Positions 1 through 64,000 of a stretch of 64,000 nt of DNA are shown in pieces (the stretch's first letter is position 1; each line of letters opens with the position of its first letter). The notes under the pieces were generated by a model. That model worked only from the letters and a program-made list of their open reading frames with translations. It searched no databases and had not been told where the DNA came from. The position numbers and the translations under genes are program-made. The stretch comes from Prorocentrum cordatum (lineage: Eukaryota > Sar > Dinophyceae > Prorocentrales > Prorocentraceae), in contig CAUYUJ010001485.1 in NCBI GenBank assembly GCA_963575745.1, forward strand, positions 1 through 64,000. The letters are read 5' to 3'.

Positions 1-650
1 TAATGAAATAACCTATTGACTAATCGAGTCGTGTCGAGTAGCGTAGATGAAGCTAGATAGATGTGTGTTAACTGGCGCAGTGCAGCTTGGATTGCAGAAC
101 AACTAGGCTCGATCGCGTTAAACCAGCGCGGCACAGAGTCGAGACGCGGAGCGCTGGGTAAACTAGAGTAGGGTAGTGCAACACAACATCATAATAGCAA
201 CGCGTCAAATGGAGTAGGAACTGATAGACAATGGAATCGTTACTGGTGCAATCGTTGTAGTCGTAATAGTAGGTGGCACAATAGTAAGGGGGCAGGGGTT
301 GGGGCCTTGCATCTGCAGTTGATTGCCGGGGCCGCCCTCGCATTATTTGCAAGAGTCTTCGTGGTGCTGATTTTGGTGCAGCTGACAGCTAGCAAGTGCG
401 TTTATTGTTGCTGTGGCGTCGTCGGTGGCCCATGCAACGCAACGCAGGTGTAGTGCCAAAGTTTGCGTGCGTGCGTGCATTGTTCTATAGAGTGTGGTGC
501 GTGCAGGAGCATCGCGCAATGAGCATAGCGCATGCATGCCACCGCTCGTTCTTGCTTGCGCCCGCTGTCCTTTCATTGTCAAGCAATGGCGTCGGGTAGT
601 GCTGTGCACAGGAAGTTGCGTACCGCGACCATTACAGATTTTACCAAAGG
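1..650. other. No supported gene; degenerate short-repeat DNA
   Basis: Only short overlapping ORFs on both strands are present and none has recognisable motifs. The DNA is rich in variants of GTAGTG/GAGTCG words that resemble the 13-15 bp degenerate units at 8090-8340. I see nothing else here. Confidence 0.5.
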
Positions 651-1560
651 ATGGTGGTGAGAAAGATGGTCATGATGTATTTGCTCAAGTCTAGGCTACA
701 CCACAAGGCCGCAGTGGAAGCGACATTGCGGGATAACGTTGCCGTCACGTCTGACATCGTTGCGTTTGATGCGTCCAGGGTTGCGTGCAGAGAAGTCCTT
801 GCCATCCAGTCTCATAGCAACGGCGTGTTCAGTGCTCTCCCGCTGCAGGTGTTACCAGATCAAACAGCTACGCTTGACGTTTCTCAAGCAGTCGCAAACC
901 TCAGCAAAGCTGTGCAAAAACAGGGAACTCGTGGAAAGTCGTTGAAAAAACCTGCTGGGATGGCTACAAAAGTGTTGTGTTGCGCTGTTGTGTCGGCAAT
1001 GTTCCAAGTGTTCCCCTATGAGAACGCTCGCGTATGGGTCCCGTTGTGTCGAGATCTTCCGCGACCGCGCACGTTGCGCGCGTGGGACGACAATGTACGC
1101 CAGTTCTACAAGTGGGACGCGCGCACAGGACAGTCCACGTGGGTGCTGGACCCAGCTCTATGGGAAGTTGGCAAGGGGGCAGTCCGTTCTCTTGTCTTCT
1201 TGGCGGACGAGGGGTCAACTGGGTATAGTTTGTGGTGGTGGCTAGTGTATTGTGGCCTGCGCTGCATGTTTTTTCCGAGATCCACCCCATCGGATCAGTA
1301 ATTTGTACGTGCACAGCATGCGAGGGGTCAAGCAGGGCATCCAAGCTGCAATGGACGTGCTTCTGGTGCACAAATACAGGCGTGCGCCATACGGCTCAGG
1401 CAGATTTTGGCGAGAGGCAAAGGAAACGATCGCTCTGGTGCAGAAGCTGGGCCTACGCCATCCAATTATACATGATTTTGCGCCCGCCATCGCTAGGGAT
1501 CATGGCTTGAGCGTCGATGAAATTCTGCATGACAATAAGGTGATGACTAGATTGTTGTAA
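651..1560 (+). CDS. Unknown protein with WW-like segment, broken at a T6 run
   Basis: An ORF from the ATG at 651 runs to 1301. The downstream frame (to 1560) reads on smoothly if a one-base slip is assumed at the T6 run 1269-1274, so both parts probably belong to one protein of about 300 residues. Around 1077-1155 the translation has a WW-domain-like core: a Trp, then FYKWDARTGQSTW and a Pro four residues later, the usual spacing of the two signature tryptophans and terminal proline. WW domains bind proline-rich peptides or phospho-Ser/Thr-Pro; no partner can be named here. The rest matches no family I recognise. The frame break may be a sequencing error, an undetected intron or real decay. 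The start is the first ATG and is uncertain. Confidence 0.5.
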
Positions 1561-1590
1561 TCATTTTCAGCATCAGGCGCAGGACAACGA

Positions 1591-2070
1591 GTGGAAACGC
1601 GAAGGTGGTGGACAAAATGGGACGCAGATTTGCACCTCGACAAAATGTGGCACACTCTTCTCGCAGCCTTGATAATGCAGTTCTATATTGCTGGGGTGGA
1701 CCCCTGGGTAATAGCCAAGAGGAGCTCCGTCGACACACCAGGCAGGGACGACGATGACTCGCGCAAAGAATTTTGTTTCAAGCAGACTGTGTTGACAATA
1801 CTTATGTCCAGCTTTAACCAAAATATGCTCCGTTCCCAGCTTGAGACGTTTCGAAGGATTCGCACCCACCACAAAGAGTTTATCGAGCATCATTTGAAGC
1901 CAGGGCGCACTCTGCGGTTTCACGTCCTGTGGTCGGACCTTCAGGAGACGGGCTTTAAATCGCAATGTTGGCCTACAAGGGGTCTCGCGAGATCGACCTG
2001 CGTGTTCGCCGTGGCGCTTCGCGCATGCATCCCCGCCAGTTCATCCAGAAACGACGCCCAAGCGAGTTGA
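1591..2070 (+). CDS. Continuation of the upstream unknown protein
   Basis: This is the same frame as 1283-1560, separated only by a TAA at 1558-1560. The frame is open from 1561, has no ATG at its start (GTG at 1591), and codes for about 160 residues of ordinary mixed composition, including an aromatic N-terminal stretch (RRWWTKWD) and a charged helical part near the middle. I tested simple GT-AG introns across 1540-1583 and none kept the frame, so an in-frame stop, a non-canonical intron or a sequence error are all open. No family recognised. The antisense ORF 1573-1965 is treated as a shadow. Confidence 0.4.
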   Translation: METRRWWTKWDADLHLDKMWHTLLAALIMQFYIAGVDPWVIAKRSSVDTPGRDDDDSRKEFCFKQTVLTILMSSFNQNMLRSQLETFRRIRTHHKEFIEHHLKPGRTLRFHVLWSDLQETGFKSQCWPTRGLARSTCVFAVALRACIPASSSRNDAQAS

Positions 2071-2299
2071 AGTAATCACGGGGACGCTGGCGCAAAGAAG
2101 GGGACAACCAAGCCGAGTGAAATAATGCATAGCCGACAGGTGATGAAGTCTGGATGGATGGGGGATCTGGGTGTCGTCTTAGTCGTCTTTGGGCGGTATT
2201 GGTGCATCTTGGTGCGTAACAGGAGCCACATTGGACGATTTTGCGCTATCTTGAGCCATCTTGGAGGTCATCGCGGTCTCTTCTAGGCCCTCTTGGAGC

Positions 2300-2475
2300 C
2301 ACCTTGGGCCATCTAGGGCGCTCTGGTCGATAGCGGGGCACCCCGCCCAGAGCCAGGGGAGGGGGTCGGGAGGGGGGGGGGGGGGCGGGGCGCGCCTTCC
2401 CCCGAAGGGGAAGCACGGGGCTTGGATGTCCAACGCTTGAGACCGCCTGCGCCCAGAGGCCTTGCATTATCACTC
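2300..2475. repeat. GC-rich dispersed module, copy 1 (with CTTGG-type leader)
   Basis: This block has an A/G-rich run (2350-2385), a CTTCCCC-CGAA-GGGGAAG hairpin (about 2394-2411), a TTGAGA-type word and a CGCCCAGAGG-type end. The same order recurs at 4500-4660, 36310-36480 and 36670-36843, where the end reads CGCCCAAAGGGCTGGTGGG. Degenerate CTTGGAGCC units precede it (2170-2330). It is noncoding as far as I can see. Confidence 0.6.
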
Positions 2476-3164
2476 ACAGGAGGTGCAGCGCAACGAGTGA
2501 TGCCGACTCAAGTGCCGTCGACCTTGACGCGTGTGTATACACCCTCATATGTGTACATCGCTGCGTAAATGTATTATGTGTTGGGCCTCCCTCTGTCCGC
2601 TTTATTCTGTGTGGCGCTACTCCGATCCACGTCCATTCATTACACTCTGCGCTTCGCGACGCGGCATTACCCGACCCCCCGCCGCTCCCTGCTCCATTAT
2701 CAGGTCTACCGAGGGCATTTTTATATCGCTAATCTCGTCTGATCGGGTCGTCGGCGCTCCTCTCGGCAATACCCCCTTCTGTCCAGGACCGCGTAGCGCT
2801 TCGCCATCCGAATGCATGTGGTGCTGCTCTGCTCTACACAGCGCCAAGCCATTCCCGACCCTTCTGCGTTGGGTTCTCGCTCTGACTGAAGCATTGCGGT
2901 CGCGATACCCTCCCCTCCGCACTTCTTTTGTCTCAGCCCCTCGCATATTCTCTTCCCTCGTCTTACTTCCTGCCTTCACCTTGGCGCTCGCGTGCCTGTC
3001 AGCGTGCGCTTTACCTCGCCATCCTGTATACCTAACGGCCTTCGGCCTGTCCCGCCACCGTGTCTGGGTTTGGCTGCCCGCTAACGTATTGCAACAGCCC
3101 GTCGGGGGCCTATTGGAGACAGTTTTGAGGCATGGGGCATAATGTTGGGACATAGTTTGGGCTG
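2476..3164. other. No supported gene
   Basis: Both strands carry ORFs of about 200 codons (2531-3142 plus, 2617-3249 minus), which is expected in GC-rich DNA, and neither has motifs. The segment 3000-3080 contains CCGCCACCGTGTCTGGGTT, which recurs as a near copy at about 11605-11630, so part of this stretch is dispersed repeat rather than gene. Confidence 0.5.
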
Positions 3165-4480
3165 TGTGTGGCTTTTTTATTGCCTCTTGGGGTCTCGTGG
3201 GCGCCTCTTTGGGCGCCCTGGGGGCTTTCTGAGACGGGAGTTTCAACATGTTGGTTTGTGATCCCTCTCACTCATGGGCCTCTGTTGGGGTTCCCTTGGG
3301 GCTCTCTTGAGCAGTCGCCGGCGCTTCTTGGGCCGTTATGGTGCTTGGGCCGTCTTCTGTGTTCTCATAGGGGCATGCTGCGTCACCTTGCCACGGTCTC
3401 TATGACCTCGCGGTCCGTCTTGGAGCGTCGGAAGCTCGAGGAGGCGAGGGCCCCATCACCTTTTTGACGCTTCGCTTGCCCCAACCAACCCATCTAGAAA
3501 CGACCAGCACGGGAGCGGGTACATCAAGAACTGCTGGACGCATGCAGTTGCGCGGCCGTATTCAGCAAACATAAGGGCCACAACTGGCTCCCAAATTGAA
3601 GTTTAAGATGAAAGTCAATGCACCAAGCCGTCCCGCTCGACCCCCTCTCCATTTGAATCCGTCGCAAGATTAGGTGTTCTATTCTATGGTGGTCCCTTCG
3701 TACATGTGCTCAACCCCCTCCCCGCATCCCGCGAAGCCGCCGCGGATGCAAGTGTTTCGATTGTGTGCGGCACGAGGGGTGTGATGATGAGGGGGGAAGC
3801 GGAAAGGAGGTCGGAAGAAAAGGGCACTGACAAGAAGGATGAGCAATCCAAGTTTGGGCGCATATTCTTGCGAGGTGTTAATGGGGGGCGCTTGGGGCCA
3901 TATTACGGATTTTCTCGCGCTCCCCGTGGGGCTCTGTTGGGGCTCTCTTGGGGATCTCGTGGGGCTCTCTTGTGGCTCTCTTCTTTTTTTTTTTGAGGGG
4001 GGGGTCGTGGGGCCCTATTGGGGCTCGTTTGAGGGTTCTGGGGTGCTTCTTGGGGCCGTGTGGAGACACTTTGCTCACCCAGAGGTTGGTCTTAAAATTT
4101 GCGTACATTCCCCTCCCCGTCGGAAACCAAACGCAGGCGCATTGGGGTCATCTTGGGCCGCTTTTGGGGCACCCCTGGGCGCTATTGGGGTCGTCGAGGG
4201 GCCCTCTTGGGCCTCTCTTGGGGCTGTGTTGTGCCACCGTGGAGCCATCTTGACGCCTCGAGAGCCAATCGGACGCGAACAAAAACGAAAAGGCAAACCA
4301 CTTTGATTTTCCTTAAGCCTTGAAACCATGTTGGTCGCTTGGGATTTCTTTGGAGGGCTCGGAAGGCACTTGACACCTTCTTGGGGCCGTGTCAAGGCCT
4401 CTTGGGTACGCGTTGGAGGCTATCGTGCGCCATGTTGATGTAGATATTGGGCGATCTCAGGACATTTCGGGCTAGCTAAA
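3165..4480. repeat. CTTGGGGCC-type interspersed short units
   Basis: Degenerate 11-12 bp units around CTTGGGGCC (variants CTTGGGGCT, CTTGAGCCA, CTTGGGCCG) are strung along 3165-3440 and 3895-4430, with ordinary sequence between. Read on the minus strand they give Pro/Arg/Ala-rich pseudo-ORFs (PRGPQEAPK-like), which should not be taken as genes. The motif CGCTTCGCTTGCCCC followed by CCAACCCATC at 3468-3496 recurs at about 11859-11888 and 35237-35272. Confidence 0.7.
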
Positions 4481-4499
4481 GCCCTCTTGAAGCTAGCGT

Positions 4500-4660
4500 G
4501 GACCATGTTGGACGCTCTGACCCCTCGCGGGGGAGCCCGCCTAGAAGCAGTGAGGGGGGGGGGGGGGGTGGGGGGGGCTTACCTCCCGAGCAGGGAAAGG
4601 AAGGAGGTTAGAACATGAAGCGCCCTAGACCACCTACGCCCAGGGGGCTGGTGGGGCAGG
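4500..4660. repeat. GC-rich dispersed module, copy 2
   Basis: Contains a G run (4554-4578) followed by an AGGGAAAGGAAGG stretch, a TAGAACATGAAG segment and the diagnostic end CTACGCCCAGGGGGCTGGTGGGG (4637-4659). The module is shared with 2300-2475 and with the duplicated copies near 36.3-36.8 kb. Confidence 0.55.
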
Positions 4661-4679
4661 CAAGCGCAAAGGAAATACC

Positions 4680-5960
4680 TGATAGTGCCATGCTGGTGCC
4701 CTTTTGATGGGCTTTTTGGAGCTGTCCAGTTGTCTCTCGGAAGCTTCGTGGGCAATATTGGGGTTCTGTTGGACGTGGTGGAGCGGTCTCGGGCAATCTC
4801 GGAGGCCTCTCGGGCCTGGGCGGTTGTGGGCCCCGCCCGTCTCTCGGCCATTCTCGGTGCCATTCGGCCTCTTGAATATCCGTGCGGCCGAGCCCGCGAG
4901 CGCGCGGGCGCGCGCGGAAACAGTTCACCAGCCTGCTGGGCGTATGGTTTAGAGAGGTCGGTACTCTATGTTCCAAGCCATGTTAAACCTATCCCTGCAC
5001 CCCCCTGGGTTTCGCAACAACCCATGCGATGCCCCGCAGAAATAAATGCAAACATTTCGCGCGGACCTTGCGCTGCCCTGCGATACCGTGCAAACCGACC
5101 CTACAATACCCCGCAAAGCAGACACCAACATCACATTGCAAACCGACCGTGTCTATACATCCGAAATCCGACAATGGCATGGAAACTGCCTTGCGACGCC
5201 TTGCAATGGCTCTGACACCCCACCAACTTGCTGGGTACATGCTCGTCATGATGGTATCGCGTCCCTGGCGGCCTCTCGGGGTGCTCTCGAGGCTGCGACG
5301 CAGCCTCGAGGGCCCCGAGAGCGGGGGTAATAAAGGGTCGCAAGAATCTCCTACGGGGGCCCAGGAAGGTTCCAACAGTGGCGCCAAGATGCGCCCCTGC
5401 TGCCAACGCCGAGGACCGCCATTGGCAGCAAGGTGGCGCTCTGGGCGCTCCACTCACCCCCTCCCCCCACCCCCCTCCCTCTAGGCCAACCTTGGTGCAT
5501 ATTTTGGCACCGTTTCAAGGGCGTTCCCAAGATGGGCACCCTGCTGTCGAGGACGAGGGCCGCGATATTGGCATCGAGACGGCCATCTTGACCCTCTCGG
5601 GCCCCATCTCAGGAGCCAGTGTGGGCTTTGGAAGGGGCCTTCAGGGGGCGCCGAGAGGGCCGCGGGATGAACCCCCTGCTGTCCAGGACAACGGCCGCCC
5701 TCTTGACAGCAAAAGGGTATTATTCGGGCCCCTCTCAAGGCCCTCCTGGGCAAATCCTGGCGCCCGCTTGGTGACTTTTAGGGGCGTCCCCGCGGCTTCT
5801 GAGCGGCCCCGACAAGACCGCCTCGTTCTGAACGAAGGTCGCCCTCTTGACGGCAAGCTGGCTCTCTTAAGGTCCTCTCGGGGCCGTCTTGGGGCCCTCC
5901 TGGGGCCACTTGGGGCCATTTCAAGGCTCCTCTAGGGAGCCCCGTCAGGGCAATCGCGGG
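4680..5960. repeat. Short-period repeat domain: TTGCRATGCC units and CTTGGGGCC units
   Basis: 4990-5215 is a run of degenerate CCTTGCGACGCC / CCCTGCGATACC units of about 11 bp. The same family occurs in opposite orientation at 13300-13510. 5265-5960 is again CTTGGGGCC-type DNA with many GGCCCTCTCG steps. ORFs of 90-185 codons occur on both strands but are low complexity and mutually overlapping. No gene is supported. Confidence 0.6.
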
Positions 5961-6059
5961 CCCCTCTTGAGCCCCCTCGCGTGGTGTTTGTCTGTTGCGC
6001 GACGCGCTGCTGCGCGGGATGCTACAACGGCTATCTTGCCAAAGCATCGGGTGTTCTAA

Positions 6060-7830
6060 ACCACGCAGACAAACTTGATAATACACGCGGCACATACATA
6101 CTTTTCAGCCCATGCAATACATACGCTACACACATGCACGACACTAGCACACGACACTACACGATTCCACCGCACGCATGAATCACACGAATGCATCATA
6201 CCGATACACCGCGCGGATACACTATCCCACACTGCGTGACACTTAATCAATGCCCGATGTTTAATGCGCCATTATTAACGCGCGACCTTTAATTCGCGCG
6301 ACACGTCTACGCTGATGCACGACGCTGACACGTCATACGAATACACAGCGCAAATGCGTTACCCCATACTAGCACACTTTACGTTACATTCAGCGCGCGG
6401 CATGTCATGCGCATTACTTAATGCGCGAAAATACGTGGCCACTAAAATGTAACCCTTACTTCACGACATTTGGTACGCTACAGTTCATGCGCGGTTATGC
6501 GCGACCCTGCGCGACAGCTGATACGCGACATCTTATGCAACGCGCCTTTTGTTTATTTGTTTTGTTTTCCTTTTGTAACAGCACGACTCTTTTATCATAG
6601 TCCGGCTCTTGAGACACGACGCTTTTCTGGTTCTTCCTTTTGTTTGATGCTGCTTGGGCTAAGACTTGTTGGTGTATCTTGTTTTTTTTGTTGGTTTCTC
6701 TGTATGTCATTGTTGTTGTTTTTGTCTGTCTTTTTTATAGCCTTCTTTTTGTTGTTTTTTTTTTTTTTTTTCTTTTGTTCTGTTGTTTTTTTGTTGTTTT
6801 GCTTGTATTTTGTCTTTGTGTGTTTTTTCTGTGTATATTTTTTTTTTTTTTTTCTGCTTTTTGTTCTTCTTGTTGTGTTGTTGTTTTGTTTTTTGTTTGG
6901 TTTTTTTGTTATTGTTTATTATTTGTTGTATGCATGCACAACACTCAACCAAACTTGACACGCTGCACTTGATACACAAGACTTTGCAAGGCTCAATGCA
7001 CGACGAATCGCATGTGGCAATGGGTGTACGTCGTTCAGTACGCACCATCTAATATACGCAACGTTTTAAACGCGACGCTTTACACACGGCAAGCTCTTTT
7101 GTTTTTTTTCTTTTTGTTGTTTTTCTAATTTTTCTTCTTTTGGTTTTTTTCTGTTTGTTTTTATTTTTTTGGTGTTTTGCAAAACGACACTTTTTTTTCT
7201 TTCTTTTGTCGCCACACGGCATTTTAATACACAACATGCAAGACGCGACACGCAAGTTACGACATTTAACAACACCACACAAATGGCACGATGCATACTT
7301 AGGATGCGACACTTTATACATAACAAATGATACACTAGATTTCATATACGGTGGTTAATACATCAGACTTCGTACCGTAGAGTTAATAACACATTACATG
7401 TAATGCACGTCACCAAATGTGCGACACGTAAGATGCTACTCGACATGCGCTACACTGAATATATGGCACAACATGTACCACACTACATATATTTCCCGAA
7501 ATTTATCAATCTAGAGAGACTTCTCAATCTGCTACACCAAACGGGTTGCCACTCAAGGCGCTAACGAATGCACGACTCTAATGACTCTATACTGATACTG
7601 GTACACTCTTCTGGCACACCATACCAACACACCATACTAATACAGCGCAAGGCCCACTACACTAGTACACTACATTCATACACTAGGCTAACACACTGCA
7701 CGCATACACTACGCCAACACAACCTCCAATACTTTACCGTTACACCATACTTAATATCCGACGCAAAATACACGACACGGAAAACGCAAAGTTGAATACG
7801 CAACACTTACCACACGATATTTAGTACACG
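6060..7830. repeat. Degenerate 13-15 bp ACACGACAC-type array with T-rich inserts
   Basis: Units such as ACACGACACTA, GCGCGACACTTAAT and ATACACGACAC recur at roughly 13-15 bp through 6060-6470 and 6960-7830. Two T-rich stretches interrupt them (6545-6935 and 7095-7205), producing Phe/Leu-rich pseudo-ORFs. 8090-8340 carries the reverse-complement form (GTAGTGCATTAGCG-like). No coding region is supported. Confidence 0.6.
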
Positions 7831-7834
7831 ACAC

Positions 7835-8060
7835 TGGGACCGTCTTGGGGCTCTCTGGGCCCTCTCTTGGGGCTCGCTTTGGCTACCTATAGGCAACCCT
7901 GAGGTCTCGGGAAGCCACCGGAAGCGAAAAGGTGGGACGACAATTGATATTGATGCCCATCAAGTGTTTGAGTGGTTTTGACATAATATTTGGTGTTTCC
8001 TTTGGGAAGCCCCGTGACTTCACGGTTATCTTGGGCTCTCTGAAGACCTCTTGGAACCGT
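7835..8060. repeat. CTTGGGGCTC-type repeat block
   Basis: A short block of CTTGGGGCTCTCTGGGCC units borders the ACACGAC array and precedes the 8090-8340 GTAGTG-type array. No motif-bearing ORF. Confidence 0.5.
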
Positions 8061-8089
8061 GCAACACAACGTAGTGCATTTGATGCTGT

Positions 8090-8340
8090 ATTATGCAGTG
8101 AATTGGCGTAGTACGTCGGTGTAGCAAATCCGCGGGGAGTTGTTGTGTAATGTATCATTGTAGCGTCCTCGTGTAGCGTACTGGCGTAGTGCATTAACGA
8201 AGTGCACTAGCGGAGCGTACTAGCGTAGTCTAATTGGGGCAGTGTGAAATAGTGTGGTGCATGTGTGTGATGTATGCAGGTAGTGTATTAGAGTAGTGTA
8301 TAAGCGTTGTGCATTCGTGTAGTGTTTCATAGAGGCAGAT
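8090..8340. repeat. GTAGTGCATTAGCG-type 13-14 bp array
   Basis: Successive units such as GTAGTGCATTAAC, GAAGTGCACTAGC and GGAGCGTACTAGC lie head to tail with a 13-14 bp period. This is the reverse-complement form of the 6.06-7.83 kb array and is similar to 1-340. Confidence 0.6.
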
Positions 8341-8550
8341 GTGCGTTTAACGAGCACTCTCAGTCCAAGGCAACTCGCCTGGGCATCTCCTTTAAATTGG
8401 CTGGTGAAGGTACGCGAAGCGTCAAGCATGTAGAAATTTGGGGTCACAGCCTTCATCAGCCTAGAGCACAGGACTCAAGACAGAGAGCACCAGACGCCTG
8501 GATGCAACTCCGTTTCGCGCCTCGAGGCACGGTGGCGGAGTTTGCGTGGG

Positions 8551-8612
<62 letters not shown>

Positions 8613-9123
8613 CCGAAGGGTTCAATAGATGACGGGGCTGTTTTGGCGTTCGCGGTTTGGTGCCTTTTCTCCCAGGAGTGGGTGCGAAGCATGGTCATGC
8701 CTGCGCTTTCTGACGCGTTGCAGCTGTGCTCTACGTTCGTGTACATCGGGCTGACAGAGACTGTCGATTTTTTCCCCATTGCACTAGATGGCGCGGTTGC
8801 ATCTAATGATGACCCAGACGAGCTGCAATTACTCCTGGTAACGCATGTCAGGCAGGCACTTGTGCACTGCAGGCAGCTGGTTGGGTATTCTCTCACTCCT
8901 TCAACATTCCCATGGGCGTGGGCAGGTGCTCTGGCAGATTCCGACGAAACGCGGCAGAGGACGATCGACCATGCGCAGAGGTGTGGGACTCGTTGCTTTT
9001 TTTTTTTTTTTTTTTTTTTCTTTTTTATTTTTTTTTTTTTTTTTTTTTTTTTCCTTTTTTTTTTTTCTTTTTCTTTTGTTTTAGTTTTTTTTTTTTTGTT
9101 TTTTTTTTTTTTTTCTTTTTTTT

Positions 9124-9160
<37 letters not shown>

Positions 9161-11461
9161 TTTTTTTTCTTTCTTTTTTTTTATTTTCTTTTCCTAGAGC
9201 GTTCGCAAAGCCCTGTGCACGCGGAACTCGCCAAAACGTTGTTTATCAGAGAAGCAGTTGTTTTTCGAGAGCCGTTCAATATGTTGCAGGCAAGTGGGCA
9301 TCGCATGACTGACCGCCTGGAGCAATACATACGTTCTCTATTTGAGCATATGGGTAGCAGTCTATCGCTGGAGGCGGCGCGTCTCCTGTTGTTTTTACTT
9401 CTGGTTTGCTATTGCGATGGATCCTCCACGCGTGTAGCGCGGGCGCAGCATTATGTGAGCGCACGCTTGCCGTGCGCGTTCTCATGCATGTAGCGTTGTG
9501 AGTACACTTGTGCGTTATATGAGCTTCTGAGCCGTCACATGCCAATGTTTATTCAACACTGTAACGCTCGGTGTACGTATTGTGGCACTCGTGTCATATC
9601 GTGGCTGCCTCATGCATCTATGCGTGGCGTTGTGGGGTGCCGTAGGGGCCCGTTGCGTCGTTCTTGCAATGAGTGCGTCTGTGCGCAAGCGCGCGCGCGC
9701 GCAATGCCCTCTGCGGTTTGCATGCCCGTCTCTCCCCAGTTGTATTTCAACGACGCGAGGGACAACGAGTCGCGGGCGGCTCGCCACAAGAGCCGCTGCG
9801 ACGCATCTCTCATGGCTCTAGGGGTCGCTACTCTGAAGCACAGGTACCCTCATTCTGCCCACATTGACCTGTCGCCCGAGGATGTCGCGTCCATGTCAGA
9901 TTCGCTTACACTAGATAAGCATACTTTTGGAGGCTCCACGAATGCAACATCTTTGCTCACCTTTGACGTTGATGAGCTGGTGAACGCTCGTTCTAAATGG
10001 AGGTCAACAAGCCCTGGCAAGTTCGAATTGAACCAAGCATTTATGTTCAAAGTGTTGTTATCCGTTGACAGTGATCATTGGGAGTTTTTGTGGTTGTCCT
10101 CGTTGTACAAGGTTCATACAATAGTGTCGGGCTCCGAACTGAACTACTACTACATCCTTCAAGTGGCGCCGAAGGGCTTGTTATTGTTGGAGATGGTCGA
10201 AGAGTCCGAAGGCATACTGAGGTTTGGTTTCGGCCCTGAGCGGGTCAAGGTAACAGCTCCGCCATCGGTTGACTATTTCATGTGTTGGGACGTCGAACTT
10301 GGCTTTCACGTAGAAGGCGATGAATCCAGGGTTCGTTTCCGCGTGGGGGAGGCATTTGGTGTGCTCCGATACGCAATTCGCAATTATTTTTCGCTCTGGC
10401 CTGCACCGCTGCTCAAAAGCATTGCAAAACACTTGCTAGATATAAAGGTGCCCAGTGGGGCGTCGCACATCGACGTGGCAACGTCGGTTGTCAATGCCAG
10501 TGGCGCTACAGAGCCAGAGAGACAGGCAGCCATATCAGCAGTGAAAGCATTGATCGAGAAAAGGTGCCAGAGGAGAGCGGAAAAGCTCAGACAGCCAGAC
10601 GATGGGGACGCACGTGATCAAGACGATGTAGACAGCGATGCCTCTGACCCTGGTTTGCACGACGGAGTTGTAACCGAACAGCTTCGAGCAGAAGCGCGCC
10701 CCGAATTTGTTGCACTGGCCAGCAAGGAGGTTGATTATCTACTCGGGGCTTGCCCCGCGGGGCAGGCGCTGGGCGAGGAAGAGGATGGCCGCGGTGTCGA
10801 GCAGCTGAAGCTGCATGCCGACGCGAAGGTTGCATCTCGCCCGCCGAGGAGAGTGCGAAAGAAGAGCCCGCCCGTGAGCAGCCAAGCTAGCAAGCGCCCT
10901 CGAGCGCCCTCACCGTCTCCGCCGAGCCCCTTTCTGTCACCAGTGAAGGGCGTGTGTGGACAGTCGCCGCCTGGGGGCATTTTTAGTCCCAACGGTGACC
11001 AGGGGCAGGTCCGCCACCCTACGCTCCTAACCTCTGACGAGGAAAACTCGGACGGCCCAGTGTTCATTCCTTGGGATCAATCTGCCGATTGTCTAGGGGT
11101 TGGCCCGCCTGCGTTGCCCGACCCGCTTGCTTCTCCAGAGTTGGCGATGCCAGTGGCGGGATCTGGCCCTGGCCCTGAGCCGCCAGTTTCACCAAGTGTG
11201 TCAGCCCCTCCAGGGCCAGACACTCCACCCGAGCCAGCTGCCAGCGTTGCCGTTGGCGCTCGCGCTCACGATTTCAGCCGCGTTCCGCTGACGTGTCAAT
11301 TTTGTTTGGTCGAGCCGCTGATGCGCTCGCCCTACTGGGTTGCAAAGCTACCGCATGGCCTCGAATACAGGGGCAGCAGGTCGCGTTCAGCGGCGTTTGG
11401 CAGGATGCGGTCGGAGGAACAAGCGAAGCTGCAAGTTACACGTGGCTGCAGGAGGCAATAG
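8307..11461 (+). CDS. Unknown multi-exon protein, at least four exons
   Basis: Proposed exons: about 8307-8543, 8619-8972, 9200-9403 and 9740-11461. The last join is the best: GT at 9404 and AG at 9739 keep phase 0 and link FLL to LYFNDARDN. The last exon codes for about 570 residues: a mixed alpha/beta-looking N-terminal half, a helical basic stretch (VKALIEKRCQRRAEKL, near 10540-10590), an acidic linker, then a Pro/Ser-rich C-terminal part with a basic RPPRRVRKKS cluster that could be a nuclear signal. No conserved domain recognised. The upstream exon boundary is not defined; the annotated 8307 is only where the frame opens (TTG), and true coding may begin later or in an unseen exon. The stop is TAG at 11459. 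It could be a host gene or a domesticated repeat gene. Confidence 0.6.
8544..8618 (+). other. Candidate 75-nt GC-AG intron with T61 tract
   Basis: Starts GCGTGGGC and ends CCGAAG, with about 61 consecutive T at 8552-8612. Its length is a multiple of three and the flanking frame is the same, so it could instead encode a Phe run; an intron is more plausible. GC-AG boundaries are known in dinoflagellates. Confidence 0.4.
8973..9199 (+). other. Candidate T-rich intron
   Basis: Almost all of 8997-9190 is T with rare A/C/G. A GC(8973)...AG(9199) intron joins the frame of 8619-8972 to that of 9200-9403. A GT at 8981 with AG at 9197 would be more canonical but breaks the frame, so the precise ends are unsettled. 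Confidence 0.45.
9404..9739 (+). other. Candidate 336-nt GT-AG intron
   Basis: GTTTGC at the 5' end and a pyrimidine-rich TCTCTCCCCAG 3' end. The exons on both sides are phase 0 and in frame. It removes a stop at 9491-9493 and a Cys/Arg-rich segment that looks noncoding. Confidence 0.6.
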
Positions 11462-12060
11462 CGCACCATGGTTTATAATATATCATGTTTCTCTTTGATG
11501 CTTGCATGCTGGCAGTCGGCATCGATGCATTGAGACTGTACTGTGTGCGGTAATTTTCCTTGCGCATGCAAAGCCGCCTTGCCGTATAGAAAATGGCATG
11601 CGGCCCATCCCGCCACCGCGTCTGGGTTGTGGGCCAGGCGGCTGCTGAATGCTCGTTGGGGTCTCGGGGTGGACTTCTCGGGTGTCTCTTGGGAGCAGTT
11701 TTGAAGCGTCTTGGGGGCAGTGTTGGTGCCTCAGGTGGCATCTTGTGGGCGTCTTGGGTTGGTGTGTCTGCCTCGCGGGGGTCTCTTAGAGCCTCTTGAG
11801 TGCCTCATGGGGGCATCGTGGGGGGCATCTTGGGGCATCCTTGCGTTTGGGCGTCGCGGCGCTTCGCGTGCCCTCGCCAGCCCATCCAGACAACATGCTT
11901 AGCCGAGGTGCGTTGATCATGGCCGTGCAGCATAATGCAGCGCACCATCGTGCATCGTAACAGCGATGCCGCCAAGATAGGCCCACGCGTGCCCCAATGA
12001 AGATCCCGAAACGCGCCTTAAGCGGGCACCAAAAAGGCCCCAATCGGCCCCCGATGCTTC
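11462..12060. repeat. Intergenic DNA with CTTGGGG units and shared short motifs
   Basis: 11565-11635 shares a segment with 3000-3080 (CCGCCACCGCGTCTGGGTT). 11640-11840 is CTTGGGGGCAG/TCTTGGGGC-type DNA. 11859-11888 carries the GCTTCGCGTGCCC...CCAGCCCATC motif also seen at 3468 and 35237. No gene supported. Confidence 0.5.
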
Positions 12061-12066
12061 CCGACA

Positions 12067-12099
12067 GCGATCGCCCCCCCCCCCCCCCCCCCCCCCCCG

Positions 12100-12134
<35 letters not shown>

Positions 12135-12240
12135 CCCCGCTCCCCCCGCCGCCACCCCCCCCCCCCCCCCGCCCCCCCCCCCCCCCCCCCCCCCCCCCAT
12201 CCGCCCCCCCCCCACCCCCCCCTCCCCCCCCCCCCCCCCT
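12067..12240. repeat. Long poly-C tract with rare interruptions
   Basis: About 170 nt, nearly all C with a few T, G and A. Similar tracts lie at 12657-12725 and 14141-14180. They create long Pro- or Gly-rich pseudo-ORFs on the two strands. Either a genuine homopolymer tract or an assembly-prone region. Confidence 0.8.
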
Positions 12241-12654
12241 CGTTCGCCCATTGGCCATGGGGCCCTTGCGGTGCCTTGCTGAGCCCCTTCCAGAGGTGGT
12301 CTCTAGGCGTTCTTGGGGCCTTCGTGGGATCGTCTAAGGCCCTCTCGGGCCTTGGGCGGGTTGCAAGAACCTGCCGTCACCCCCTTTACCCCCATTTCTT
12401 CCAACCCCTGCCGCGCCACCTCCCATCATACCTCGTCGCCTCGCTTCCCGCCGACCCTCATTTCGCTACGTGCGCATCCCTTCTGCTCCATCGACCTCCC
12501 TTGCTCTCTCGCCGTCCCCGCGCCCTTCTACCCGTCACCTCCTCCCGCAGCCCTCCTTCCCCTCACCCCTCATCCCCGCGCTCTTCCCGCGCCCGAACCC
12601 CGTCCCGCCCGCGTCCACCAATCGCCCGCTCCTGTCTCCCGCACCCACCTCAAA

Positions 12655-12656
<2 letters not shown>

Positions 12657-12690
<34 letters not shown>

Positions 12691-12735
12691 ACCCCCCCCC
12701 CCCCCCCCCACCCCCCCCCCCCCCTCTACCCCCCT
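12657..12735. repeat. Poly-C tract
   Basis: A C-only run with two A interruptions, flanked on the left by pyrimidine-rich DNA (12370-12656). No gene. Confidence 0.75.
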
Positions 12736-12854
12736 CCACCCCCGCCACCCCCGCCGCCCGAAGATGTCGCTCGCAGCCCCAAGGGGCACTAATCAAATTT
12801 CAAGAGGGCCCAGAATGGGCACCGAGAGGGGCGCAAGCGGGCCCCAAGCGGGCT

Positions 12855-13037
12855 CGCATAGACCCCGATTGCAATGTGCAAGTTGCCGCTCCTCCCCATG
12901 ATACTGTGGGCCGTCTTTGGTGCGGTTTGTCTCGGGCCCGCCATTCGCATAGACCCCGATTGCAATGTGCAAGTTGCCGCTCCTCCCCATGATACTGTGG
13001 GCCGTCTTTGGTGCGGTTTGTCTCGGGCCCGCCATTC
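12855..13037. repeat. Perfect 91-bp tandem duplication
   Basis: The unit starting GCATAGACCCCGATTG at 12856 repeats identically at 12947, and the second copy ends GCCATTC at 13037. Two copies without visible mismatch mean a recent event. Short ORFs inside are in-step copies of each other and are not supported as genes. Confidence 0.9.
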
Positions 13038-13299
13038 ACCGTTGGCCTCCCTCCTTGCGGCCTCGTTTGGTGTGCTGTTTTAGTGTATCCGTGCAGCTTT
13101 CCGCAATGCACCTCGGAGTTTTCGATGGGTCCTTCCCAGCGCCTCGAATGTCACCGAACGCACGGCCCTACACAGCCCGCCCTCCGCCGCCCCTCCCCCC
13201 CCCACTCGCGGCCCCCGTTCCCCCCGCGCCCTCTCCCCCCCCCCCCCCGATATTTTAGAGAGGGGAGAAGCACATTATTGATATATACGCGGGAGGCAG

Positions 13300-13510
13300 T
13301 TGGGGTTGCAAGGTCGTTGCAGGGCGTTGCAAGGCCCTGCGCAGCCACGCGCGCAGTATTGCATGGCTTCGCATGGCGGCGCGCCGCTTTTTTGCATTGA
13401 GTTGCATGGTACCGCGGGTGTCTGCATCGCAGGGTGTTGAAGGGCATTGCGGGGTCGCGTTGCAACGCGTCGCAGCGTAGCGTGGCGTGCGCGAGGGGGT
13501 GTCGCACCCT
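13300..13510. repeat. GTTGCAGGGCGTTGC-type short-unit array
   Basis: Repeated GTTGCAAGGCC / GCATTGCGGGG words with a period of about 11-12 bp, the reverse complement of the 4990-5215 family. No gene. Confidence 0.55.
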
Positions 13511-13929
13511 ACGTCACAAGGTCGTGCGGGTGTTTTTGGCGAAACGCAGTGGATATAGTAGCGACTATGGTTGTTAATGGAAATTGTAAGAGCTCCTATT
13601 CTAAATCGCAAGCGACACGGGGGGCGGCACCGCCGCCGATCCCCGCCCACACCCCAGGAAGCAAGGCCGCCCCGCGAGGGCGGGGAGGGCCGCACCCTAA
13701 ACATTTTATGTTTCACCGCGTTTCACCATGGCAACATCTGGGTTGCTGTGTTCCCGCCTTTGAAGGGGTTTTCGTTCTCGAGGTTGAGGACATGGCGGCG
13801 TTGCGTGCCAGAGTGCGGCCGTTTCTGCGCCCGATATGTTTCATTCTATGCGCTTCAAAAAACGAAAAAGCGAGAAGGCCATCGGAACGCGAAAAGGCGA
13901 GAAGCCAACAATCACAAGTTTCTTTTCTA

Positions 13930-14205
13930 GGTTTTGGAATGATTTTGGCATCTTGGAGGCCTCCTTTGGGGGCTATCTTGCATCATGGAGCCGTCTTGGG
14001 GCGGTCTTGGGGCCTCTTGGAGCATCTTCGGGGCCATCTTGAGGCATCTTCAGCTATCTTGAGCCATCTTGGAGCTCGTCTTGGGCTCTCCGAGGCGCTC
14101 TTGGAGCCGTCTTGGGCCACGTTGAGCGCCCCAGCGCGTGCCCCCCCCCCCCCGCCCCCCCCCCCCCCCCCCCCCCCCCCTTCCCCCCCTCCCCCCCTCC
14201 ACACA
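13930..14205. repeat. CTTGGAGCC units followed by poly-C
   Basis: 13955-14130 is a dense run of CTTGGGGC/CTTGAGCCATCTTGGAGC units about 12 bp apart. 14141-14205 is a poly-C tract with few interruptions. No gene. 14206-14600 holds no recognisable feature. Confidence 0.6.
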
Positions 14206-14690
14206 CACGCACACGCGCATCTCCCAGTGGGAACCCTTGTCTTCTTTTGATGTGCACCTATCTTGCGGCATTTGCAGTTGCGCATGGTTGTCGCATTCGA
14301 CAGGGTTGCTCGTTCTTACTTCAATAGTGTCGCATTGGGCGCGCCTTGTGCGCGGCTTCCGCCGAATGCATTCGCATATGCACTTTATGCGACGCATGCA
14401 CTGAACTTCGGTGAACGTCGGCGTTGCTCGTGTTCTTGCGTCGCGGCCTCCGACAGCCAACTCGGAATCGTGAAATCATCTCGTTTGGGCGCGCAATTCG
14501 CGCACGCGCCCCCATCCCCCAAAACCAAAAAAATCTAAGCAAAATGAGCTTTCCCATTCAATTATGAGCATTTTCAATTATGTAGTAGACCCTCTACTCG
14601 AAACTTGTAGTTGCGAAGATAGCTGATCAGAAGAACCAATATCGAGAAGAGCTCAAGTCACATGAGAATGCCAGAGAGTCTCTCCAGCGT

Positions 14691-15888
14691 ATGCAATTGA
14701 GCGACAGTACGTGCCCAGCGGCCAAGCCGGCTGGGATGAGCAGACGGCCATCGCCGGCGGCCCAGCCGTCCAGCGCAGCGCCCGTTCTGGCCCAGTCCGA
14801 TTTGATGACTGTAGCGAGCGCGGCACCGTCAACATTGCGGGTGAGGGCTGCGCCGCAGCCGCAGCCTGCAAAACGGGGCGATGAAGAGAGTTGCTCAATT
14901 AGTGACAACCCGAAAGTAGGTGATTGCGCCACTTGTGGACGTCCGAGTTGCAAAGACCACTCTGATGTGAGTGCGAAACGGCGTTCTGAATGCCACTCAA
15001 AAGAAGAGTTTGCCGGCAGAGCTGGAGAAGTGGAATGAGCAATGGCGGCAACGCAGCGCTAATCGCGAATTTCGGGCTCAACAGCAGAAGCTCCTCGACG
15101 AATGTGACGCTGACAAGACAAATAGTAAGCGAACGATGGAACAGGCTGGAGAGCAGATTGGACTGAGCTCAGAAAGGTCAGGAGCCAACGTCCGAGAGGG
15201 AGATGAGGGCCTGACTAACGTAGCTACATTGGAGAAAGGCATGATGAACCTCAAAGCTATCATCACTAAGCCATTTCCATATAGTGAAAAGGGACAGGAA
15301 AGAGCGCCCACGTTAAATTCATTCGATGTGCCTTTGCTTTCACAAGAAACGCCTGTGAGGCCTGTTATGCGACCCAACTCTCCTGCCCCCGGCCCTGCAA
15401 TTGAAGGTCTGGCCAAGCCGAGCACCTCAGAACGCGGCTTGCCGATAAACATGAAGATGACAGGTTCCAATGAAGATGCTGGTTTCGTCAATTACCATCC
15501 ATTCTCTAGGGGCGGACCTGTGAGACCGCCAACGGCCAAGCCGTCTGGTGGGGCGGGACAAGACAAAGATGGGGATGGCAGGAGCGACGCGCCGAGTTCT
15601 GAGATTATGTCGACGCGTAATGGCGCTATCTGCGATCGGTCAGATAAGCCGCCTCCAGGGAGTCCGGGGGGACCAGGGTCCTCATATGGTCGAGGCGGTC
15701 GTGGCGGACCTCAGGGTCCAGGAAGGCCGCGTGACCCAGGGGGCCTTGAAGAGAGCACCCCGCTAGACCAGTGGAGGCAGGTTGGAAACAATCAGAAAGT
15801 TGAACTGATGGACATTCCCGATGTTACAGACATACGGGAGTGGCAGATGCATGCGATCCGCGCGATCGCTGGATCACGGAAGCCATGA
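14691..15888 (+). pseudogene. Copia gag-like region, N-terminal part (two frames)
   Basis: The frame of 14691-15038 has a Cys-pair segment (CATCGRPSCKDH) and then gives way to the frame of 14971-15888. The latter has a charged coiled-coil-like start (residues about 5-60, rich in E, K, Q), then a long low-complexity Pro/Gly part with a GGRGGPQGPGRP stretch. Position upstream of the protease and composition fit a gag or capsid precursor. No capsid fold can be asserted from sequence alone. Hairpins of family A at 14714-14735 and 15532-15544 translate here as AKPAG and AKPSG. Confidence 0.5.
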
Positions 15889-15903
15889 ACCCTGCGGTAG
15901 ACG

Positions 15904-16500
15904 ATGAACAACTCAAAGACCCAGGCCGCTTCCAGTCTTGACATGATGATTGCCGCAAGTTTGATTGAGAAGTCCAACGAGCTGCGCAGGAACCGCAGTC
16001 TGCCCAGTCACCACTTGCACTTCCTTCAGCAAACCACTCGAATGGAGTACGCTGCTCAGAATTTCGAGAGACTCTTGACGGGACGTGAGATGGTGCGAGC
16101 AATTTGCCACTGGTGTTCTGTTAGATCGGAATTGGGCCAACATCGAATTTCACGTGGTACCTTGAAGGTAGTCATTGACCCTCATAAGCCGGACGCTGAC
16201 CTATATCACTTTTTGTAATGGGTGGACAGCTGTTTACCAGCAACTGTATGGCGCCCGACCTCCATCCGATGTGATGAGAGTTTCGATTCACGCACACTTT
16301 ATCTAACAATGCAGGAAGCCGAAGAAGTTAGATTTCGTTTGCCAATTTTATGACCTTTCCAGAGATAAATTGGGACAGGGTGTGGAAACTTACGAATGGC
16401 TTATGGAGCAGATCGAAGCGATGATGTTGCGTGACAAAGAAGTGCGGGACAGAAGCGTGCACGAGAGTACTTGGAATCAGCGTGCAAAACAAATCTGATT
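15904..16500 (+). pseudogene. Copia gag-like region, central part
   Basis: 15904-16218 gives about 104 residues with helical segments (MMIAASLIEKSNELRRN, LHFLQQTTRMEY). After a stop at 16216-16218 and about 100 nt without a good frame, 16318-16496 resumes with YDLSRDKLGQGVETYEW. It probably represents one interrupted domain of the capsid precursor. No closer identification is possible. Confidence 0.4.
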
Positions 16501-16600
16501 GGGCGGAGGTGGAAGCACTGGCGATGACAACCGACGGAATGCCAACGGCTAAGCCGCTCCGGCAGAGGTAGCGGCACGTCGTGGGAAACCCACAGATGCG

Positions 16601-17250
16601 ATGCAGAGTGGCCTGACTAAGGGCGAGACGACGTGCAAGTTTGTACGCAAAGGTCAAACCTGCCCAAATGCGGGTCAAGGATGCACTTGCAGTCGTAAGA
16701 AGCCCACAGCTGCCGCATCGGCTCGGCCGGCTGCGGGTAGCAAGTCAGATGCCGCTCCGGCTCAGAACAAGAATCCCAGAGGGAGATCTGGAAAAACCCG
16801 AAGGCCGAGGCCCAAAGGGACGGGGCTTATCACAGACTCCGGCGGGGGGCCGCGGGAAAGGATCACAACGACGGAACAGGAGTCAGTCTAACCGTTTGCG
16901 CGGGAAGGAGAGCACGCTACCATGCTATGCTTATTCGCGCGACCCCAAAGGGCCCTCATGTTTCAAAGGCCTCTATAGTTTCTAGCGAAGGAGGAGACAG
17001 AAATCCCCCCTGCGGAACGTTTCGCCGCGAATGTCAGGAGCAGGCGAAGAATCTTGTAAATGTCCTGGCAAACTTCCTGCATCCTTTTTCCCGGGGCGCT
17101 ATCAAGCTGTGCTGGGGCGCCCCTCCTGGTAAAAGTTGCATCCGATCTCAGATGAGGGGTCGATGCAAGTTCCGCGTCCGATTTCACTCCTCTACTGAGG
17201 GGCCCGCCACCACTTGGAGGAGGGCGCGTCGCCACGACCTTTAAGAGTTG
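16601..17250 (+). pseudogene. Cys-rich, basic region before the protease
   Basis: 16601-16891 codes for a Lys/Arg-rich chain with CKFVRKGQTCPNAGQGCTC; the spacing of the Cys is not a standard CCHC knuckle. Downstream frames (16927-17244) contain another Cys/basic stretch. Position and composition suggest the nucleic-acid-binding end of gag. Frames change at least twice. Confidence 0.4.
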
Positions 17251-17289
17251 CCCTCGAGTGACAAAGACAGGTGGAAGTTCCCAGGATAG

Positions 17290-17870
17290 ATGCGCCGACA
17301 GATGTCTACTCAGTCGAGGGCGTCTGCTGTGGAGGCTCTGATCAGGGCGTCAGACCTGCAAGAAGAAGTCCAGCACCTCTGGTTGAGAGCCGAGGAGGGG
17401 GAAGAGGGCCCACGCGGCACAGCCGCTGCGGGATGCACAGACAGGGATGCTGCGTATCTTGGAGCCCTGAGCTTTATTATTGATACAGGGTGTGGGTACA
17501 TACTCATAGCCGAAAAGTACATTGAAAGTGCAGGCGCAATGGGATTTATTTGAAAGGTTCCGCAGTCGATCACTCTGAATACTGCCGGGGGAGAGTCCAG
17601 AGCCCTCGGTGCAGTTCGCATCGCATGCCCCAAGTTTAAAGGTGGTTGCGTGACGCCAGGCGCCAAGGCATTCCTGGGCAGCGCGGAAACAGCGGGAGGC
17701 CCTCCGCCCCGTGCTGTTCAGACTCGCGTGACTATAGACCTGCATACACATGAGCTGATTGGTAATCGCAGCTACGTTGACGGACGGCCGACTGAGATCG
17801 CGCCCGTTTTTTCCGTCCTCTGTAGACTCTGCGGATACCAGCACTTATTTTTACTATTCGCCTCGCAAGG
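17290..17870 (+). pseudogene. Copia aspartic protease (retropepsin), interrupted
   Basis: FIIDTGCGYILIAEKYI (about 17470-17520) contains the D-T-G active-site triplet preceded by hydrophobic beta-strand residues, as in retropepsins, which cut the polyprotein. A TGA at 17551-17553 interrupts the frame. After it the reading continues as KVPQSITLNTAGGESRALG, so the stop or a sequencing error breaks one domain. The expected C-terminal part is frameshifted after about 17650. Confidence 0.8.
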
Positions 17871-18051
17871 CTAGCGAATGCGGTTGGAGTCGGACACCGA
17901 CTGGTATTGCTGCCTATGAATGTCTCTCAACTTTGCCCTGCCGCGGCCAAGCCGCTGGTCAGAACAACGAGCAGCCCGGCGCAGCCGAGGCTTGCGCAGC
18001 CGCATATAAGAGCCTTGTTGGCATGGGGCCTCAGGGTACCTCCCCTATGAC

Positions 18052-18830
18052 ATGGGTCGAGGTTTGGATTCCAATGCGCGCGACGCGGCCCCCGGGCCCG
18101 AGGAGGGGGAAGTTGGAGACGCTGGCGATGTCGACTTGGTCGACGTCGACGCACCGCCAGAACCAGGCCCAGACGATGCAGAGGTTGAGGTGTCGGGCTC
18201 CCTTGCCGAGCGGCTCAAAACGGCCGCAGCCTCCCTGCCGCATCTCCTAACTCACACTCCCAAGAACCCATATTGCTCAATTTGCAATTGGGCCAAGGCT
18301 GTCAGAAAACAGCAGCGCAAAGCGCAAAACAAAGGGCTGGAGTATCCCCGCCCATGCGCTAACCCCACTTCGTTCGGACACCTGACGACGATGGACCATT
18401 GGTTTGCGATGGATGAACTCTCGCGGGGGCTCCACGATGAGACCGCGTGCGTGACATTTCGCGACCGAGCAGCGAATTTCTTTGCCGCTCAGGGTGTACA
18501 CGACAAGTCTGCGGCTCATGTTTGCAACTTTTTAGTAAACCTCAAAGCCCTGGGAGAAAAGTTAGAGCATTGTTGCACTGATGGTGCGCGTGAGCTTGCA
18601 AGGGCACGTTACGAGCTCAAGATTGCGCGCGATCCTACCATTCCAGGAAACAAGAAACATAACGCTGTCGCAGAACGCGCGAACGGCGTGGTACAGATGG
18701 GGGCCAGGGCGCTGCTCATGCAGGCTGGCCTCCCGCCACCAAATTGGACATATGCCGTCAGATATGTTTGTCTTTGCTGTGGTGCTAGGACCCCTGAAGA
18801 GGGGGAATCTATTTGGGAACGTCGTTTCGG
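18052..18830 (+). pseudogene. Copia integrase, zinc-binding region and catalytic core
   Basis: HLLTHTPKNPYCSICNWAK (18241-18297) is the zinc-binding pre-integrase segment. The rve core follows: first Asp in TTMDHW (codon 18394), second in CTDGARE (18580), Glu in NAVAERANG (18673). This D,D,E set would join the cDNA to host DNA. Second Asp to Glu spans 30 intervening residues, slightly shorter than the usual 35, so a small deletion is possible. The C-terminal helix QAGLPPPNWTYAVRYVC is typical of dinoflagellate copia. The frame is lost near 18790 and resumes in another. Confidence 0.9.
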
Positions 18831-19396
18831 ACACGTTCGATGCCCCGCTTCTTCCCTTTGGGCCCCTCGTGCGCTATGTGCCCCCGCCAGAGTCTAGATT
18901 TAGAACAGCCAAGACTGGAGGTGCGATGATCCCAGGGATTTACCTGGGGCACGTGCACAAAGCGGGGGGCATGGTTGGTCCAGAGAGCTACGTCGTGCCG
19001 TTGAGGCAACTGGGCGGACTTAATATGGAGTCGGGGCGCGCGCCCGAGGGCAATCGACCCACCATAGATAAGGCCGATCAAGTATACAGTGACATGTTGG
19101 GCGGCACTGCGGAAGATCAATCTCCTCAGTTTCCCCTGAGAAAGGCGTGCGAACAGGCAATGGCCGGGGTGCGTTCCGTCACAGTACCGCCTGAAGGAGA
19201 GGCCGCGGCCGTCCCAGACGGGCCGCGACAGGTGGCGGGAATGCGACCGGACAATCTGTTTGGCGCAGATGAGCCCGCCATTATCATGCCACCGCCTCTT
19301 CGAGAAGGCGAGGGCGCTCCACTCCGAGACTCCGAGGCCGATTCCGATGATGACGACGGTCCGGGGGGCTATGTGTGGATGACGAGCCTGCGATGA
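18800..19396 (+). pseudogene. Integrase C-terminal and linker region
   Basis: In the shifted frame the chain reads LLPFGPLVRYVPP, then RFRTAKTGGAMIPGIYLGHV and GPESYVVPL, the segment that follows the integrase core in dinoflagellate copia elements. It ends in an acidic DSDDDDGPGGYVWM stretch and a TGA at 19394. One frameshift relative to the core at about 18790-18830. Confidence 0.7.
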
Positions 19397-19399
19397 CTG

Positions 19400-20500
19400 A
19401 TGGTCGGGGCCCCCGGCGAGACTCTCACCCAGACGAAGACAAAGACAAGAAGTTGGGTCTCGCACGCATTGAGCACCGTTTGGATCGACAATCGAACTTC
19501 TCAGCGGCCAAGCCGCGTGAGAAAGTCCCGGGGAAAGGTCAGCTTACCTTGATGCGATGGAGCATTTTGATGACAGGCGTATTGTCGCCGGTCTGACGAC
19601 AGAAGAGTTGGCGCAAAAGCTCCCGTGGACAGGTCGTCGGAAAACGTGTGGCATACGAGTTGTACTCTATTATGGCCCTGACTGCCCCGGTGGCCCGAAT
19701 ATGGGTTACTGATCCAGATCCTAAATGCGGTGCACAGTGGTTGAAGAAAGCGCCGGAGCCCACCTGCCCTGGAATTTATCTCGGACGCTGGCTCAACATG
19801 AATCAAGCCCAACGTAGACAGGCGACCCAGGCCCTTGCCTTGGCCTCCTGCGCGACATTGGCTTGGGCGTGGATGATCCACCAACTCCGCCCGACCCCGC
19901 AGTGGCTCAGCCACCTGCGGCCCCTTCGGTCCCTGAGGAGACTGCTGCCTATCTTGCGGCACATCCTGAGGCGAGAAGAGCCGCGCCGTGGGACGCTGAG
20001 GTGCTTCGCCGATTGGAGGCACAGGGCGGCCGAGCCGCTGGTTGTAGCAGCCGAATCCTCTGAGGGCAACAATTCCGACGAATGACTTTCGGATGGCGCG
20101 GATGTGTGGTGGAAGCAAACATGGTTCGGTGGTGCCATGGCACGTGGCGGGGTTACCTCCGGCCCAGCCGGTAAGGACCCGGTATCCGATGATGATTCTG
20201 AGGAAGCATCAGAGGCAAGCTTGACCTCGAGTCCTGCGGCCGCCGCGTCGCGGCGAAGCGTGTTTCGGATGCCGCTGCAGAATAGTTCGGCCCCAGTGCC
20301 CAGTCATCGCGAAAAAGAGAGATTTGATTTGGAGTATTTTCACAACCCTTTTACATATGTCATTTCGGTTGTTCACGATCCATTCCAACTTCCTAATGAG
20401 TGGCAACATACCAAAGTTGACTCAGCCGTGGCTGGGTCAGTTTCCAAAGATGAGGCTAAGATGAATCAAGACGCCCAGGCCGCCTTGAGAAAATAATGGA
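19400..20500 (+). pseudogene. Linker between integrase and reverse transcriptase
   Basis: 19648-20085 contains a copia-like phrase CPGIYLGRW, which looks like a partial duplicate of the PGIYLGHV segment at about 18930. 20104-20496 has a Ser/acidic part and then ERFDLEYFHNPFTY. No enzyme motif. Family-A hairpins at 19498-19523, 20026-20038 and 20159-20171. Confidence 0.4.
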
Positions 20501-20706
20501 ATAGGTTGCGAGACACTGGCACTTGGAACGAGAAACGCGCCAAATAATACTCCGACGTCGTAGCAGAACTCAATGGACAGACCGCTCATTTTGGTCTTTT
20601 ATTTGCAATTCCCGTAGAGAAAAAATTCTGAACTGCCACCCGACACAAAGACCGGAAATACAAAGGGCGAGTTTTTTTCGACGATTCGAGTGTAAGGGGC
20701 CAGAAT

Positions 20707-21712
20707 ATGGATGTAGCGTTGTTCCGAGAACTTGCCAGCAGCCCTGCTACAATGCAGGCCAGCAAAGCAGCTGACACTTACGGACTCTTTGAAGGCCATA
20801 GTATTGAACAAGCGGATGCCCGCCAAGCTTATACTCACTCAAAGTTGGGCGGCACCCCTACATGTGTATTCCTACCCCCCGATGAATGGCCTAAAGAATG
20901 GTCGCATGTGCGTAATCCCGTATGTCCATTATATGTCTTTCAATGGACGCCCCGATTCGGGAGGATATTGGGGGCAACTCTGCGAAGGGCATGTTACGGC
21001 AAAAGGATTTGTAAAGTGCAGCCCGTGGCGCAGTTGCTACTTTCACAAGTACTTGAAGCTTTTCCAGGTAGTTTACGTTGATGATTTTAAGCTGTCTGGT
21101 CCTGCGGACAAGCTTGCTGAAGGGTGGAAGCTACTACGAGCCCCTTCTGACAATTTTCCAACAGGTATGGGAATTGACCCTCCAACCTCAGTCGGGCGAT
21201 ATTTGGGTTGTGAACGCAGACATTCTACACAGCTCGTCGAATGGCAAGGCGAGTTACCCGCTGTTTTGGACCCGCCGCCTCCTAAAACCAAGAAGAACGC
21301 CCCCGTCCAAGACGAGAGTAGCGAGGAGGAAACGGGGGGCGACTCGGCGGCCCAGCCGTCCGAGCCAGGCCAGCCGAGAGAACCCAGACGGGTCAGAGTG
21401 ATAGAATATGTCATGACTGAATTCTTCGAATCCTGTGTAACGCTATACGCACAACTCACAGATACTGACCCAGCTACATATCCCGCGGCGGGCGCCCCAT
21501 TCGGCCCTGAACTTACTGATCTCGAAGACGGCCAAGGCGGCCCTAGACGTGACAAGTGCTCTCCTGCAGAAGAGGCCATAGCTTCAGCGTTGCATGTTAA
21601 AGTTGACGTTGGACCCCCAGATCAGGAATCGAAGTTCACGGTCTTGATGCCGCGGCGGCCAGTCCCGATGACCCCGAGCCACCGACCCAGTCGGGAGTGC
21701 TCCAGCCCGTAG
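20707..21712 (+). pseudogene. Copia reverse transcriptase (RVT_2 type), one internal frameshift
   Basis: Motif A region EQADARQAYTHS (catalytic Asp codon 20815) is in one frame. At about 20935 the reading shifts and continues as NGRPDSGGYW, the copia GHPDSGG segment, then VVYVDDFKLSG with the YVDD catalytic box at 21074-21085. Downstream is a region with SVGRYLGCE, then a long acidic/Pro-rich insert and an EFFESC segment. It would copy element RNA into cDNA. One frameshift disables the copy as annotated. The family-A hairpin at 21343-21364 is inside the insert. Confidence 0.92.
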
Positions 21713-22653
21713 CGGCCAAAATCTTGATGAAGATCTTTTACGGGGCAAGAATGGTTCGATACTGCCTGCTCCGTGCAGTGTGTCACGCGGCCAGCTGCAT
21801 TGCCAAATGGACAGAGCAGCAAGACATGGATCTCTTCCGCCTCATTTGTTATATCAAGTGCACACCTCACGACCGCATGTCCTCGTGGGTAGGTGATAAC
21901 ATTGGTGATGTCTTGTTAAAGCAATACTCTGACGCGGACCTGGCCAGTGACATCAGAACACATGGGAGCACAAGCGCCAGTTATCAAGCACTCCGGGGCC
22001 CATGTACTAGAGCTGGGCAGTCTTTGGGATCACAGCGTCAAACGCGTGTTTCCCATCGCACTCTTGAGGCAGAAATTGTGGCTGCAGGCCTTGCATTAAG
22101 AAAAGAGCTGCTTGCAGCACTCCCACTGTGGGAAATATTGCTTGGGAGGGAAATCGGTTGCTTATTCCTAGAAGATAGCCAGGCTGTGTGTAAAGTCATC
22201 AAAGCTGGAGGGTCAATGAAGCTAATGCACTTACCGAGAACACCTCGTATTGACGCTGCAGCTGTCTCTGAACAATGTTCTCTGGGTATTGTCGAACTTC
22301 AATGTGAGAGGACCCAACGCGAAGGTGCAGACATCGGCACGAAGAGGTTCACATGCCCTTTGGCTTGGGTTAAAGTTTTGTACCTTGTCAACATTGTGGC
22401 TCCTAAATTCTGGGCCGCCAAGCGGTGCCAGGACTACCTAGATTCCACGTTTTCAGACGGACTTCCCCTGAAACCCGGAGGGATTTTGAAGCCCCGCTTA
22501 GGCCCGAGCTCGGCTTTGCGGAGAGGAGCTGCTGCACCTAGCAAGCAGATGAATACGAAGAAGAAGCGTCCCAACAAGGGCAAGCCCACTGTGCATTCTT
22601 CAACGCCAATAAGTACATCAGCGGCACCTGGTGGTGCACAACGCCCGGCTTGA
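21697..22653 (+). CDS. Copia RNase H domain with basic tail
   Basis: The ORF begins before the domain and overlaps the previous frame by 16 bases. The RNase H residues are visible: SDADLASD (Asp 21931), HRTLEAEIVAAG (Glu 22066), LEDSQAVCKVI (Asp 22174) and REGADIGTK (Asp 22330). It degrades RNA in RNA-DNA hybrids during reverse transcription. After about 22440 the chain becomes Lys/Pro-rich (NTKKKRPNKGKP) and ends at a TGA (22651). All four metal-binding acidic positions are present, so this part looks intact. Confidence 0.88.
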   Translation: MLQPVAAKILMKIFYGARMVRYCLLRAVCHAASCIAKWTEQQDMDLFRLICYIKCTPHDRMSSWVGDNIGDVLLKQYSDADLASDIRTHGSTSASYQALRGPCTRAGQSLGSQRQTRVSHRTLEAEIVAAGLALRKELLAALPLWEILLGREIGCLFLEDSQAVCKVIKAGGSMKLMHLPRTPRIDAAAVSEQCSLGIVELQCERTQREGADIGTKRFTCPLAWVKVLYLVNIVAPKFWAAKRCQDYLDSTFSDGLPLKPGGILKPRLGPSSALRRGAAAPSKQMNTKKKRPNKGKPTVHSSTPISTSAAPGGAQRPA

Positions 22654-22677
22654 ACGGAGGCTGCCCCCGGCAAAGCC

Positions 22678-23574
22678 GTGGGGGCAAACGCCCCCAGCCA
22701 AGCTGTGGTGGCGAATAATGCGCCCGGCAAAGCCGTGGAGGCAGGTATAAATACTCCTATTGTAACCGAAGAAGGTTCCAGAAGAAGCCCCGCGAAAACC
22801 AGAAAGATCGAGGAGATAACCAAGAAAAGCTCCGATCGTGAGATGAGAGCAATGTTTGACATTACCGACAGTGGGGCCGAATCGGATACATCAGCATTAT
22901 CAAAAGACATGTGTAGAGAACCTTCGAGCAAGGAGCCGGCAAAGCATAGGGGAGAAACGCCCGGCTACAACCTCCTCCTTCCTCATCTCCCTCCTGCTGC
23001 TGTTGCTAATTTCCAGGATAGAACAGACATGTGGACACGTTGCGGACAGAGTTTGAAACGATGGCACTTCGTTCCTAGACTTGTCACTTTCATGCCAGTA
23101 AGTACTGAATGCCCGATCGACCCGGACAGACTAGATGAGAGTCGCCGCACCTATGCCGTAAATACCCAGCATGGCATGACTATAGACCGCACGGATAGTT
23201 GGCGCGATGAAGATAGCAAGTATCATCGCCCATTCGAGCAGAACTTGAATGGCGATTCCAGTGATGGCGATTATCGTCCAAATCGGTGGACTGGATGGAC
23301 AGAATGCTGGATCCGGGAAGATTGCGCCCCGGCCACACAGTGGACCTGGGACAGACTCTTGCTAGAATACTGTTGTGGTCCTCACCGTAAGATAGGAAAT
23401 CCGAAGCATTTTGTCGATTGCTCGTGCAAGGTCATTCGATACACGGAGACAGAAGATATGAGGACCGATGAGGGAAGAAGGCTGGCTTTAAATGATATAA
23501 AACGTTTAAAGGAAAACGCATTAAATTATGGGGCTCCATGCCCTGTGCGGGAGGTTCCACCTGGCAGTATGTGA
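22678..23574 (+). CDS. Methyltransferase-like module, N-terminal part
   Basis: In the same frame as the RNase H ORF, 24 nt after its stop. The first 100 residues are low complexity with family-A hairpins (22663-22685, 22695-22705, 22722-22740 region). The conserved-looking part starts near 23280 and contains RLLLEYCCGPHRKIG (23356-23400), followed by an acidic CKVIRYTETEDM segment. The layout (hydrophobic-Glu-x-Cys-Cys-Gly, then a second acidic strand, then a PC loop in the next frame) resembles motifs I, II and IV of cytosine-5 methyltransferases. This is inference by pattern; the assignment needs a profile or structure search. The last residues before the stop are frameshifted. Confidence 0.5.
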   Translation: MGANAPSQAVVANNAPGKAVEAGINTPIVTEEGSRRSPAKTRKIEEITKKSSDREMRAMFDITDSGAESDTSALSKDMCREPSSKEPAKHRGETPGYNLLLPHLPPAAVANFQDRTDMWTRCGQSLKRWHFVPRLVTFMPVSTECPIDPDRLDESRRTYAVNTQHGMTIDRTDSWRDEDSKYHRPFEQNLNGDSSDGDYRPNRWTGWTECWIREDCAPATQWTWDRLLLEYCCGPHRKIGNPKHFVDCSCKVIRYTETEDMRTDEGRRLALNDIKRLKENALNYGAPCPVREVPPGSM

Positions 23575-24010
23575 ACGAAGCACATTAGTTTCGTGCCGGA
23601 AACCATAGGGCGATGCGTAGGCTTCGTGGTATTAGGACAGAATTCAGATATCTGTTGTGGAGTTTTCCGATAGATTGCCCATGCTGTGCATGAAACGGGG
23701 GGTACCGTTTGCATTGAGTGGCCGACTCAGTGTAATTATTTGAGGGATCCACAGGTCCAATAGTGCATGAGAGAGTTAGAGTTTGTCAAGACGGCGTTGC
23801 ATGGATGCGCGTGCGGATTGAGGGGCAGCAAGGGTAATTTCATGGTCACAAAGCCGTGGACGATAGCTTCCACGTCTCCCGACGTGACAGAGGGCTTCGA
23901 GCGCAGATGCGATGGCACACACGAGCATGTTGAGGCGAGAGGACGTGAGTGCAAGCTTGCTGAGGATTACACTGACGCCTTTGCCAAACAAGTTCACATT
24001 GTTGTTGCGC
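23541..24010 (+). pseudogene. Methyltransferase-like module, C-terminal part in shifting frames
   Basis: From about 23538 the neighbouring frame reads MPCAGGSTWQYVNEAH, a Pro-Cys loop where motif IV would be, then hits TAG (23589). After another slip near 23670 the reading gives TGGTVCIEWPTQC (23695-23733), where the acidic-Trp-Pro group sits at the place of motif VI, then TAG at 23761, then KPWTIASTS and a CDGTHEH...YTDAF segment (to about 23990). The order fits one protein broken by two frameshifts and two stops. Function not proven. Confidence 0.5.
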
Positions 24011-24673
24011 GTGCCGCGGAGCGCATTTCGTCTTCTCGTCGTTGTCCCTTCCTATCCTCTGACTTAGTATTTGACGCTGCCGTTTTGTCTCCAGAGCTTG
24101 CGCGGGCCCCCCTGCGGCCGGCCCCCCCTCGGATCGCGTCGCCGCCTCGTTGCGGTCGCGCGAACTTTGCCTGCCGCGGCCCCCGCGCGCCCGAGAGATC
24201 ACAGACCAAACCCATGTGTCAACCGCTGGGGATCCCAGCGGCCAAGCCGTCGGGGGAGGACGTGGCCTCGGTTTGCTCGGATGACATCATAGACGAAGTC
24301 GCTCCCGAGTCGCCCGAGAAGGGAGATCCCCAGGCTGAGCCTAAAGCAAAGGCTCTTCCGAACCCAATTCGCGAGGCTCCCCCACCGGCCCAGCCGAGTG
24401 GGAACGCCCCCCCCCCCGGCCAAGCCGGCTGGGGAAGAGGCTAACCCTTTTAGCCCAGGCGATGTCGTGATAAATGAAGACATAGAAATGGAGGGTGGTG
24501 TACTGATCTACGCAGAAAAGGTTGCAGCTCGCAAAAGAGCTGCCGAAGACGCCATCCAAAACAGTCAATCTGCCAAGAGGGTAGCCATCTCCGATCGAGG
24601 AGGTGACAATTCCCAGAAGGAGAAATCCATCTTCCGTTGCTTCCCTGATAAAAAGAGAATGGTTCAGGCCTAA
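24010..24673 (+). pseudogene. Pro/acidic low-complexity region after the methyltransferase-like module
   Basis: Two overlapping frames (to 24444 and 24398-24673) are rich in Pro, Ala, Glu and Lys. The family-A hairpins at about 24238, 24381-24402 and 24416 sit at the place where the frame changes. The final part is hydrophilic (KKRMVQA end). No domain. Confidence 0.35.
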
Positions 24674-26410
24674 TCTCACGAGGACTATCAAGTTTGTTCG
24701 CAAACGGGGATGGAGTTGGCGTTTCACGACGTGGAGAAATAACATCTTATACAGACGGAACGACTAAATCGTTACCGCATTTTAGGAATCGCAAGATCCG
24801 TGGACCGCGCATTGGACTACGTTTGACAGAATGGCAACATGCCGTTTTGATTGTGCCCCTCCAAATCTTGACCATATTCTTGTCGGTACATTCTATCAGT
24901 CGCACCCAGATGAAATGACGAGGTTGGCCTGTAGGTTGTATACAAATGCACCGGGTGAGGCGCGCCGTCCTGTTCGTATTTTCGAAAAAGGAGAGTTCGT
25001 GGGTCCCACCGTTGGCCCAGCCATGCGGCGGAAGACGATTTACGGAGATTTTGCGAGCGTCCCGATAAGGGACAAATGGGCAGAAGGCGCTCCAGATTTG
25101 TGGCTGAACATTTGGGGTCCATCACCGCGAACGCCTCCCCTGGCGCAGCCATCGGGGGTGGTTGGGGCACGATGTTTGCCCTGCCTATCGTCGCGGGTTT
25201 GTCTCGCACGCCAGCGCATGTTGTTGAAGAGGCTCTTGCCCCTTCTGCCGGGGCAAATTGCTTTGAGACCTCTCCTCAAGAGGCCGTATATTGGCGCAAA
25301 GAACAACCGCGGTGGTCACGACCATGCGATTTCGATTCTTGGCTTGCGAAGGATGGACTTGACGGCGAGGCCGACATGCAATCGCCGTCGAAAAAGCCAC
25401 GCTTGTCCACAGAGGCGCCGAACGACCCAGTCGATTTGGAGAGCCGTCAGACGGTTGCCGCCATCGATCAGTTCTCGTTGGGCAATCCTGGTGTCGGTCG
25501 ACAGGTTGCCAGATAATCATGCGCCGGGCCTGCCTCAAGTCCAGCTGCTCCGCGCGGCCCAGCCGGTGACGGAGCGGGCGGTAGCTTTCCCCCCCGCCCA
25601 GCCGGCGGTGGAGGGGCTCCGCCTGGACCGGGGGGCTCTCCTTCGGGAGGTGTTCCGCCACCAGGTAACCCCTCCGGGGGGGATGGTGGAGGCGGGCCCC
25701 CTGATGCGGGATCACCCTCTGCAAGTGGCGGTCAGGATGGCCAGCCCTATTTCGGGCGGGGCCCCTGGAATGTTCTTGATTATTGTCGGCTGCAGAATGA
25801 GTTTGCGCCGCCCAACGAATGGCAATCCAAAGTGAATGAGATTCTTCAGCTTTATGTTGATATCACTGACTCCCAGATGGCAAACTGGGCAATCAAGTTA
25901 ACGTTTCTCCAGAAATACCAGGCCATCGCGCAGATTGCGCGAGTGAATGGACATTCGTGGATTCCATTTGTTGGGGAGGACATTGCGACCATGATGAGCG
26001 CGGGCGAACCAGCGGCAGATTTCTTCCATCCTTTGTGCGTGATGGAGAGTGGGAGATACAGATGTTGGTCTTATTCTGTCCACATTGCCTCAGGTTCCAC
26101 AATCTCATTTCGGGAATTGTCCAAGAAGAAGAAGCCCAGTCTTCTCCCTGAATACCATCTGCGGGAGCAGGTGCTTGGCATATCGCAAGCGATCATGAGT
26201 GGATGCGTGGCTCCAGAGCTCAAGGAGGAGGCCATGGTAATTGATTGGGCACGGCATCGTGACTATATGAAAGGAATTCCCACGCCGATCCGTTTCATCT
26301 TCTGGAACTTTGGCGACATCGTTGATGGGCACGGTGATTTGATCGGAGTCGGCTCTGGAACACAGAGACCAGAGGACTTATTGTTTTCGCTGGAAGTCTC
26401 AGAATATTAA
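24674..26410 (+). pseudogene. Coding remnants of unknown function, three frames
   Basis: 24831-25110 reads as a plausible globular start (LVGTFYQSHPDEMTRLACRL). 25076-25516 continues in another frame (EAVYWRKEQPRWSRPCDFDS). 25540-25830 is Gly/Pro-rich with a perfect hairpin at 25547-25575. 25832-26410 then gives about 190 well-formed residues with helical and aromatic segments (IRFIFWNFGDIVDGHGDL). Together they look like one long protein with several slips. I recognise no family. Confidence 0.4.
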
Positions 26411-26430
26411 TAGAAAGCGCGATTCAGCTG

Positions 26431-26997
26431 GTGGACGACGCGATCTCCCGTGCGGGGGGCGGGGCAATTATGATCATGTTTGTTGGCGGAGACCGCGCAT
26501 GCTGGAGGACCAACGGATCCGGGGCGAACAAAATGTGGAACGATGCCGCCACTCTCGTCAGGGCTAAAATGAACCAACGGATTGAAGGAGACAAAGCCAT
26601 GGGGATTGTCCCGCGTATAATGATTTTAGACGGTGTAAGGTTATACCGCAAGCTGCGGCACAAACCAGGGGATCTTTACCATGTTGCCCCTGAGCATGAC
26701 GATTACAAACTTGATAAGGGCGGGCAGATGGTGAAGGTCACCGCAGGAGAATTGCGCGCTGAGTACATGTTCAAGACTGCCAAGCTTGCTACATTGTTAT
26801 TTTGCCAACGCTCTGGCGGCTCAGCCGTCCAGGGGTGCAGCATAACAAGGGCGACGAGAGCTGACGGGTACACTGCGTAAGAGGCCGCCGTCGATGAGCT
26901 GGTCATGCACTGGCGAGACTGGAGCCCTGTGGAAGGCAGCGTGCCCAGGTCGGTGCTCAACGCACGTCCATTCGCAACAGCTTTGGATCGCAAGTAA
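26431..26997 (+). CDS. Unknown protein (remnant) with GGGAIMIMFVGGD strand
   Basis: The frame starts soon after the preceding stop and codes for a strand-rich start (AIMIMFVGGDRACW), a helical middle and LYRKLRHKPGDLYHV, ending at TAA (26878-26880); the same frame then stays open to about 26997. The family-A hairpin 26811-26834 is translated as GSAVQ. It could be a hydrolase-like fold but no catalytic set is clear. Confidence 0.35.
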
Positions 26998-27104
26998 ATT
27001 CCAGACGTCCAAGACGGATCTGGATGCGGACCCATCCGTTCATATTATTCCGAAGCGTTCGTTGAATTCTTGAAACGGGGGATGGCATATACGGACTTCT
27101 GCCC

Positions 27105-28188
27105 ATGGCATACTTCTTGCCGCGAGGTCCGAATTTCTGCTCAGGAATGCCCCCAAAGGGGACGCGTCTTCGATTGCCAAATGAAGGTGTACAAAACAAT
27201 GTTAACATGCGCATGGCAGTCGAACGATTGAAAAAGGCAGCACCTGCTAAGGCACCGAGCGGCTCAGCCGTTTCGTGTAGCGGTTCTGCACCGAGCGGCT
27301 CTGCCGCCTCGGAGAACACCGCGGCACTGGGCGGCTCAGCCGTTCCTAGTGGTTGCGCCGAGCGGCCCAGCCGTATCGGGTCGCGATGCACTCACGCGGG
27401 TGGCCCAGCCGTCCCGCGAACCTCTTTTGGCCCCAGCAACGGGAGTGCAAGAGGCCAAGACGCCTGGTGAGGCAGCGGAGGATTTCATCCGTGATAAGTG
27501 CCCTGTCGGAAAGTCGACAACGATCAGTCAAAAGTGCAAGTTCCCAAGACGTTTGAAGACAAACGCCGATCCTAACAGCAGCGAGGAATGGGAATTGGAT
27601 TGGCCCTACCATTTGCCATGACAAGCAACGAAGAAGTTGTCCTGCAGAAGTGCGGCTGGTCAAGCAGCAGTTGAGCATGATTTCCTCCGACCGTTTACGA
27701 TAGCGAGCGGTGAGCTCCGCAGAGGTAGGATGCGTAATAATGAGTATCCGGGGGAGGAAGGCCATGTCGCACGGATTGCAAACGGGGAAAATCCGCCCCG
27801 CAGCAAGGAGTTCAAGATGATTCAGAGGGCCGCAGGTGGACAAGCGTGGTTGGCCTTGCAGATTCTGCAAAAGTCCACGAAGACCCCAGTCTTGGAACCA
27901 AATTTTGTCGTTTCCAATTGGGCACGTTTCTTCAAGGTAAAGGCTGACTGGTCGCGGCCGGACCCGAAATCTACTGTCGCTGATCGCCTGAACTGGGCGA
28001 AGATGTCCACGAGGGCCCAGAGAGCGGGTCTTAATCATTGCGTTCAACTCGCTTTGCCTCTCTACGCCACAGACAGAAAAGCTTGCGGAGGTCCAAGACC
28101 AATCCACAGGCTGGACAAGACAGTCCCATGGTACGCCCGTGACCGCGCTTCATTCAATTTTGGAGGGCCATCAGTTGCTTCCATCTAA
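27105..28188 (+). pseudogene. Low-complexity Ala/Ser/Pro segment plus unknown domain
   Basis: 27240-27420 contains five family-A hairpins within 180 nt (27258, 27291-27312, 27331, 27359, 27395-27418), translated as repeated SGSAV/GPAV in different frames. The frame 27349-27621 then gives a basic domain start (CPVGKSTTISQKCKFPRRLK). 27637-28188 gives about 180 ordinary residues including FVVSNWARFFKVKADWSRP. No family. Confidence 0.4.
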
Positions 28189-28217
28189 TCCAAAACGGAG
28201 GCAGCGTCAAGCAAAAC

Positions 28218-29543
28218 GTGATTGGAGTGCGATCTTTTCTTTGTACTGACAATTCTCCGACTCACACAGTGTACTCTGTTGCAGAGGAGACTTTCGGGGA
28301 TGGCATTTGGATCGCTGCCGAGGTTGTTTTCTTTTCGAGAAAGCCAGCTCTCATCCGAGGAAAACCAGATCAGTACGTTAGTGACCCGACGGGCATTGTG
28401 CTGCATGAGCTCCGGCTGTATCATTGGGCACCAGCAGCGCCCCATGTCACGCCGGCTTACGTTTTCTTGCATCACATCGCCAGACAGAACAACTGATGTC
28501 TGGAGCAAGACTTCGGAGTCGAACGGTCTCGCGACGAGGCAAGGGCGGCTGCCGCGGACCATGTCCGGGAGGCACAGAAATAATGGGTCCCGACTTTGGG
28601 GCCGATCGAGTGGCAAAGCGGCCAGAGTCCATACTCCGACGACGATAGGATTGATGACATTTGGTCGTGGTTTCACCAGAAAGGAGTCAAACTAACCAAG
28701 ATCCATCCGCTGCATAGAGATGAGGCGCCAATGGAGTCCAAGAAGCTTATCCAATATTATCAAGATGAGGTGGACAGAGCCAAGGCACCTGCTGCTAGGG
28801 CACCAGATAAGGCGCTGGCGGCCAAGCCGTCCGGCACATCTCTTTCCCTTGATGCCGAGAACTTCCCGAGTCTAGGGCAGCTTTCGCCTCGCGCTGGGAG
28901 GGCGTTCAAGCCTCCGCCTGGCAAAGCCGTGGCGGAGGCTTGGCCTCCACTCCCCAAGACTAATGCGCCTGGCAAAGTGCCGACGCCCCCTCCTCCTCCG
29001 AAGGAGTGGCCGGCAGCAGGAGGGCTGAGGGAAGTCATCCCGAAGAGAGCCCTTCCGCCGCTCAGTGCGACGATGTCGCCTCCGGCAGCGAAGCCGAACG
29101 TTGCGCAGTCGAAGGGCTCGCCCTTGGCGAAGGCGGAGATGCCCAAGAAGCCTCCGCCTCCACCTCGCCACGGTCCTGAGACAAGGTTACCGAAGCCTCC
29201 GCTGGCTAAGGTGGCTCGCCTGGACACGGGAGCTGATGACTTATCCACGCCCCCAGTGGCGCAGCCGCCGGCCAAGCCGGGAGGCGCGGGAACAGCGGGC
29301 GACCCGCCTCAAATTTGGAAACCGAGTCTTCGCGAGCCCCCCGCCGCCGTGGCTAACCTTGCCAGGTGGAATGTCAATCGTGCTTCGCAAACTGACCGAG
29401 ACCAACAGAAGGCAAAGCCCCCGCCTAGGGAACCCTCCCAGCGTGCCCAAGGCAGCGCTGGAACGGACCTGACTGCACAGGAGGATATCCTGTCGCAAAG
29501 GCGAAAGCAGTGGAGACGAAAGCCAGAGCCGCCGAGGATGTAG
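28218..29543 (+). CDS. Pro/Ala/Lys-rich protein remnant
   Basis: Short frames to about 28600 lead into 28596-29543 (315 residues). Its start is acidic and aromatic (DDRIDDIWSWFHQKGVKL). From 28800 it is a low-complexity Pro/Lys/Ala chain with repeated PPP blocks. The family-A hairpins 28814-28835 and 28908-28941 (the longest found, outer arms of 11 bp) fall inside. Extensible, disordered protein is likely; no enzyme motif. Confidence 0.45.
28908..28941 (+). repeat. Longest family-A hairpin
   Basis: Outer arms of 11 bp (28908-28918 with 28931-28941) are perfectly complementary; inner GGC-AAA-GCC; T/GT between them. It lies in coding sequence translated PPPGKAVAEA. Confidence 0.9.
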
Positions 29544-30902
29544 GCGCGACACGCCACGAAGGCGCCGAAGAGCATAACATCCCCAAGGCAGCTCCTCCGA
29601 CGCAATCGGATGGATACCCATCATCAGAGGAGTCACTTGTGCCAACAGGGACCGAGGAGGTGGCTATCATCCTCAGGATCCTCCAAGAAGTCTCTAGGAT
29701 ACAATTCTCGGGCAAGACAGCGCGCGACAATCTGAGGAAAGAGAAAGAGTTCTTTTAATGGTGGCGTCGAACCGCTGCTGACTGGCCACAAGAGCACGGG
29801 TGCCCCGAGGATGCGATATGTGAAATTTCATCGTATATCGCGACAGCAAGGGGGCTCTACTTGAGGGTCAGCGAAAAAGGTAGACACGACCCGGGAAACT
29901 GCTCGTATGCTTGGAGGAAATTGGAAGGCGCTGTTGTCGAACAGATCCGTAAACTTGTGCCAGAGTTCGCTTCTACTGCTATGTTCGCCGGTCAGAGCGA
30001 GTCGTCGCAGCCTAAGGCAGAAGGTATACCCGTTGCGACTGGAAGCAGACTTCCTACTCCACCCGCTCCTCCGTCCGGCCCAGCCGTGACAGAGGGCCTT
30101 CCTCCGCCTCCGCCTGGCCCAGCCAAAGTGGAGAACAAACAGGGGAAGGAAATTGAGGCAATGGCAGGCTCGGGCGCTGATGCCGTGGCACCTGGTGTTG
30201 TAGCCCGAGAGCCTGCATAATCTTCGCCTACTAAAATAGAAACGCCTGCAGAGGGAGATGCATCCGCGGCTCAGGCGCCATTGTCTGATGCCGCTCTAAG
30301 CGGACATCAGGCAGCGGAGCCTACGCCCGCAGGTCAAGGGCCGGGTGCCCAAGGCATTCCGGGATCCCTTGAGGCCGACAACGATCTGATCCAGGCCAAT
30401 GAGTTTCCGTGCTCAGCGGATCCTGAGCACATCACCACGGAGGAAGAACACTATCGATCGGGTCTAGCATCTTTCAACTTCTTTTGCAGAGAGAGTTTGC
30501 CACCTGCCCCAGACAAACGGCAACGTCCACCAACGAACGTTCTGCCACAAGAGGATGAAGAGGATATTATTGTTGGGCATGCGAACTACTTCACAGACAA
30601 AGAGCTTTACATTTCGCATGATGAACGCCCCCAAGTCATCCAGCGTACACCTTGCTATGAGGCAGAAGATTCGAGAGGCCCATATGACTGGGCCCGTTCC
30701 TCCGCATGTCGAAGCTGTTCGCAACCAAAGGGAGAATACGCTCATATATGTAGCAGAGATCGTTGAGGGTCCTAAATTTGCATTATTGGGCAAACTTAGC
30801 AGGGATGACGGTACGTCTGGCCAGGCGCGAGAGTTTCTCCGTGCTGAATTCCACTCCGATGATATTCCGGAAGGATTTACCCCTCAGCCCTTTAATGCCT
30901 GA
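29510..30902 (+). pseudogene. Coding remnants, acidic/Pro-rich
   Basis: Frames 29510-29758, 29861-30220, 30281-30766 and 30690-30902 follow each other. The parts from 30281 include NDLIQANEFPCSADPEHITTE, a helical SGLASFNFFCRES and, after a slip at about 30700, TLIYVAEIVEGPKFALLGKL. One long protein broken at least three times is the simplest view. No domain. Confidence 0.35.
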
Positions 30903-32586
30903 AACCATTAGTAGTTGGGGTCGATGGTCATAATAATCCGGCTGCCCTAGGCAGCGCGGACTTCTGGAGACCCCAAAGTTACAGAGTACCCGAGCTTGCT
31001 CTGCATATCGGTAATTGCGCAGCATATCTAGCGAGGCATTGTTCGGATTGCGCGAGGTCCTCGGGAGGCTGGGTCTATTTCGGCGACCTAGTTGGAAAGG
31101 TCGCCGAGGACGGATTCAGCTATCAGACATTTGCCCTCGATGCACGCGGCCTAGCCGCGTTGCAACCAGTGACTGTGGAGGTACTTGGGGTGTGCCCTGC
31201 TGACAGTGGTAGCATCGATGGAAGGAAAGTCCACGACATGTGGAAAGACTACACGGCATGGCCCCATCAAAAGAGGGAGAGGAGTGCAGTTCCGATTCCT
31301 TTGTTGCTTCTATTGAGAGAATGCATGTCCCACATGACCCTGGCCAAGCCAGGAGTCACGGGCCTCTTCTTCATATCACCGACTCGCAGACACTGTTGGA
31401 GTCAACAGTCGGGGAAGTCCAGTTCCCAGAAAGAGACTCGGGACTTTGTCTCGAGGCAGATTACGACTTGCTGAGGCTTCTTCCGACCAAGAAGAACCCG
31501 GTCATGCGAGAGGCAGATCACCTTCCTTCGTGGCTCAGCCAACGGAGGTATGGTGAGACTTTCCCCGCAAGGGAGTTTGCGGCCATGGAAATGCTGCGCA
31601 ACCAGGAGAGCCGCTATCGGTCGGAGCATGGCCCGCAGAGGACGCAGTCCGTCTGTGGGATTAGCTTCCAAATCGGAGGGATTCCTGGCCGTTAATTATT
31701 GTTTTCGACGGCCGGGTTCTCGCCCGCTTTTCGCACAGGATTTGCCAGGATGGGACTCTTGTGTCCCGCGAAGTGCCGAAGTTCACTGACATGGGCAAAG
31801 CCGTCAGCCTTGTTAAAATAGGAGACTCGCAGGACCCTAGAGACAAGCAGATCTCTTGGTACATAGTTTTCAACCATGAGCGGGCGTCGTACGAGGTGGA
31901 TTTTAACAACAACCCGATGCTCGGATGGATTCACACGGATGAGACGCTGTCTTTGATCCCGAACCGCATGCCTCCATTGCCGCCCGATGCGCAAAAAACT
32001 CGTCCAATCGATCCCATGGAGGACGGACGACGGGCGGTTCCTGTGCGCTAATTTTCACTGGGTGAGGACTGGCTTTGGGCATTTTCCCTCCTGCAGCAAT
32101 CCGATCAATTTCGCATACAGGGATGCCCACGATTACATGCTCCAGACATGGAACAGGGAGGTTATTCCGAGGTCCCTCGTGGGACATGGAATTTTGTTGC
32201 ATGCCAATGATTCCCACGAGTTTCCTGATGATCGCGCTGGTTGGACTGGTGCGCGCGTGAGACGACAGAATCGAGCTTCTTGTGATATACAACAGCAACA
32301 ATAATATCTGCAGCAAGAGCGCAAGTGGGCAACAAGGACTCAACATTTACGATTGGCCGCTTCAGGACAAACTTTTGGAAACAGTCGGACAGGCAGTTAT
32401 CCTGCCTGGATCCCAGACCACGCCGCGGCCCAGCCGCCGGCGCGCCACGGTCCTTTCTTCCAGTACCTCGAGCCTCTGAAGAGGAGATTCATTAAGTGGC
32501 TCGCACACCTGGCTGGAAGACAGAGGACAGGAGTTCCTCGGATCGCAGACTGGTGGCCGTTGCTTTGGGCAACGGACCTCGATTAG
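30903..32586 (+). pseudogene. Coding remnants, globular segments in alternating frames
   Basis: 30903-31290 has no ATG but is fully open and well composed (PLVVGVDGHNNPAALGSADF, then WVYFGDLVGKVAEDG). It slips at about 31275 into 31240-31695. Then 31761-32051 (FTDMGKAVSLVKIGD) and 31987-32304 (FLCANFHWVRTGFGHF) follow. The family-A hairpin 31141-31164 lies inside the first frame and 32421-32442 in the last. No family recognised. Confidence 0.4.
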
Positions 32587-32598
32587 TATGCGCGCCCG

Positions 32599-34122
32599 AT
32601 GTCATGCCCTGCCCTGGCCGCTTTTGAGTGGCCAGGGCCCCCCGACGATCTTCATGCACCAATAGACGGTTGGGACAGATGGGAGCGCACAATGAACGCT
32701 CAGAGAACCTTTGTGCCGACGCTGGAGACATTGGAAAACGCAAGGGCTGGGGCAGCGCCATGGCTGCCCATTGAACAGGACAATGCAATGGACACCGCAG
32801 GGCACACCCCTCGTGGACGTCCACCAGTTGCCTGGGCAGATAGTTTTGTGGCACGGCCCCGCCGTGTTGCACGGTCCGTTACCGGGCGTGTTCATTTGTT
32901 TTCTGACCACCGTCTGGTTTCGGAACTTGTCCAATCTGCCGCCGGTCAAACCGAGACGGCAGGTGAGGAGAACTTACAAGTGACGCCAGACTTCATTCCA
33001 GTTAGCGGGTCCAAGGCCGAGTTGATAATCGAGGGAACAATTGATCTCGATCAACTTGATGGGTACACATACTCGCACTGCGAAGATAGTTCGTTGAGTA
33101 TTACATTGGCCCAACTCGAAGCCAAGGCAGTGGTTGCACAGTGCGTTATGGAGTACCACAGTTTCCGCCCGGGTACAACAGATCCCAACATATTACGACT
33201 GTCGGGTGAAATGACGCATGAAATCTTGGATATTGTTCGTAACGTCATTGATGGGAACTGGAAAGTTCCAGTTTCGGAAATGCAATTGGGTCTTCGTATA
33301 ATGCGCGTGATTGCCATCGTTCGTGAGATCGTCAGTAGCTTTATTGTTGAGGGGCATTGTATTGCGTACCCCGGGAATACCGCTCCTGCCCAGGGCGGGA
33401 GCTCAGACCGCGCGGAGGATAAGCGACGGAAGGACGGATGCGCTCTTGACTGTCGCATTCGTGCTGCGGTTCACACGGGCGAATTCATCGAGGAATGGGC
33501 CCGTAATTTGGGTAGACAGGTCCGCGCAAACATCCGTCGTCAGGGCGCAAAGTTGCAGGGGGCCATTCATTGGCTCCTAGAGAACTGCGAAGACGAGGAT
33601 ATGGAACTACAAGATAAGGTTGAAGGACTCTCTCGTGCTGCGCGTGGAAGATTTGGCATCTCTGTTGCCACCGCTGCAAGAGAAATTATTCGATTCATTC
33701 GGGACCGAGGGGCGACAATTGGTGAGAATGAAGGCACCGCTGGGCCACCAGACAGCCAAGCTGATCTTGGGGGGGCCGACGAACCAGATGACTTGCCGAA
33801 GGCGAGACCAACTCCGCCACCTCCACCGCGCAGACCCGACTTCCAAGACGATCGGACACGCGACGAGGTCACTGAATCTCCGTATTCTGCCAGCGGCCCA
33901 GCCGTTTCGGCAGGTGAAGAGTACTCGTGGTATTCGTCGGCTGACCCACGGGATTTGTCCAGACAGCCCCGCGCGCGCGAGGGGGCCATGGATGTCGGCC
34001 GCGGCGCTGCTGGCTACGACCCGCAGGTCCACTGCCCGCGGTTCGCAAATGACGTCCAGGATGGATACTGCGTCCATCGTGACCGCATCTGGTGGTTGAC
34101 CGATAATATCTGGTGGCCATGA
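32599..34122 (+). CDS. Intact 507-residue unknown protein, last coding unit of the copia-linked region
   Basis: The only long uninterrupted ORF in 24-34 kb. N-terminal 120 residues are mixed. The middle (33000-33720) is helix-rich, with ITLAQLEAKAVVAQCVMEYH and MQLGLRIMRVIAIVREIVSS, and has a possible amphipathic coiled-coil or gag-like alpha-helical character. The C-terminal third is Pro/Asp-rich and disordered, ending in a Trp-rich DRIWWLTDNIWWP. Family-A hairpin at 33887-33913. It begins MSCPALAAF at ATG 32599; the upstream frame is different. Function unknown. Confidence 0.6.
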   Translation: MSCPALAAFEWPGPPDDLHAPIDGWDRWERTMNAQRTFVPTLETLENARAGAAPWLPIEQDNAMDTAGHTPRGRPPVAWADSFVARPRRVARSVTGRVHLFSDHRLVSELVQSAAGQTETAGEENLQVTPDFIPVSGSKAELIIEGTIDLDQLDGYTYSHCEDSSLSITLAQLEAKAVVAQCVMEYHSFRPGTTDPNILRLSGEMTHEILDIVRNVIDGNWKVPVSEMQLGLRIMRVIAIVREIVSSFIVEGHCIAYPGNTAPAQGGSSDRAEDKRRKDGCALDCRIRAAVHTGEFIEEWARNLGRQVRANIRRQGAKLQGAIHWLLENCEDEDMELQDKVEGLSRAARGRFGISVATAAREIIRFIRDRGATIGENEGTAGPPDSQADLGGADEPDDLPKARPTPPPPPRRPDFQDDRTRDEVTESPYSASGPAVSAGEEYSWYSSADPRDLSRQPRAREGAMDVGRGAAGYDPQVHCPRFANDVQDGYCVHRDRIWWLTDNIWWP

Positions 34123-34447
34123 ACGTGGCGCATACTGTCTTACACGGACTACAACCGCTACTTCCCGACGAAGGGGAAAGAGATGAATAACCAAGACAAG
34201 CACAACAGAACAGCGAATCACGCTGGCCGGGGCAAGGGATTTAGATCCCGCTCGCCCCGTGGGAAAGATTGCGGACAGGGAGGCTCGTCGTCATCGCATC
34301 CGAGGCCTCCGACTCCGCCGTCGAGAGACAGTATTCCATGGGATAATCTGAGTTAGGCCAAGCCCGCGTGACTTCGTCATTGCAGGAATGACCGATCGAC
34401 AAAGTCGCATCGGTTGTGAGAGCTCCACCGATCGACAAAGTCGAACC
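34123..34447 (+). other. 3' tail of the copia-linked region with two CGAC-AAA-GTCG hairpins
   Basis: Noncoding beyond the 507-codon ORF. Two copies of ACCGATCGACAAAGTCG lie at 34391 and about 34427. Each core CGAC-AAA-GTCG is a compensatory variant of the family-A core, and the first copy has a 6-bp outer stem with a bulged C. This is the last place where family A is seen, so it may mark the right edge of the element. Confidence 0.5.
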
Positions 34448-34689
34448 GACGGAGAGAATTTATTTAACTAATGGTGGGGGTCGTCGGGCCTCTTCGGCCC
34501 TCAGTCCCCTGGCAGCCGCCGTTGAGCTGTAAAACTTTTTGCGGTTGGCTCCGGTGGTTGTACATATGTGCAGGCCGGGGGCATTGTGGCTGGATGGGCC
34601 CTGCGAGGCCCGCCGCGGGGGGAGTAAATATTCGGCCGGATGGCGATGGGGGGATCAGGACATGGGGGGATGAGAATCCGGTACCGTTT

Positions 34690-34870
34690 TGTTGTGGTAC
34701 AATTTGTACCTTCTCTGCGGGTTGCAAGTACAATTTGTACCTTCCCCCCCCCCCCCGTTAACATCCTCGCACGTGTCGCGGACGTTGCCAAACATGCAAT
34801 TTGTACTTTGTCTGCGTGGTGTCGGTGCAAATTGTACCTTCTCCGTGGGGCGTAGGTACAATTTGTACCT
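34690..34870. repeat. Five GGTACAATTTGTACC palindromic units
   Basis: Copies at 34696-34710, 34727-34741, 34795-34808, 34824-34838 and 34855-34869. The arms GGTACA/TGTACC surround ATT. Spacing is 29-31 bp, with one longer gap (about 68 bp) filled by a C13 run. Linkers resemble CTTCTCYGYGGGKYG. Both strands read as pseudo-ORFs. Confidence 0.8.
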
Positions 34871-35456
34871 CGGTTGCGCCTCTCTCCCCATCTGGACTTA
34901 TCCCCCCATTTGCATCCCGCCAGAATATGCTCCTCTCCGCCTCATCATTTGCTGCTCTCACAGCCTGCCTTGTAATGTACTGTCAATACTATAACGCGGC
35001 ACTGTTCCGCAGCTGTTCAGTGCTCAACAGAGACAAGGAGCGCGCCTGCCCTCGCCCGTCGCGCGTCGTTGGTCGTCGGCCGGCCGGCCTCCTCCCTTCC
35101 TTCTCTTGGGTAGTATTGTTTAACGGTATCATTTTCTTATCATTGATGTCTCTCCCTGAACCCTCTACCACTGAGCAGAGAGAACATGAGATTTTAATTC
35201 CTTTGTCATATTATCCCGATTCTCAGAGGAAAGACTGAATTCTTTACGCTTCGCGTATCCCCACCAACCCATCTCACAGCAGCAACTCTTGCGAAGCATG
35301 CCGACAGTCGTGTTTTTTTTTTTTCAGGCGCGTGTCCGCTTGGCCCCGCATATCTCCCCTGTTCTTCCCTCCTCCCGCCTCCTTGCACATCCTCCTTGTG
35401 GGGGGGGCGGGAGAAGGACGAGGCGGAGGAGGAGGGAGAGAAAACGCTCCTCGTGA
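34871..35456. other. No supported gene
   Basis: Ordinary-looking sequence with short ORFs on both strands. The dispersed motif ACGCTTCGCGTATCCCC followed by CCAACCCATC is at 35237-35272 (also 3468 and 11859). A T12 tract lies at about 35313. Confidence 0.5.
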
Positions 35457-35860
35457 TGTGAATCGTTTGGGGTTTCTCGTCCTGGTGTGAGTCGTTCGGG
35501 CCCTTTTTCCTCGTGTGAGTCGTTCGGGCTCTTCGTGGTGTGAGTCGTTCGGGCTCTTCGTCCTGGTGTGAGTCGTTCGGGCTTCTCGTGGTGTGAGTTG
35601 TTCGGGCCCCTCATCCTGGTGTGAGTCGTTCGGGCCCCTCCTCCTGGTGTGACTCGTTCGGGCTCCTCGTGGTGTGAGTCGTTCGGGGCCCGCGTCGTGG
35701 TGTGAGTCGTTCGGGCTCCTCGTGGTGTGAGTCGTTCGGGCGCCTCGTCCTGGTGTGAGTCGTTCGGGCCCCTCCTTGTGGTGTGAGTCGTTCGGGCTCT
35801 TCGTGGTGTGAGTCGTTCGGGCCCCTCGTCCTGGTGTGAGTCGTTCGGGCTCCTCGTGGG
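35457..35860. repeat. Minisatellite of GTGTGAGTCGTTCGGGC units
   Basis: About 15 units, spacing 25-29 bp, each with TGAGTCGTTCGGG and a variable linker (CTCCTCGTG, CCCTCGTCCTG). The minus strand gives a repetitive ARTTHTTRSPNDSHH-like chain of 288 codons (35274-36140), best treated as repeat-encoded and not as a gene. Confidence 0.85.
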
Positions 35861-36085
35861 GCTTCTTGGGGGCCTCTTGGAGCCTCATGGGGCCTCTTGG
35901 GGGCCTCTTGGGGGCCTCTTGGGGGCCTCTTGGGGGCCTCTTGGGGCATCTTGGGGCCTCTTGGGGACCTCTTGGGGGCCTCTTGGGGGCCTCTTGGGGC
36001 GTCTTGGGGGCCTTTTGGGGGCCTCTTGGGGGCCTCTTGGGGGGCTCCTGGGGGCCTCTCGGGGCCATCTTGGGGCCTCTTGCGA
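35861..36085. repeat. CTTGGGGGCCT 11-bp tandem array
   Basis: About 20 units, nearly perfect. This is the tandem form of the unit dispersed elsewhere in the window. The minus strand codes in frame for PRGPQEAPKRP-like repeats. Confidence 0.9.
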
Positions 36086-36129
36086 CCTCCTCTGAAGCGC
36101 AAAGGAGCGCTGCCCCCTGAGAAGGACAA

Positions 36130-36843
36130 CGTGAGCCCAAAACCTTCGTAAAAGCAATGGCTTTGCTATGAAGGAAGATGAGCGCGGCCCCTCAGGAGGC
36201 CAACATGGGGCCAAAACCTTGGTAAAATCATTGGTTTTGGCTTCAAAGAAGAGGAGAGGGGCCTAATTCCGCCCCCCCGTCGGGGCCAGAATCCTCGTGA
36301 GGGTAGTTGTTTTTTTGCCCTCCCAGGAGTCGAAATTGACCCCCCTGGCGACCCGCGGGGTCCCTCTCCAGGCCCAGGGGGAGGGAGTAGGGGGAGGGGT
36401 AAACCCCTCCCCGAAGGGGAAGAAGGGGGGTTGAGGACGGAGAGAGCTCGCTAAACCACTCACGCCCAAAGGGCTGGTGGGATTGAGCCCAAAACCTTCG
36501 TAACATGAATGATTTTGCTACGAGGGAAGATGAGCGCGGGCCCCTCAGGACGCCAACATAGGGCCAAAACCTTAGTAAAATCAATGATTTCTGCTCCGAA
36601 GACGAGCAGAGGGGCCAAACTCGCCCCCCCCCCCCCCCCTCGGGCCAGAATCCTCGCGAGGGTCGTCGTTTTTTGGCCCTCCCAGGAGTCGAAAAAGACC
36701 CCCCTGCCACCGCCCGGGGCTCCCTGTCCAGGTCCAAGGGGAGGGGGTAGGGGGAGGGGTAAACCCCTCCCCGAAGGGGAAGATAGGGGGTTGAGAACAG
36801 AGAGAGCTCCCTAAACTACTCACGCCCAAAGGGCTGGTGGGAT
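36130..36843. repeat. Tandem duplication of about 356 bp carrying the GC-rich module
   Basis: Two copies, 36131-36484 and 36485-36843, share in order GCCCAAAACCTTCGTAA, GGCCAAAACCTTNGTAAAATCA, GCCAGAATCCTCG, GACCCCCCTG, TAAACCCCTCCCCGAAGGGG and CGCCCAAAGGGCTGGTGGG. Divergence is roughly 10-15 percent by eye. The second half of each copy is the GC-rich module also at 2300 and 4500. Confidence 0.8.
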
Positions 36844-37790
36844 TCCGCCCGCCCGGGATTTTTTGTATGAAATTGCGGAGGCGGCGGTTTCCGTCGCGGT
36901 CATTCAAGATGGCCCAACAACGTTGCAACGCGCACCCAAGAGGATCCCGAAAACCCCCCTCGCATGGTCCAAGATACCCCAAGCATTCTGAATCGCGTTC
37001 CAGGGAGCCCTCAAGATGGCCCAGGAGGTCTTTGATTCCATATTTGCCATTTGGGTTCGAACTCAAACTTTGGAGTGTTCCACGTACCGAACTCAGCCGA
37101 AGCACGTCTTCCATGGCGTCACTGCTTGGTTTTTTGTCTTATTTGGTGTTTGGCCTTATTTGGTTTTTGGCCCTTATTTGGCTTTTGGCCCTGGCGCTGC
37201 TTCGGCCTCGTGCTCCGCCGCGATCCCACTAGCCCAGCAGAAATTGCTTGGACCATCGCGGATCCAGTTGGCTGGCGGCACCCGATCCCTTGCCCCAGCT
37301 GCAAGCCCCCACCCTGCGTGGCACTTGCCTATCGTGGCCACTAACACCGCCAGACTTGGTCCAAGCGCGGGGCGCAGAATGGCAGGCTCATCTGCTCTGA
37401 CTTTTTCTCCAACGTTGACACCCATTGGGAGATGCTTGTGGGGCCTTTGGAGGCAGCTGGGTCCAGCGTGAAGACTTACTTCCACACCTACCATTGGGGG
37501 GGGCGCTCTCCTTCGCCGGCAGCTCGACGATCGCCTCGTGCGCGTGCTGCGTCTGGCCCGCTACAACTTCTCAAGCCATCTAGCAGGAACGTGGATTCGG
37601 CGCACTCAGGACGAGGACGAACACAGGGACGAGCATAATCTCGACAGTGATGTGGAGGACGGTTTGAATTCTTTGACCGTTGACAGTATCATAAAGGTTC
37701 TCGAGTTGGTCCTTCAGGACAAGAAGTCCATCGACGCTGTCGTATTGACCCGTTTCGACCTCAAGCTTAAGAACCAATAGTTTTGGCAAA
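36844..37790 (+). pseudogene. Possible coding remnant upstream of the LINE
   Basis: Frames 37016-37471 and 37538-37780 are the best. The latter reads VRVLRLARYNFSSHLAGTWI, an acidic linker DEDEHRDEHNLDSDVED, then SIIKVLELVLQDKKSIDAVVL and a stop at 37778. Earlier parts are ambiguous, with ORFs in all three plus frames. A TTTTTGG-type run (37130-37190) gives a hydrophobic pseudo-chain. No family recognised. Confidence 0.35.
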
Positions 37791-37939
37791 TGTGAGGTGG
37801 AACGTCACGAATGTTGCTCACAAGGAGGGCGAGCGTTCTTGGAAACGGGAAAAGAGGCGATCTGACTTGTTGTTCACTCCTGCCCACCGAGCACGTCGAC
37901 GCTTTCATACAGGCTCTGAGGATTTCAGCCACACACCCA

Positions 37940-38229
37940 TACCTATACGACCACCCTTCGGGTGATAAGGAGGTTCGGGGGGGGAACCAACGTCTCACTC
38001 GATCGGTCTCACTATCGATCTCACTATCGATCTCACCATCGATCTCACAATCAATCTCACATTCGGTCTCACCATCGATTTCACTACCGCTATCACAATC
38101 GATCTCACAATCAACGTCATCATCAACAACATCAACGTCATCAACGTCATCAACATAATCATCACCATCATCATCATCGGGACACCATCATCATCACCTC
38201 ATCACCATCATCACCTCATCACCATCATC
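37940..38229. repeat. Left arm of a composite CATCAT/TCACTATCGATC repeat
   Basis: ACCTATACGACCAC...GATAAGGAGGTTCGGGG (37945-37985) leads to TCTCACTATCGATC units (37990-38110) and CATCAT units (38115-38229). The same series recurs at 48250-48660. The LINE with its SL lies directly to the right, so the LINE apparently landed inside this array. Confidence 0.8.
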
Positions 38230-38273
38230 ACCGTAGCCATTTTGGCTCAAGCCATTTTGGCTCAAGGCTCAAG
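38230..38273 (+). other. Dinoflagellate spliced-leader relict, full copy plus two truncated copies
   Basis: 38230-38251 matches the 22-nt dinoflagellate spliced leader at all positions (A, then CCGTAG and CCATTTTGGCTCAAG). 38252-38266 repeats CCATTTTGGCTCAAG, and 38267-38273 repeats GCTCAAG. In dinoflagellates the SL is added to mRNA 5' ends by trans-splicing; genomic copies with stacked truncated SLs arise when processed mRNA is reverse transcribed, reinserted and trans-spliced again. Three stacked relicts imply at least three rounds. Confidence 0.95.
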
Positions 38274-38547
38274 CGCGCGCGGCTGAAGGCGCGCAGGGCG
38301 CGGCTGCCATTGCTGGGGCGCGGCCGCGGGGGGGGCGCGGCTGCCATTGCTGCCTTCGTTTTCGTCGAGGTCAGCGAGATTGGTTCAATTTGGGTTCAAT
38401 CAGTGACATTTATCAGTGGGATATCACCCTCATTGGTGGGATATCGACGCAATTTGGCGAATTCGCGAATTTATTGGGTTTTGTCAATTCGGCGCTTCAT
38501 TTTCATATCGAATTTTGGATAATTGGATCGTGCTTACACTTTCGGCC

Positions 38548-39612
38548 ATGCCGACTTTGCAGATTGGAGAAACCATGCAAAAGCTCTTGTCTTTAGATAT
38601 CGACGAGCAGAAAAGACTGAGAGACGACGCTCGAATGGCAGACGAAGATAAAGAAAATCAGCAAGAGGCCTCGAAAGCTATGAGAACACTGGTGGCCAAG
38701 GGTTCAGCTAAGGGTACGGGCCTGGGAGAGAATGGTTCAATATCTTCAGGGGCTGTCTCAACAGCCACGGGGGCTGACGGTTTTCTGGTGCAACTCGAGT
38801 CGCTCCTCGATAAAAAGATCGCTCCCATCAAGGACCGTATCGACTCGTTACAACTTGACGTTCTGGGAACTCAAAAGGCCTTGGCTCAGGAATTCTCAGT
38901 AGCCGTCACCCTGATCAACGACCACGAAGTAAAGCTTGCCAACCTAGAGGCAGGTGAGACTGAGGTGCAGAAAGCCTTCAACGAAAGGATTCTGGCGGTC
39001 GAACTGGAGCAGAAGTCTCTGCGCGCAGAAATGGCAGCCAAACAACTGGAAAGCCAGTCAAGTCAGGGTCCCTCCAGGAAAAAGGGTCCGCCTTGGGCCA
39101 GCACCCCAAGAGCAGATAGAGATATCTTCATTCTCACTAACTTGGGCTGGAACCTCAAAAAGCAGGAGGCTCTGGAAAAGGCGCGGGCGATCCTGCGCCG
39201 AGCAGACGTTCCCCAGCCCACGCATATTGTTGCTCCTTTTGGATATGGGAGCTGCGTTGAGATCAAATGGAGCTCGGTTACGGTGGGACTTCAAGCGGCA
39301 GCCACGATCCGTGATCTCAAGATTCCTGGGTACTTAGAAAATTTGATCTGGTGTGGACAAATCAGTACTAAGGAGGAGCGGGGCCCAGCAAAATTGTTCA
39401 AGACAGTTTCAAGTGCACTGGAAAAGGCAATGGGAGATCGCTCAGACAGTTACGTGATTTGCTCTCGGACTCGAAAATTTTTTGTCTTGGATCATCAGAT
39501 TGGTGTTATCAAGGATGGGGAATTTCAGTGGCACGAGTCTCTTAAGGAAATCCCCGATGAAGCGCTCCGCAAGACGCTGAAAGACACCATCGACGAGGCA
39601 CTCTCTCTTTGA
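38548..39612 (+). CDS. LINE ORF1 protein
   Basis: ATG at 38548 (the frame is open from 38416). 354 residues. Residues about 10-60 are charged; a long coiled coil follows (FLVQLESLLDKKIAPIKDRI to about residue 170), typical of ORF1p trimerisation. A basic linker precedes a C-terminal globular part with DIFILTNLGWNL and IVAPFGYGSCVEIKWSS strands, plausibly an RRM-like RNA-binding fold followed by a C-terminal domain with SYVICSRTRKFFVL. ORF1p coats LINE RNA and acts as a chaperone. Its stop TGA (39610-39612) is followed at once by ORF2 in the same frame. Confidence 0.75.
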   Translation: MPTLQIGETMQKLLSLDIDEQKRLRDDARMADEDKENQQEASKAMRTLVAKGSAKGTGLGENGSISSGAVSTATGADGFLVQLESLLDKKIAPIKDRIDSLQLDVLGTQKALAQEFSVAVTLINDHEVKLANLEAGETEVQKAFNERILAVELEQKSLRAEMAAKQLESQSSQGPSRKKGPPWASTPRADRDIFILTNLGWNLKKQEALEKARAILRRADVPQPTHIVAPFGYGSCVEIKWSSVTVGLQAAATIRDLKIPGYLENLIWCGQISTKEERGPAKLFKTVSSALEKAMGDRSDSYVICSRTRKFFVLDHQIGVIKDGEFQWHESLKEIPDEALRKTLKDTIDEALSL

Positions 39613-40935
39613 GAGGCCTACGTGAGGGGCCTCGTTTGTGCACTCAATGTGCAAGGCAAGTGGGCAGACGAGACCCTAATGCAAGCCAACCTAGATCTGC
39701 TCGAGCTGAAGTGCTGGGGCTTAATTTGTATCCTAGAGGCGGATTTCAAGGGCTGCCTTCAAAACGACGGGCTACTTCGCCCCGTTTTCAACGGCCACGC
39801 TTACTACCGTCATCATTCTGGCCCTGGGTGTAGGGCCATGGGCGTGCTTGTGCACAAATCTCTGAGAAAACGTGTGAAAGACATTGTCTGCGATTGGAGA
39901 TCTATCCGCGTTGATCTTCGTCCTGACTGTCTCGATGGATGCCACCATCATGCCAGATCCTTTCTCTTCTCTCATCTTGCCCATGATTTTTTCCATGATT
40001 CTCTAAACTGTGCCATCCAACTCGGTCGATCCCGCCCTGTGGGGTCCACTCTCTCCTGGTTGGGGGACATGAATGCAGATCAAGGCAACGGGGACCAAAA
40101 ATTCCGTTCGTTCTGCGAAGCCTGCTCCTACCTCGACCTCCATTGGTGCCCTCTCAGGTTCCAAGAGACTTCCATGCAATTCACTAGGAAGCCAGATGGG
40201 GAGCAGGCGCTCTCTCAAGCCAACAGCACGATCGATCACGTTGCTCTCGCCAGGGGTGATCTATCTTTTGACTGCTTCGCCTGCTGGGCGGGCGTCCCTG
40301 GGGACCATGCCCTTATTGGCTGTGATGTCCTGGCCTTCCCTCAGCGGGCTCGTAAGAGAAGACCGCTCCTTTGGACTCCTACAAACATTTTGGAGGTCAG
40401 GAAGATCGCCCAGGGCCTGTTTCCCGAATCAGCGGAACTTATTCGTCTAAATGACGAAGAACAGCCTGATTCATGTGCGGTAAGGTATCACGATCCAAGG
40501 GACCTCACTCTCTCCTTCGATTTCTGGGAAAACATGTTGGGACAGGTTTATGAAGCGACTCAGGCCCTCCCAAGGAGTTTTAGGAGATTTGCCGAAGAGC
40601 CATTTTGGGTCAAGAGTCTCAGGACACGGTTCAACTCCGAACTTAACGAAGCCTCGAGGGTCGCCTTGGGTCAGCTCCTCCTGAAAGCGCCCAAGATAAC
40701 GAAACTTCAACGTGAATTGGCTCAGGTTGCGCTCAACGCCTCTCAAGGAAAACGAGTCTGGGCCTCCCGCAAGTCTCTCCTACCCATTTTGGGCTTCTGT
40801 GTAGATCAAGTCAAGATTTTTGAAGTGGACCGCTGTACCACACTGGTTGCTGAAGAATATAGAGAGAGGTGGGGACTCTCAGAATCGGAGCGCCAGGAGG
40901 ACATCGCTTGGCTCCGATCTTTGGGTTTTTTTCAA
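39613..40935 (+). CDS. LINE ORF2, APE-type endonuclease part
   Basis: In frame with ORF1 after a single TGA; the first ATG is much later, so reinitiation or readthrough is likely. Motifs of the exonuclease-endonuclease-phosphatase family: Asn in CALNVQGKW, Glu in CILEADF, Asp and Asn in LGDMNAD (codon 40066), STIDHVAL (40234) and GDHALI (Asp 40303, His 40306). It nicks the target DNA to prime reverse transcription. A second part (40370-40935) is helical and leads to RT. The frame is lost at the T6 run 40926-40931. Confidence 0.88.
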
Positions 40936-42565
40936 TTTCTACGACGACCCCATCACCCCTTCCTTGCTAGAGGACGCGCTGGACGACATCAAGGCCCCCC
41001 GAAAGATCGACACAGAGTTTGCCTGCACAGCTGTTGTAAAAGTTTCGGGCTGGTCCCAAAGGCTCACGGGGTGTATACAAGCCTGCTTAGGCAACCCTGA
41101 ATTCTGGAACGACGTCACATTCGGGGGCCACCTGGGTAACAAGATCAAGGGTTTTGGAACCCCTTCTCAAACTAGAGTTGTTATTCCTCAGCCTGCTATT
41201 GCCAAGATTGGGCACGCATATGTGGCGAGGGCCATTTTGCCAGTTCTGGATTCATACACTGACTCCAAAGGTCTCAAGGGCCTGATTTTTGGGCTACGCA
41301 AAGGTGGACAATTACAAGAACTTCACACGAGCGTCTACCACATTTTAGAATATGGCCGAGATCACTTTAACAAAGGAATGGTTGGGATTACTGATATCAA
41401 AGCTCACCATGACCAGATTCGTTATGGGCTGGTTTTACGGAGTTTATTGGGACGGGGAGTCCCTCTTTTCTTAGCGGTGGGCTGCATCAGGTTGCACAGG
41501 AACCCTCGAGTTTCCATTTCACTTTTGGACTCAAACACTGGGATTATTCAAAGAGACCGTGGGTTGATGCAAGGAGCTGGGACGGCATGCATACTGGCGC
41601 GCGTTTCTGTAGAAGATTGCTTCGCCTCCACCCTGGAGAAAATTACCCACTCTTCTTTGGGAATCTCCATTCGCTGCGAGCAGTTGGGCTTTGATTTCAG
41701 GATTGCTCTTCTCAGCTGGTCAGACAATATCTTCGTGGTGGCTTCCTCGGAACAAGATCTTGCAACTCTGACTGCTCTGGTAGAGTCGGAGCTATGGAAT
41801 GAACATCGGCTCAAACTTAAAGACGATCGGGAAATCCTTCCGGCATACCCCTACTTCTTTCAAGGATATAAGTGGTCTGACCCCTTCGGGAAAACTTGGT
41901 CTGTTGTACCGGAGGCCAAGGTGCTGGGCCCTATTCTCTCCGCCACTGGTTCCTGTCACGAAGATGTCAAGCAGGGTATTTCACAGATCAACAAAGCCTT
42001 TTGGGCTAACAGTAGGTTCTTGATTAATGAGCATCTCCCCATGTCTAAACGTCTCTCTAAACTTAACTGCATGGCGGGAGGGATTATACGATCCAGAGGT
42101 GCTGCCTGGGTCCCCTGTAAGACGACGGCGGATTTGATTACCAAGGCACAGAATCAATGTATCAGGATTATGTTGAAACTCAAAAGGCTCCCAGGGGAAT
42201 CCCCCGAGCAATTCAGTTTACGCAGAAATCGCAAAACCAAGGGGTTCAAAGAAGTCTCATGGGCTATTTTCCATTTGGATTCTGCTATTAGTTGGGTTTC
42301 ACACATGCAAAGACATCCAGAAGATTTTTCGTCGAGGCTGTTTCAATTTTGCAAGCATTGGGTCATTCAGAATCGCTCCTTTGACCACTCTGGTGGCAGC
42401 CGTGCCCACTCCCGCTCGCATAGGGGGTACGTTTTCAGGTATGACAAGGATGCCTGGACCACCTTATTTTCTCCGCAGGGTTCTCGGGACAAAAAGTTTC
42501 GTTTGGGCCTCGCGAAAGAAATGCTCGATTGGGTTCGGCAACCGCTTCACCTTCGCCTTCAGTAG
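40932..42565 (+). CDS. LINE ORF2, reverse transcriptase part
   Basis: Continues the endonuclease frame after a one-base slip at 40926-40931. RT motifs: box A MVGITDIKAHHDQI with the catalytic Asp at codon 41393; box B RGLMQGAGTA (about 41553-41582); box C LLSWSDNIFVV with Asp at 41723 and Asn at 41726, where most LINEs have a second Asp. The thumb-like part and a C-terminal helical region follow (to 42565). If Asn replaces a metal-binding Asp the enzyme may be inactive, but this could be a lineage trait. No RNase H or CCHC found after it. Confidence 0.85.
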
Positions 42566-43497
42566 CCATCGGCTCTGTCTGGTGCAACCAGACACATTTT
42601 GCTATCGTACTGCGCCCAGCGGGGCCCTCCTTTACTTTCACCACGGACACCTGTTACTCTCAGGATCTGGATTGGACTGGGAATCAGATTCAGCCGACTA
42701 TCCCTCTTTTCTTTGGCTTCGACCGCCACGCCTTAGATCGTTGGGCTCGGAATCGTCTGGTCAAGATGGAAACGAAGCCCATTCTTACCTCGAATGAGAA
42801 GAAAGTCGAGTTGCAGAAGAAGCTCGAACAGAAGAAGGAGGACCAAGCAAGATCAGTCGAGTTCAAGAATCAGGGTCTCAAAGCCAAGGCATCCTCCAGT
42901 GCTGACCCTCGCGAAGCCAGGATTCTTCCCACGCCACCCCCAGCACCTGTGCACAGGGGGGGTTCTGCCTCTCGGAGCCGTTCGCCGATTGCCAGGAAGA
43001 TGCAGTACTCAATTGGGTTCAAGAAACAACCGCAGGGCGGCGGGTCGGGGTCGAAGGCCGACTCGGATGATGCCCTACCAGATACGCAGGACTACCGTGG
43101 GGAAACACCTGTCAAACCGGTGGGCGGCACTACTTGGGAAGTACCGTCTTCGGAATCACCAGGCTCCAGGAGTTCCTCCTCTGGCTCTGAAGCGGAAGTC
43201 GACTCGCCTGACCGAAAGTCGCAGCCTGCCCCAAAGAGCTGGGAACAGGATAAGAAGCCCTGGATCAGCAAGTTAGGCCCTCCAGTGCTGAAGTCCCAGT
43301 TAGAGTGCGATCATTCTGGATGCCCAATTTTCGCCCCAAAGGGCGGCACAGACCATACCAGCTCAAGGCGCTACATTATGGTTTTCGTTCCCCAGCTTAC
43401 AGGCTTGAACACCTTCAAGGCCAAGGTCGGGGAGCACTTCCAATCATTACAGTTCGTGAGCTCACACCTTTCATTATCGATAATCAAGGTCCACTGA
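42529..43497 (+). CDS. Post-RT ORF, basic and Ser-rich
   Basis: Begins in a different frame 36 bases before the end of the RT ORF and codes for 322 residues. The first 80 residues look globular (WCNQTHFAIVLRP, FFGFDRHALDRWARNRLV) and may be the true C-terminus of ORF2 after a slip. The rest is charged and Ser/Pro-rich (KKVELQKKLEQKKE, then SSSGSEAEVDSPDRKSQ). No known domain. Confidence 0.5.
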   Translation: MGSATASPSPSVAIGSVWCNQTHFAIVLRPAGPSFTFTTDTCYSQDLDWTGNQIQPTIPLFFGFDRHALDRWARNRLVKMETKPILTSNEKKVELQKKLEQKKEDQARSVEFKNQGLKAKASSSADPREARILPTPPPAPVHRGGSASRSRSPIARKMQYSIGFKKQPQGGGSGSKADSDDALPDTQDYRGETPVKPVGGTTWEVPSSESPGSRSSSSGSEAEVDSPDRKSQPAPKSWEQDKKPWISKLGPPVLKSQLECDHSGCPIFAPKGGTDHTSSRRYIMVFVPQLTGLNTFKAKVGEHFQSLQFVSSHLSLSIIKVH

Positions 43498-43838
43498 TTT
43501 CAGACAGTATCCCAGTTCTGGGAGAGCACGGCTATCTCACTACCAGGGACGTTACGAAGATTCTCTGGCACTTTGGGCTCAACACGTTTCGCTCCAAGGA
43601 CATCCACTTGTTTAACGCGCGGTTTTATACCAAAGAAGCGTTCATTGGCCCCGAGGTCTGCCCTAAGAAGGAGAGGCTGCACGATAAATCTCAGATCTTC
43701 GCTGGTAGCTGTATTGTGGCACTTCTCTACGTCAAGGACATGTATGAAGATGTTGGAGATCTTATTACGGTGGAGTCTGGCAACAACGGTGCCAATGTTA
43801 GGTGCCACTTGCTCTGCAAACCTCGTTTCCTGATGTGA
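43305..43838 (+). CDS. Unknown 3' ORF of the LINE region (177 codons)
   Basis: Overlaps the previous ORF in another frame. From about 43440 it has ordinary globular composition (VRELTPFIIDNQGP, GYLTTRDVTKILWHFGLNTF, SQIFAGSCIVALLYVKDMYEDV), and the part 43440-43838 is more convincing than its first third. It may be a continuation of the preceding protein after a slip. No family. Confidence 0.45.
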   Translation: MRSFWMPNFRPKGRHRPYQLKALHYGFRSPAYRLEHLQGQGRGALPIITVRELTPFIIDNQGPLISDSIPVLGEHGYLTTRDVTKILWHFGLNTFRSKDIHLFNARFYTKEAFIGPEVCPKKERLHDKSQIFAGSCIVALLYVKDMYEDVGDLITVESGNNGANVRCHLLCKPRFLM

Positions 43839-43849
43839 TCGAGGCAGTT

Positions 43850-44400
43850 CAGAAGATACGAACAAATTATTCTTCCCTTCGGGTCCTCAGCTCTTTTGGT
43901 TCAACTCTGGTTCAATCGGGGACTCCAGGACTTTCCTCTGAGGCATGAATTAAGTTCTGCCCTCCTCAATATGTCCGTCAGGGCCAAAGTAGTGAAGTCG
44001 TTTCTTGCTTTGCCCACAGCCTCGATGGGACATTTCTCAACTTGGGATCGCTTCGCCCTCAGTTTGGGTCTTCACTTCAGTTCAAACGGGCTTGGATGGG
44101 ATTGTCAATTTCTTCACTCCGCCAAGATTATGGCTTTCGTTTCAATCTGGGAATGCTTGGAATCATGAGTGTCTCAGGGCATGGGGCCCCCAGGTCACCT
44201 TGCAGGAGCTGGGACTGCATCTTATTCTTCTCAATTCGGCTGACGGGGTTAAGTGGGGTTGTTGCTCACCATTTGTCCAAGTCCTCGTTGTTTCAAGTTC
44301 TTTCTTGGGATAGTTATGCGTTCAGTTTGCCTCTTCACTTCAGTACAAATGGGTTAGGCCTGGGATTGTTAATCTCACCTTGCTGGCCAGGACGATGACT
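43850..44400. repeat. Diverged ~268-bp direct repeat
   Basis: 44040-44110 and about 44308-44378 share GGGAT...TCAGTTTG..TCTTCACTTCAGT.CAAA.GGG...GGGATTGT.AAT. They are offset by about 268 bp and moderately diverged. 43888-43917 holds two TTGGTTCAA words reminiscent of degenerate SL relicts. Confidence 0.5.
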
Positions 44401-45438
44401 GCTGTCCGATCCCTGATAAAGGGCATCTCTCTTCTCTATCGCTCCATCTCTCGGATCCTTGTCTTTCGGTTGGCCTGTTTGGCTTGGCTGCTTTCTGTAG
44501 TCATTTTGGTTCAATTAGCTTTGCACGTTCTGCCCCAACCTCTTCTCAAGTTTTCTGGGAACACACTCATGCTTGCCCCTCAGAGGGTTGTCAGGCCATG
44601 GAATTCAAAGTCGCTCCAGTGCTGTATTTTCGAGGCATGGGCATCCGCCTGCCCACGTGCACTGGCAATCGAAAGTTCCGAGATCGTTCCTTTAAATTCA
44701 GGATCGTACAACCCACGGAGATGTGTCACACTCCACATGTACGAGAAGGGACGCGAATTCGAGATACCTCTCAGGCAGCTATGGAATCTCTTTGAGGCGT
44801 TTTTCTCTAGTAAGGCTTGCAAAGACCTTATTGGGATTGTGGGAATTGCAGTACGCTCTATGTCTTTTGTACAGATCAAGACAATGTCATACAAGGGCGC
44901 CGTGTTCTACGACAACCGCTGGTCAGATCCTGGGAATTTCATTTACACCGTCTGGTGGAACATTTGGGGCCAAATGGCCAGGTATCTTCAAAGAAGACAA
45001 CCTACCAGTGCTTCGTCCAAGTCTATGGAGGAGCTTCGATCAGTTGCGGGTCGTGTCACCGATGTACAGAGGATGGTCCGAGAACGGTGGAACAGGGAAC
45101 CCGACACTTCTCGGTGGTTAGAGCTCATCGGAGATTTGATGGAGTTAGGGTTGGGAGCGGGGTATGTTGAGCCAGATCGGTTCTGGAACATCATTCAGGG
45201 GATTTCTCCCATCATCTGCTCCATTCGGTCCATTTTGATGTTTGCTGATCAACATGGGTCTTTCGCTAGGACCGGGAAAGACCGGCGCCTTTTTCGCGGC
45301 CCATGTGCTCCCCACACTCGGCAGTTTGCCGTGGCAATGTTCCATGGAATGCAAGTGCACAAATTCAATGTGACGGAATCCTCAGAGGTATGGGTATCTT
45401 ACCTGATTGCAGCCTCAGAGAACAGGCTCCAATACTAA
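44380..45438 (+). CDS. Unknown protein, hydrophobic N-terminal segment
   Basis: 352 codons from ATG 44398 (frame open from 44380). Residues about 15-55 are strongly hydrophobic (ILVFRLACLAWLLSVVILVQLALHV), but an SL-like sequence (44495-44515) lies in the same place, so the apparent membrane segment may come from untranslated leader DNA. The later part is globular (RSMSFVQIKTMSYKGAVFYDN, ELIGDLMELGLGAGYVEPDRF). No family recognised. It may be a retrocopy carried with the LINE. Confidence 0.45.
   Translation: MLARTMTAVRSLIKGISLLYRSISRILVFRLACLAWLLSVVILVQLALHVLPQPLLKFSGNTLMLAPQRVVRPWNSKSLQCCIFEAWASACPRALAIESSEIVPLNSGSYNPRRCVTLHMYEKGREFEIPLRQLWNLFEAFFSSKACKDLIGIVGIAVRSMSFVQIKTMSYKGAVFYDNRWSDPGNFIYTVWWNIWGQMARYLQRRQPTSASSKSMEELRSVAGRVTDVQRMVRERWNREPDTSRWLELIGDLMELGLGAGYVEPDRFWNIIQGISPIICSIRSILMFADQHGSFARTGKDRRLFRGPCAPHTRQFAVAMFHGMQVHKFNVTESSEVWVSYLIAASENRLQY
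44495..44515 (+). other. Degenerate spliced-leader relict
   Basis: CTGTAGTCATTTTGGTTCAAT differs from SL positions 2-22 at four sites, three of them C to T. This is what a methylated or deaminated old SL copy would look like. It supports a retroposed 5' end here, but is weaker than the 38230 copy. Confidence 0.5.
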
Positions 45439-45671
45439 CGGAGCCGGGGTATTTGACACCCCACGGAATTTACATTCGGGTCTGTTTCGAGACCTATTTG
45501 TGTTCTCTCTCTCTCTCTTTGTCTCCCGCCTTCGGGATTGGCTGACACCAGGAGATGTCACTTGTGCGATTCTATCTGGGACCCGCCTGATCTCTGCGAT
45601 CTTAGGGACACCGTGGCTTCGCAACAATCCCGCCTCCCTCTGTCTGCCTCTGGTGGGCCCTTTCTCGTCCC

Positions 45672-46359
45672 TTGCCTCCTGTCGCTCCCCTGCAGTCTCG
45701 GGCTCAAGCTTTCGGTATGCTACTTCCCAAGGCGTCAGACCCTCACGTTATCTTTCAGGGGAAGCTTTGCAGGTCTAAACGCAAGGTCTGCTTCCTGTCC
45801 AAACAAGACCTGGAAGCACTCTCTTACTGCTCTACGCTGCTATTCCAAAGGGCGGTCAAGTTGCCAGCTCGGTTCCTTATTCCTTCGGACCTTGGTGGTC
45901 CACATTTCACATATGACTGGTGCAAAATTCCGCTCTTCAAAGCTTGTCGGGACAGCGGCTTTAATAGACTGTATGTAAACGTTAGGGGACCCGACGAAAG
46001 GGCTCGGAGAGTCCCTTGGAAAGAACTGGCTGTTGGTCAGTAGCCGTTTCGCCTCAAACCCTGACGGAAGTCTTGTCCGAAACGGCTGGGAACATCCATA
46101 CACAATTCAGGGGATGGTCAAACGCTGCCTTCCAGCCAAGCTGGCATCCAGGAAGCGTCTCAAGTGGATTCACGGCTCAGGTGGTATGTGCAACTACTGT
46201 GAAGAAGAAAAGGTCTACACCAAAGTCTGGTACACGGAGTACTATGATACGTGGTTCGACCCCGAATCTGGCTGGCCCTACCCAGTGATTTGGTACCTTT
46301 CTGACTACTGGTGGGACGGAGACTTCTTTGTGGAAAAGTGGCGTTGGAAGTATCCGTGA
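45672..46359 (+). CDS. Unknown protein in two overlapping frames
   Basis: 45672-46043 (KRKVCFLSKQDLEALSYCST and PSDLGGPHFTYDWCKIPLF) passes into 46033-46359 (IQGMVKRCLPAKLASRKRLKWI, CNYCEEEKVYTKVWY, then a Trp/Tyr-rich end WYLSDYWWDGDFF). A single slip near 46033 joins them into about 230 residues. No conserved domain identified. Last coding unit before the LINE 3' region. Confidence 0.45.
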
Positions 46360-47204
46360 AGACCTTTCCTGGGACTCCTACAGTCTGAACCTCTTGGCAT
46401 CTGCGGTGCATGGGCCTGCGGCCTTTTGGAGGTCTCTCAGTTCCCCCTCATTCCCCCTTGCATGCTCTTCAACGTCGGTAGTTGGCAAAATACAAAACCA
46501 TAAACTTTCCCAGCCTTCTCGCGTCATTCTTGCTTGAATTCAACTACCTCATATGCCTTGATTCACCTGGGGTGGGTTCTCACAGTTGGGCTCACTCGGC
46601 TTTACAGTTCTCTTTGTATGCCTCCATATCTTCTGGGTCATTGCGTGCTTGGGGCATTCAGTTTAATGTCAGGCTTTCTTTCACCACATTTATTCGAATG
46701 GGTTGCCACTTATGTATATTGGGCTTCAAGGGACTCAATGAAAGTTCTCTTCACTTCACTTCTTGGTTTTCTCAAGTTAAGCAAGGTATTTGAGTTACTC
46801 AAGTTACTCGGGTTACTCAAGTCACGCAAGATATTTGATCAATTTAAGCATAATCCATTACCTTGCATTACGTTTCTCATTGCTCCCACCTTTATTCAAA
46901 GTGAAAGGGTCCTGGTGGTGGGTTTCATTCAGTATCATGGGTTCAATTTAAGATGGGTTTCAATCATTCACGATTTCTTTCAGTATCATGGGTTTCAATC
47001 ATGATTTCTTTCAGTATTGGACAGACAGTCTACATTCATGATCTCGTCCAGTATCATGGGTTTCAATCTTGGGCTGGGATTCATCTTTGTTCTGCCCCTT
47101 CCTCTCCCGCCTCTTCCCCGCTTCCCTCTTTCTCTACCGTACGCATTTGGCGTATTGGTGGCTTCTCAGGTTTGTGTTTTGGGAGAACCGACCTTTCAAG
47201 GCGC
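46360..47204 (+). other. LINE 3' region, noncoding, with CAGTATCATGGGTTTCAATC repeats
   Basis: 46930-47075 has four copies of CAGTATCATGGGTT(T)CAATC separated by CATGATTTCTTT-type spacers. 46795-46835 has (GTTACTCAA) units. There is no motif-bearing ORF. The element appears to end at 47200, where CATCAT repeats begin. Confidence 0.5.
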
Positions 47205-47945
47205 GTCATCATCATCATCATCATCAAGACTAACATCACCATCATCATCACCATCGGGACACCATCATCGTCACCATCATCATCATCCACATTATCATCA
47301 TCGGGACACCATCATCATCATCGGAACACCACCATCATCATCTCATCATCATCATCATCATCATGAACATCATCAACATCACCATCATTGGGGCGCCATC
47401 ATCATCAGTATCATCATTATCATCATGCCATCATCATCAAAAACATCATACCACCATCATCATCATCATCCTCATCACCAAGATCATCATCATCATCGTC
47501 GGGAGACCATCATCGTCAGCATCATCATCAACATCATCATCATCATCTTCATCGGGACACCATCGCCATCACCACCATCATCAACAGCATCATCATCAGC
47601 TGCATCACCTTCATCATCGGGGCACCATCATGATCATTATCTCATCATCATCTCATCATCATTAACATCATCATGATCATCATCATCAGCATCATCGTCA
47701 TCATCATCATCGTCATCATCATTGGGACACCATCAGCATCATCATCACCATCATCATCATCAACAGCATCATCGGGTCACCATCATCATCATCACCACCA
47801 CCATCATCATCATTATCATCATCAACGTCGTCATCATCATCATCATCATCATCGGGCCACCATCATCGTCACCACTATCGCCATCATCATCGTCACCATC
47901 ATCAACATCATCAACATCATCATCACCATCATCGGGACACCGACG
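47205..47945. repeat. CATCAT trinucleotide-based array
   Basis: Nearly all CATCAT/CACCAT/CATCGGGACAC words. Blocks of CATCATCATCATCGGGACAC recur at variable spacing. All ORFs here (Ser/His/Ile-rich) are repeat-encoded. Confidence 0.95.
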
Positions 47946-48250
47946 GGACACCAGCGGGACACCGGCGGGACACCGGCGGGACACCGTGGGCCACCGGCCC
48001 CCGGAAAGGAATCATTTGGTCCGGCCGCGCCTCAGCCGGAAGCGGGACATTGGCGGGGCACCGCGGTCCACTGGCCCCGGGAAAGGAATCATTTGGTCCG
48101 GCCGCGTTTCAGCCGGAATAGACTTTCTTTTCGCCCGCCCACGCAGCTTCGCCTCGCCCGCGCGCACAACGCGCACGAACACGAAACCGAAACCGATTTC
48201 CCGGAAGGGGGGCTCTCCGTTCCACTTCGATCTCAACCCCTCACCTCCGT
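47940..48250. repeat. Composite GC-rich module, two tandem starts
   Basis: GGAAAGGAATCATTTGGTCC followed by GGCCGCGCCTCAGCCGGAA at 48004-48048, again at 48079-48118. Then comes TTTCGCCCGCCCACGCAGCTTCG and an ACACGAAACCGAAACCGATT part (to 48250). A third copy is at 49510-49690. Confidence 0.85.
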
Positions 48251-48590
48251 CACCACAAGGCTACCTATACGACTTTTCGGGAGATAAAGAGGTTCGGGGG
48301 GGGAGGAACCAACGTCTCACTCAATCGGTCTCACTATCGATCTCACTAACGATCTCACTATCGATCTCACTATCGGTCTCGCTCGATCGATCTCACTCGA
48401 TCTATTTCGTTCGATCGATCTCACAACCGATCTGACTATCGATCTCATTATCGATCTCACTATCGATCTCATTATCGATCTCACAATCGATCTCACATTC
48501 GGTCTCACCATCGATTTCACTACCGCTATCACACTCGATCTCACAATCAACGTCATCATCAAAATCAACAACATCATCGCCATCAACGGC
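48250..48590. repeat. TCTCACTATCGATC 12-bp array
   Basis: Begins with the ACCTATACGAC...TAAAGAGGTTCGGGGG lead also found at 37945. Units TCTCACTATCGA with substitutions follow to about 48560. It is the right-hand copy of the sequence at 37940-38110. Confidence 0.9.
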
Positions 48591-49495
48591 ATCAACAACC
48601 TCATCACCATCATCATCATCGGGCCACCATCATCATTACTACCTCATCACCATCAACATCAACATCATCATCATCACCACCATCTTCGTCATCGGGACAC
48701 CATCATCGTTACTATCGTCATCAACATCATCATCATCATCGGGACACTATCATCGCCATCATCATCGAAACACCACCATCATCATCTCATCGTCATCATC
48801 ATCGTGAACAACATCATCAACATCATTATCATCGGGGCACCATCAACAGCATCACCAACATCATCATCATCAACACCATCATCATCGTCCAGACCATCAT
48901 CATCCTCACCATCTTCATCATCACCATCATCATCATCATCGGGACACCATCATCATCAACATCATCATTACCATCATCGGGCCACCATCATCAAAATCAT
49001 CATAATCACCTCGTCATCATCCCCATCATCATCATCGGGTCACCATCATCGTCATGAACATCATCAGCATCAGCATCATCATCGGGACACCATCATCATC
49101 ATCATCACCAGCATCATCAACAGCATGACCACCAACCTCATCATCATCATCATCATCAATCTCATCATCATCATCATCTCATCATCAGATCAGCATCATC
49201 ATCATCATCTTTAGGATCATCAACACCATCATCATCATCATCATCATTGGGACACCATCATCATCATCAACATCATCATCATCATCATCGGGACACCATC
49301 ATCATCACCACCATCACCATCATCATCATCATCATGATCTTCAACATATTTTTTTCGTCATCATCACCGGGACACCATCATCATCATCACCACCATCACC
49401 ATCATTATCATCATCATCATCATCACCATAATCAACATCATCGACATCATCATCATCATCATCATCATTATCATCATCATCGGGACACCGACGGG
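48590..49495. repeat. CATCAT trinucleotide-based array, second block
   Basis: Same composition as 47205-47945, with CATCATCGGGACACC interruptions every 20-60 bp. Together with the GC module and 12-bp array it forms a composite unit of about 1.5 kb. Confidence 0.95.
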
Positions 49496-49700
49496 ACACC
49501 GGCGGGACACCGCGGTTCACCGGCCCCTGGAAAGGAATCATTTGGTCCGGCCGCGCCTCAGCTGGAGGCTTTCTTCTCGCCCGCCCACGCAGCTTCGCCT
49601 CGCCCGCGCGCACGGCACGGACGAACACGAAACCGAAACCGATTTCCGGGTGGGGGGCTCCGTTCCACTTCGATCTCACCCCCTCACCTCTGACTTCTGC
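49495..49700. repeat. Composite GC-rich module, third copy
   Basis: GGAAAGGAATCATTTGGTCC at 49528 and ACACGAAACCGAAACCGATT at 49626, about 90 percent identical to 48060-48250 by eye. Only one tandem start is present here. Confidence 0.85.
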
Positions 49701-50288
49701 GGGGCACTGGATATACATGCCTTGTGTCCAGATCGTGGAGGGTGATCCCTCAATGCTGAACATTATCGACTCGCATTTCGACTGCTCAACTCTTGATCCT
49801 AGCCAGAGTCCAAATCTCATTGCTCTTCCCTCTTCCATTTTCCGTGTGCCATGCGTTTTGCATCGTCTTGCGGCGGATCCCCAGCCCATCCTAGAGTTGT
49901 CCGCTCGCTTCCGGTTATCTCCGATGTCGCTGATGCGGTGACGTGGCCGCGTCTGCAGAGCGCATGTCGTTCCTTTGCCCTCCCCTCTGTCGAGGACTGT
50001 CCTCGACCTCTGCCTCTTCCACTTGCTTGTTGCTTTTTTTGATCCGTGAGCCACCCCGCTCCGGATGCGCGCGCGGAGCTCCGCCCGTGCCTTTGCGTGC
50101 AAACATGATTGCGCCTGGCTCCTTCTTCCTGGCGTTCCTCTGCCCTGCGCTTCCTGTCTGTGTCCAGATTGTTGGGTGGGTTACTTTAAGGGTAGCTCTT
50201 TGGGAGATGTTACAGTATCGGGAGCATAGCTCGCGCGCCGCTGCCTTGGGCTCAAGGCACGCGCGCCCTATTTGCCCGGACACCGCGA
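49701..50288 (+). other. Leader region before the gag-like ORF
   Basis: No gene supported. An 8-bp stem with a 3-nt loop lies at 49989-50007 (GTCGAGGA-CTG-TCCTCGAC). TGTGTCCAGAT occurs at 49725 and 50159, each followed by YGT. Promoter elements were not recognisable (dinoflagellates generally lack TATA boxes). Confidence 0.4.
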
Positions 50289-50297
50289 GTGTTCGCT

Positions 50298-53090
50298 ATG
50301 TGCTGGAAAGATCATTACATCGATCTTATCCTATCTTACCCATCCACCCCTCATACTGTACCTTCACAGCAGAGCGATGGATGCAATTTGCCAGGCTATA
50401 TGCCCAATTTGAGTTACCAGGCTCACTTTCGACTTCGTAGCGGAGCTGGCCGCACTCTCGTGCGGTCAGCTCTTGCTCTTCTTAGCCTCATATTCTTCGG
50501 CACGATCTTCGTGACCACCTACCACCCTGCGCCACCACTCCCAGTACGTTTACGAGGATCTATTCAAGGGCAAGAAGCAACACGAGAGGTACGACGTCTA
50601 GACGACCAAACTGGCACCATATACGCTTCATCATTGCGTTACTACCAACCGCTCGGCAACGAGCTAACAGCGCAATGCTTGAAGCAAGGGCGGGGAGACC
50701 CGCCAGACAGGGCGCCTCGAAGACTTGACAAGGCGCTACCCCAGCGCGACAACGCGCATCATAACCGTCCTTCGTTACACATTCTCGGGCTAATCGTTTT
50801 CGCTATCATATGGTTCGCGCTGGGGGCAGCAATCGGACACATGCGTCGTGGAGATAACAGCACCGATGGGCAAACACATGGCCCATATTGGGACCCTCAA
50901 GGTAATGTACCTTTTCGTGAGTACATCTACGAGGTCAACGCATGGCTCAACGTTACAAGCGGACGTATGACGCCACAGGCCCAAGCGGCCGCAATACAAC
51001 GCGGCCTAGGTGGCCTAGCGAGGACACTCGCCATGAGGGTACCGCCTGACATTATAAACTATGGTGCTGACATTGATGGGGTCCACACAGACCCAGTAAC
51101 TTACATCATGTTCCTCCCCAGCATGAAGTTCGAACGCCTGGAAGATGAGCGACAGCTCACTTCCGGCACACAACTCATCGACTTCCATGTGCCTCACGGG
51201 GAACGAATCGATGTCACTCTTACCCGATTCGAAATGGCCCGACTTGAGGCACAGTCGGTGGGATTCGACCTTCCTAACTTCCAACTGCTAACCACTATCC
51301 TATTCCGCGCCTTAGGCGTCGGCAACCAGAAAGCCATGCAACTCTTACAGCCACTCAATCACCAAATGCCTCGAACACAACAACAGTATGATGAGTTGCT
51401 GGAAAGGATGCGTTCGGTAGGCCACCTATCCGAACGATCTCCTGGTAACATAGGATCCGTGTTTGGAAGAGGAAGGGGATCTGGTAGTGGAAATTTCTAC
51501 ACTACCTTGACTACTGAAGCCCAGCCTGGAAACGGGCCCTCAAACATATGGGCCGATGACCCAGGAGAATCCACTGCTTTATTAGCAGGGGATCGATCAC
51601 AACCAAGCTGGGCAACCAGCCCTCCTTCTAGAGAACCACAACCACACCGCTCGTTATGGGGGGAATCAAATCCCCTAACCGACGGTGTATCCACCTATTT
51701 AGGAGACGAAGATTTCGACTCCGGCACCGATACAGACACTATATCATCAGATGGTGTTGAAGCTCTAGATTGGTCAGATATCATGAATATGGATAACGAC
51801 AATCAGCGTGCTGAGCATTTATTCTGGCTGTTACAACAGGCTAAACGAACGTGGAGGAGGTTCACACGAAAACCAGTGCGTCGTGTTAGAAGGAGGATAC
51901 GCAGAAGTTTCAAAGGAAAGGGTAAATGCAAGCGTGGTCGTCGGAGGTTGAACGGGCGAGGTATCGCGGCATTTCTCCAGAGGCTCTCAGATGAACAACA
52001 TGATGAGATATTCTTTGGGGGAAAAGGCCGTGGTAAAGGCCGTAGAGAGACCTCAGGTAAAGGTGAAGGTAGGCGGGGAAGCCCGCGAGGTAGAGACGGC
52101 CAGGTTCTCAAATGCCATGAATGTGGTAGTTCCGATCATCTTGTGCGAGATTGTCCAGCGAAGGGAAATGGAAAGGGCATGTCGTCCGAAGTCCATTTTG
52201 GCTCAAGTGCACCATCCATTGAATATCTGAGCCTCCAGGACTTTGAGGCTATGGATCAGATATTTTTCACTTGGGTTGTTGGCATGGACAACGTCGACGA
52301 GCTCGAGGGGTATGGTCATGGATTGCACGCGTACTACCTCGAGTACGTCCGCCGGTTCGTCACGGGCAGTAACGAACTCACTCCCGTGGAACACGGTACG
52401 CTTGGAAACGAGCCTCTTTCTTTCTTCGACTGGATGTTTGGGAACCCAGGCAACATCATGGCCTGCGAGAGCGACGACGAGGACACCACTATAGAGGCTT
52501 CGCCTTCCGAGGTTCAACGGAACCTCGAACCTCCGCCCGAAATCCCGCCTGGAAACAGGCCTTCTTCGATGGGAGAATATCCCCAGACCACTGAAGACTT
52601 AATTGAAATGGAGTCTCAGGCATTTGTTCAGGCCTTCATTGCAGGCGAACCAGATATTCCGTTCATACCTCCTGGTTCGCTTGCTCCAGGCGAATATGGA
52701 CCACGTACCCTTTTGCAGACCCTCATGAGGACGCATGAGATACTTACAATTGGTTACCCTGAGAGTCAAGAACACATCGAAGCTGGCATCATGACAGAAC
52801 AGGATAATGATGCTTGCGGTAGTTCAGAGCTAATTTTGGCAGCCCTGACTCTCATTGACAGCGCGCATCCTCAGGAAGTGCAGAGACACTTGATATACTC
52901 CCGTGGTAGATGGCGTCGTGCTCTGGAAATGGCGATGGCTATGCGCGGTCATGATCTTCCTCCGCCAGGATGGGGTCTCCAGGCGGTGGGAATGAGGCCA
53001 AATCGACGAGCCGAAATCCTTCACATCAGTAATTTTGGGTCTCGGAGCCCACAGGGCGGTTTTTCATGTTTTCCATTCGACGTTCCATGA
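50298..53090 (+). CDS. Gag-like polyprotein with two membrane-like segments and CCHC knuckle
   Basis: ATG 50298, 930 residues (frame open from 50289). Residues about 58-74 (ALALLSLIFFGTIFVTT) and 161-180 (HILGLIVFAIIWFALGAAIG) are hydrophobic. A helical region follows (about 215-390: MPRTQQQYDELLERMRSVGHL) with gag character, then a strongly basic part (RRVRRRIRRSFKGKGK, about 520-550). A CCHC zinc knuckle CHECGSSDHLVRDC is at codons 52113-52154. The chain after the knuckle is acidic and helical. Gag would assemble particles around element RNA. Family-B hairpins occur at five places and an SL-like sequence at 52186-52207. Membrane segments at the N-terminus of gag are unusual. Confidence 0.75.
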   Translation: MCWKDHYIDLILSYPSTPHTVPSQQSDGCNLPGYMPNLSYQAHFRLRSGAGRTLVRSALALLSLIFFGTIFVTTYHPAPPLPVRLRGSIQGQEATREVRRLDDQTGTIYASSLRYYQPLGNELTAQCLKQGRGDPPDRAPRRLDKALPQRDNAHHNRPSLHILGLIVFAIIWFALGAAIGHMRRGDNSTDGQTHGPYWDPQGNVPFREYIYEVNAWLNVTSGRMTPQAQAAAIQRGLGGLARTLAMRVPPDIINYGADIDGVHTDPVTYIMFLPSMKFERLEDERQLTSGTQLIDFHVPHGERIDVTLTRFEMARLEAQSVGFDLPNFQLLTTILFRALGVGNQKAMQLLQPLNHQMPRTQQQYDELLERMRSVGHLSERSPGNIGSVFGRGRGSGSGNFYTTLTTEAQPGNGPSNIWADDPGESTALLAGDRSQPSWATSPPSREPQPHRSLWGESNPLTDGVSTYLGDEDFDSGTDTDTISSDGVEALDWSDIMNMDNDNQRAEHLFWLLQQAKRTWRRFTRKPVRRVRRRIRRSFKGKGKCKRGRRRLNGRGIAAFLQRLSDEQHDEIFFGGKGRGKGRRETSGKGEGRRGSPRGRDGQVLKCHECGSSDHLVRDCPAKGNGKGMSSEVHFGSSAPSIEYLSLQDFEAMDQIFFTWVVGMDNVDELEGYGHGLHAYYLEYVRRFVTGSNELTPVEHGTLGNEPLSFFDWMFGNPGNIMACESDDEDTTIEASPSEVQRNLEPPPEIPPGNRPSSMGEYPQTTEDLIEMESQAFVQAFIAGEPDIPFIPPGSLAPGEYGPRTLLQTLMRTHEILTIGYPESQEHIEAGIMTEQDNDACGSSELILAALTLIDSAHPQEVQRHLIYSRGRWRRALEMAMAMRGHDLPPPGWGLQAVGMRPNRRAEILHISNFGSRSPQGGFSCFPFDVP
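52186..52207 (+). other. Spliced-leader-like sequence inside the gag-like ORF
   Basis: CCGAAGTCCATTTTGGCTC followed by AAG: the last 15 nt match the SL exactly, and the upstream part matches with one substitution and one inserted T. It lies in the plus strand, in frame (EVHFGSS), 31 nt after the zinc knuckle. A retroposed mRNA 5' end fused to gag is one reading; chance is the other. Confidence 0.55.
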
Positions 53091-53470
53091 AGCCCGATGT
53101 CATTCCGAGGCCGCGCGTCGAACGTTTTCGATGGCGCGTCGCGTTATGCGATGTCACGTGCGTCGGGGTCGTCAAAGGCTTGCGTGCTTGTTGCGGATCG
53201 GTTGATGTGGGCTGGGGTTTCTCAGGATTGTACACTTGCTTTGCGCTGGGGCGGTTTCGACCCCCATCCCTGGCTGATCCACCCCGCGGGTAACGTCGCA
53301 GGAAGAGTTCGATCATTTCGTTCGTAGTGCCAGCGATGCTGTCGCGGACATTGACCGCGCCACGGGGGGGGGTCGTCCAGAAATTTCCTACCATATTGCA
53401 GTGTTGGTTCTTCGTTTTGAAGAGACCGCCCCGCGTCATTCCTTCCGGCCCCCTCCCTCGTCCTCCCTCT
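53091..53470 (+). pseudogene. Possible coding remnant after gag
   Basis: The plus frame from 53097 reads ASGSSKACVLVADRLMWAGV and WGGFDPHPWLIHPAGNV. A slip near 53300 continues as EEFDHFVRSASDAVADIDRA to ISYHIAVLVLRFEE. The sense reads better than the antisense ORF 53026-53511. No family; family-B hairpins are absent. Confidence 0.35.
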
Positions 53471-53499
53471 TCGCGTATCTGCCCCTGCTCTCCGCGTGT

Positions 53500-54115
53500 C
53501 TCCGTCGTCATCGTCCATCGTCATTGTCGCCATCACCATCATCATCAGCATCATCAGCATTCTCGCCGTCTCCATCATCAATACCACCACCATCCTCATC
53601 AACATCATCAAAACACCCCCCTTGTTCCCCCGCGTCTCTGCTTCGCCACATCCCCTGCAAGTCTCGTGGCCTTGTGAGGTGCTCCACCGAAGGCCCCATC
53701 GGCAGGGTCCTTAGTGCGCCGCCCAGCCCATGTCGGCACGCCCCTCAGACGCTTCGTGTCCCCAGGAGGAGTTCATCGGAGGTCCCGGCGGCAAGGTCCA
53801 CATGCCGTCGCCCAGGCCACATTGATGACACCCTCAAACATTTCGTGCCCCTATAGGCAGCTCCACCAAAAAAAGGTCCCAGCGGCAGGTTTCCCAGGCC
53901 GCCGCCCAGCATATTTCGGCATACGTTTCACACGCTTCGTGGCCCCACGGGGAGCTACACCGACGGCCCCACAGGCAGGGCCCACAGGCCGCCGCCCAGC
54001 CCATTCCGTCATACGCTCACAAGCTTCGTGGCCCCATTGGGGAGCACCCCCGATGGCCCAAGCGACAGGGTCCACATGCCGTCGCCCAGCCCATGTCGTC
54101 CACGAGTGGCGCCCA
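53500..54115. repeat. CATCAT patch and a ~91-bp minisatellite (five units)
   Basis: 53500-53620 has CATCAT-type DNA. From 53700 the anchor GCCGYCGCCCAGCCCA recurs near 53718, 53808, 53900, 53990 and 54080, each unit also having CAGGGTCCACA and CTTCGTGGCCCC-like words. The units are clearly related but diverged. No gene. Confidence 0.8.
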
Positions 54116-54611
54116 GCACGGCTCCAAGAGCGCCCCAAGAGGCGCCGAGTAAGTTGCACCCTCATGCAAATAGTTTTTGTCACTTGTGGGGGTCCTCTTG
54201 GGGCCCTCTTGGAGCATTCTTGGGGCCCTCTGGGAGCGTTCTTGGAGCCTTCCCGGGGCCCCAGTGGGCCCTCGGAGGGCCCCGAGCACGTTCCCCGAGG
54301 GCCCCAAGAGGGACCCCCCAAAGTGGTACAAAGAATTCGCGCGAACGTGCAATCTGTTGTAGGCCTTTCGGGGCCCTCTGGGAGCTCTCTTGGGGCCCCC
54401 ATTGGTGGCGCCTTGGGGCCTTGGGATGGCTCCAAGAGGCTTCGGGATTGCCCCAGACCGCCACAAGACAGCTCCGAGACGGCCGTCGAGCACCACGGGT
54501 GAAAGCAAGTGAGGCTAGGGAACAGGGCCTCTGGTAAGCCGCCACTGCGCCCCCTGGACTACCCAGACAGCGAGGGGACCTGAAACGCCCTGGGGCTCCA
54601 GGGGCCCCAGA
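54116..54611. repeat. CTTGGGGCCCTC interspersed units
   Basis: 54180-54440 is dense in TCTTGGGGCCCTCTTGGAGC and CCCCGAGCACGTTCC-type units on both strands. Long antisense ORFs here are repeat-encoded. Confidence 0.65.
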
Positions 54612-54667
54612 TTAGTGAAGTGAAGGTTTTTGCCATGCAAGCACCCCGAAATTCTTCACTTCACTAA
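54612..54667. repeat. 13-bp perfect inverted repeat with 30-nt loop
   Basis: TTAGTGAAGTGAA at 54612-54624 and its reverse complement at 54655-54667. It could be a tiny foldback element or a terminator-like cruciform. Single copy in the window. Confidence 0.7.
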
Positions 54668-54939
54668 ACCGGACCCAGGACGAACTCGCTACGCTCCAGT
54701 CCCGCGGGAGATCCAAGACTCCCGCCGCCGCCCGGGGACGTTGCTGCATTGCGGTGCTCTGGTCACTGTTAATGGCTTCCGCGGGCTGCAGCGGCTCACT
54801 TCCATGACTACCCCGACTCACGAATCCAGTGGTTGGTCTGGCTCTATGGGTTGGTTTCGTTGTGTCGGTTGATTTTATGCTTGGTTGGCGGTCGGTGGAT
54901 TTCGCGTTGTTCATTGGTGTCGTGAAGTGATTTGTCGTT

Positions 54940-55140
54940 TGGTTGGTCAGTGCCGTTTTGTTGATTCGTGCCGTTTTGTTGGTTGGTGTCGTTTCGTTGG
55001 TTGGTGTCGTTTTGTTGCTTGGTGTCGTTTTGTTGCTTGGTGTCCTTTTGTTGGCCGGTGTCGATTTGTTGGTTTGTTGGTTGGTGTCGGTTTGTTGGTT
55101 GGTGTCGTTTTGTTGCTTGGCGTCGTCCTGGCGGCGTGGC
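54940..55140. repeat. GTCGTTTTGTTGCTTGGT minisatellite
   Basis: Around ten 18-24 bp units (TTGTTGCTTGGTGTCGTTT). The minus strand codes for Asn/Gln/Thr-rich TNQQNDTNQ repeats; treated as repeat, not as a gene. Confidence 0.8.
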
Positions 55141-55339
55141 CGATAATCGGCGGCCTGCAATGGCGCCAGGATTTGTTTCGGGCCAGCCTTGATCGCCCTC
55201 ATCATTCTCATATTCGTCAGCGTCAGCACTCGTCGCCCCCATCCGCGCACACATGCGGCCCTGGTACGGCTCTCACGCGGCCCTGCGAAGGCCTTCACTG
55301 TGCTCCCCAAAGCTTTCTGAGGGGCCCCCCAGAGGCCCC

Positions 55340-55690
55340 AAGAGGGCACTGGAAATTGTCGCTTCCAACTCCGCGAGGCGGAGGTCAACAAGGGTCTCAC
55401 TGGTGCACTTCCAGGAATCGTCGTTCGATCCTCTTGGGGCCCTCCTGGGGCCTTCTGGAGCCGTCTTGGAAGCTCCGAGCGGCTCCATGAAGGCGCCGGG
55501 CGATATCGCTTCCAATTCCGCCAGGTGGAGTTAGACCAGGGGCTCACTGAGGCCCCTTTTTGCGCCCTCCTCTGCCTTTGAAAAAGCCCCGATGGGGTTC
55601 TTCAGTGCCGTCTTAGGGCCCCTAAGAGGCCTCCAGTAGGGTATTGAAGTTATCGCTTCCAACTCCGCCACGCGGAGTTGAACCCAGGGC
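55340..55690. repeat. Three 147-bp-spaced units with AACTCCGC hairpins
   Basis: CGCTTCCAA then a hairpin at 55369-55383 (CTCCGC-GAG-GCGGAG), 55514-55532 (AATTCCGC-CAG-GTGGAGTT) and 55661-55679 (AACTCCGC-CAC-GCGGAGTT). Stem changes are compensated or G-T pairs; the loop varies. Confidence 0.8.
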
Positions 55691-55754
55691 GGCTCTCTAT
55701 GGCCCTTTCGGGGCCTTCTTAGAGCTTTTCTGAGGCCCTAAGTGGGCCCTGGGA

Positions 55755-55950
55755 GGTGTCATTTTCACGGGCGTTGAAAGTGACACCGCGGAGGGCCCTC
55801 TTGGGCCCTTCTTGGGGCCTCTCTTGGGTCCCTCTGGGAGCCCTCTTGGTGCCGCCCTGGGGCCTTCTCGGGGCCTTCTTGGAGCCTTTCTGGTGCTCTT
55901 TAAGTGGGCCCTGGGAGGTGTCACTTTCACGGGCGCTGAAAGTGACACAT
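55755..55950. repeat. Two copies of a 12-13 bp stem, 7-nt loop hairpin
   Basis: 55755-55787 (GGTGTCATTTTCA/TGAAAGTGACACC) and 55917-55949 (GTGTCACTTTCA/TGAAAGTGACAC), 162 bp apart, loops CGGGCGT and CGGGCGC. A G-T pair in the first is a C-G pair in the second. CTTGGGGCC-type DNA between. Confidence 0.85.
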
Positions 55951-56283
55951 CGAAGGGCCCGCTTTCCCTCGTAGCGCTGCCCGTGGCCGGGGCATTGTGC
56001 AGCGCATCCCTCGTCGAACGTATTTTGTCGGACGCGTGGTCGAATTCCGCCAGTTCGGTCGAGATGGTGGTCAAGCGGTTCGGTTGCAATGTAGCCATGC
56101 GGATCTGAGCTTACCATTTCTTGCCATTTTGGCGGGGATCGCAGGAGCGTTTGTGTTGTGATCAACTGTGCTCGATATATCCAGCGGCAGCGTTTCATCC
56201 CAATATATTATTATCAAAAAGTGTCAGCAGGGGCCAACTTGCTGATGTGAAGCAACATAGGTCTCGTACCAAACCATACGGCC
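55951..56283. other. Leader of the 56-64 kb polyprotein region; no gene
   Basis: The core GCCATTTTGGC, shared with the SL, occurs at 56123-56133 in TTGCCATTTTGGCGGGG, but the flanks do not match. A TATATTATTATC patch is at 56201. I see no ORF with support. The polyprotein ATG is at 56284. Confidence 0.4.
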
Positions 56284-57513
56284 ATGCGTAACATTGCTGG
56301 GCAGCCTATGCTCGGCGACGAGCCTGAGCCGACAACAGTGCCTCCTACTCCGGGGCAGCCGAGCGACGCCCAGACGCCGGCTATGCAGGGAAACCTGCCT
56401 GTACCAGATACGCCAATGGCCATCATCATTGGTAGTTCGACATCAGAAGAAGTAGATGGCGATGGCTGCGGGTTAGATGAGGATGATGTCACCATCCTCA
56501 TGATGGACGTGAATGGTGAGGAAGAGGTTGATTTCGACCCTGATGAGTCTGAATCATCATCACCATCGGCACAAGCGCCACTTGCGCCGAGCTCTACACA
56601 GCAGGGAGACCCGCCTCCATTGGATGATCCATCTGGGATCGCACAGGAGCCCTCTCAGGCACCTCCACCGGGTGCCGCTCCTGCTGCGTCGGCAGCTTCC
56701 TCTGATGAGAACACCGGAAGATCTCGTTCCCATACGCGCGTCAGAGAAGAGCCACATCCACAGGCTCGACTTCCTCGTGAGTGGAGACAGGCTGGCCCAA
56801 AAGAACACGCTCTCAGGAGAGGTGGCCAGCTACTTCCGCACAACGACCCAAGACGCCGAAAAGGGGAACACTCGGCCTTCGGCCAGGGCAACCCTGCCTA
56901 TAGGGACAGTGATGGCAAGCCCATCCGCGGAGGCTATCAGCTTGCAACAAACATCCGCCGCCCTGAAATTCAAGAAGTGCGGACTCAGTTACGCGATATT
57001 ATCGCGGCGCGCAAGCAGTATAGGCCTCACGCGGCATGTGGACCTTGTTCCCAGCCGTTCCAGAATCACAGGCCAGGATGCCCCGTTGGCAGCAACGAAG
57101 GCCTGAGCCCCAACAGGGGCAAAACCCCTCCCAAAGAGGGCCATCCGCCACTTATCCCGATGACGCAGGACGAGATCGCAGAAGTGAATCGTCGTCTCGG
57201 GACCTCGAGCCACTTGGATCCGAAAGAAGAAGAGAAGCCTAACCCGGCTCCAAGGGGACTGGTAGCCATGACCCAGGAAGAGAAAGACGCGCTCTTTAGT
57301 CTTCCTGGTATGCGAGGAAACTCGCCTGGCGTCTCTAGCCAGTCCCAACAACCAGAGCCGATAATCAAGGACGAGACAAAGGCTCAACGTGTGGCGGAGG
57401 ATGAGGAGCGTATTCGGACAGTAGAAGAACGCACACGCGAGGCAACTCGCAAGATGTTGGAGGATTCCAGCAAGATCTACATGGAGGGGGCTAGGAAGCC
57501 CCCACTCCACTAA
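56284..57513 (+). CDS. N-terminal part of the 56-64 kb polyprotein, acidic and Pro-rich
   Basis: ATG 56284, 409 residues. Residues 1-130 are acidic and Pro/Ser-rich (VTILMMDVNGEEEVDFDPDE). The middle is basic (REEPHPQARLPREWRQ, LRRGGQLLPHNDPRRRKG). Near the end there is a helical stretch (KAQRVAEDEERIRTVEERTREA). No enzyme motif. The stop TAA (57511) is preceded by a strong hairpin (57486-57503). The next ORF starts in the -1 frame, and the joined reading flows, so both are probably one polyprotein. Four perfect or near-perfect family-B hairpins lie inside. Confidence 0.65.
   Translation: MRNIAGQPMLGDEPEPTTVPPTPGQPSDAQTPAMQGNLPVPDTPMAIIIGSSTSEEVDGDGCGLDEDDVTILMMDVNGEEEVDFDPDESESSSPSAQAPLAPSSTQQGDPPPLDDPSGIAQEPSQAPPPGAAPAASAASSDENTGRSRSHTRVREEPHPQARLPREWRQAGPKEHALRRGGQLLPHNDPRRRKGEHSAFGQGNPAYRDSDGKPIRGGYQLATNIRRPEIQEVRTQLRDIIAARKQYRPHAACGPCSQPFQNHRPGCPVGSNEGLSPNRGKTPPKEGHPPLIPMTQDEIAEVNRRLGTSSHLDPKEEEKPNPAPRGLVAMTQEEKDALFSLPGMRGNSPGVSSQSQQPEPIIKDETKAQRVAEDEERIRTVEERTREATRKMLEDSSKIYMEGARKPPLH
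57486..57503 (+). other. 7-bp hairpin at the junction between the two polyprotein frames
   Basis: GGGGGCT-AGGA-AGCCCCC. The -1 switch needed to join the ORF ending at 57513 to the frame open from 57495 must happen in 57495-57513, in or just after the C5 run. There is no textbook slippery heptamer, so this may be a recoding signal, a C-run length error or mutation. Confidence 0.6.
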
Positions 57514-57605
57514 CTTCGAAGGCTAAGAGTGAACCCCCGACACCTAAGCCGTCTTCGGGGTCGAAACCGAAGGCGAGCTCTCAGAGCCCTGGGCCAGACG
57601 TGCAT

Positions 57606-60600
57606 ATGGAGGTGCCTCGATCTGCGACGACGAGGCCGCCGATTGGCGCAACTCCTCCACAAGCGTCTGTGCCCAAGCAGCAACCTCAGGACCCCATGGA
57701 GGAACGAAGACGCCCGCTTAGTCGCAGCAATTCCATTGCGAAAAGGGCGGCAGCTTTCGAGCGCAGTGGGTATGCACCTGCGCCAGCCTCGCCTGTGGCG
57801 GCTCGTTCCAGGAAGTCCGATGAAGGAGCTATGTCGAGGGGTAACTGGGTGCCGAAGATCAGGGGCAGCGCCAGTCGCGCATCTCCGCGGGGAAACCCGC
57901 CGGGCGCTGCCGCAGCAGCTTCCTCCTCTTCTGGAGCCGCAGCCTCCTCAGCAACAGAGGCTCCGATACGGGGAAACCCGCCAGTGGTTCAGCTGCACCA
58001 CCCAGGCGACACGTCCTTCACCAGTGGGACTCCAAATGTGATCAGGGATAGACTTGCACTTCGGAAGCTCCCACCGGTACGTTCGGTGGATGAGACATTC
58101 ATGAAGGGATGCATGAAAGCTGGAATCCTTCCCACATCCAACGATATTCTCAAACAGCTGAGCAAAGCTCTCAGCAGGATATGCAGACATGCGCCAGACA
58201 AGCAACACAATCCCGTGTGGCGCTTGGAATCTTTCGATGATCATGATGGTTGGGTTAACCTCGTGGAGCTCGTGAGGGAGTATCCGTGGAACACAGGTCA
58301 ATCGAGACATGCTGGGTATAACCCAAGATATAACGACTCCAAACTCATCAACGAGCAGTTATATGGTCGCTCGGTTGACCAACTCGCAGCCATCATGATG
58401 TCAGTTGTTCATGTTCGTGAACCAGACGGAGAAGAAAAACAGCGCCTCCAGTTCAAGGTGTTAATGCGGGACTCCGGCGAGCCCGCTATCTTCATCCGCG
58501 CCTCTCAGGGGCATTCATGGACATTGAAAGCTCCATGGTCGCTGTACAGCTACATTGTGCTGTGCGACCAACCTGCCGGGAGACCGGCCCCATACCTTGA
58601 AGTCGCCATGCATGGCGCGCGATGGCATGCTTTCGAAGGTATTATGTGGCACGGCCTGTCCTGTAGACCTGAGCACAACACGAAGAAAAGGGGGACAGGC
58701 CGTTCGCGCATTCACTTCGTGCCGACAGTTCGCCGCCGTGCCGTGAACAGTGGGTGGGACCCAGACTCAGACATCATCATCTTCGTAGATTGGCGTCAGG
58801 CCATACAAGATGGTATGAAGTTCTGTTGGTCCGACAACGGAGTCCTCTTGTCCGAGGGAGATAACGGTATCAGTGAACCGTATTACATCTCTCATGTAGA
58901 GGATCTGACCACAGGAAGGCAATGGCGTAATCCAGAGTATTTGGGGAGCCGCCATGCGCGAGTCTCTGTCGCAACGATGACTGCTTTTGATAGGTGGGCT
59001 GACGTTGGTACCTCCAGCGTTAAGTACCCGTGGTCCCAAGACCAAGAGGGCGTCGACCCCCCCATGGTCTACCCCCACAGGGAAGCTGGGGACCACTACA
59101 GCCGTACCCAGCTGGGAAACCAGCCTGAGATCTTTCGGATCTTCATGATGACCGAGAGTGAGGCCGGGAGCGCGGCTCCAAGCCGTGCCCCAAGCCAAGG
59201 GCCTAGTGCCGTGTCTTGGCAGGCCATTAGTACCTCGGACCTGGATCAGATCGCAGCCGCGCTGAACCCTGACCAGGTAGAACAGCTGGCGGACAGGTTA
59301 TACCAGCAGGATCCCTGGGCCGCAGGCCAGGGAGCAATGTCCGCTATGGCTACGAGAAATCGTCAGGCCATGCAGGGAAACCTGCCTACAAGCGGACCTG
59401 CTCGGTTTGAACCAATGCATGGAAGCCCTACTCAGAGCATGCACACTCCAAGGGGCATGACTCCATTGGGCGCACCACCGGCACAATCCCCATTCGGGAC
59501 ACCTGTCCGCCCTGCCGCAAACGGCACACTCATGGAGAGGATAGCTGCGGCTAGGGCTGATCACAGCACAGCCCTCCTCAACATGATGCCGCCCGGCACG
59601 CCAACGAGTCAGCAGGGAAACCTGCCTGGTACACCAAGCCACCACAGGGCGGGTGTACCTGACGACTATCGCTCAAGAGTGGCGGCCGCGGTGCAGCAGG
59701 TGCAGAACCATAATCTGCCTCACCCAAGTGGGCAGAGGTGGAGGCCAGCCTGGTCCTGGGAACCTGAGGGTCCCAACCCACGGGACCCTGCTCGGCAACG
59801 AGCCTTTATCCCGGCGTTCAACGCCCATCCGAGCATGTCTCAGGGCCAGAGGCCACCACCAACGCAGATGAATCCGCCATTATACCCTGACGGGTCAAGG
59901 GTTCCGAACAAATTTGTTCGTGAATTGGCGGATCAGATGCATAACCTCACTAATGTGCGCTGCAGCGACCATTCCATGTACCCGCACATGGCCTTTATGC
60001 CTTCACCAACATCACCAGAGGTGGTTGTTCAGCCCACTGCCCATTCAATATCGTCTGGCAGTAGGGGCGTGCCTGACTACATCAGGCAGACGCACCACAC
60101 TCAGCAGGCATGTTTCAGGAGGAGGCAGGCGGTGCAAAGCGTACGGGATCAGTCACGTGCAGCTGCACTTGATGTGGTGAGGAACAGGGGCTCACCTTTG
60201 CGAGGAAACTCGCCCGCCGTGACTCCTACCACTTCCATGCCAAATGTCGAAGTGCAGGAAGTGCTGAATCCAACGGGGACACCCCCATCAGCCTTCATGC
60301 CCTCCGAGACGGTATTGGAGAGGCAGCGGCGGGTATATCCCAGGGTAGCAGACGTAGAAGTTTTCACTGGGATGGAAGATACCTGTGCGGTATGCCTCGA
60401 AGAATTTCAGCCCAGGGATAGCGTCTACCGCATGAGGTGCAATCACCTATTCCACGAGGGATGCTGGAATTCTAATGTGGTGGGCCACGTTACAAATCAG
60501 CGGGAGGGAGATCCCCAGCAGCCACTATGTGCTATCTGTCGAGCACCTGGCATTATAGCATCATCCTTCCCATGGACCGGCTCCTTTAGTCAGACTCCTG

Positions 60601-62291
60601 AGCAGTCAGCGAGAGAGCTGCGGGAGCTGAGGAGCATGGTGGAGGAGATGACGTCCAGGATGCTAGCTATGCAGACAGTTCCGTCACAACAGCAGGGATA
60701 CCTGCCTGAAGAGGTAAGGCCGCCTATGGAAACGGGATATTTTGATCAGCTTATCCCGATGACGGCGCCTCAGCAGGGAAACCTGCATGATACTCCTCAG
60801 ATGTCTCCCCAGAGTGGAGGCGAGGCTGAGATGTCACTGGGCCCTGATCAGCTGCGCGAGTTGCGTGTGCGACATTTCCAGAATCAAATGGATAATACGC
60901 ACGCAACATTTATGCTAGATGCCAATAATCCTGAAACTGATAGTCCGTCGTTAGACCTATCAGAATCCTCAGCGGCGTCAGCAGCAGCAGCCGCCAGAGC
61001 CGTCAACATCTCAGCGACGAATGAGGAGTTTGAGGAGTGGCTGCGGTACCGGGATCACGTCACGAACGAGGGGCTGCAAGACATCGCCCCTCACTCGTAC
61101 CTAACGCTGATAAGGCGCACGACCCGCGAGCAGTATATGAGCATACGTGATGAGTATGCCAACTGGCGGGAGGAGCGTGGTGATCACGCCCAGCACGTGT
61201 CGTACTTCCAGTACATTGACCTGGCACGCATGGCCGAGAGCGAGTCGCATGCCAGTGTCGTGCGGGGTAACCCGCCAGGGAGTACGAATGTGCCGCGGGG
61301 AAACCCGCCTACCGACACAGCCGACACTTCAGAAACTGTGCACATCAAGCAGCCGAGTAAGACGTTCTTGGATGATGGTGGAAATTCCATACTCATCGAT
61401 GTCGGTTCGAAGATCAACATCATGGGCGAGAACACGAGCCGTAAGTTTGTCCAGGCTGCCGAGGCACATGGCCGCACTTGTACGTTCGAGCCCCGTTCTC
61501 GTTTGAATATCAACGGAGTGGGAGAAGGGTCGGCCCCAGCGGATACCGTAGGCACATTCAGTATTGCCTGCGAGTACCAGGGGTCGGCCCAACTCGATTC
61601 ATACAAGACGAACATTGTGTCAGGCTGTGGCAAGGACCTGCCAGCCATCCTAGGTCTCGATAGTATGCAGGACAAACGCACGATCATCGTGCTTGAACGA
61701 GGCCAGGAAAAGCTGATATTCCCTGGTAAGGGGCAGGTCAAAATGGAGCTCCCAGAAGGCTCCAAAATCATGCCGACGACAAAGTTGCCGTCAGGGCATC
61801 TGTCGATCAGGTGTGATTGTTTTGGAGCTGCGGGGCAACCCGCCTCGAGCTCAAGCAGCACGTCCTTCCAGACAGTGCTGACAGGCGAGCCGACCCCAGC
61901 GCAGGAGCGCAATCAATTGCAGGGAAACCTGCCCCAGGGGTTGATGGAGACGCTCGCCAAGGCCACCATGCGAGGCGACAACATCGACGATCTCGAGACG
62001 TTCGATTGTTTTGTTGCCAGGACACTGGCCCTGCATGGTGGTAGTGTACCCATGGACGCTGTACAGTCCCGCCGTAAAATAGTGATGGGATACACTAATC
62101 GTGAATTGCATACGGTCAGCGACGCTAGGTCCAAAGGCGTGCTGAAACAGCTGATGGATAATCCATCGATGCTGACAGCATTTGCGGAGCAATCCGCCTC
62201 TGAGGCCACGGCGCGCTGCAGTGCTGAGCTCCAGCATCTGAGGGAAGCCCAGATGCTGGCAGATATTGTAGGCACATCTTCTTCATCTTGA
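57606..62291 (+). CDS. Polyprotein: Tpt1/KptA-like 2'-phosphotransferase, RING-H2, retropepsin-like protease
   Basis: 1,561 residues from ATG 57606. Disordered start to about residue 150. Tpt1/KptA-like domain at about 180-420: LSKALSRICRHAP (Arg194-His195), DDHDGWVNLVELV, IFIRASQGHSW (Arg298), GRSRIHFVPTV (Arg368) and SDNGVLLSEG, matching the family's Arg-His-Arg-Arg active site that removes a 2'-phosphate using NAD+. Disordered Pro/Gln-rich linker 430-920. RING-H2 at 927-980 (CAVC, RMRCNHLFHEGC, CAIC) for E2-ubiquitin binding. Protease-like at about 1255-1400 (ILIDVGSKINIMG, Asp1265, and ILGLDSM), with Val where DTG has Thr. Stop TGA 62289, but the frame continues after it. Some 15 family-B hairpins lie within. 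Confidence 0.8.
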   Translation: MEVPRSATTRPPIGATPPQASVPKQQPQDPMEERRRPLSRSNSIAKRAAAFERSGYAPAPASPVAARSRKSDEGAMSRGNWVPKIRGSASRASPRGNPPGAAAAASSSSGAAASSATEAPIRGNPPVVQLHHPGDTSFTSGTPNVIRDRLALRKLPPVRSVDETFMKGCMKAGILPTSNDILKQLSKALSRICRHAPDKQHNPVWRLESFDDHDGWVNLVELVREYPWNTGQSRHAGYNPRYNDSKLINEQLYGRSVDQLAAIMMSVVHVREPDGEEKQRLQFKVLMRDSGEPAIFIRASQGHSWTLKAPWSLYSYIVLCDQPAGRPAPYLEVAMHGARWHAFEGIMWHGLSCRPEHNTKKRGTGRSRIHFVPTVRRRAVNSGWDPDSDIIIFVDWRQAIQDGMKFCWSDNGVLLSEGDNGISEPYYISHVEDLTTGRQWRNPEYLGSRHARVSVATMTAFDRWADVGTSSVKYPWSQDQEGVDPPMVYPHREAGDHYSRTQLGNQPEIFRIFMMTESEAGSAAPSRAPSQGPSAVSWQAISTSDLDQIAAALNPDQVEQLADRLYQQDPWAAGQGAMSAMATRNRQAMQGNLPTSGPARFEPMHGSPTQSMHTPRGMTPLGAPPAQSPFGTPVRPAANGTLMERIAAARADHSTALLNMMPPGTPTSQQGNLPGTPSHHRAGVPDDYRSRVAAAVQQVQNHNLPHPSGQRWRPAWSWEPEGPNPRDPARQRAFIPAFNAHPSMSQGQRPPPTQMNPPLYPDGSRVPNKFVRELADQMHNLTNVRCSDHSMYPHMAFMPSPTSPEVVVQPTAHSISSGSRGVPDYIRQTHHTQQACFRRRQAVQSVRDQSRAAALDVVRNRGSPLRGNSPAVTPTTSMPNVEVQEVLNPTGTPPSAFMPSETVLERQRRVYPRVADVEVFTGMEDTCAVCLEEFQPRDSVYRMRCNHLFHEGCWNSNVVGHVTNQREGDPQQPLCAICRAPGIIASSFPWTGSFSQTPEQSARELRELRSMVEEMTSRMLAMQTVPSQQQGYLPEEVRPPMETGYFDQLIPMTAPQQGNLHDTPQMSPQSGGEAEMSLGPDQLRELRVRHFQNQMDNTHATFMLDANNPETDSPSLDLSESSAASAAAAARAVNISATNEEFEEWLRYRDHVTNEGLQDIAPHSYLTLIRRTTREQYMSIRDEYANWREERGDHAQHVSYFQYIDLARMAESESHASVVRGNPPGSTNVPRGNPPTDTADTSETVHIKQPSKTFLDDGGNSILIDVGSKINIMGENTSRKFVQAAEAHGRTCTFEPRSRLNINGVGEGSAPADTVGTFSIACEYQGSAQLDSYKTNIVSGCGKDLPAILGLDSMQDKRTIIVLERGQEKLIFPGKGQVKMELPEGSKIMPTTKLPSGHLSIRCDCFGAAGQPASSSSSTSFQTVLTGEPTPAQERNQLQGNLPQGLMETLAKATMRGDNIDDLETFDCFVARTLALHGGSVPMDAVQSRRKIVMGYTNRELHTVSDARSKGVLKQLMDNPSMLTAFAEQSASEATARCSAELQHLREAQMLADIVGTSSSS

Positions 62292-63224
62292 AGATGGCAG
62301 GGCGACGTCGCCCCCTCGTCGTCTTGCCTGTTGGCTGAAAAGCCGGGGGGTAACAAGGACAGCGGGGTAACCTGCCTTAGTAAGAGGGCTTTTGTCATCG
62401 AAGATACGAGGGAGGCATGTGCCGACCTCCGCACACGAGGTTATATTTGTGATCGTATTTCCCACAACGAACTTATGACAAGCGTGGGCACAAACTACCT
62501 AGGTGCGGTGATCAGTGGAGATTACACTCTCATATGGATTAGTACTCCGGGTGACTGGTACGTACGAACTCCAGGAAAGAGAGTGGCCCCACATTGGTCA
62601 CGTATCCAGAACCTGTTGACTAAAGCCAAGAAGCTCCGCATGAAGATTATAATATTTGGTCCCCCAGGATATGTTTGGAAGTTATCTCCAGTACGTGATA
62701 CCCTGGAAGATCTAAAGTTGTCAGTAATGCGGATGCGTCTGTGTCATTTCGGTATTCGGTTCAATATGCAAGACAGTACACCAAGCGGTACCTATATGCA
62801 GGTAGCATCATCAATACCGATCAGCTCGAAGCTGTGGACATGTACCTGTAAGCAGGCCATACCACAACATGTGTTGGAATGGTACGGCCATACAGTACGA
62901 CATGCTGAATGGTGGGCTCAGACACGCACTATACTCATCCGTCACTTGAACGACAAAATCCTGGGGAGCACCACCACGCACGGAAACGTGCCCGTATACT
63001 TAAATACGTATACACGTACAGACCATAATACCCGTCACTACGTGACGACTCATAAGGGAGGACCAAAATGGTCTGAAGTCATCCGACGTGTAACAATCAA
63101 CCTGGATACCAACACGGTTATTCAAGACATCTCAGTTACCGATCAACCAACAGGGTATGATTCGCATGCACCATTACCTGCAGGGTTTGCCAACAGCAGT
63201 ACTCGGTTGTATTGGCAACCCTAG
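62292..63224 (+). CDS. Methyltransferase-like region 1, same frame after one TGA
   Basis: In frame with the polyprotein; the only interruption is TGA 62289-62291. ORF from the internal 62331 (CTG-type) start, or by readthrough. It reads DYTLIWISTPGDWYV, RIQNLLTKAKKLRMKIIIFG, PPGYVWKLSPVRD and VMRMRLCHFGIRFN. This layout (TP-x-W loop, then a strand ending GPPG, then a CHFG loop) resembles the central motifs of the methyltransferase-like proteins associated with dinoflagellate retroelements and, distantly, cytosine methyltransferases. The end is aromatic (STRLYWQP) and closes at TAG 63222. Function is inferred only. Confidence 0.5.
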   Translation, partial: RWQGDVAPSSSCLLAEKPGGNKDSGVTCLSKRAFVIEDTREACADLRTRGYICDRISHNELMTSVGTNYLGAVISGDYTLIWISTPGDWYVRTPGKRVAPHWSRIQNLLTKAKKLRMKIIIFGPPGYVWKLSPVRDTLEDLKLSVMRMRLCHFGIRFNMQDSTPSGTYMQVASSIPISSKLWTCTCKQAIPQHVLEWYGHTVRHAEWWAQTRTILIRHLNDKILGSTTTHGNVPVYLNTYTRTDHNTRHYVTTHKGGPKWSEVIRRVTINLDTNTVIQDISVTDQPTGYDSHAPLPAGFANSSTRLYWQP

Positions 63225-64000
63225 GAACCGGTCTTGCTCGGAAACGAGCCGACTCAATCACCACAGAAACATCGACGCGTCATCATAGATGACTGTTCTC
63301 TCCCCCTCCCGACTCTGGCGATTGACGCATGTACCCATTCAACCACGACAATGAGTACACAGACCGACGAACAAGACGAGCAAGCTTTACCCACTGAATC
63401 GCGTATAAAGCAGAAGGAGAGGCTCAAAGCCGAAAAGGAAGCAGGCATCAAGCCTCGCCGCATTAAAAAGCACGTTGAAGACGGAAATGACGATTGCGGT
63501 GACGACTTGTCAGGACTCGGACAGGATCTTATGGCAACCTGGAGTACTGACGTCCCTGTTGAGCTGATAAGCTCCGACGAGGACGATGACCTGTTCCTTA
63601 CCCTCCCCACATCTATGCCCGACACACACGCTAACATATACAGCATAGTTGCTACACTATGCTACGGCCATAACAACTGCGTGGATATGTTGGAGCTTTG
63701 TGGCGGTGAGGGTGGCATCTCAGAGCTTGCCTTCTCAAGGGGACTTTCCTCAGGCGGCAACTTGGACAAGACTACATATGTCGACCTGGGAGACCCGTCG
63801 GTGCAGCAGGTTATAGATCATTACTTTGCGATATGCTACGTACGAGTTGCCATGCTGCAACCCAGCTGCCGCACCACAGGACCACCATCTCACTATAACT
63901 ACAAAGTCAACTATAACACTTGGGAACAGCACCACAGAGAAGACTTACCACACATAATTTACTGTGGTACAATCGCTGTAACCCAAGATGACGCTCAGAG
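63225..64000 (+). CDS. Methyltransferase-like region 2 (partial), cytosine-C5 motif-I-like, open to the window end
   Basis: Same frame, after TAG 63222-63224, and open to base 64000 without a stop. Likely ATG 63351. A charged start (EQDEQALPTESRIKQKERLK), acidic middle (ELISSDEDDDLFL), then VDMLELCGGEGGISELAFSRG (63690-63750), which fits motif I of C5-DNA methyltransferases (hydrophobic strand, x-CGG-x-GG), followed by TYVDLGDPSVQQVI and an AMLQPSCRTTGPPSHYN stretch where a Pro-Ser-Cys loop could be motif IV. The active-site Cys cannot be assigned without the rest. It would methylate DNA near the element or host sites, if real. Confidence 0.6.

Follow-up and report, generated by a model that had tools for sequence, protein, structure and literature searches.

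In a window of 64,000 nucleotides of Prorocentrum cordatum DNA (contig CAUYUJ010001485.1, positions 1 to 64,000 of the forward strand), a copia-like retroelement carries about fifty copies of a short hairpin along its sense RNA, most of them within coding sequence. The locus raises the question of what such an array does, and whether it acts as RNA, as DNA or as a mobile unit of its own. A preliminary description had reported more than 30 cores with complementary outer stems, confined to 14.7-34.4 kb, and this holds up, more strongly than had been claimed. The plus strand of the window holds 42 GGCNNAGCC cores, 41 of which are located at 14720-34356. A covariance-model search of both strands of the entire window with filters off gave 69 matches, and the best one outside the region (9769, minus strand, 14.4 bits) ranked only 48th.

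The carrier of the hairpins extends over 14600..35250 on the plus strand (5' end approximate), as delimited by homology with relatives and by domains recognised by eye. Its 3' homology reaches 34631, where an insertion of about 300 bp that is specific to this copy interrupts it, and continues from near 34950 to about 35250. Inspection by eye of the same strand identified a Gag-like stretch with a cysteine-rich CKFVRKGQTCPNAGQGCTC motif (15940..16700), an integrase-like ORF with H..C..C, D, D and E motifs (18010..18900), a reverse transcriptase-like ORF with YVDDFK (20717..21712) and an RNase H-like ORF (21607..22653; 116 scored genome matches including itself), and a 3' ORF of unassigned function follows (32587..34122; 86 genome matches including itself). 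The Ty1/copia order of protease, integrase, reverse transcriptase and RNase H is a matter of motifs seen by eye: Pfam gave no match for the integrase-like, reverse transcriptase-like and RNase H-like ORFs, and the PDB gave none for the integrase-like ORF and one meaningless match (E 0.85) for the RNase H-like ORF. Single-sequence structure models were unusable (pLDDT 42 and 39). Long terminal repeats were not found when 11.0-15.2 kb was compared with 33.8-38.5 kb, which yielded only simple arrays and homopolymers, and the copy may be truncated; the element is therefore called copia-like only. Relatives of the RNase H, middle and 3' ORFs occur on common contigs in the same order, about 11 kb from first to last, so that the earlier proposal of one very long element at 14.6-34.4 kb is borne out to the extent that this DNA belongs to one long family. 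The element is probably copia-like and roughly 20 kb in length.

In each hairpin, an inner stem of some 4 bp, most often CGGC/GCCG, carries a three-base NMA loop that is closed by C-G and ends in a nearly invariant A, and the outer stem varies in sequence, being usually about 5-7 bp long and at most about 13. Beyond the hairpin itself no sequence is conserved, and Rfam gave no match at gathering score within the window. Among 54 candidate stems (41 canonical cores and 13 added for their hairpin-like look), 46 had at least four of six outer Watson-Crick pairs. The single unpaired 3' base described previously was present in 35 of these 46, with 2 nt unpaired in 10 and 3 nt in one. The remaining eight were all canonical. 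Three outer pairs were formed at 20028 (20021..20045, covariance model), at 20161 (20154..20178, better in relatives and found in 20/26) and at 27261 (27254..27278, within a five-copy cluster, covariance model); two at 24333 and 31794 (24326..24350 and 31787..31811, covariance model) and at 29258 and 29411 (29251..29275 and 29404..29428, called in 0/6 relatives); and one at 34356 (34349..34373, covariance model).

All sites lie on the plus strand. Hairpins with canonical cores found by the covariance model are located at 14713..14737, 14752..14776, 15404..15428 (a low score, 16.4 bits), 15527..15551, 16540..16564, 17409..17433, 17938..17962, 17971..17995, 19499..19523, 19897..19921, 24233..24257, 24380..24404 (the top score), 24411..24435, 25007..25031, 25135..25159, 25549..25573, 26811..26835, 27326..27350, 27357..27381, 27395..27419, 30070..30094 and 30109..30133. 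Outside its training set, the model recovered 16713..16737 (loop TCG, 17.0 bits), 19204..19228 (inner stem GTC/GAC, 19.0 bits), 25417..25441 (GAC/GTC, 15.5 bits), 27290..27314 (loop TCT, 18.4 bits) and 30340..30364 (GCC/GGC, 16.4 bits), and it scored a candidate at 30937..30961 with 10.5 bits. Two further hairpins have inner stems GTC/GAC (27000..27024) and GCT/AGC with loop CTA (30281..30314).

Other sites were followed into relatives. The hairpin was found at 21342..21366 (compensatory CTCAG/CTGAG) in 23/28, 22409..22433 (inner stem CGC/GCG) in 27/29, 22662..22686 in 25/27, 22689..22714 (AGC/GCT) in 16/24 with four more carrying an indel through the core, 22719..22743 in 19/26 and 23327..23351 (CAC/GTG) in 23/27. 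The hairpin at 28813..28837 stands at the same place in six relatives and passed the cut-off in five; 28906..28943, the long stem near 28908 previously noted as 11 bp, is real, has the longest outer stem and likewise passed in 5/6, and 29263..29287 and 29438..29462 (GCC/GGC) were found in 5/6 and 4/6. Further downstream are 31141..31165 (12/18), 31335..31359 (19/20), 31525..31549 (22/23), 31634..31658 (GAC/GTC, 20/24), 32420..32444 (23/25), 32937..32961 (GGT/ACC, 20/25), 33888..33912 (25/26) and, 3' of the last ORF, 34391..34415 (GAC/GTC, 17/23). Relatives also revealed or supported sites at 32801 (32794..32818, 21/25), 33009 (33002..33026, 19/25) and 33841 (33834..33858, GTC/GAC in relatives, 23/26), all uncalled in the window copy, at 33754 (33747..33771, 11.0 bits, AGC/GCT and GGC/GCC in relatives, 24/26) and at 34434 (34427..34451, a repeat of the hairpin at 34391..34415 that is weak in the window copy, 22/24).

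The pairing is far from what shuffled flanks produce. With 41 cores chosen on the core alone, and flank positions 2-6 aligned with one 3' base unpaired, Watson-Crick pairs filled 132 of 205 cells, versus 73.8 +/- 6.1 with shuffled 3' flanks (z 9.5), and seven alternative registers gave z values from -1.1 to 2.6. In the 41-row alignment, both-side changes occupied 74 cells (32.6 +/- 4.9 in shuffles) and covariation was 0.400 (0.155 +/- 0.020), neither value being reached in 500 shuffles; the count of pairs showing any double change, an uninformative measure, was 7 versus 6.7 (350/500 shuffles). The outer stems thus covary as had been described around a GGC/GCC core, but the inner stem usually has 4 bp and covaries too. 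Cores with two changes that kept all inner pairs had an outer stem in 16/29 cases, versus 2/33 for cores with a single uncompensated change (p 4e-5), which indicates that inner stems, where they differ, usually change in compensated pairs.

The genome (4.1 Gb) holds many relatives of the element that carry the hairpins, which were found in 58 of 58 relative loci cut around two of its ORFs. Taken genome-wide, the bare core shows no enrichment (470,285 forward occurrences versus 467,398 of the reversed pattern). At 20 sites picked for ortholog comparison, 420 of the 497 relative copies had retained the fold in position, and double Watson-Crick changes filled 78 cells, versus 30.3 expected; parsimony placed 27 compensatory double-change events among the relatives. 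Loop base 3 was A in 505 of 517 rows. Mean conservation was 0.87-0.99 in the stems and 0.98 at loop base 3, compared with 0.78-0.88 in the flanks and 0.78 both at loop base 1 and at the unpaired position, and hence tracks the structure. Indels through the nine-base core, the part to which the count was confined, occurred in 16 of 541 cases. Across 60 loci, the window's two included, 228 cores with an outer stem were in sense and 19 in antisense orientation. Parsimony further gave 101 G-U versus 53 A-C events across relatives (p 1.4e-4), from which a role at the RNA level, one of the possibilities raised earlier, is inferred; counting against it, 87 events were further mismatches, and G-U and A-C shared by at least two rows numbered 25 and 13 (p 0.07, suggestive only). 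On this comparative evidence, the hairpin is a conserved sense-strand RNA structure that evolves in place, mostly within coding sequence.

The overlap with coding sequence was assessed by 300 synonymous-codon shuffles that kept protein and codon usage over the 14.4 kb called coding by a frame model. Shuffling left 4.3 +/- 1.8 cores (maximum 9), versus 29 in the real sequence, and 1.0 cores with an outer stem, versus 24. Hairpins in coding sequence occupy two main reading phases, and at the seven sites where the loop coincides with a codon, that codon ended in A in 182 of 187 rows, versus 67 expected from codon usage. These data agree with the earlier view that the constraint acts on the nucleic acid and does not reflect a protein motif.

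Any RNA-level role would fit the present evidence. The array suggests that the RNA of the element bears a repeated recognition signal, perhaps for packaging. The best explanation, in which our confidence is evenly divided, is a conserved cis-acting hairpin on the sense RNA that would be read by one protein, Gag, for packaging. One RNA-binding protein may recognise the loop A and the bulge at many sites together; that protein would be the element's own putative Gag, and the array could then select, compact and co-assemble an unusually long genomic RNA of roughly 20 kb, much as dispersed packaging signals are proposed to do in single-stranded RNA viruses. As with such signals, many stem-loops with a common motif and degenerate stems are spread across the genomic RNA, and structure is conserved over sequence, at the 20 picked sites and among relatives many of which may be defective copies. 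We hold more tentatively, somewhat short of even confidence, that about fifty bulged NMA-triloop hairpins form a genome-long assembly code, read by Gag, that packs a roughly 20-kb RNA in a cellular retroelement family. Several observations count against the best explanation. Covariation contributes little to the RNAalifold energy (-0.49 of -8.31 kcal/mol), and predicted local RNA folds have inner pairs with P >0.5 in 26 of 41 sense and 21 of 41 antisense copies. In Ty1, the sequences required for packaging are found in the 5'-terminal 580 nt, and transposition is not significantly affected by internal deletions of up to 5 kb (PMC4974528).

Alternatively, the hairpins may be conserved RNA sites through which a protein of the host or the element acts in some other way: in controlling translation, in export or localisation, in RNA stability, or in protecting the RNA from RNase III or small-RNA machinery or making it their target. 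We consider this less likely than not. The structural and evolutionary evidence fits it equally well. However, control elements are normally present in one or a few copies, and about fifty copies from end to end in coding sequence would be unusual for one; binding of the genome therefore fits better. A precedent for such other purposes is the decay factor Roquin, which binds small triloop hairpins and reads their stem largely by contacts independent of sequence (PMC5603727).

That the structure acts in single-stranded DNA (cDNA), in reverse transcription or at integration, as do recombination hairpins that have extrahelical bases, appears very improbable. G-T and A-C mismatches are equal in the window copy (G-U versus A-C, 10 versus 10 isolated; 17 versus 16 in another count), and DNA is predicted to fold as well as RNA (27 versus 26 of 41 with P >0.5), but the excess of G-U across relatives speaks for RNA, and fifty internal sites would make little sense for one integration. 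The preliminary description had also proposed a miniature element spreading by insertion inside its host, which we regard as very improbable and as largely refuted. It accords with neighbour spacings below 45 nt (13 versus 6.5 expected for 56 uniform positions), tandem units at 22663-22743 and similar ones at 27251-27375, the lack of conservation outside the hairpin, and the core indel at 22696 in four relatives. Insertion-spread is nevertheless unsupported, because the sites are fixed among relatives, core indels are few, orientation is one-sided, and neither target-site duplications nor conserved ends of the hairpin were found (longest match mean 2.15 versus 2.21 +/- 0.17 permuted, 41 stems); the compensatory changes, moreover, took place in situ. 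In a linker-rich ORF, 0/6 cores were interrupted in six relatives, with two indels nearby. The preliminary description had named a lack of insertion polymorphism as grounds for refutation, and the outcome speaks against mobility: clean presence/absence at orthologous sites was not found among the relatives compared. Highly improbable are tiny introns, introner remnants, and translational bypass or frameshift signals. One frame change occurs in the window near 25142, and Amoebophrya introners resemble the present hairpins as inverted-repeat structures of variable sequence in a dinoflagellate, but they are introns with direct repeats at their boundaries (PMC7789003), whereas such repeats were not found at the hairpin edges. 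By inspection, frame changes do not track hairpins, and the 3' ORF matches at full length without a stop in several relatives, through sites such as 32944 and 33895. Finally, A-K-P and G-K-A motifs recur and the region is GC-rich, but chance, codon bias or a recurring protein motif has practically no likelihood, being ruled out by the shuffles that kept protein and codon usage and disfavoured by an outer stem in 33 of 41 cores here versus 107 of 718 among the 120 viral loci listed (of at least 120, each chosen for two nearby cores).

Whatever the function, fifty conserved RNA structures that overlap coding sequence in one mobile element are unusual, and the array is a candidate for a new RNA-protein recognition pair. 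Dispersed packaging signals in known viruses are hard to prove because single copies vary so much. Here, the idea of a packaging code is directly testable because the copies are many, can be recognised from both sequence and fold, and recur in numerous related copies in the genome. If true, it would hint at how a retroelement much longer than Ty1 holds its RNA together, and would be, to present knowledge, the first dispersed code of its kind in a retroelement; we know of no earlier one, and none was found in the titles and abstract openings of the literature searched.

Among known systems, the Rickettsia palindromic elements are also many short dispersed hairpins, inside genes; they are described as invading or inserting, whereas here sites are fixed and stems differ by compensatory change. 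The decay element bound by Roquin has its own loop rule and is not known to have a conserved 3' bulge. It resembles the present hairpins, for which protein binding is putative, as a protein-bound triloop hairpin, but is known from 3' untranslated regions (PMC5603727). The repetitive hairpin-forming elements of sponge mitochondria are likewise many, short and dispersed, but are described as invading or inserting, in contrast to the fixed sites and compensatory stem changes seen here (PMC2800124). The packaging and dimerisation signals of Ty1 and Ty3 are, similarly, cis-acting RNA structures in LTR-type retroelements; they lie near the RNA ends, whereas the present structure repeats throughout the coding region (PMC4974528, PMC5454406). 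Closest to the proposed array are the packaging signals of MS2 and other single-stranded RNA viruses, with many stem-loops per RNA, variable stems, and a loop motif combined with a bulge, (x)xYA with a bulged A in MS2 and NMA here (PMC6281560). Unlike these, the hairpins described here, known from sequence alone, have a three-base loop and a 3' bulge of variable identity, are readily recognised by sequence, and are carried by a retroelement.

The repeats constitute a conserved structural RNA motif that has evolved in place; a hairpin recurs roughly every 400 nt along a copia-like element some 20 kb long (approximately 14600..35250, plus strand). The plus strand of the whole window contains 42 copies of the core GGCNNAGCC, 41 of them between 14720 and 34356. 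This agrees with the preliminary description, which had reported more than 30 GGC-NNA-GCC cores, restricted to 14.7-34.4 kb, with complementary outer stems that differ in sequence and leave one base unpaired on the 3' side. The pairing was borne out when all 41 copies, chosen by the core alone, were taken together, with 3' flanks exchanged between copies as the control: with a single 3' base left unpaired, flank positions 2-6 were paired in 132 of 205 cells, compared with 73.8 ± 6.1 after shuffling (z 9.5), and seven alternative registers of the same copies gave z values of -1.1 to 2.6.

The fold is established by covariation. In the gap-free alignment of the 41 rows, covariation was 0.400 vs 0.155 ± 0.020 and double-change cells numbered 74 vs 32.6 ± 4.9, values as high being reached in none of 500 shuffles for either measure; the real number of further pair types was reached in 4 of 500 shuffles, and pairs showing any double change were no more numerous than in shuffled alignments (7 vs 6.7). 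RNAalifold, unaided, returned the same bulged fold, with a small covariation term. A covariance model, which the preliminary description had proposed, was scanned over both strands of the whole window with filters off and yielded 69 hits with E values of 10 or less; the top hit outside the 14.7-34.4 kb region came at rank 48 (14.4 bits), below eight plus-strand hits that had not been part of the training set. Ten of the 13 minus-strand hits within the region mirror plus-strand hairpins, and the other three (29342, 14837 and 28928) are weak and mirror none. Rfam gave no match within the window.

The hairpin shape is stricter than originally described. Among 54 candidates (the 41 canonical copies and 13 extra hairpins picked by eye), 46 have an outer stem with at least 4 of 6 Watson-Crick pairs, and the unpaired stretch of these stems measures 1 nt in 35, 2 nt in 10 and 3 nt in 1. 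Of the 41 plus-strand cores in the region, 33 fit the 3'-unpaired model (at least 4 pairs) and 6 the 5'-unpaired model. As a baseline, 107 of 718 cores reached the level of at least 4 pairs in 120 listed viral loci, each chosen for two nearby cores; a two-hairpin pattern search of viral contigs revealed no array like that of the element among these 120 stretches, on 10 of which the covariance model was run. The inner stem covaries as well: an outer stem accompanies 16 of 29 two-change cores that keep all inner pairs and the loop A, vs 2 of 33 cores with one uncompensated inner change (p 4e-5), and 4 of 39 compensated two-change cores elsewhere in the window. Chance palindromes are ruled out by the flank register test and the compensated inner stems.

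Of 56 canonical and added cores, 42 fall inside coding stretches of the frame model, where core starts occupy codon position 1 in 23 cases, position 3 in 18 and position 2 in 1; the scarcity of the third phase is predicted by codon usage. A protein motif and codon bias are both ruled out by synonymous-codon shuffling of the coding stretches (300 shuffles), which yielded 4.3 ± 1.8 canonical cores vs 29 real ones, and 1.0 core with an outer stem vs 24. Where the loop coincides with a codon (seven sites), A is the final base of 182 of 187 codons, compared with 67 expected from the codon usage of the window for the same amino acids. No link between frame changes and hairpins was seen, as judged by inspection alone.

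Relatives of the element were sought in the genome (4.13 Gb, 21,875 contigs, the window being on C1485), across which the nine-base core taken by itself shows no enrichment (470,285 forward matches vs 467,398 for a reversed control pattern). The RNase H-like ORF (21607..22653) had 116 scored matches among 4470 first-look candidates, itself counted, the others being 75-84 per cent identical; the 3' ORF (32587..34122) had 86 matches including itself, at 50-84 per cent identity, and the middle ORF (28584-29543) had 126. Some contigs carry relatives of all three ORFs in the same order as the window, about 11 kb from first to last, among them C17569 (181072, 188137 and 192271), C45 (18678, 25800 and 29876) and C12370 (217439, 223992 and 228252). 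The long architecture thus characterizes the whole family, which upholds the long retroelement of the preliminary description. At the 3' end, homology reaches 34631 in most of 26 relatives and resumes at about 34950, continuing to about 35250, so that approximately 300 bp specific to the window copy interrupt it. This stretch (34632-34950), missing from the 26 aligned relatives, contains a C run and a palindromic TACAATTTGTACC-like unit that is present several times, and looks like a nested miniature element. Approximately 12 kb of coding sequence 3' of the RNase H-like ORF (22650-34120) has many relatives in the genome, and the ORFs scanned within it had no significant match to Pfam. The enzyme and Gag names used for the element were assigned by eye; Pfam and PDB searches with its ORFs gave nothing usable, AlphaFold models of two single ORFs were too poor in quality for use, comparison of the flanks of the element revealed no LTRs, and no relatives were found in viral contigs (five ORF queries) or prokaryote genomes (one query).

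The hairpins are conserved among these relatives and belong to the sense strand. At least one canonical hairpin occurs on the sense strand of the element in 58 of 58 relative loci taken from the matches to the RNase H-like and 3' ORFs and in the window's own two, and cores with an outer stem, summed over the 60 loci, number 228 sense vs 19 antisense. Comparison of orthologous sites, also suggested by the preliminary description, revealed hairpins at the same places, not in every row (30 and 27 rows; loci L162, L174 and L176, whose scores equal those of a neighbour, were treated as duplicates and excluded). With a strict cut-off, the hairpin was present at 21349 in 22, at 22669 in 25 and at 22696 in 5 of 30 rows, and at 32427 in 23, at 33895 in 24 and near 31391 in 6 of 27 rows. 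Twenty sites were picked from the relative alignments plus the window list, leaving out those near 31391 (6 rows, window included) and 34374 (4), 22169 and 34385 (2 each), single-row calls, and two cores of the window copy that have no outer stem, 31787 and 34349. Pairwise mapping gave 541 relative-site cases, of which 497 were usable, 26 were not covered, 16 had a core indel and 2 were near a locus end. The fold, defined as a Watson-Crick or G-U inner stem plus at least 4 outer pairs, was kept in 420 of the 497 usable copies, a proportion valid for the picked sites only. Five sites (32801, 33009, 33754, 33841 and 20161) form a good hairpin in most relatives and are weak or uncalled in the window copy, where they are natural single-site losses. 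For the middle of the element the comparison drew on six relatives, and for its 5' third on none. In the proline-rich ORF 28584-29543, where insertion would be easiest, six core places are uninterrupted in the six relatives; between or beside them, a 27-nt stretch is missing from the window copy and one relative has a 6-nt insertion. Cores 29258 and 29411 are without an outer stem in all six, which shows that not every match to the core is a hairpin.

Besides an RNA signal, the preliminary description had raised the possibility of a miniature element spreading inside its host element. Local duplication did contribute to the array (e.g., 22663-22743 and 27251-27375). No target duplication was seen (2.15 vs 2.21 ± 0.17 permuted), no conserved sequence was found outside the hairpin, the orientation is one-sided and the sites are fixed in relatives; these findings are all contrary to mobile insertion, which we therefore reject.

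Some of the changes within the hairpins preserve pairing. Over the 20 sites, Watson-Crick double changes occupied 78 cells vs 30.3 expected under independent columns, cell counts that are not independent because the rows are related, and parsimony assigned 27 compensatory double-change events on FastTree trees inferred from these loci with the hairpins left in. Examples are CTCGG/CCGAG to CTCAG/CTGAG at 21349, GGC/GCC to GGT/ACC at 33895 and GGC/GCC to AGC/GCT at 33754. Base pairs were dropped when their commonest Watson-Crick type fell short of 40 per cent of rows, or of 35 per cent in one analysis. Single changes gave G-U in 101 events vs A-C in 53 (p 1.4e-4), and a further 87 events were mismatches of other kinds; among relatives, distinct types numbered 59 vs 36 (p 0.02), and types common to at least two rows 25 vs 13 (p 0.07). 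This excess of G-U over A-C indicates that the fold acts in sense-strand RNA. Within the single copy of the window, G-U and A-C are equal (10 and 10, or 17 and 16 by another count), which speaks against RNA but is outweighed by the larger relative set; mutations after the death of a copy would add both equally. Neutral decay of formerly perfect hairpins, suggested by this equality, was dropped on the data from relatives. Mean conservation tracks the fold, at 0.78-0.88 in the flanks, 0.87-0.99 in the stems, 0.78 at the unpaired position and 0.78, 0.87 and 0.98 at loop bases 1, 2 and 3, the last being A in 505 of 517 rows.

Elsewhere in the window, 38407-45438 looks like a non-LTR retroelement, with endonuclease and reverse transcriptase motifs recognized by eye and no Pfam match in four ORFs, and 50196-53090 is a gag-like frame of 964 aa whose CCHC zinc knuckle falls below the Pfam cut-off (E 0.0023); the canonical core is absent from both. 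A 1598-aa open frame (57495-62291) joins an RNA 2'-phosphotransferase (Tpt1/KptA) domain and a RING finger. An 11-base GGGGCCTCTTG-like unit forms arrays that flank the element (13947-14116 and 35859-36084) and recur at about 11.7, 54.2 and 55.8 kb, TCA-rich long arrays with CGGGACACCGG units occupy 47206-49524, and a 91-bp perfect tandem duplication lies at 12854-13037.

With regard to function, the likeliest mode of action is that one protein reads the loop A and the bulge, largely indifferent to the letters of the stem; at a further remove, the predicted reader is Gag, which would select and compact the genomic RNA. The hairpins may alternatively have a regulatory or RNA-stability role. A literature search of titles and abstract openings found no description of such a hairpin motif, and neither "hairpin" nor "stem-loop" occurs in the main text of a review of dinoflagellate genomes (PMC11453091) in which Ty1-copia elements are mentioned. 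For the putative reading by Gag, the nearest described design is the dispersed packaging signals of RNA viruses: that of MS2 has a (x)xYA loop and a bulged A (PMC6281560). Ty1 counts against a packaging role, as its packaging sequences are placed no more than 580 nt from the 5' end, with the interior largely dispensable, whereas the hairpins here run throughout the element; the same review allows that scattered sites may add to packaging (PMC4974528).
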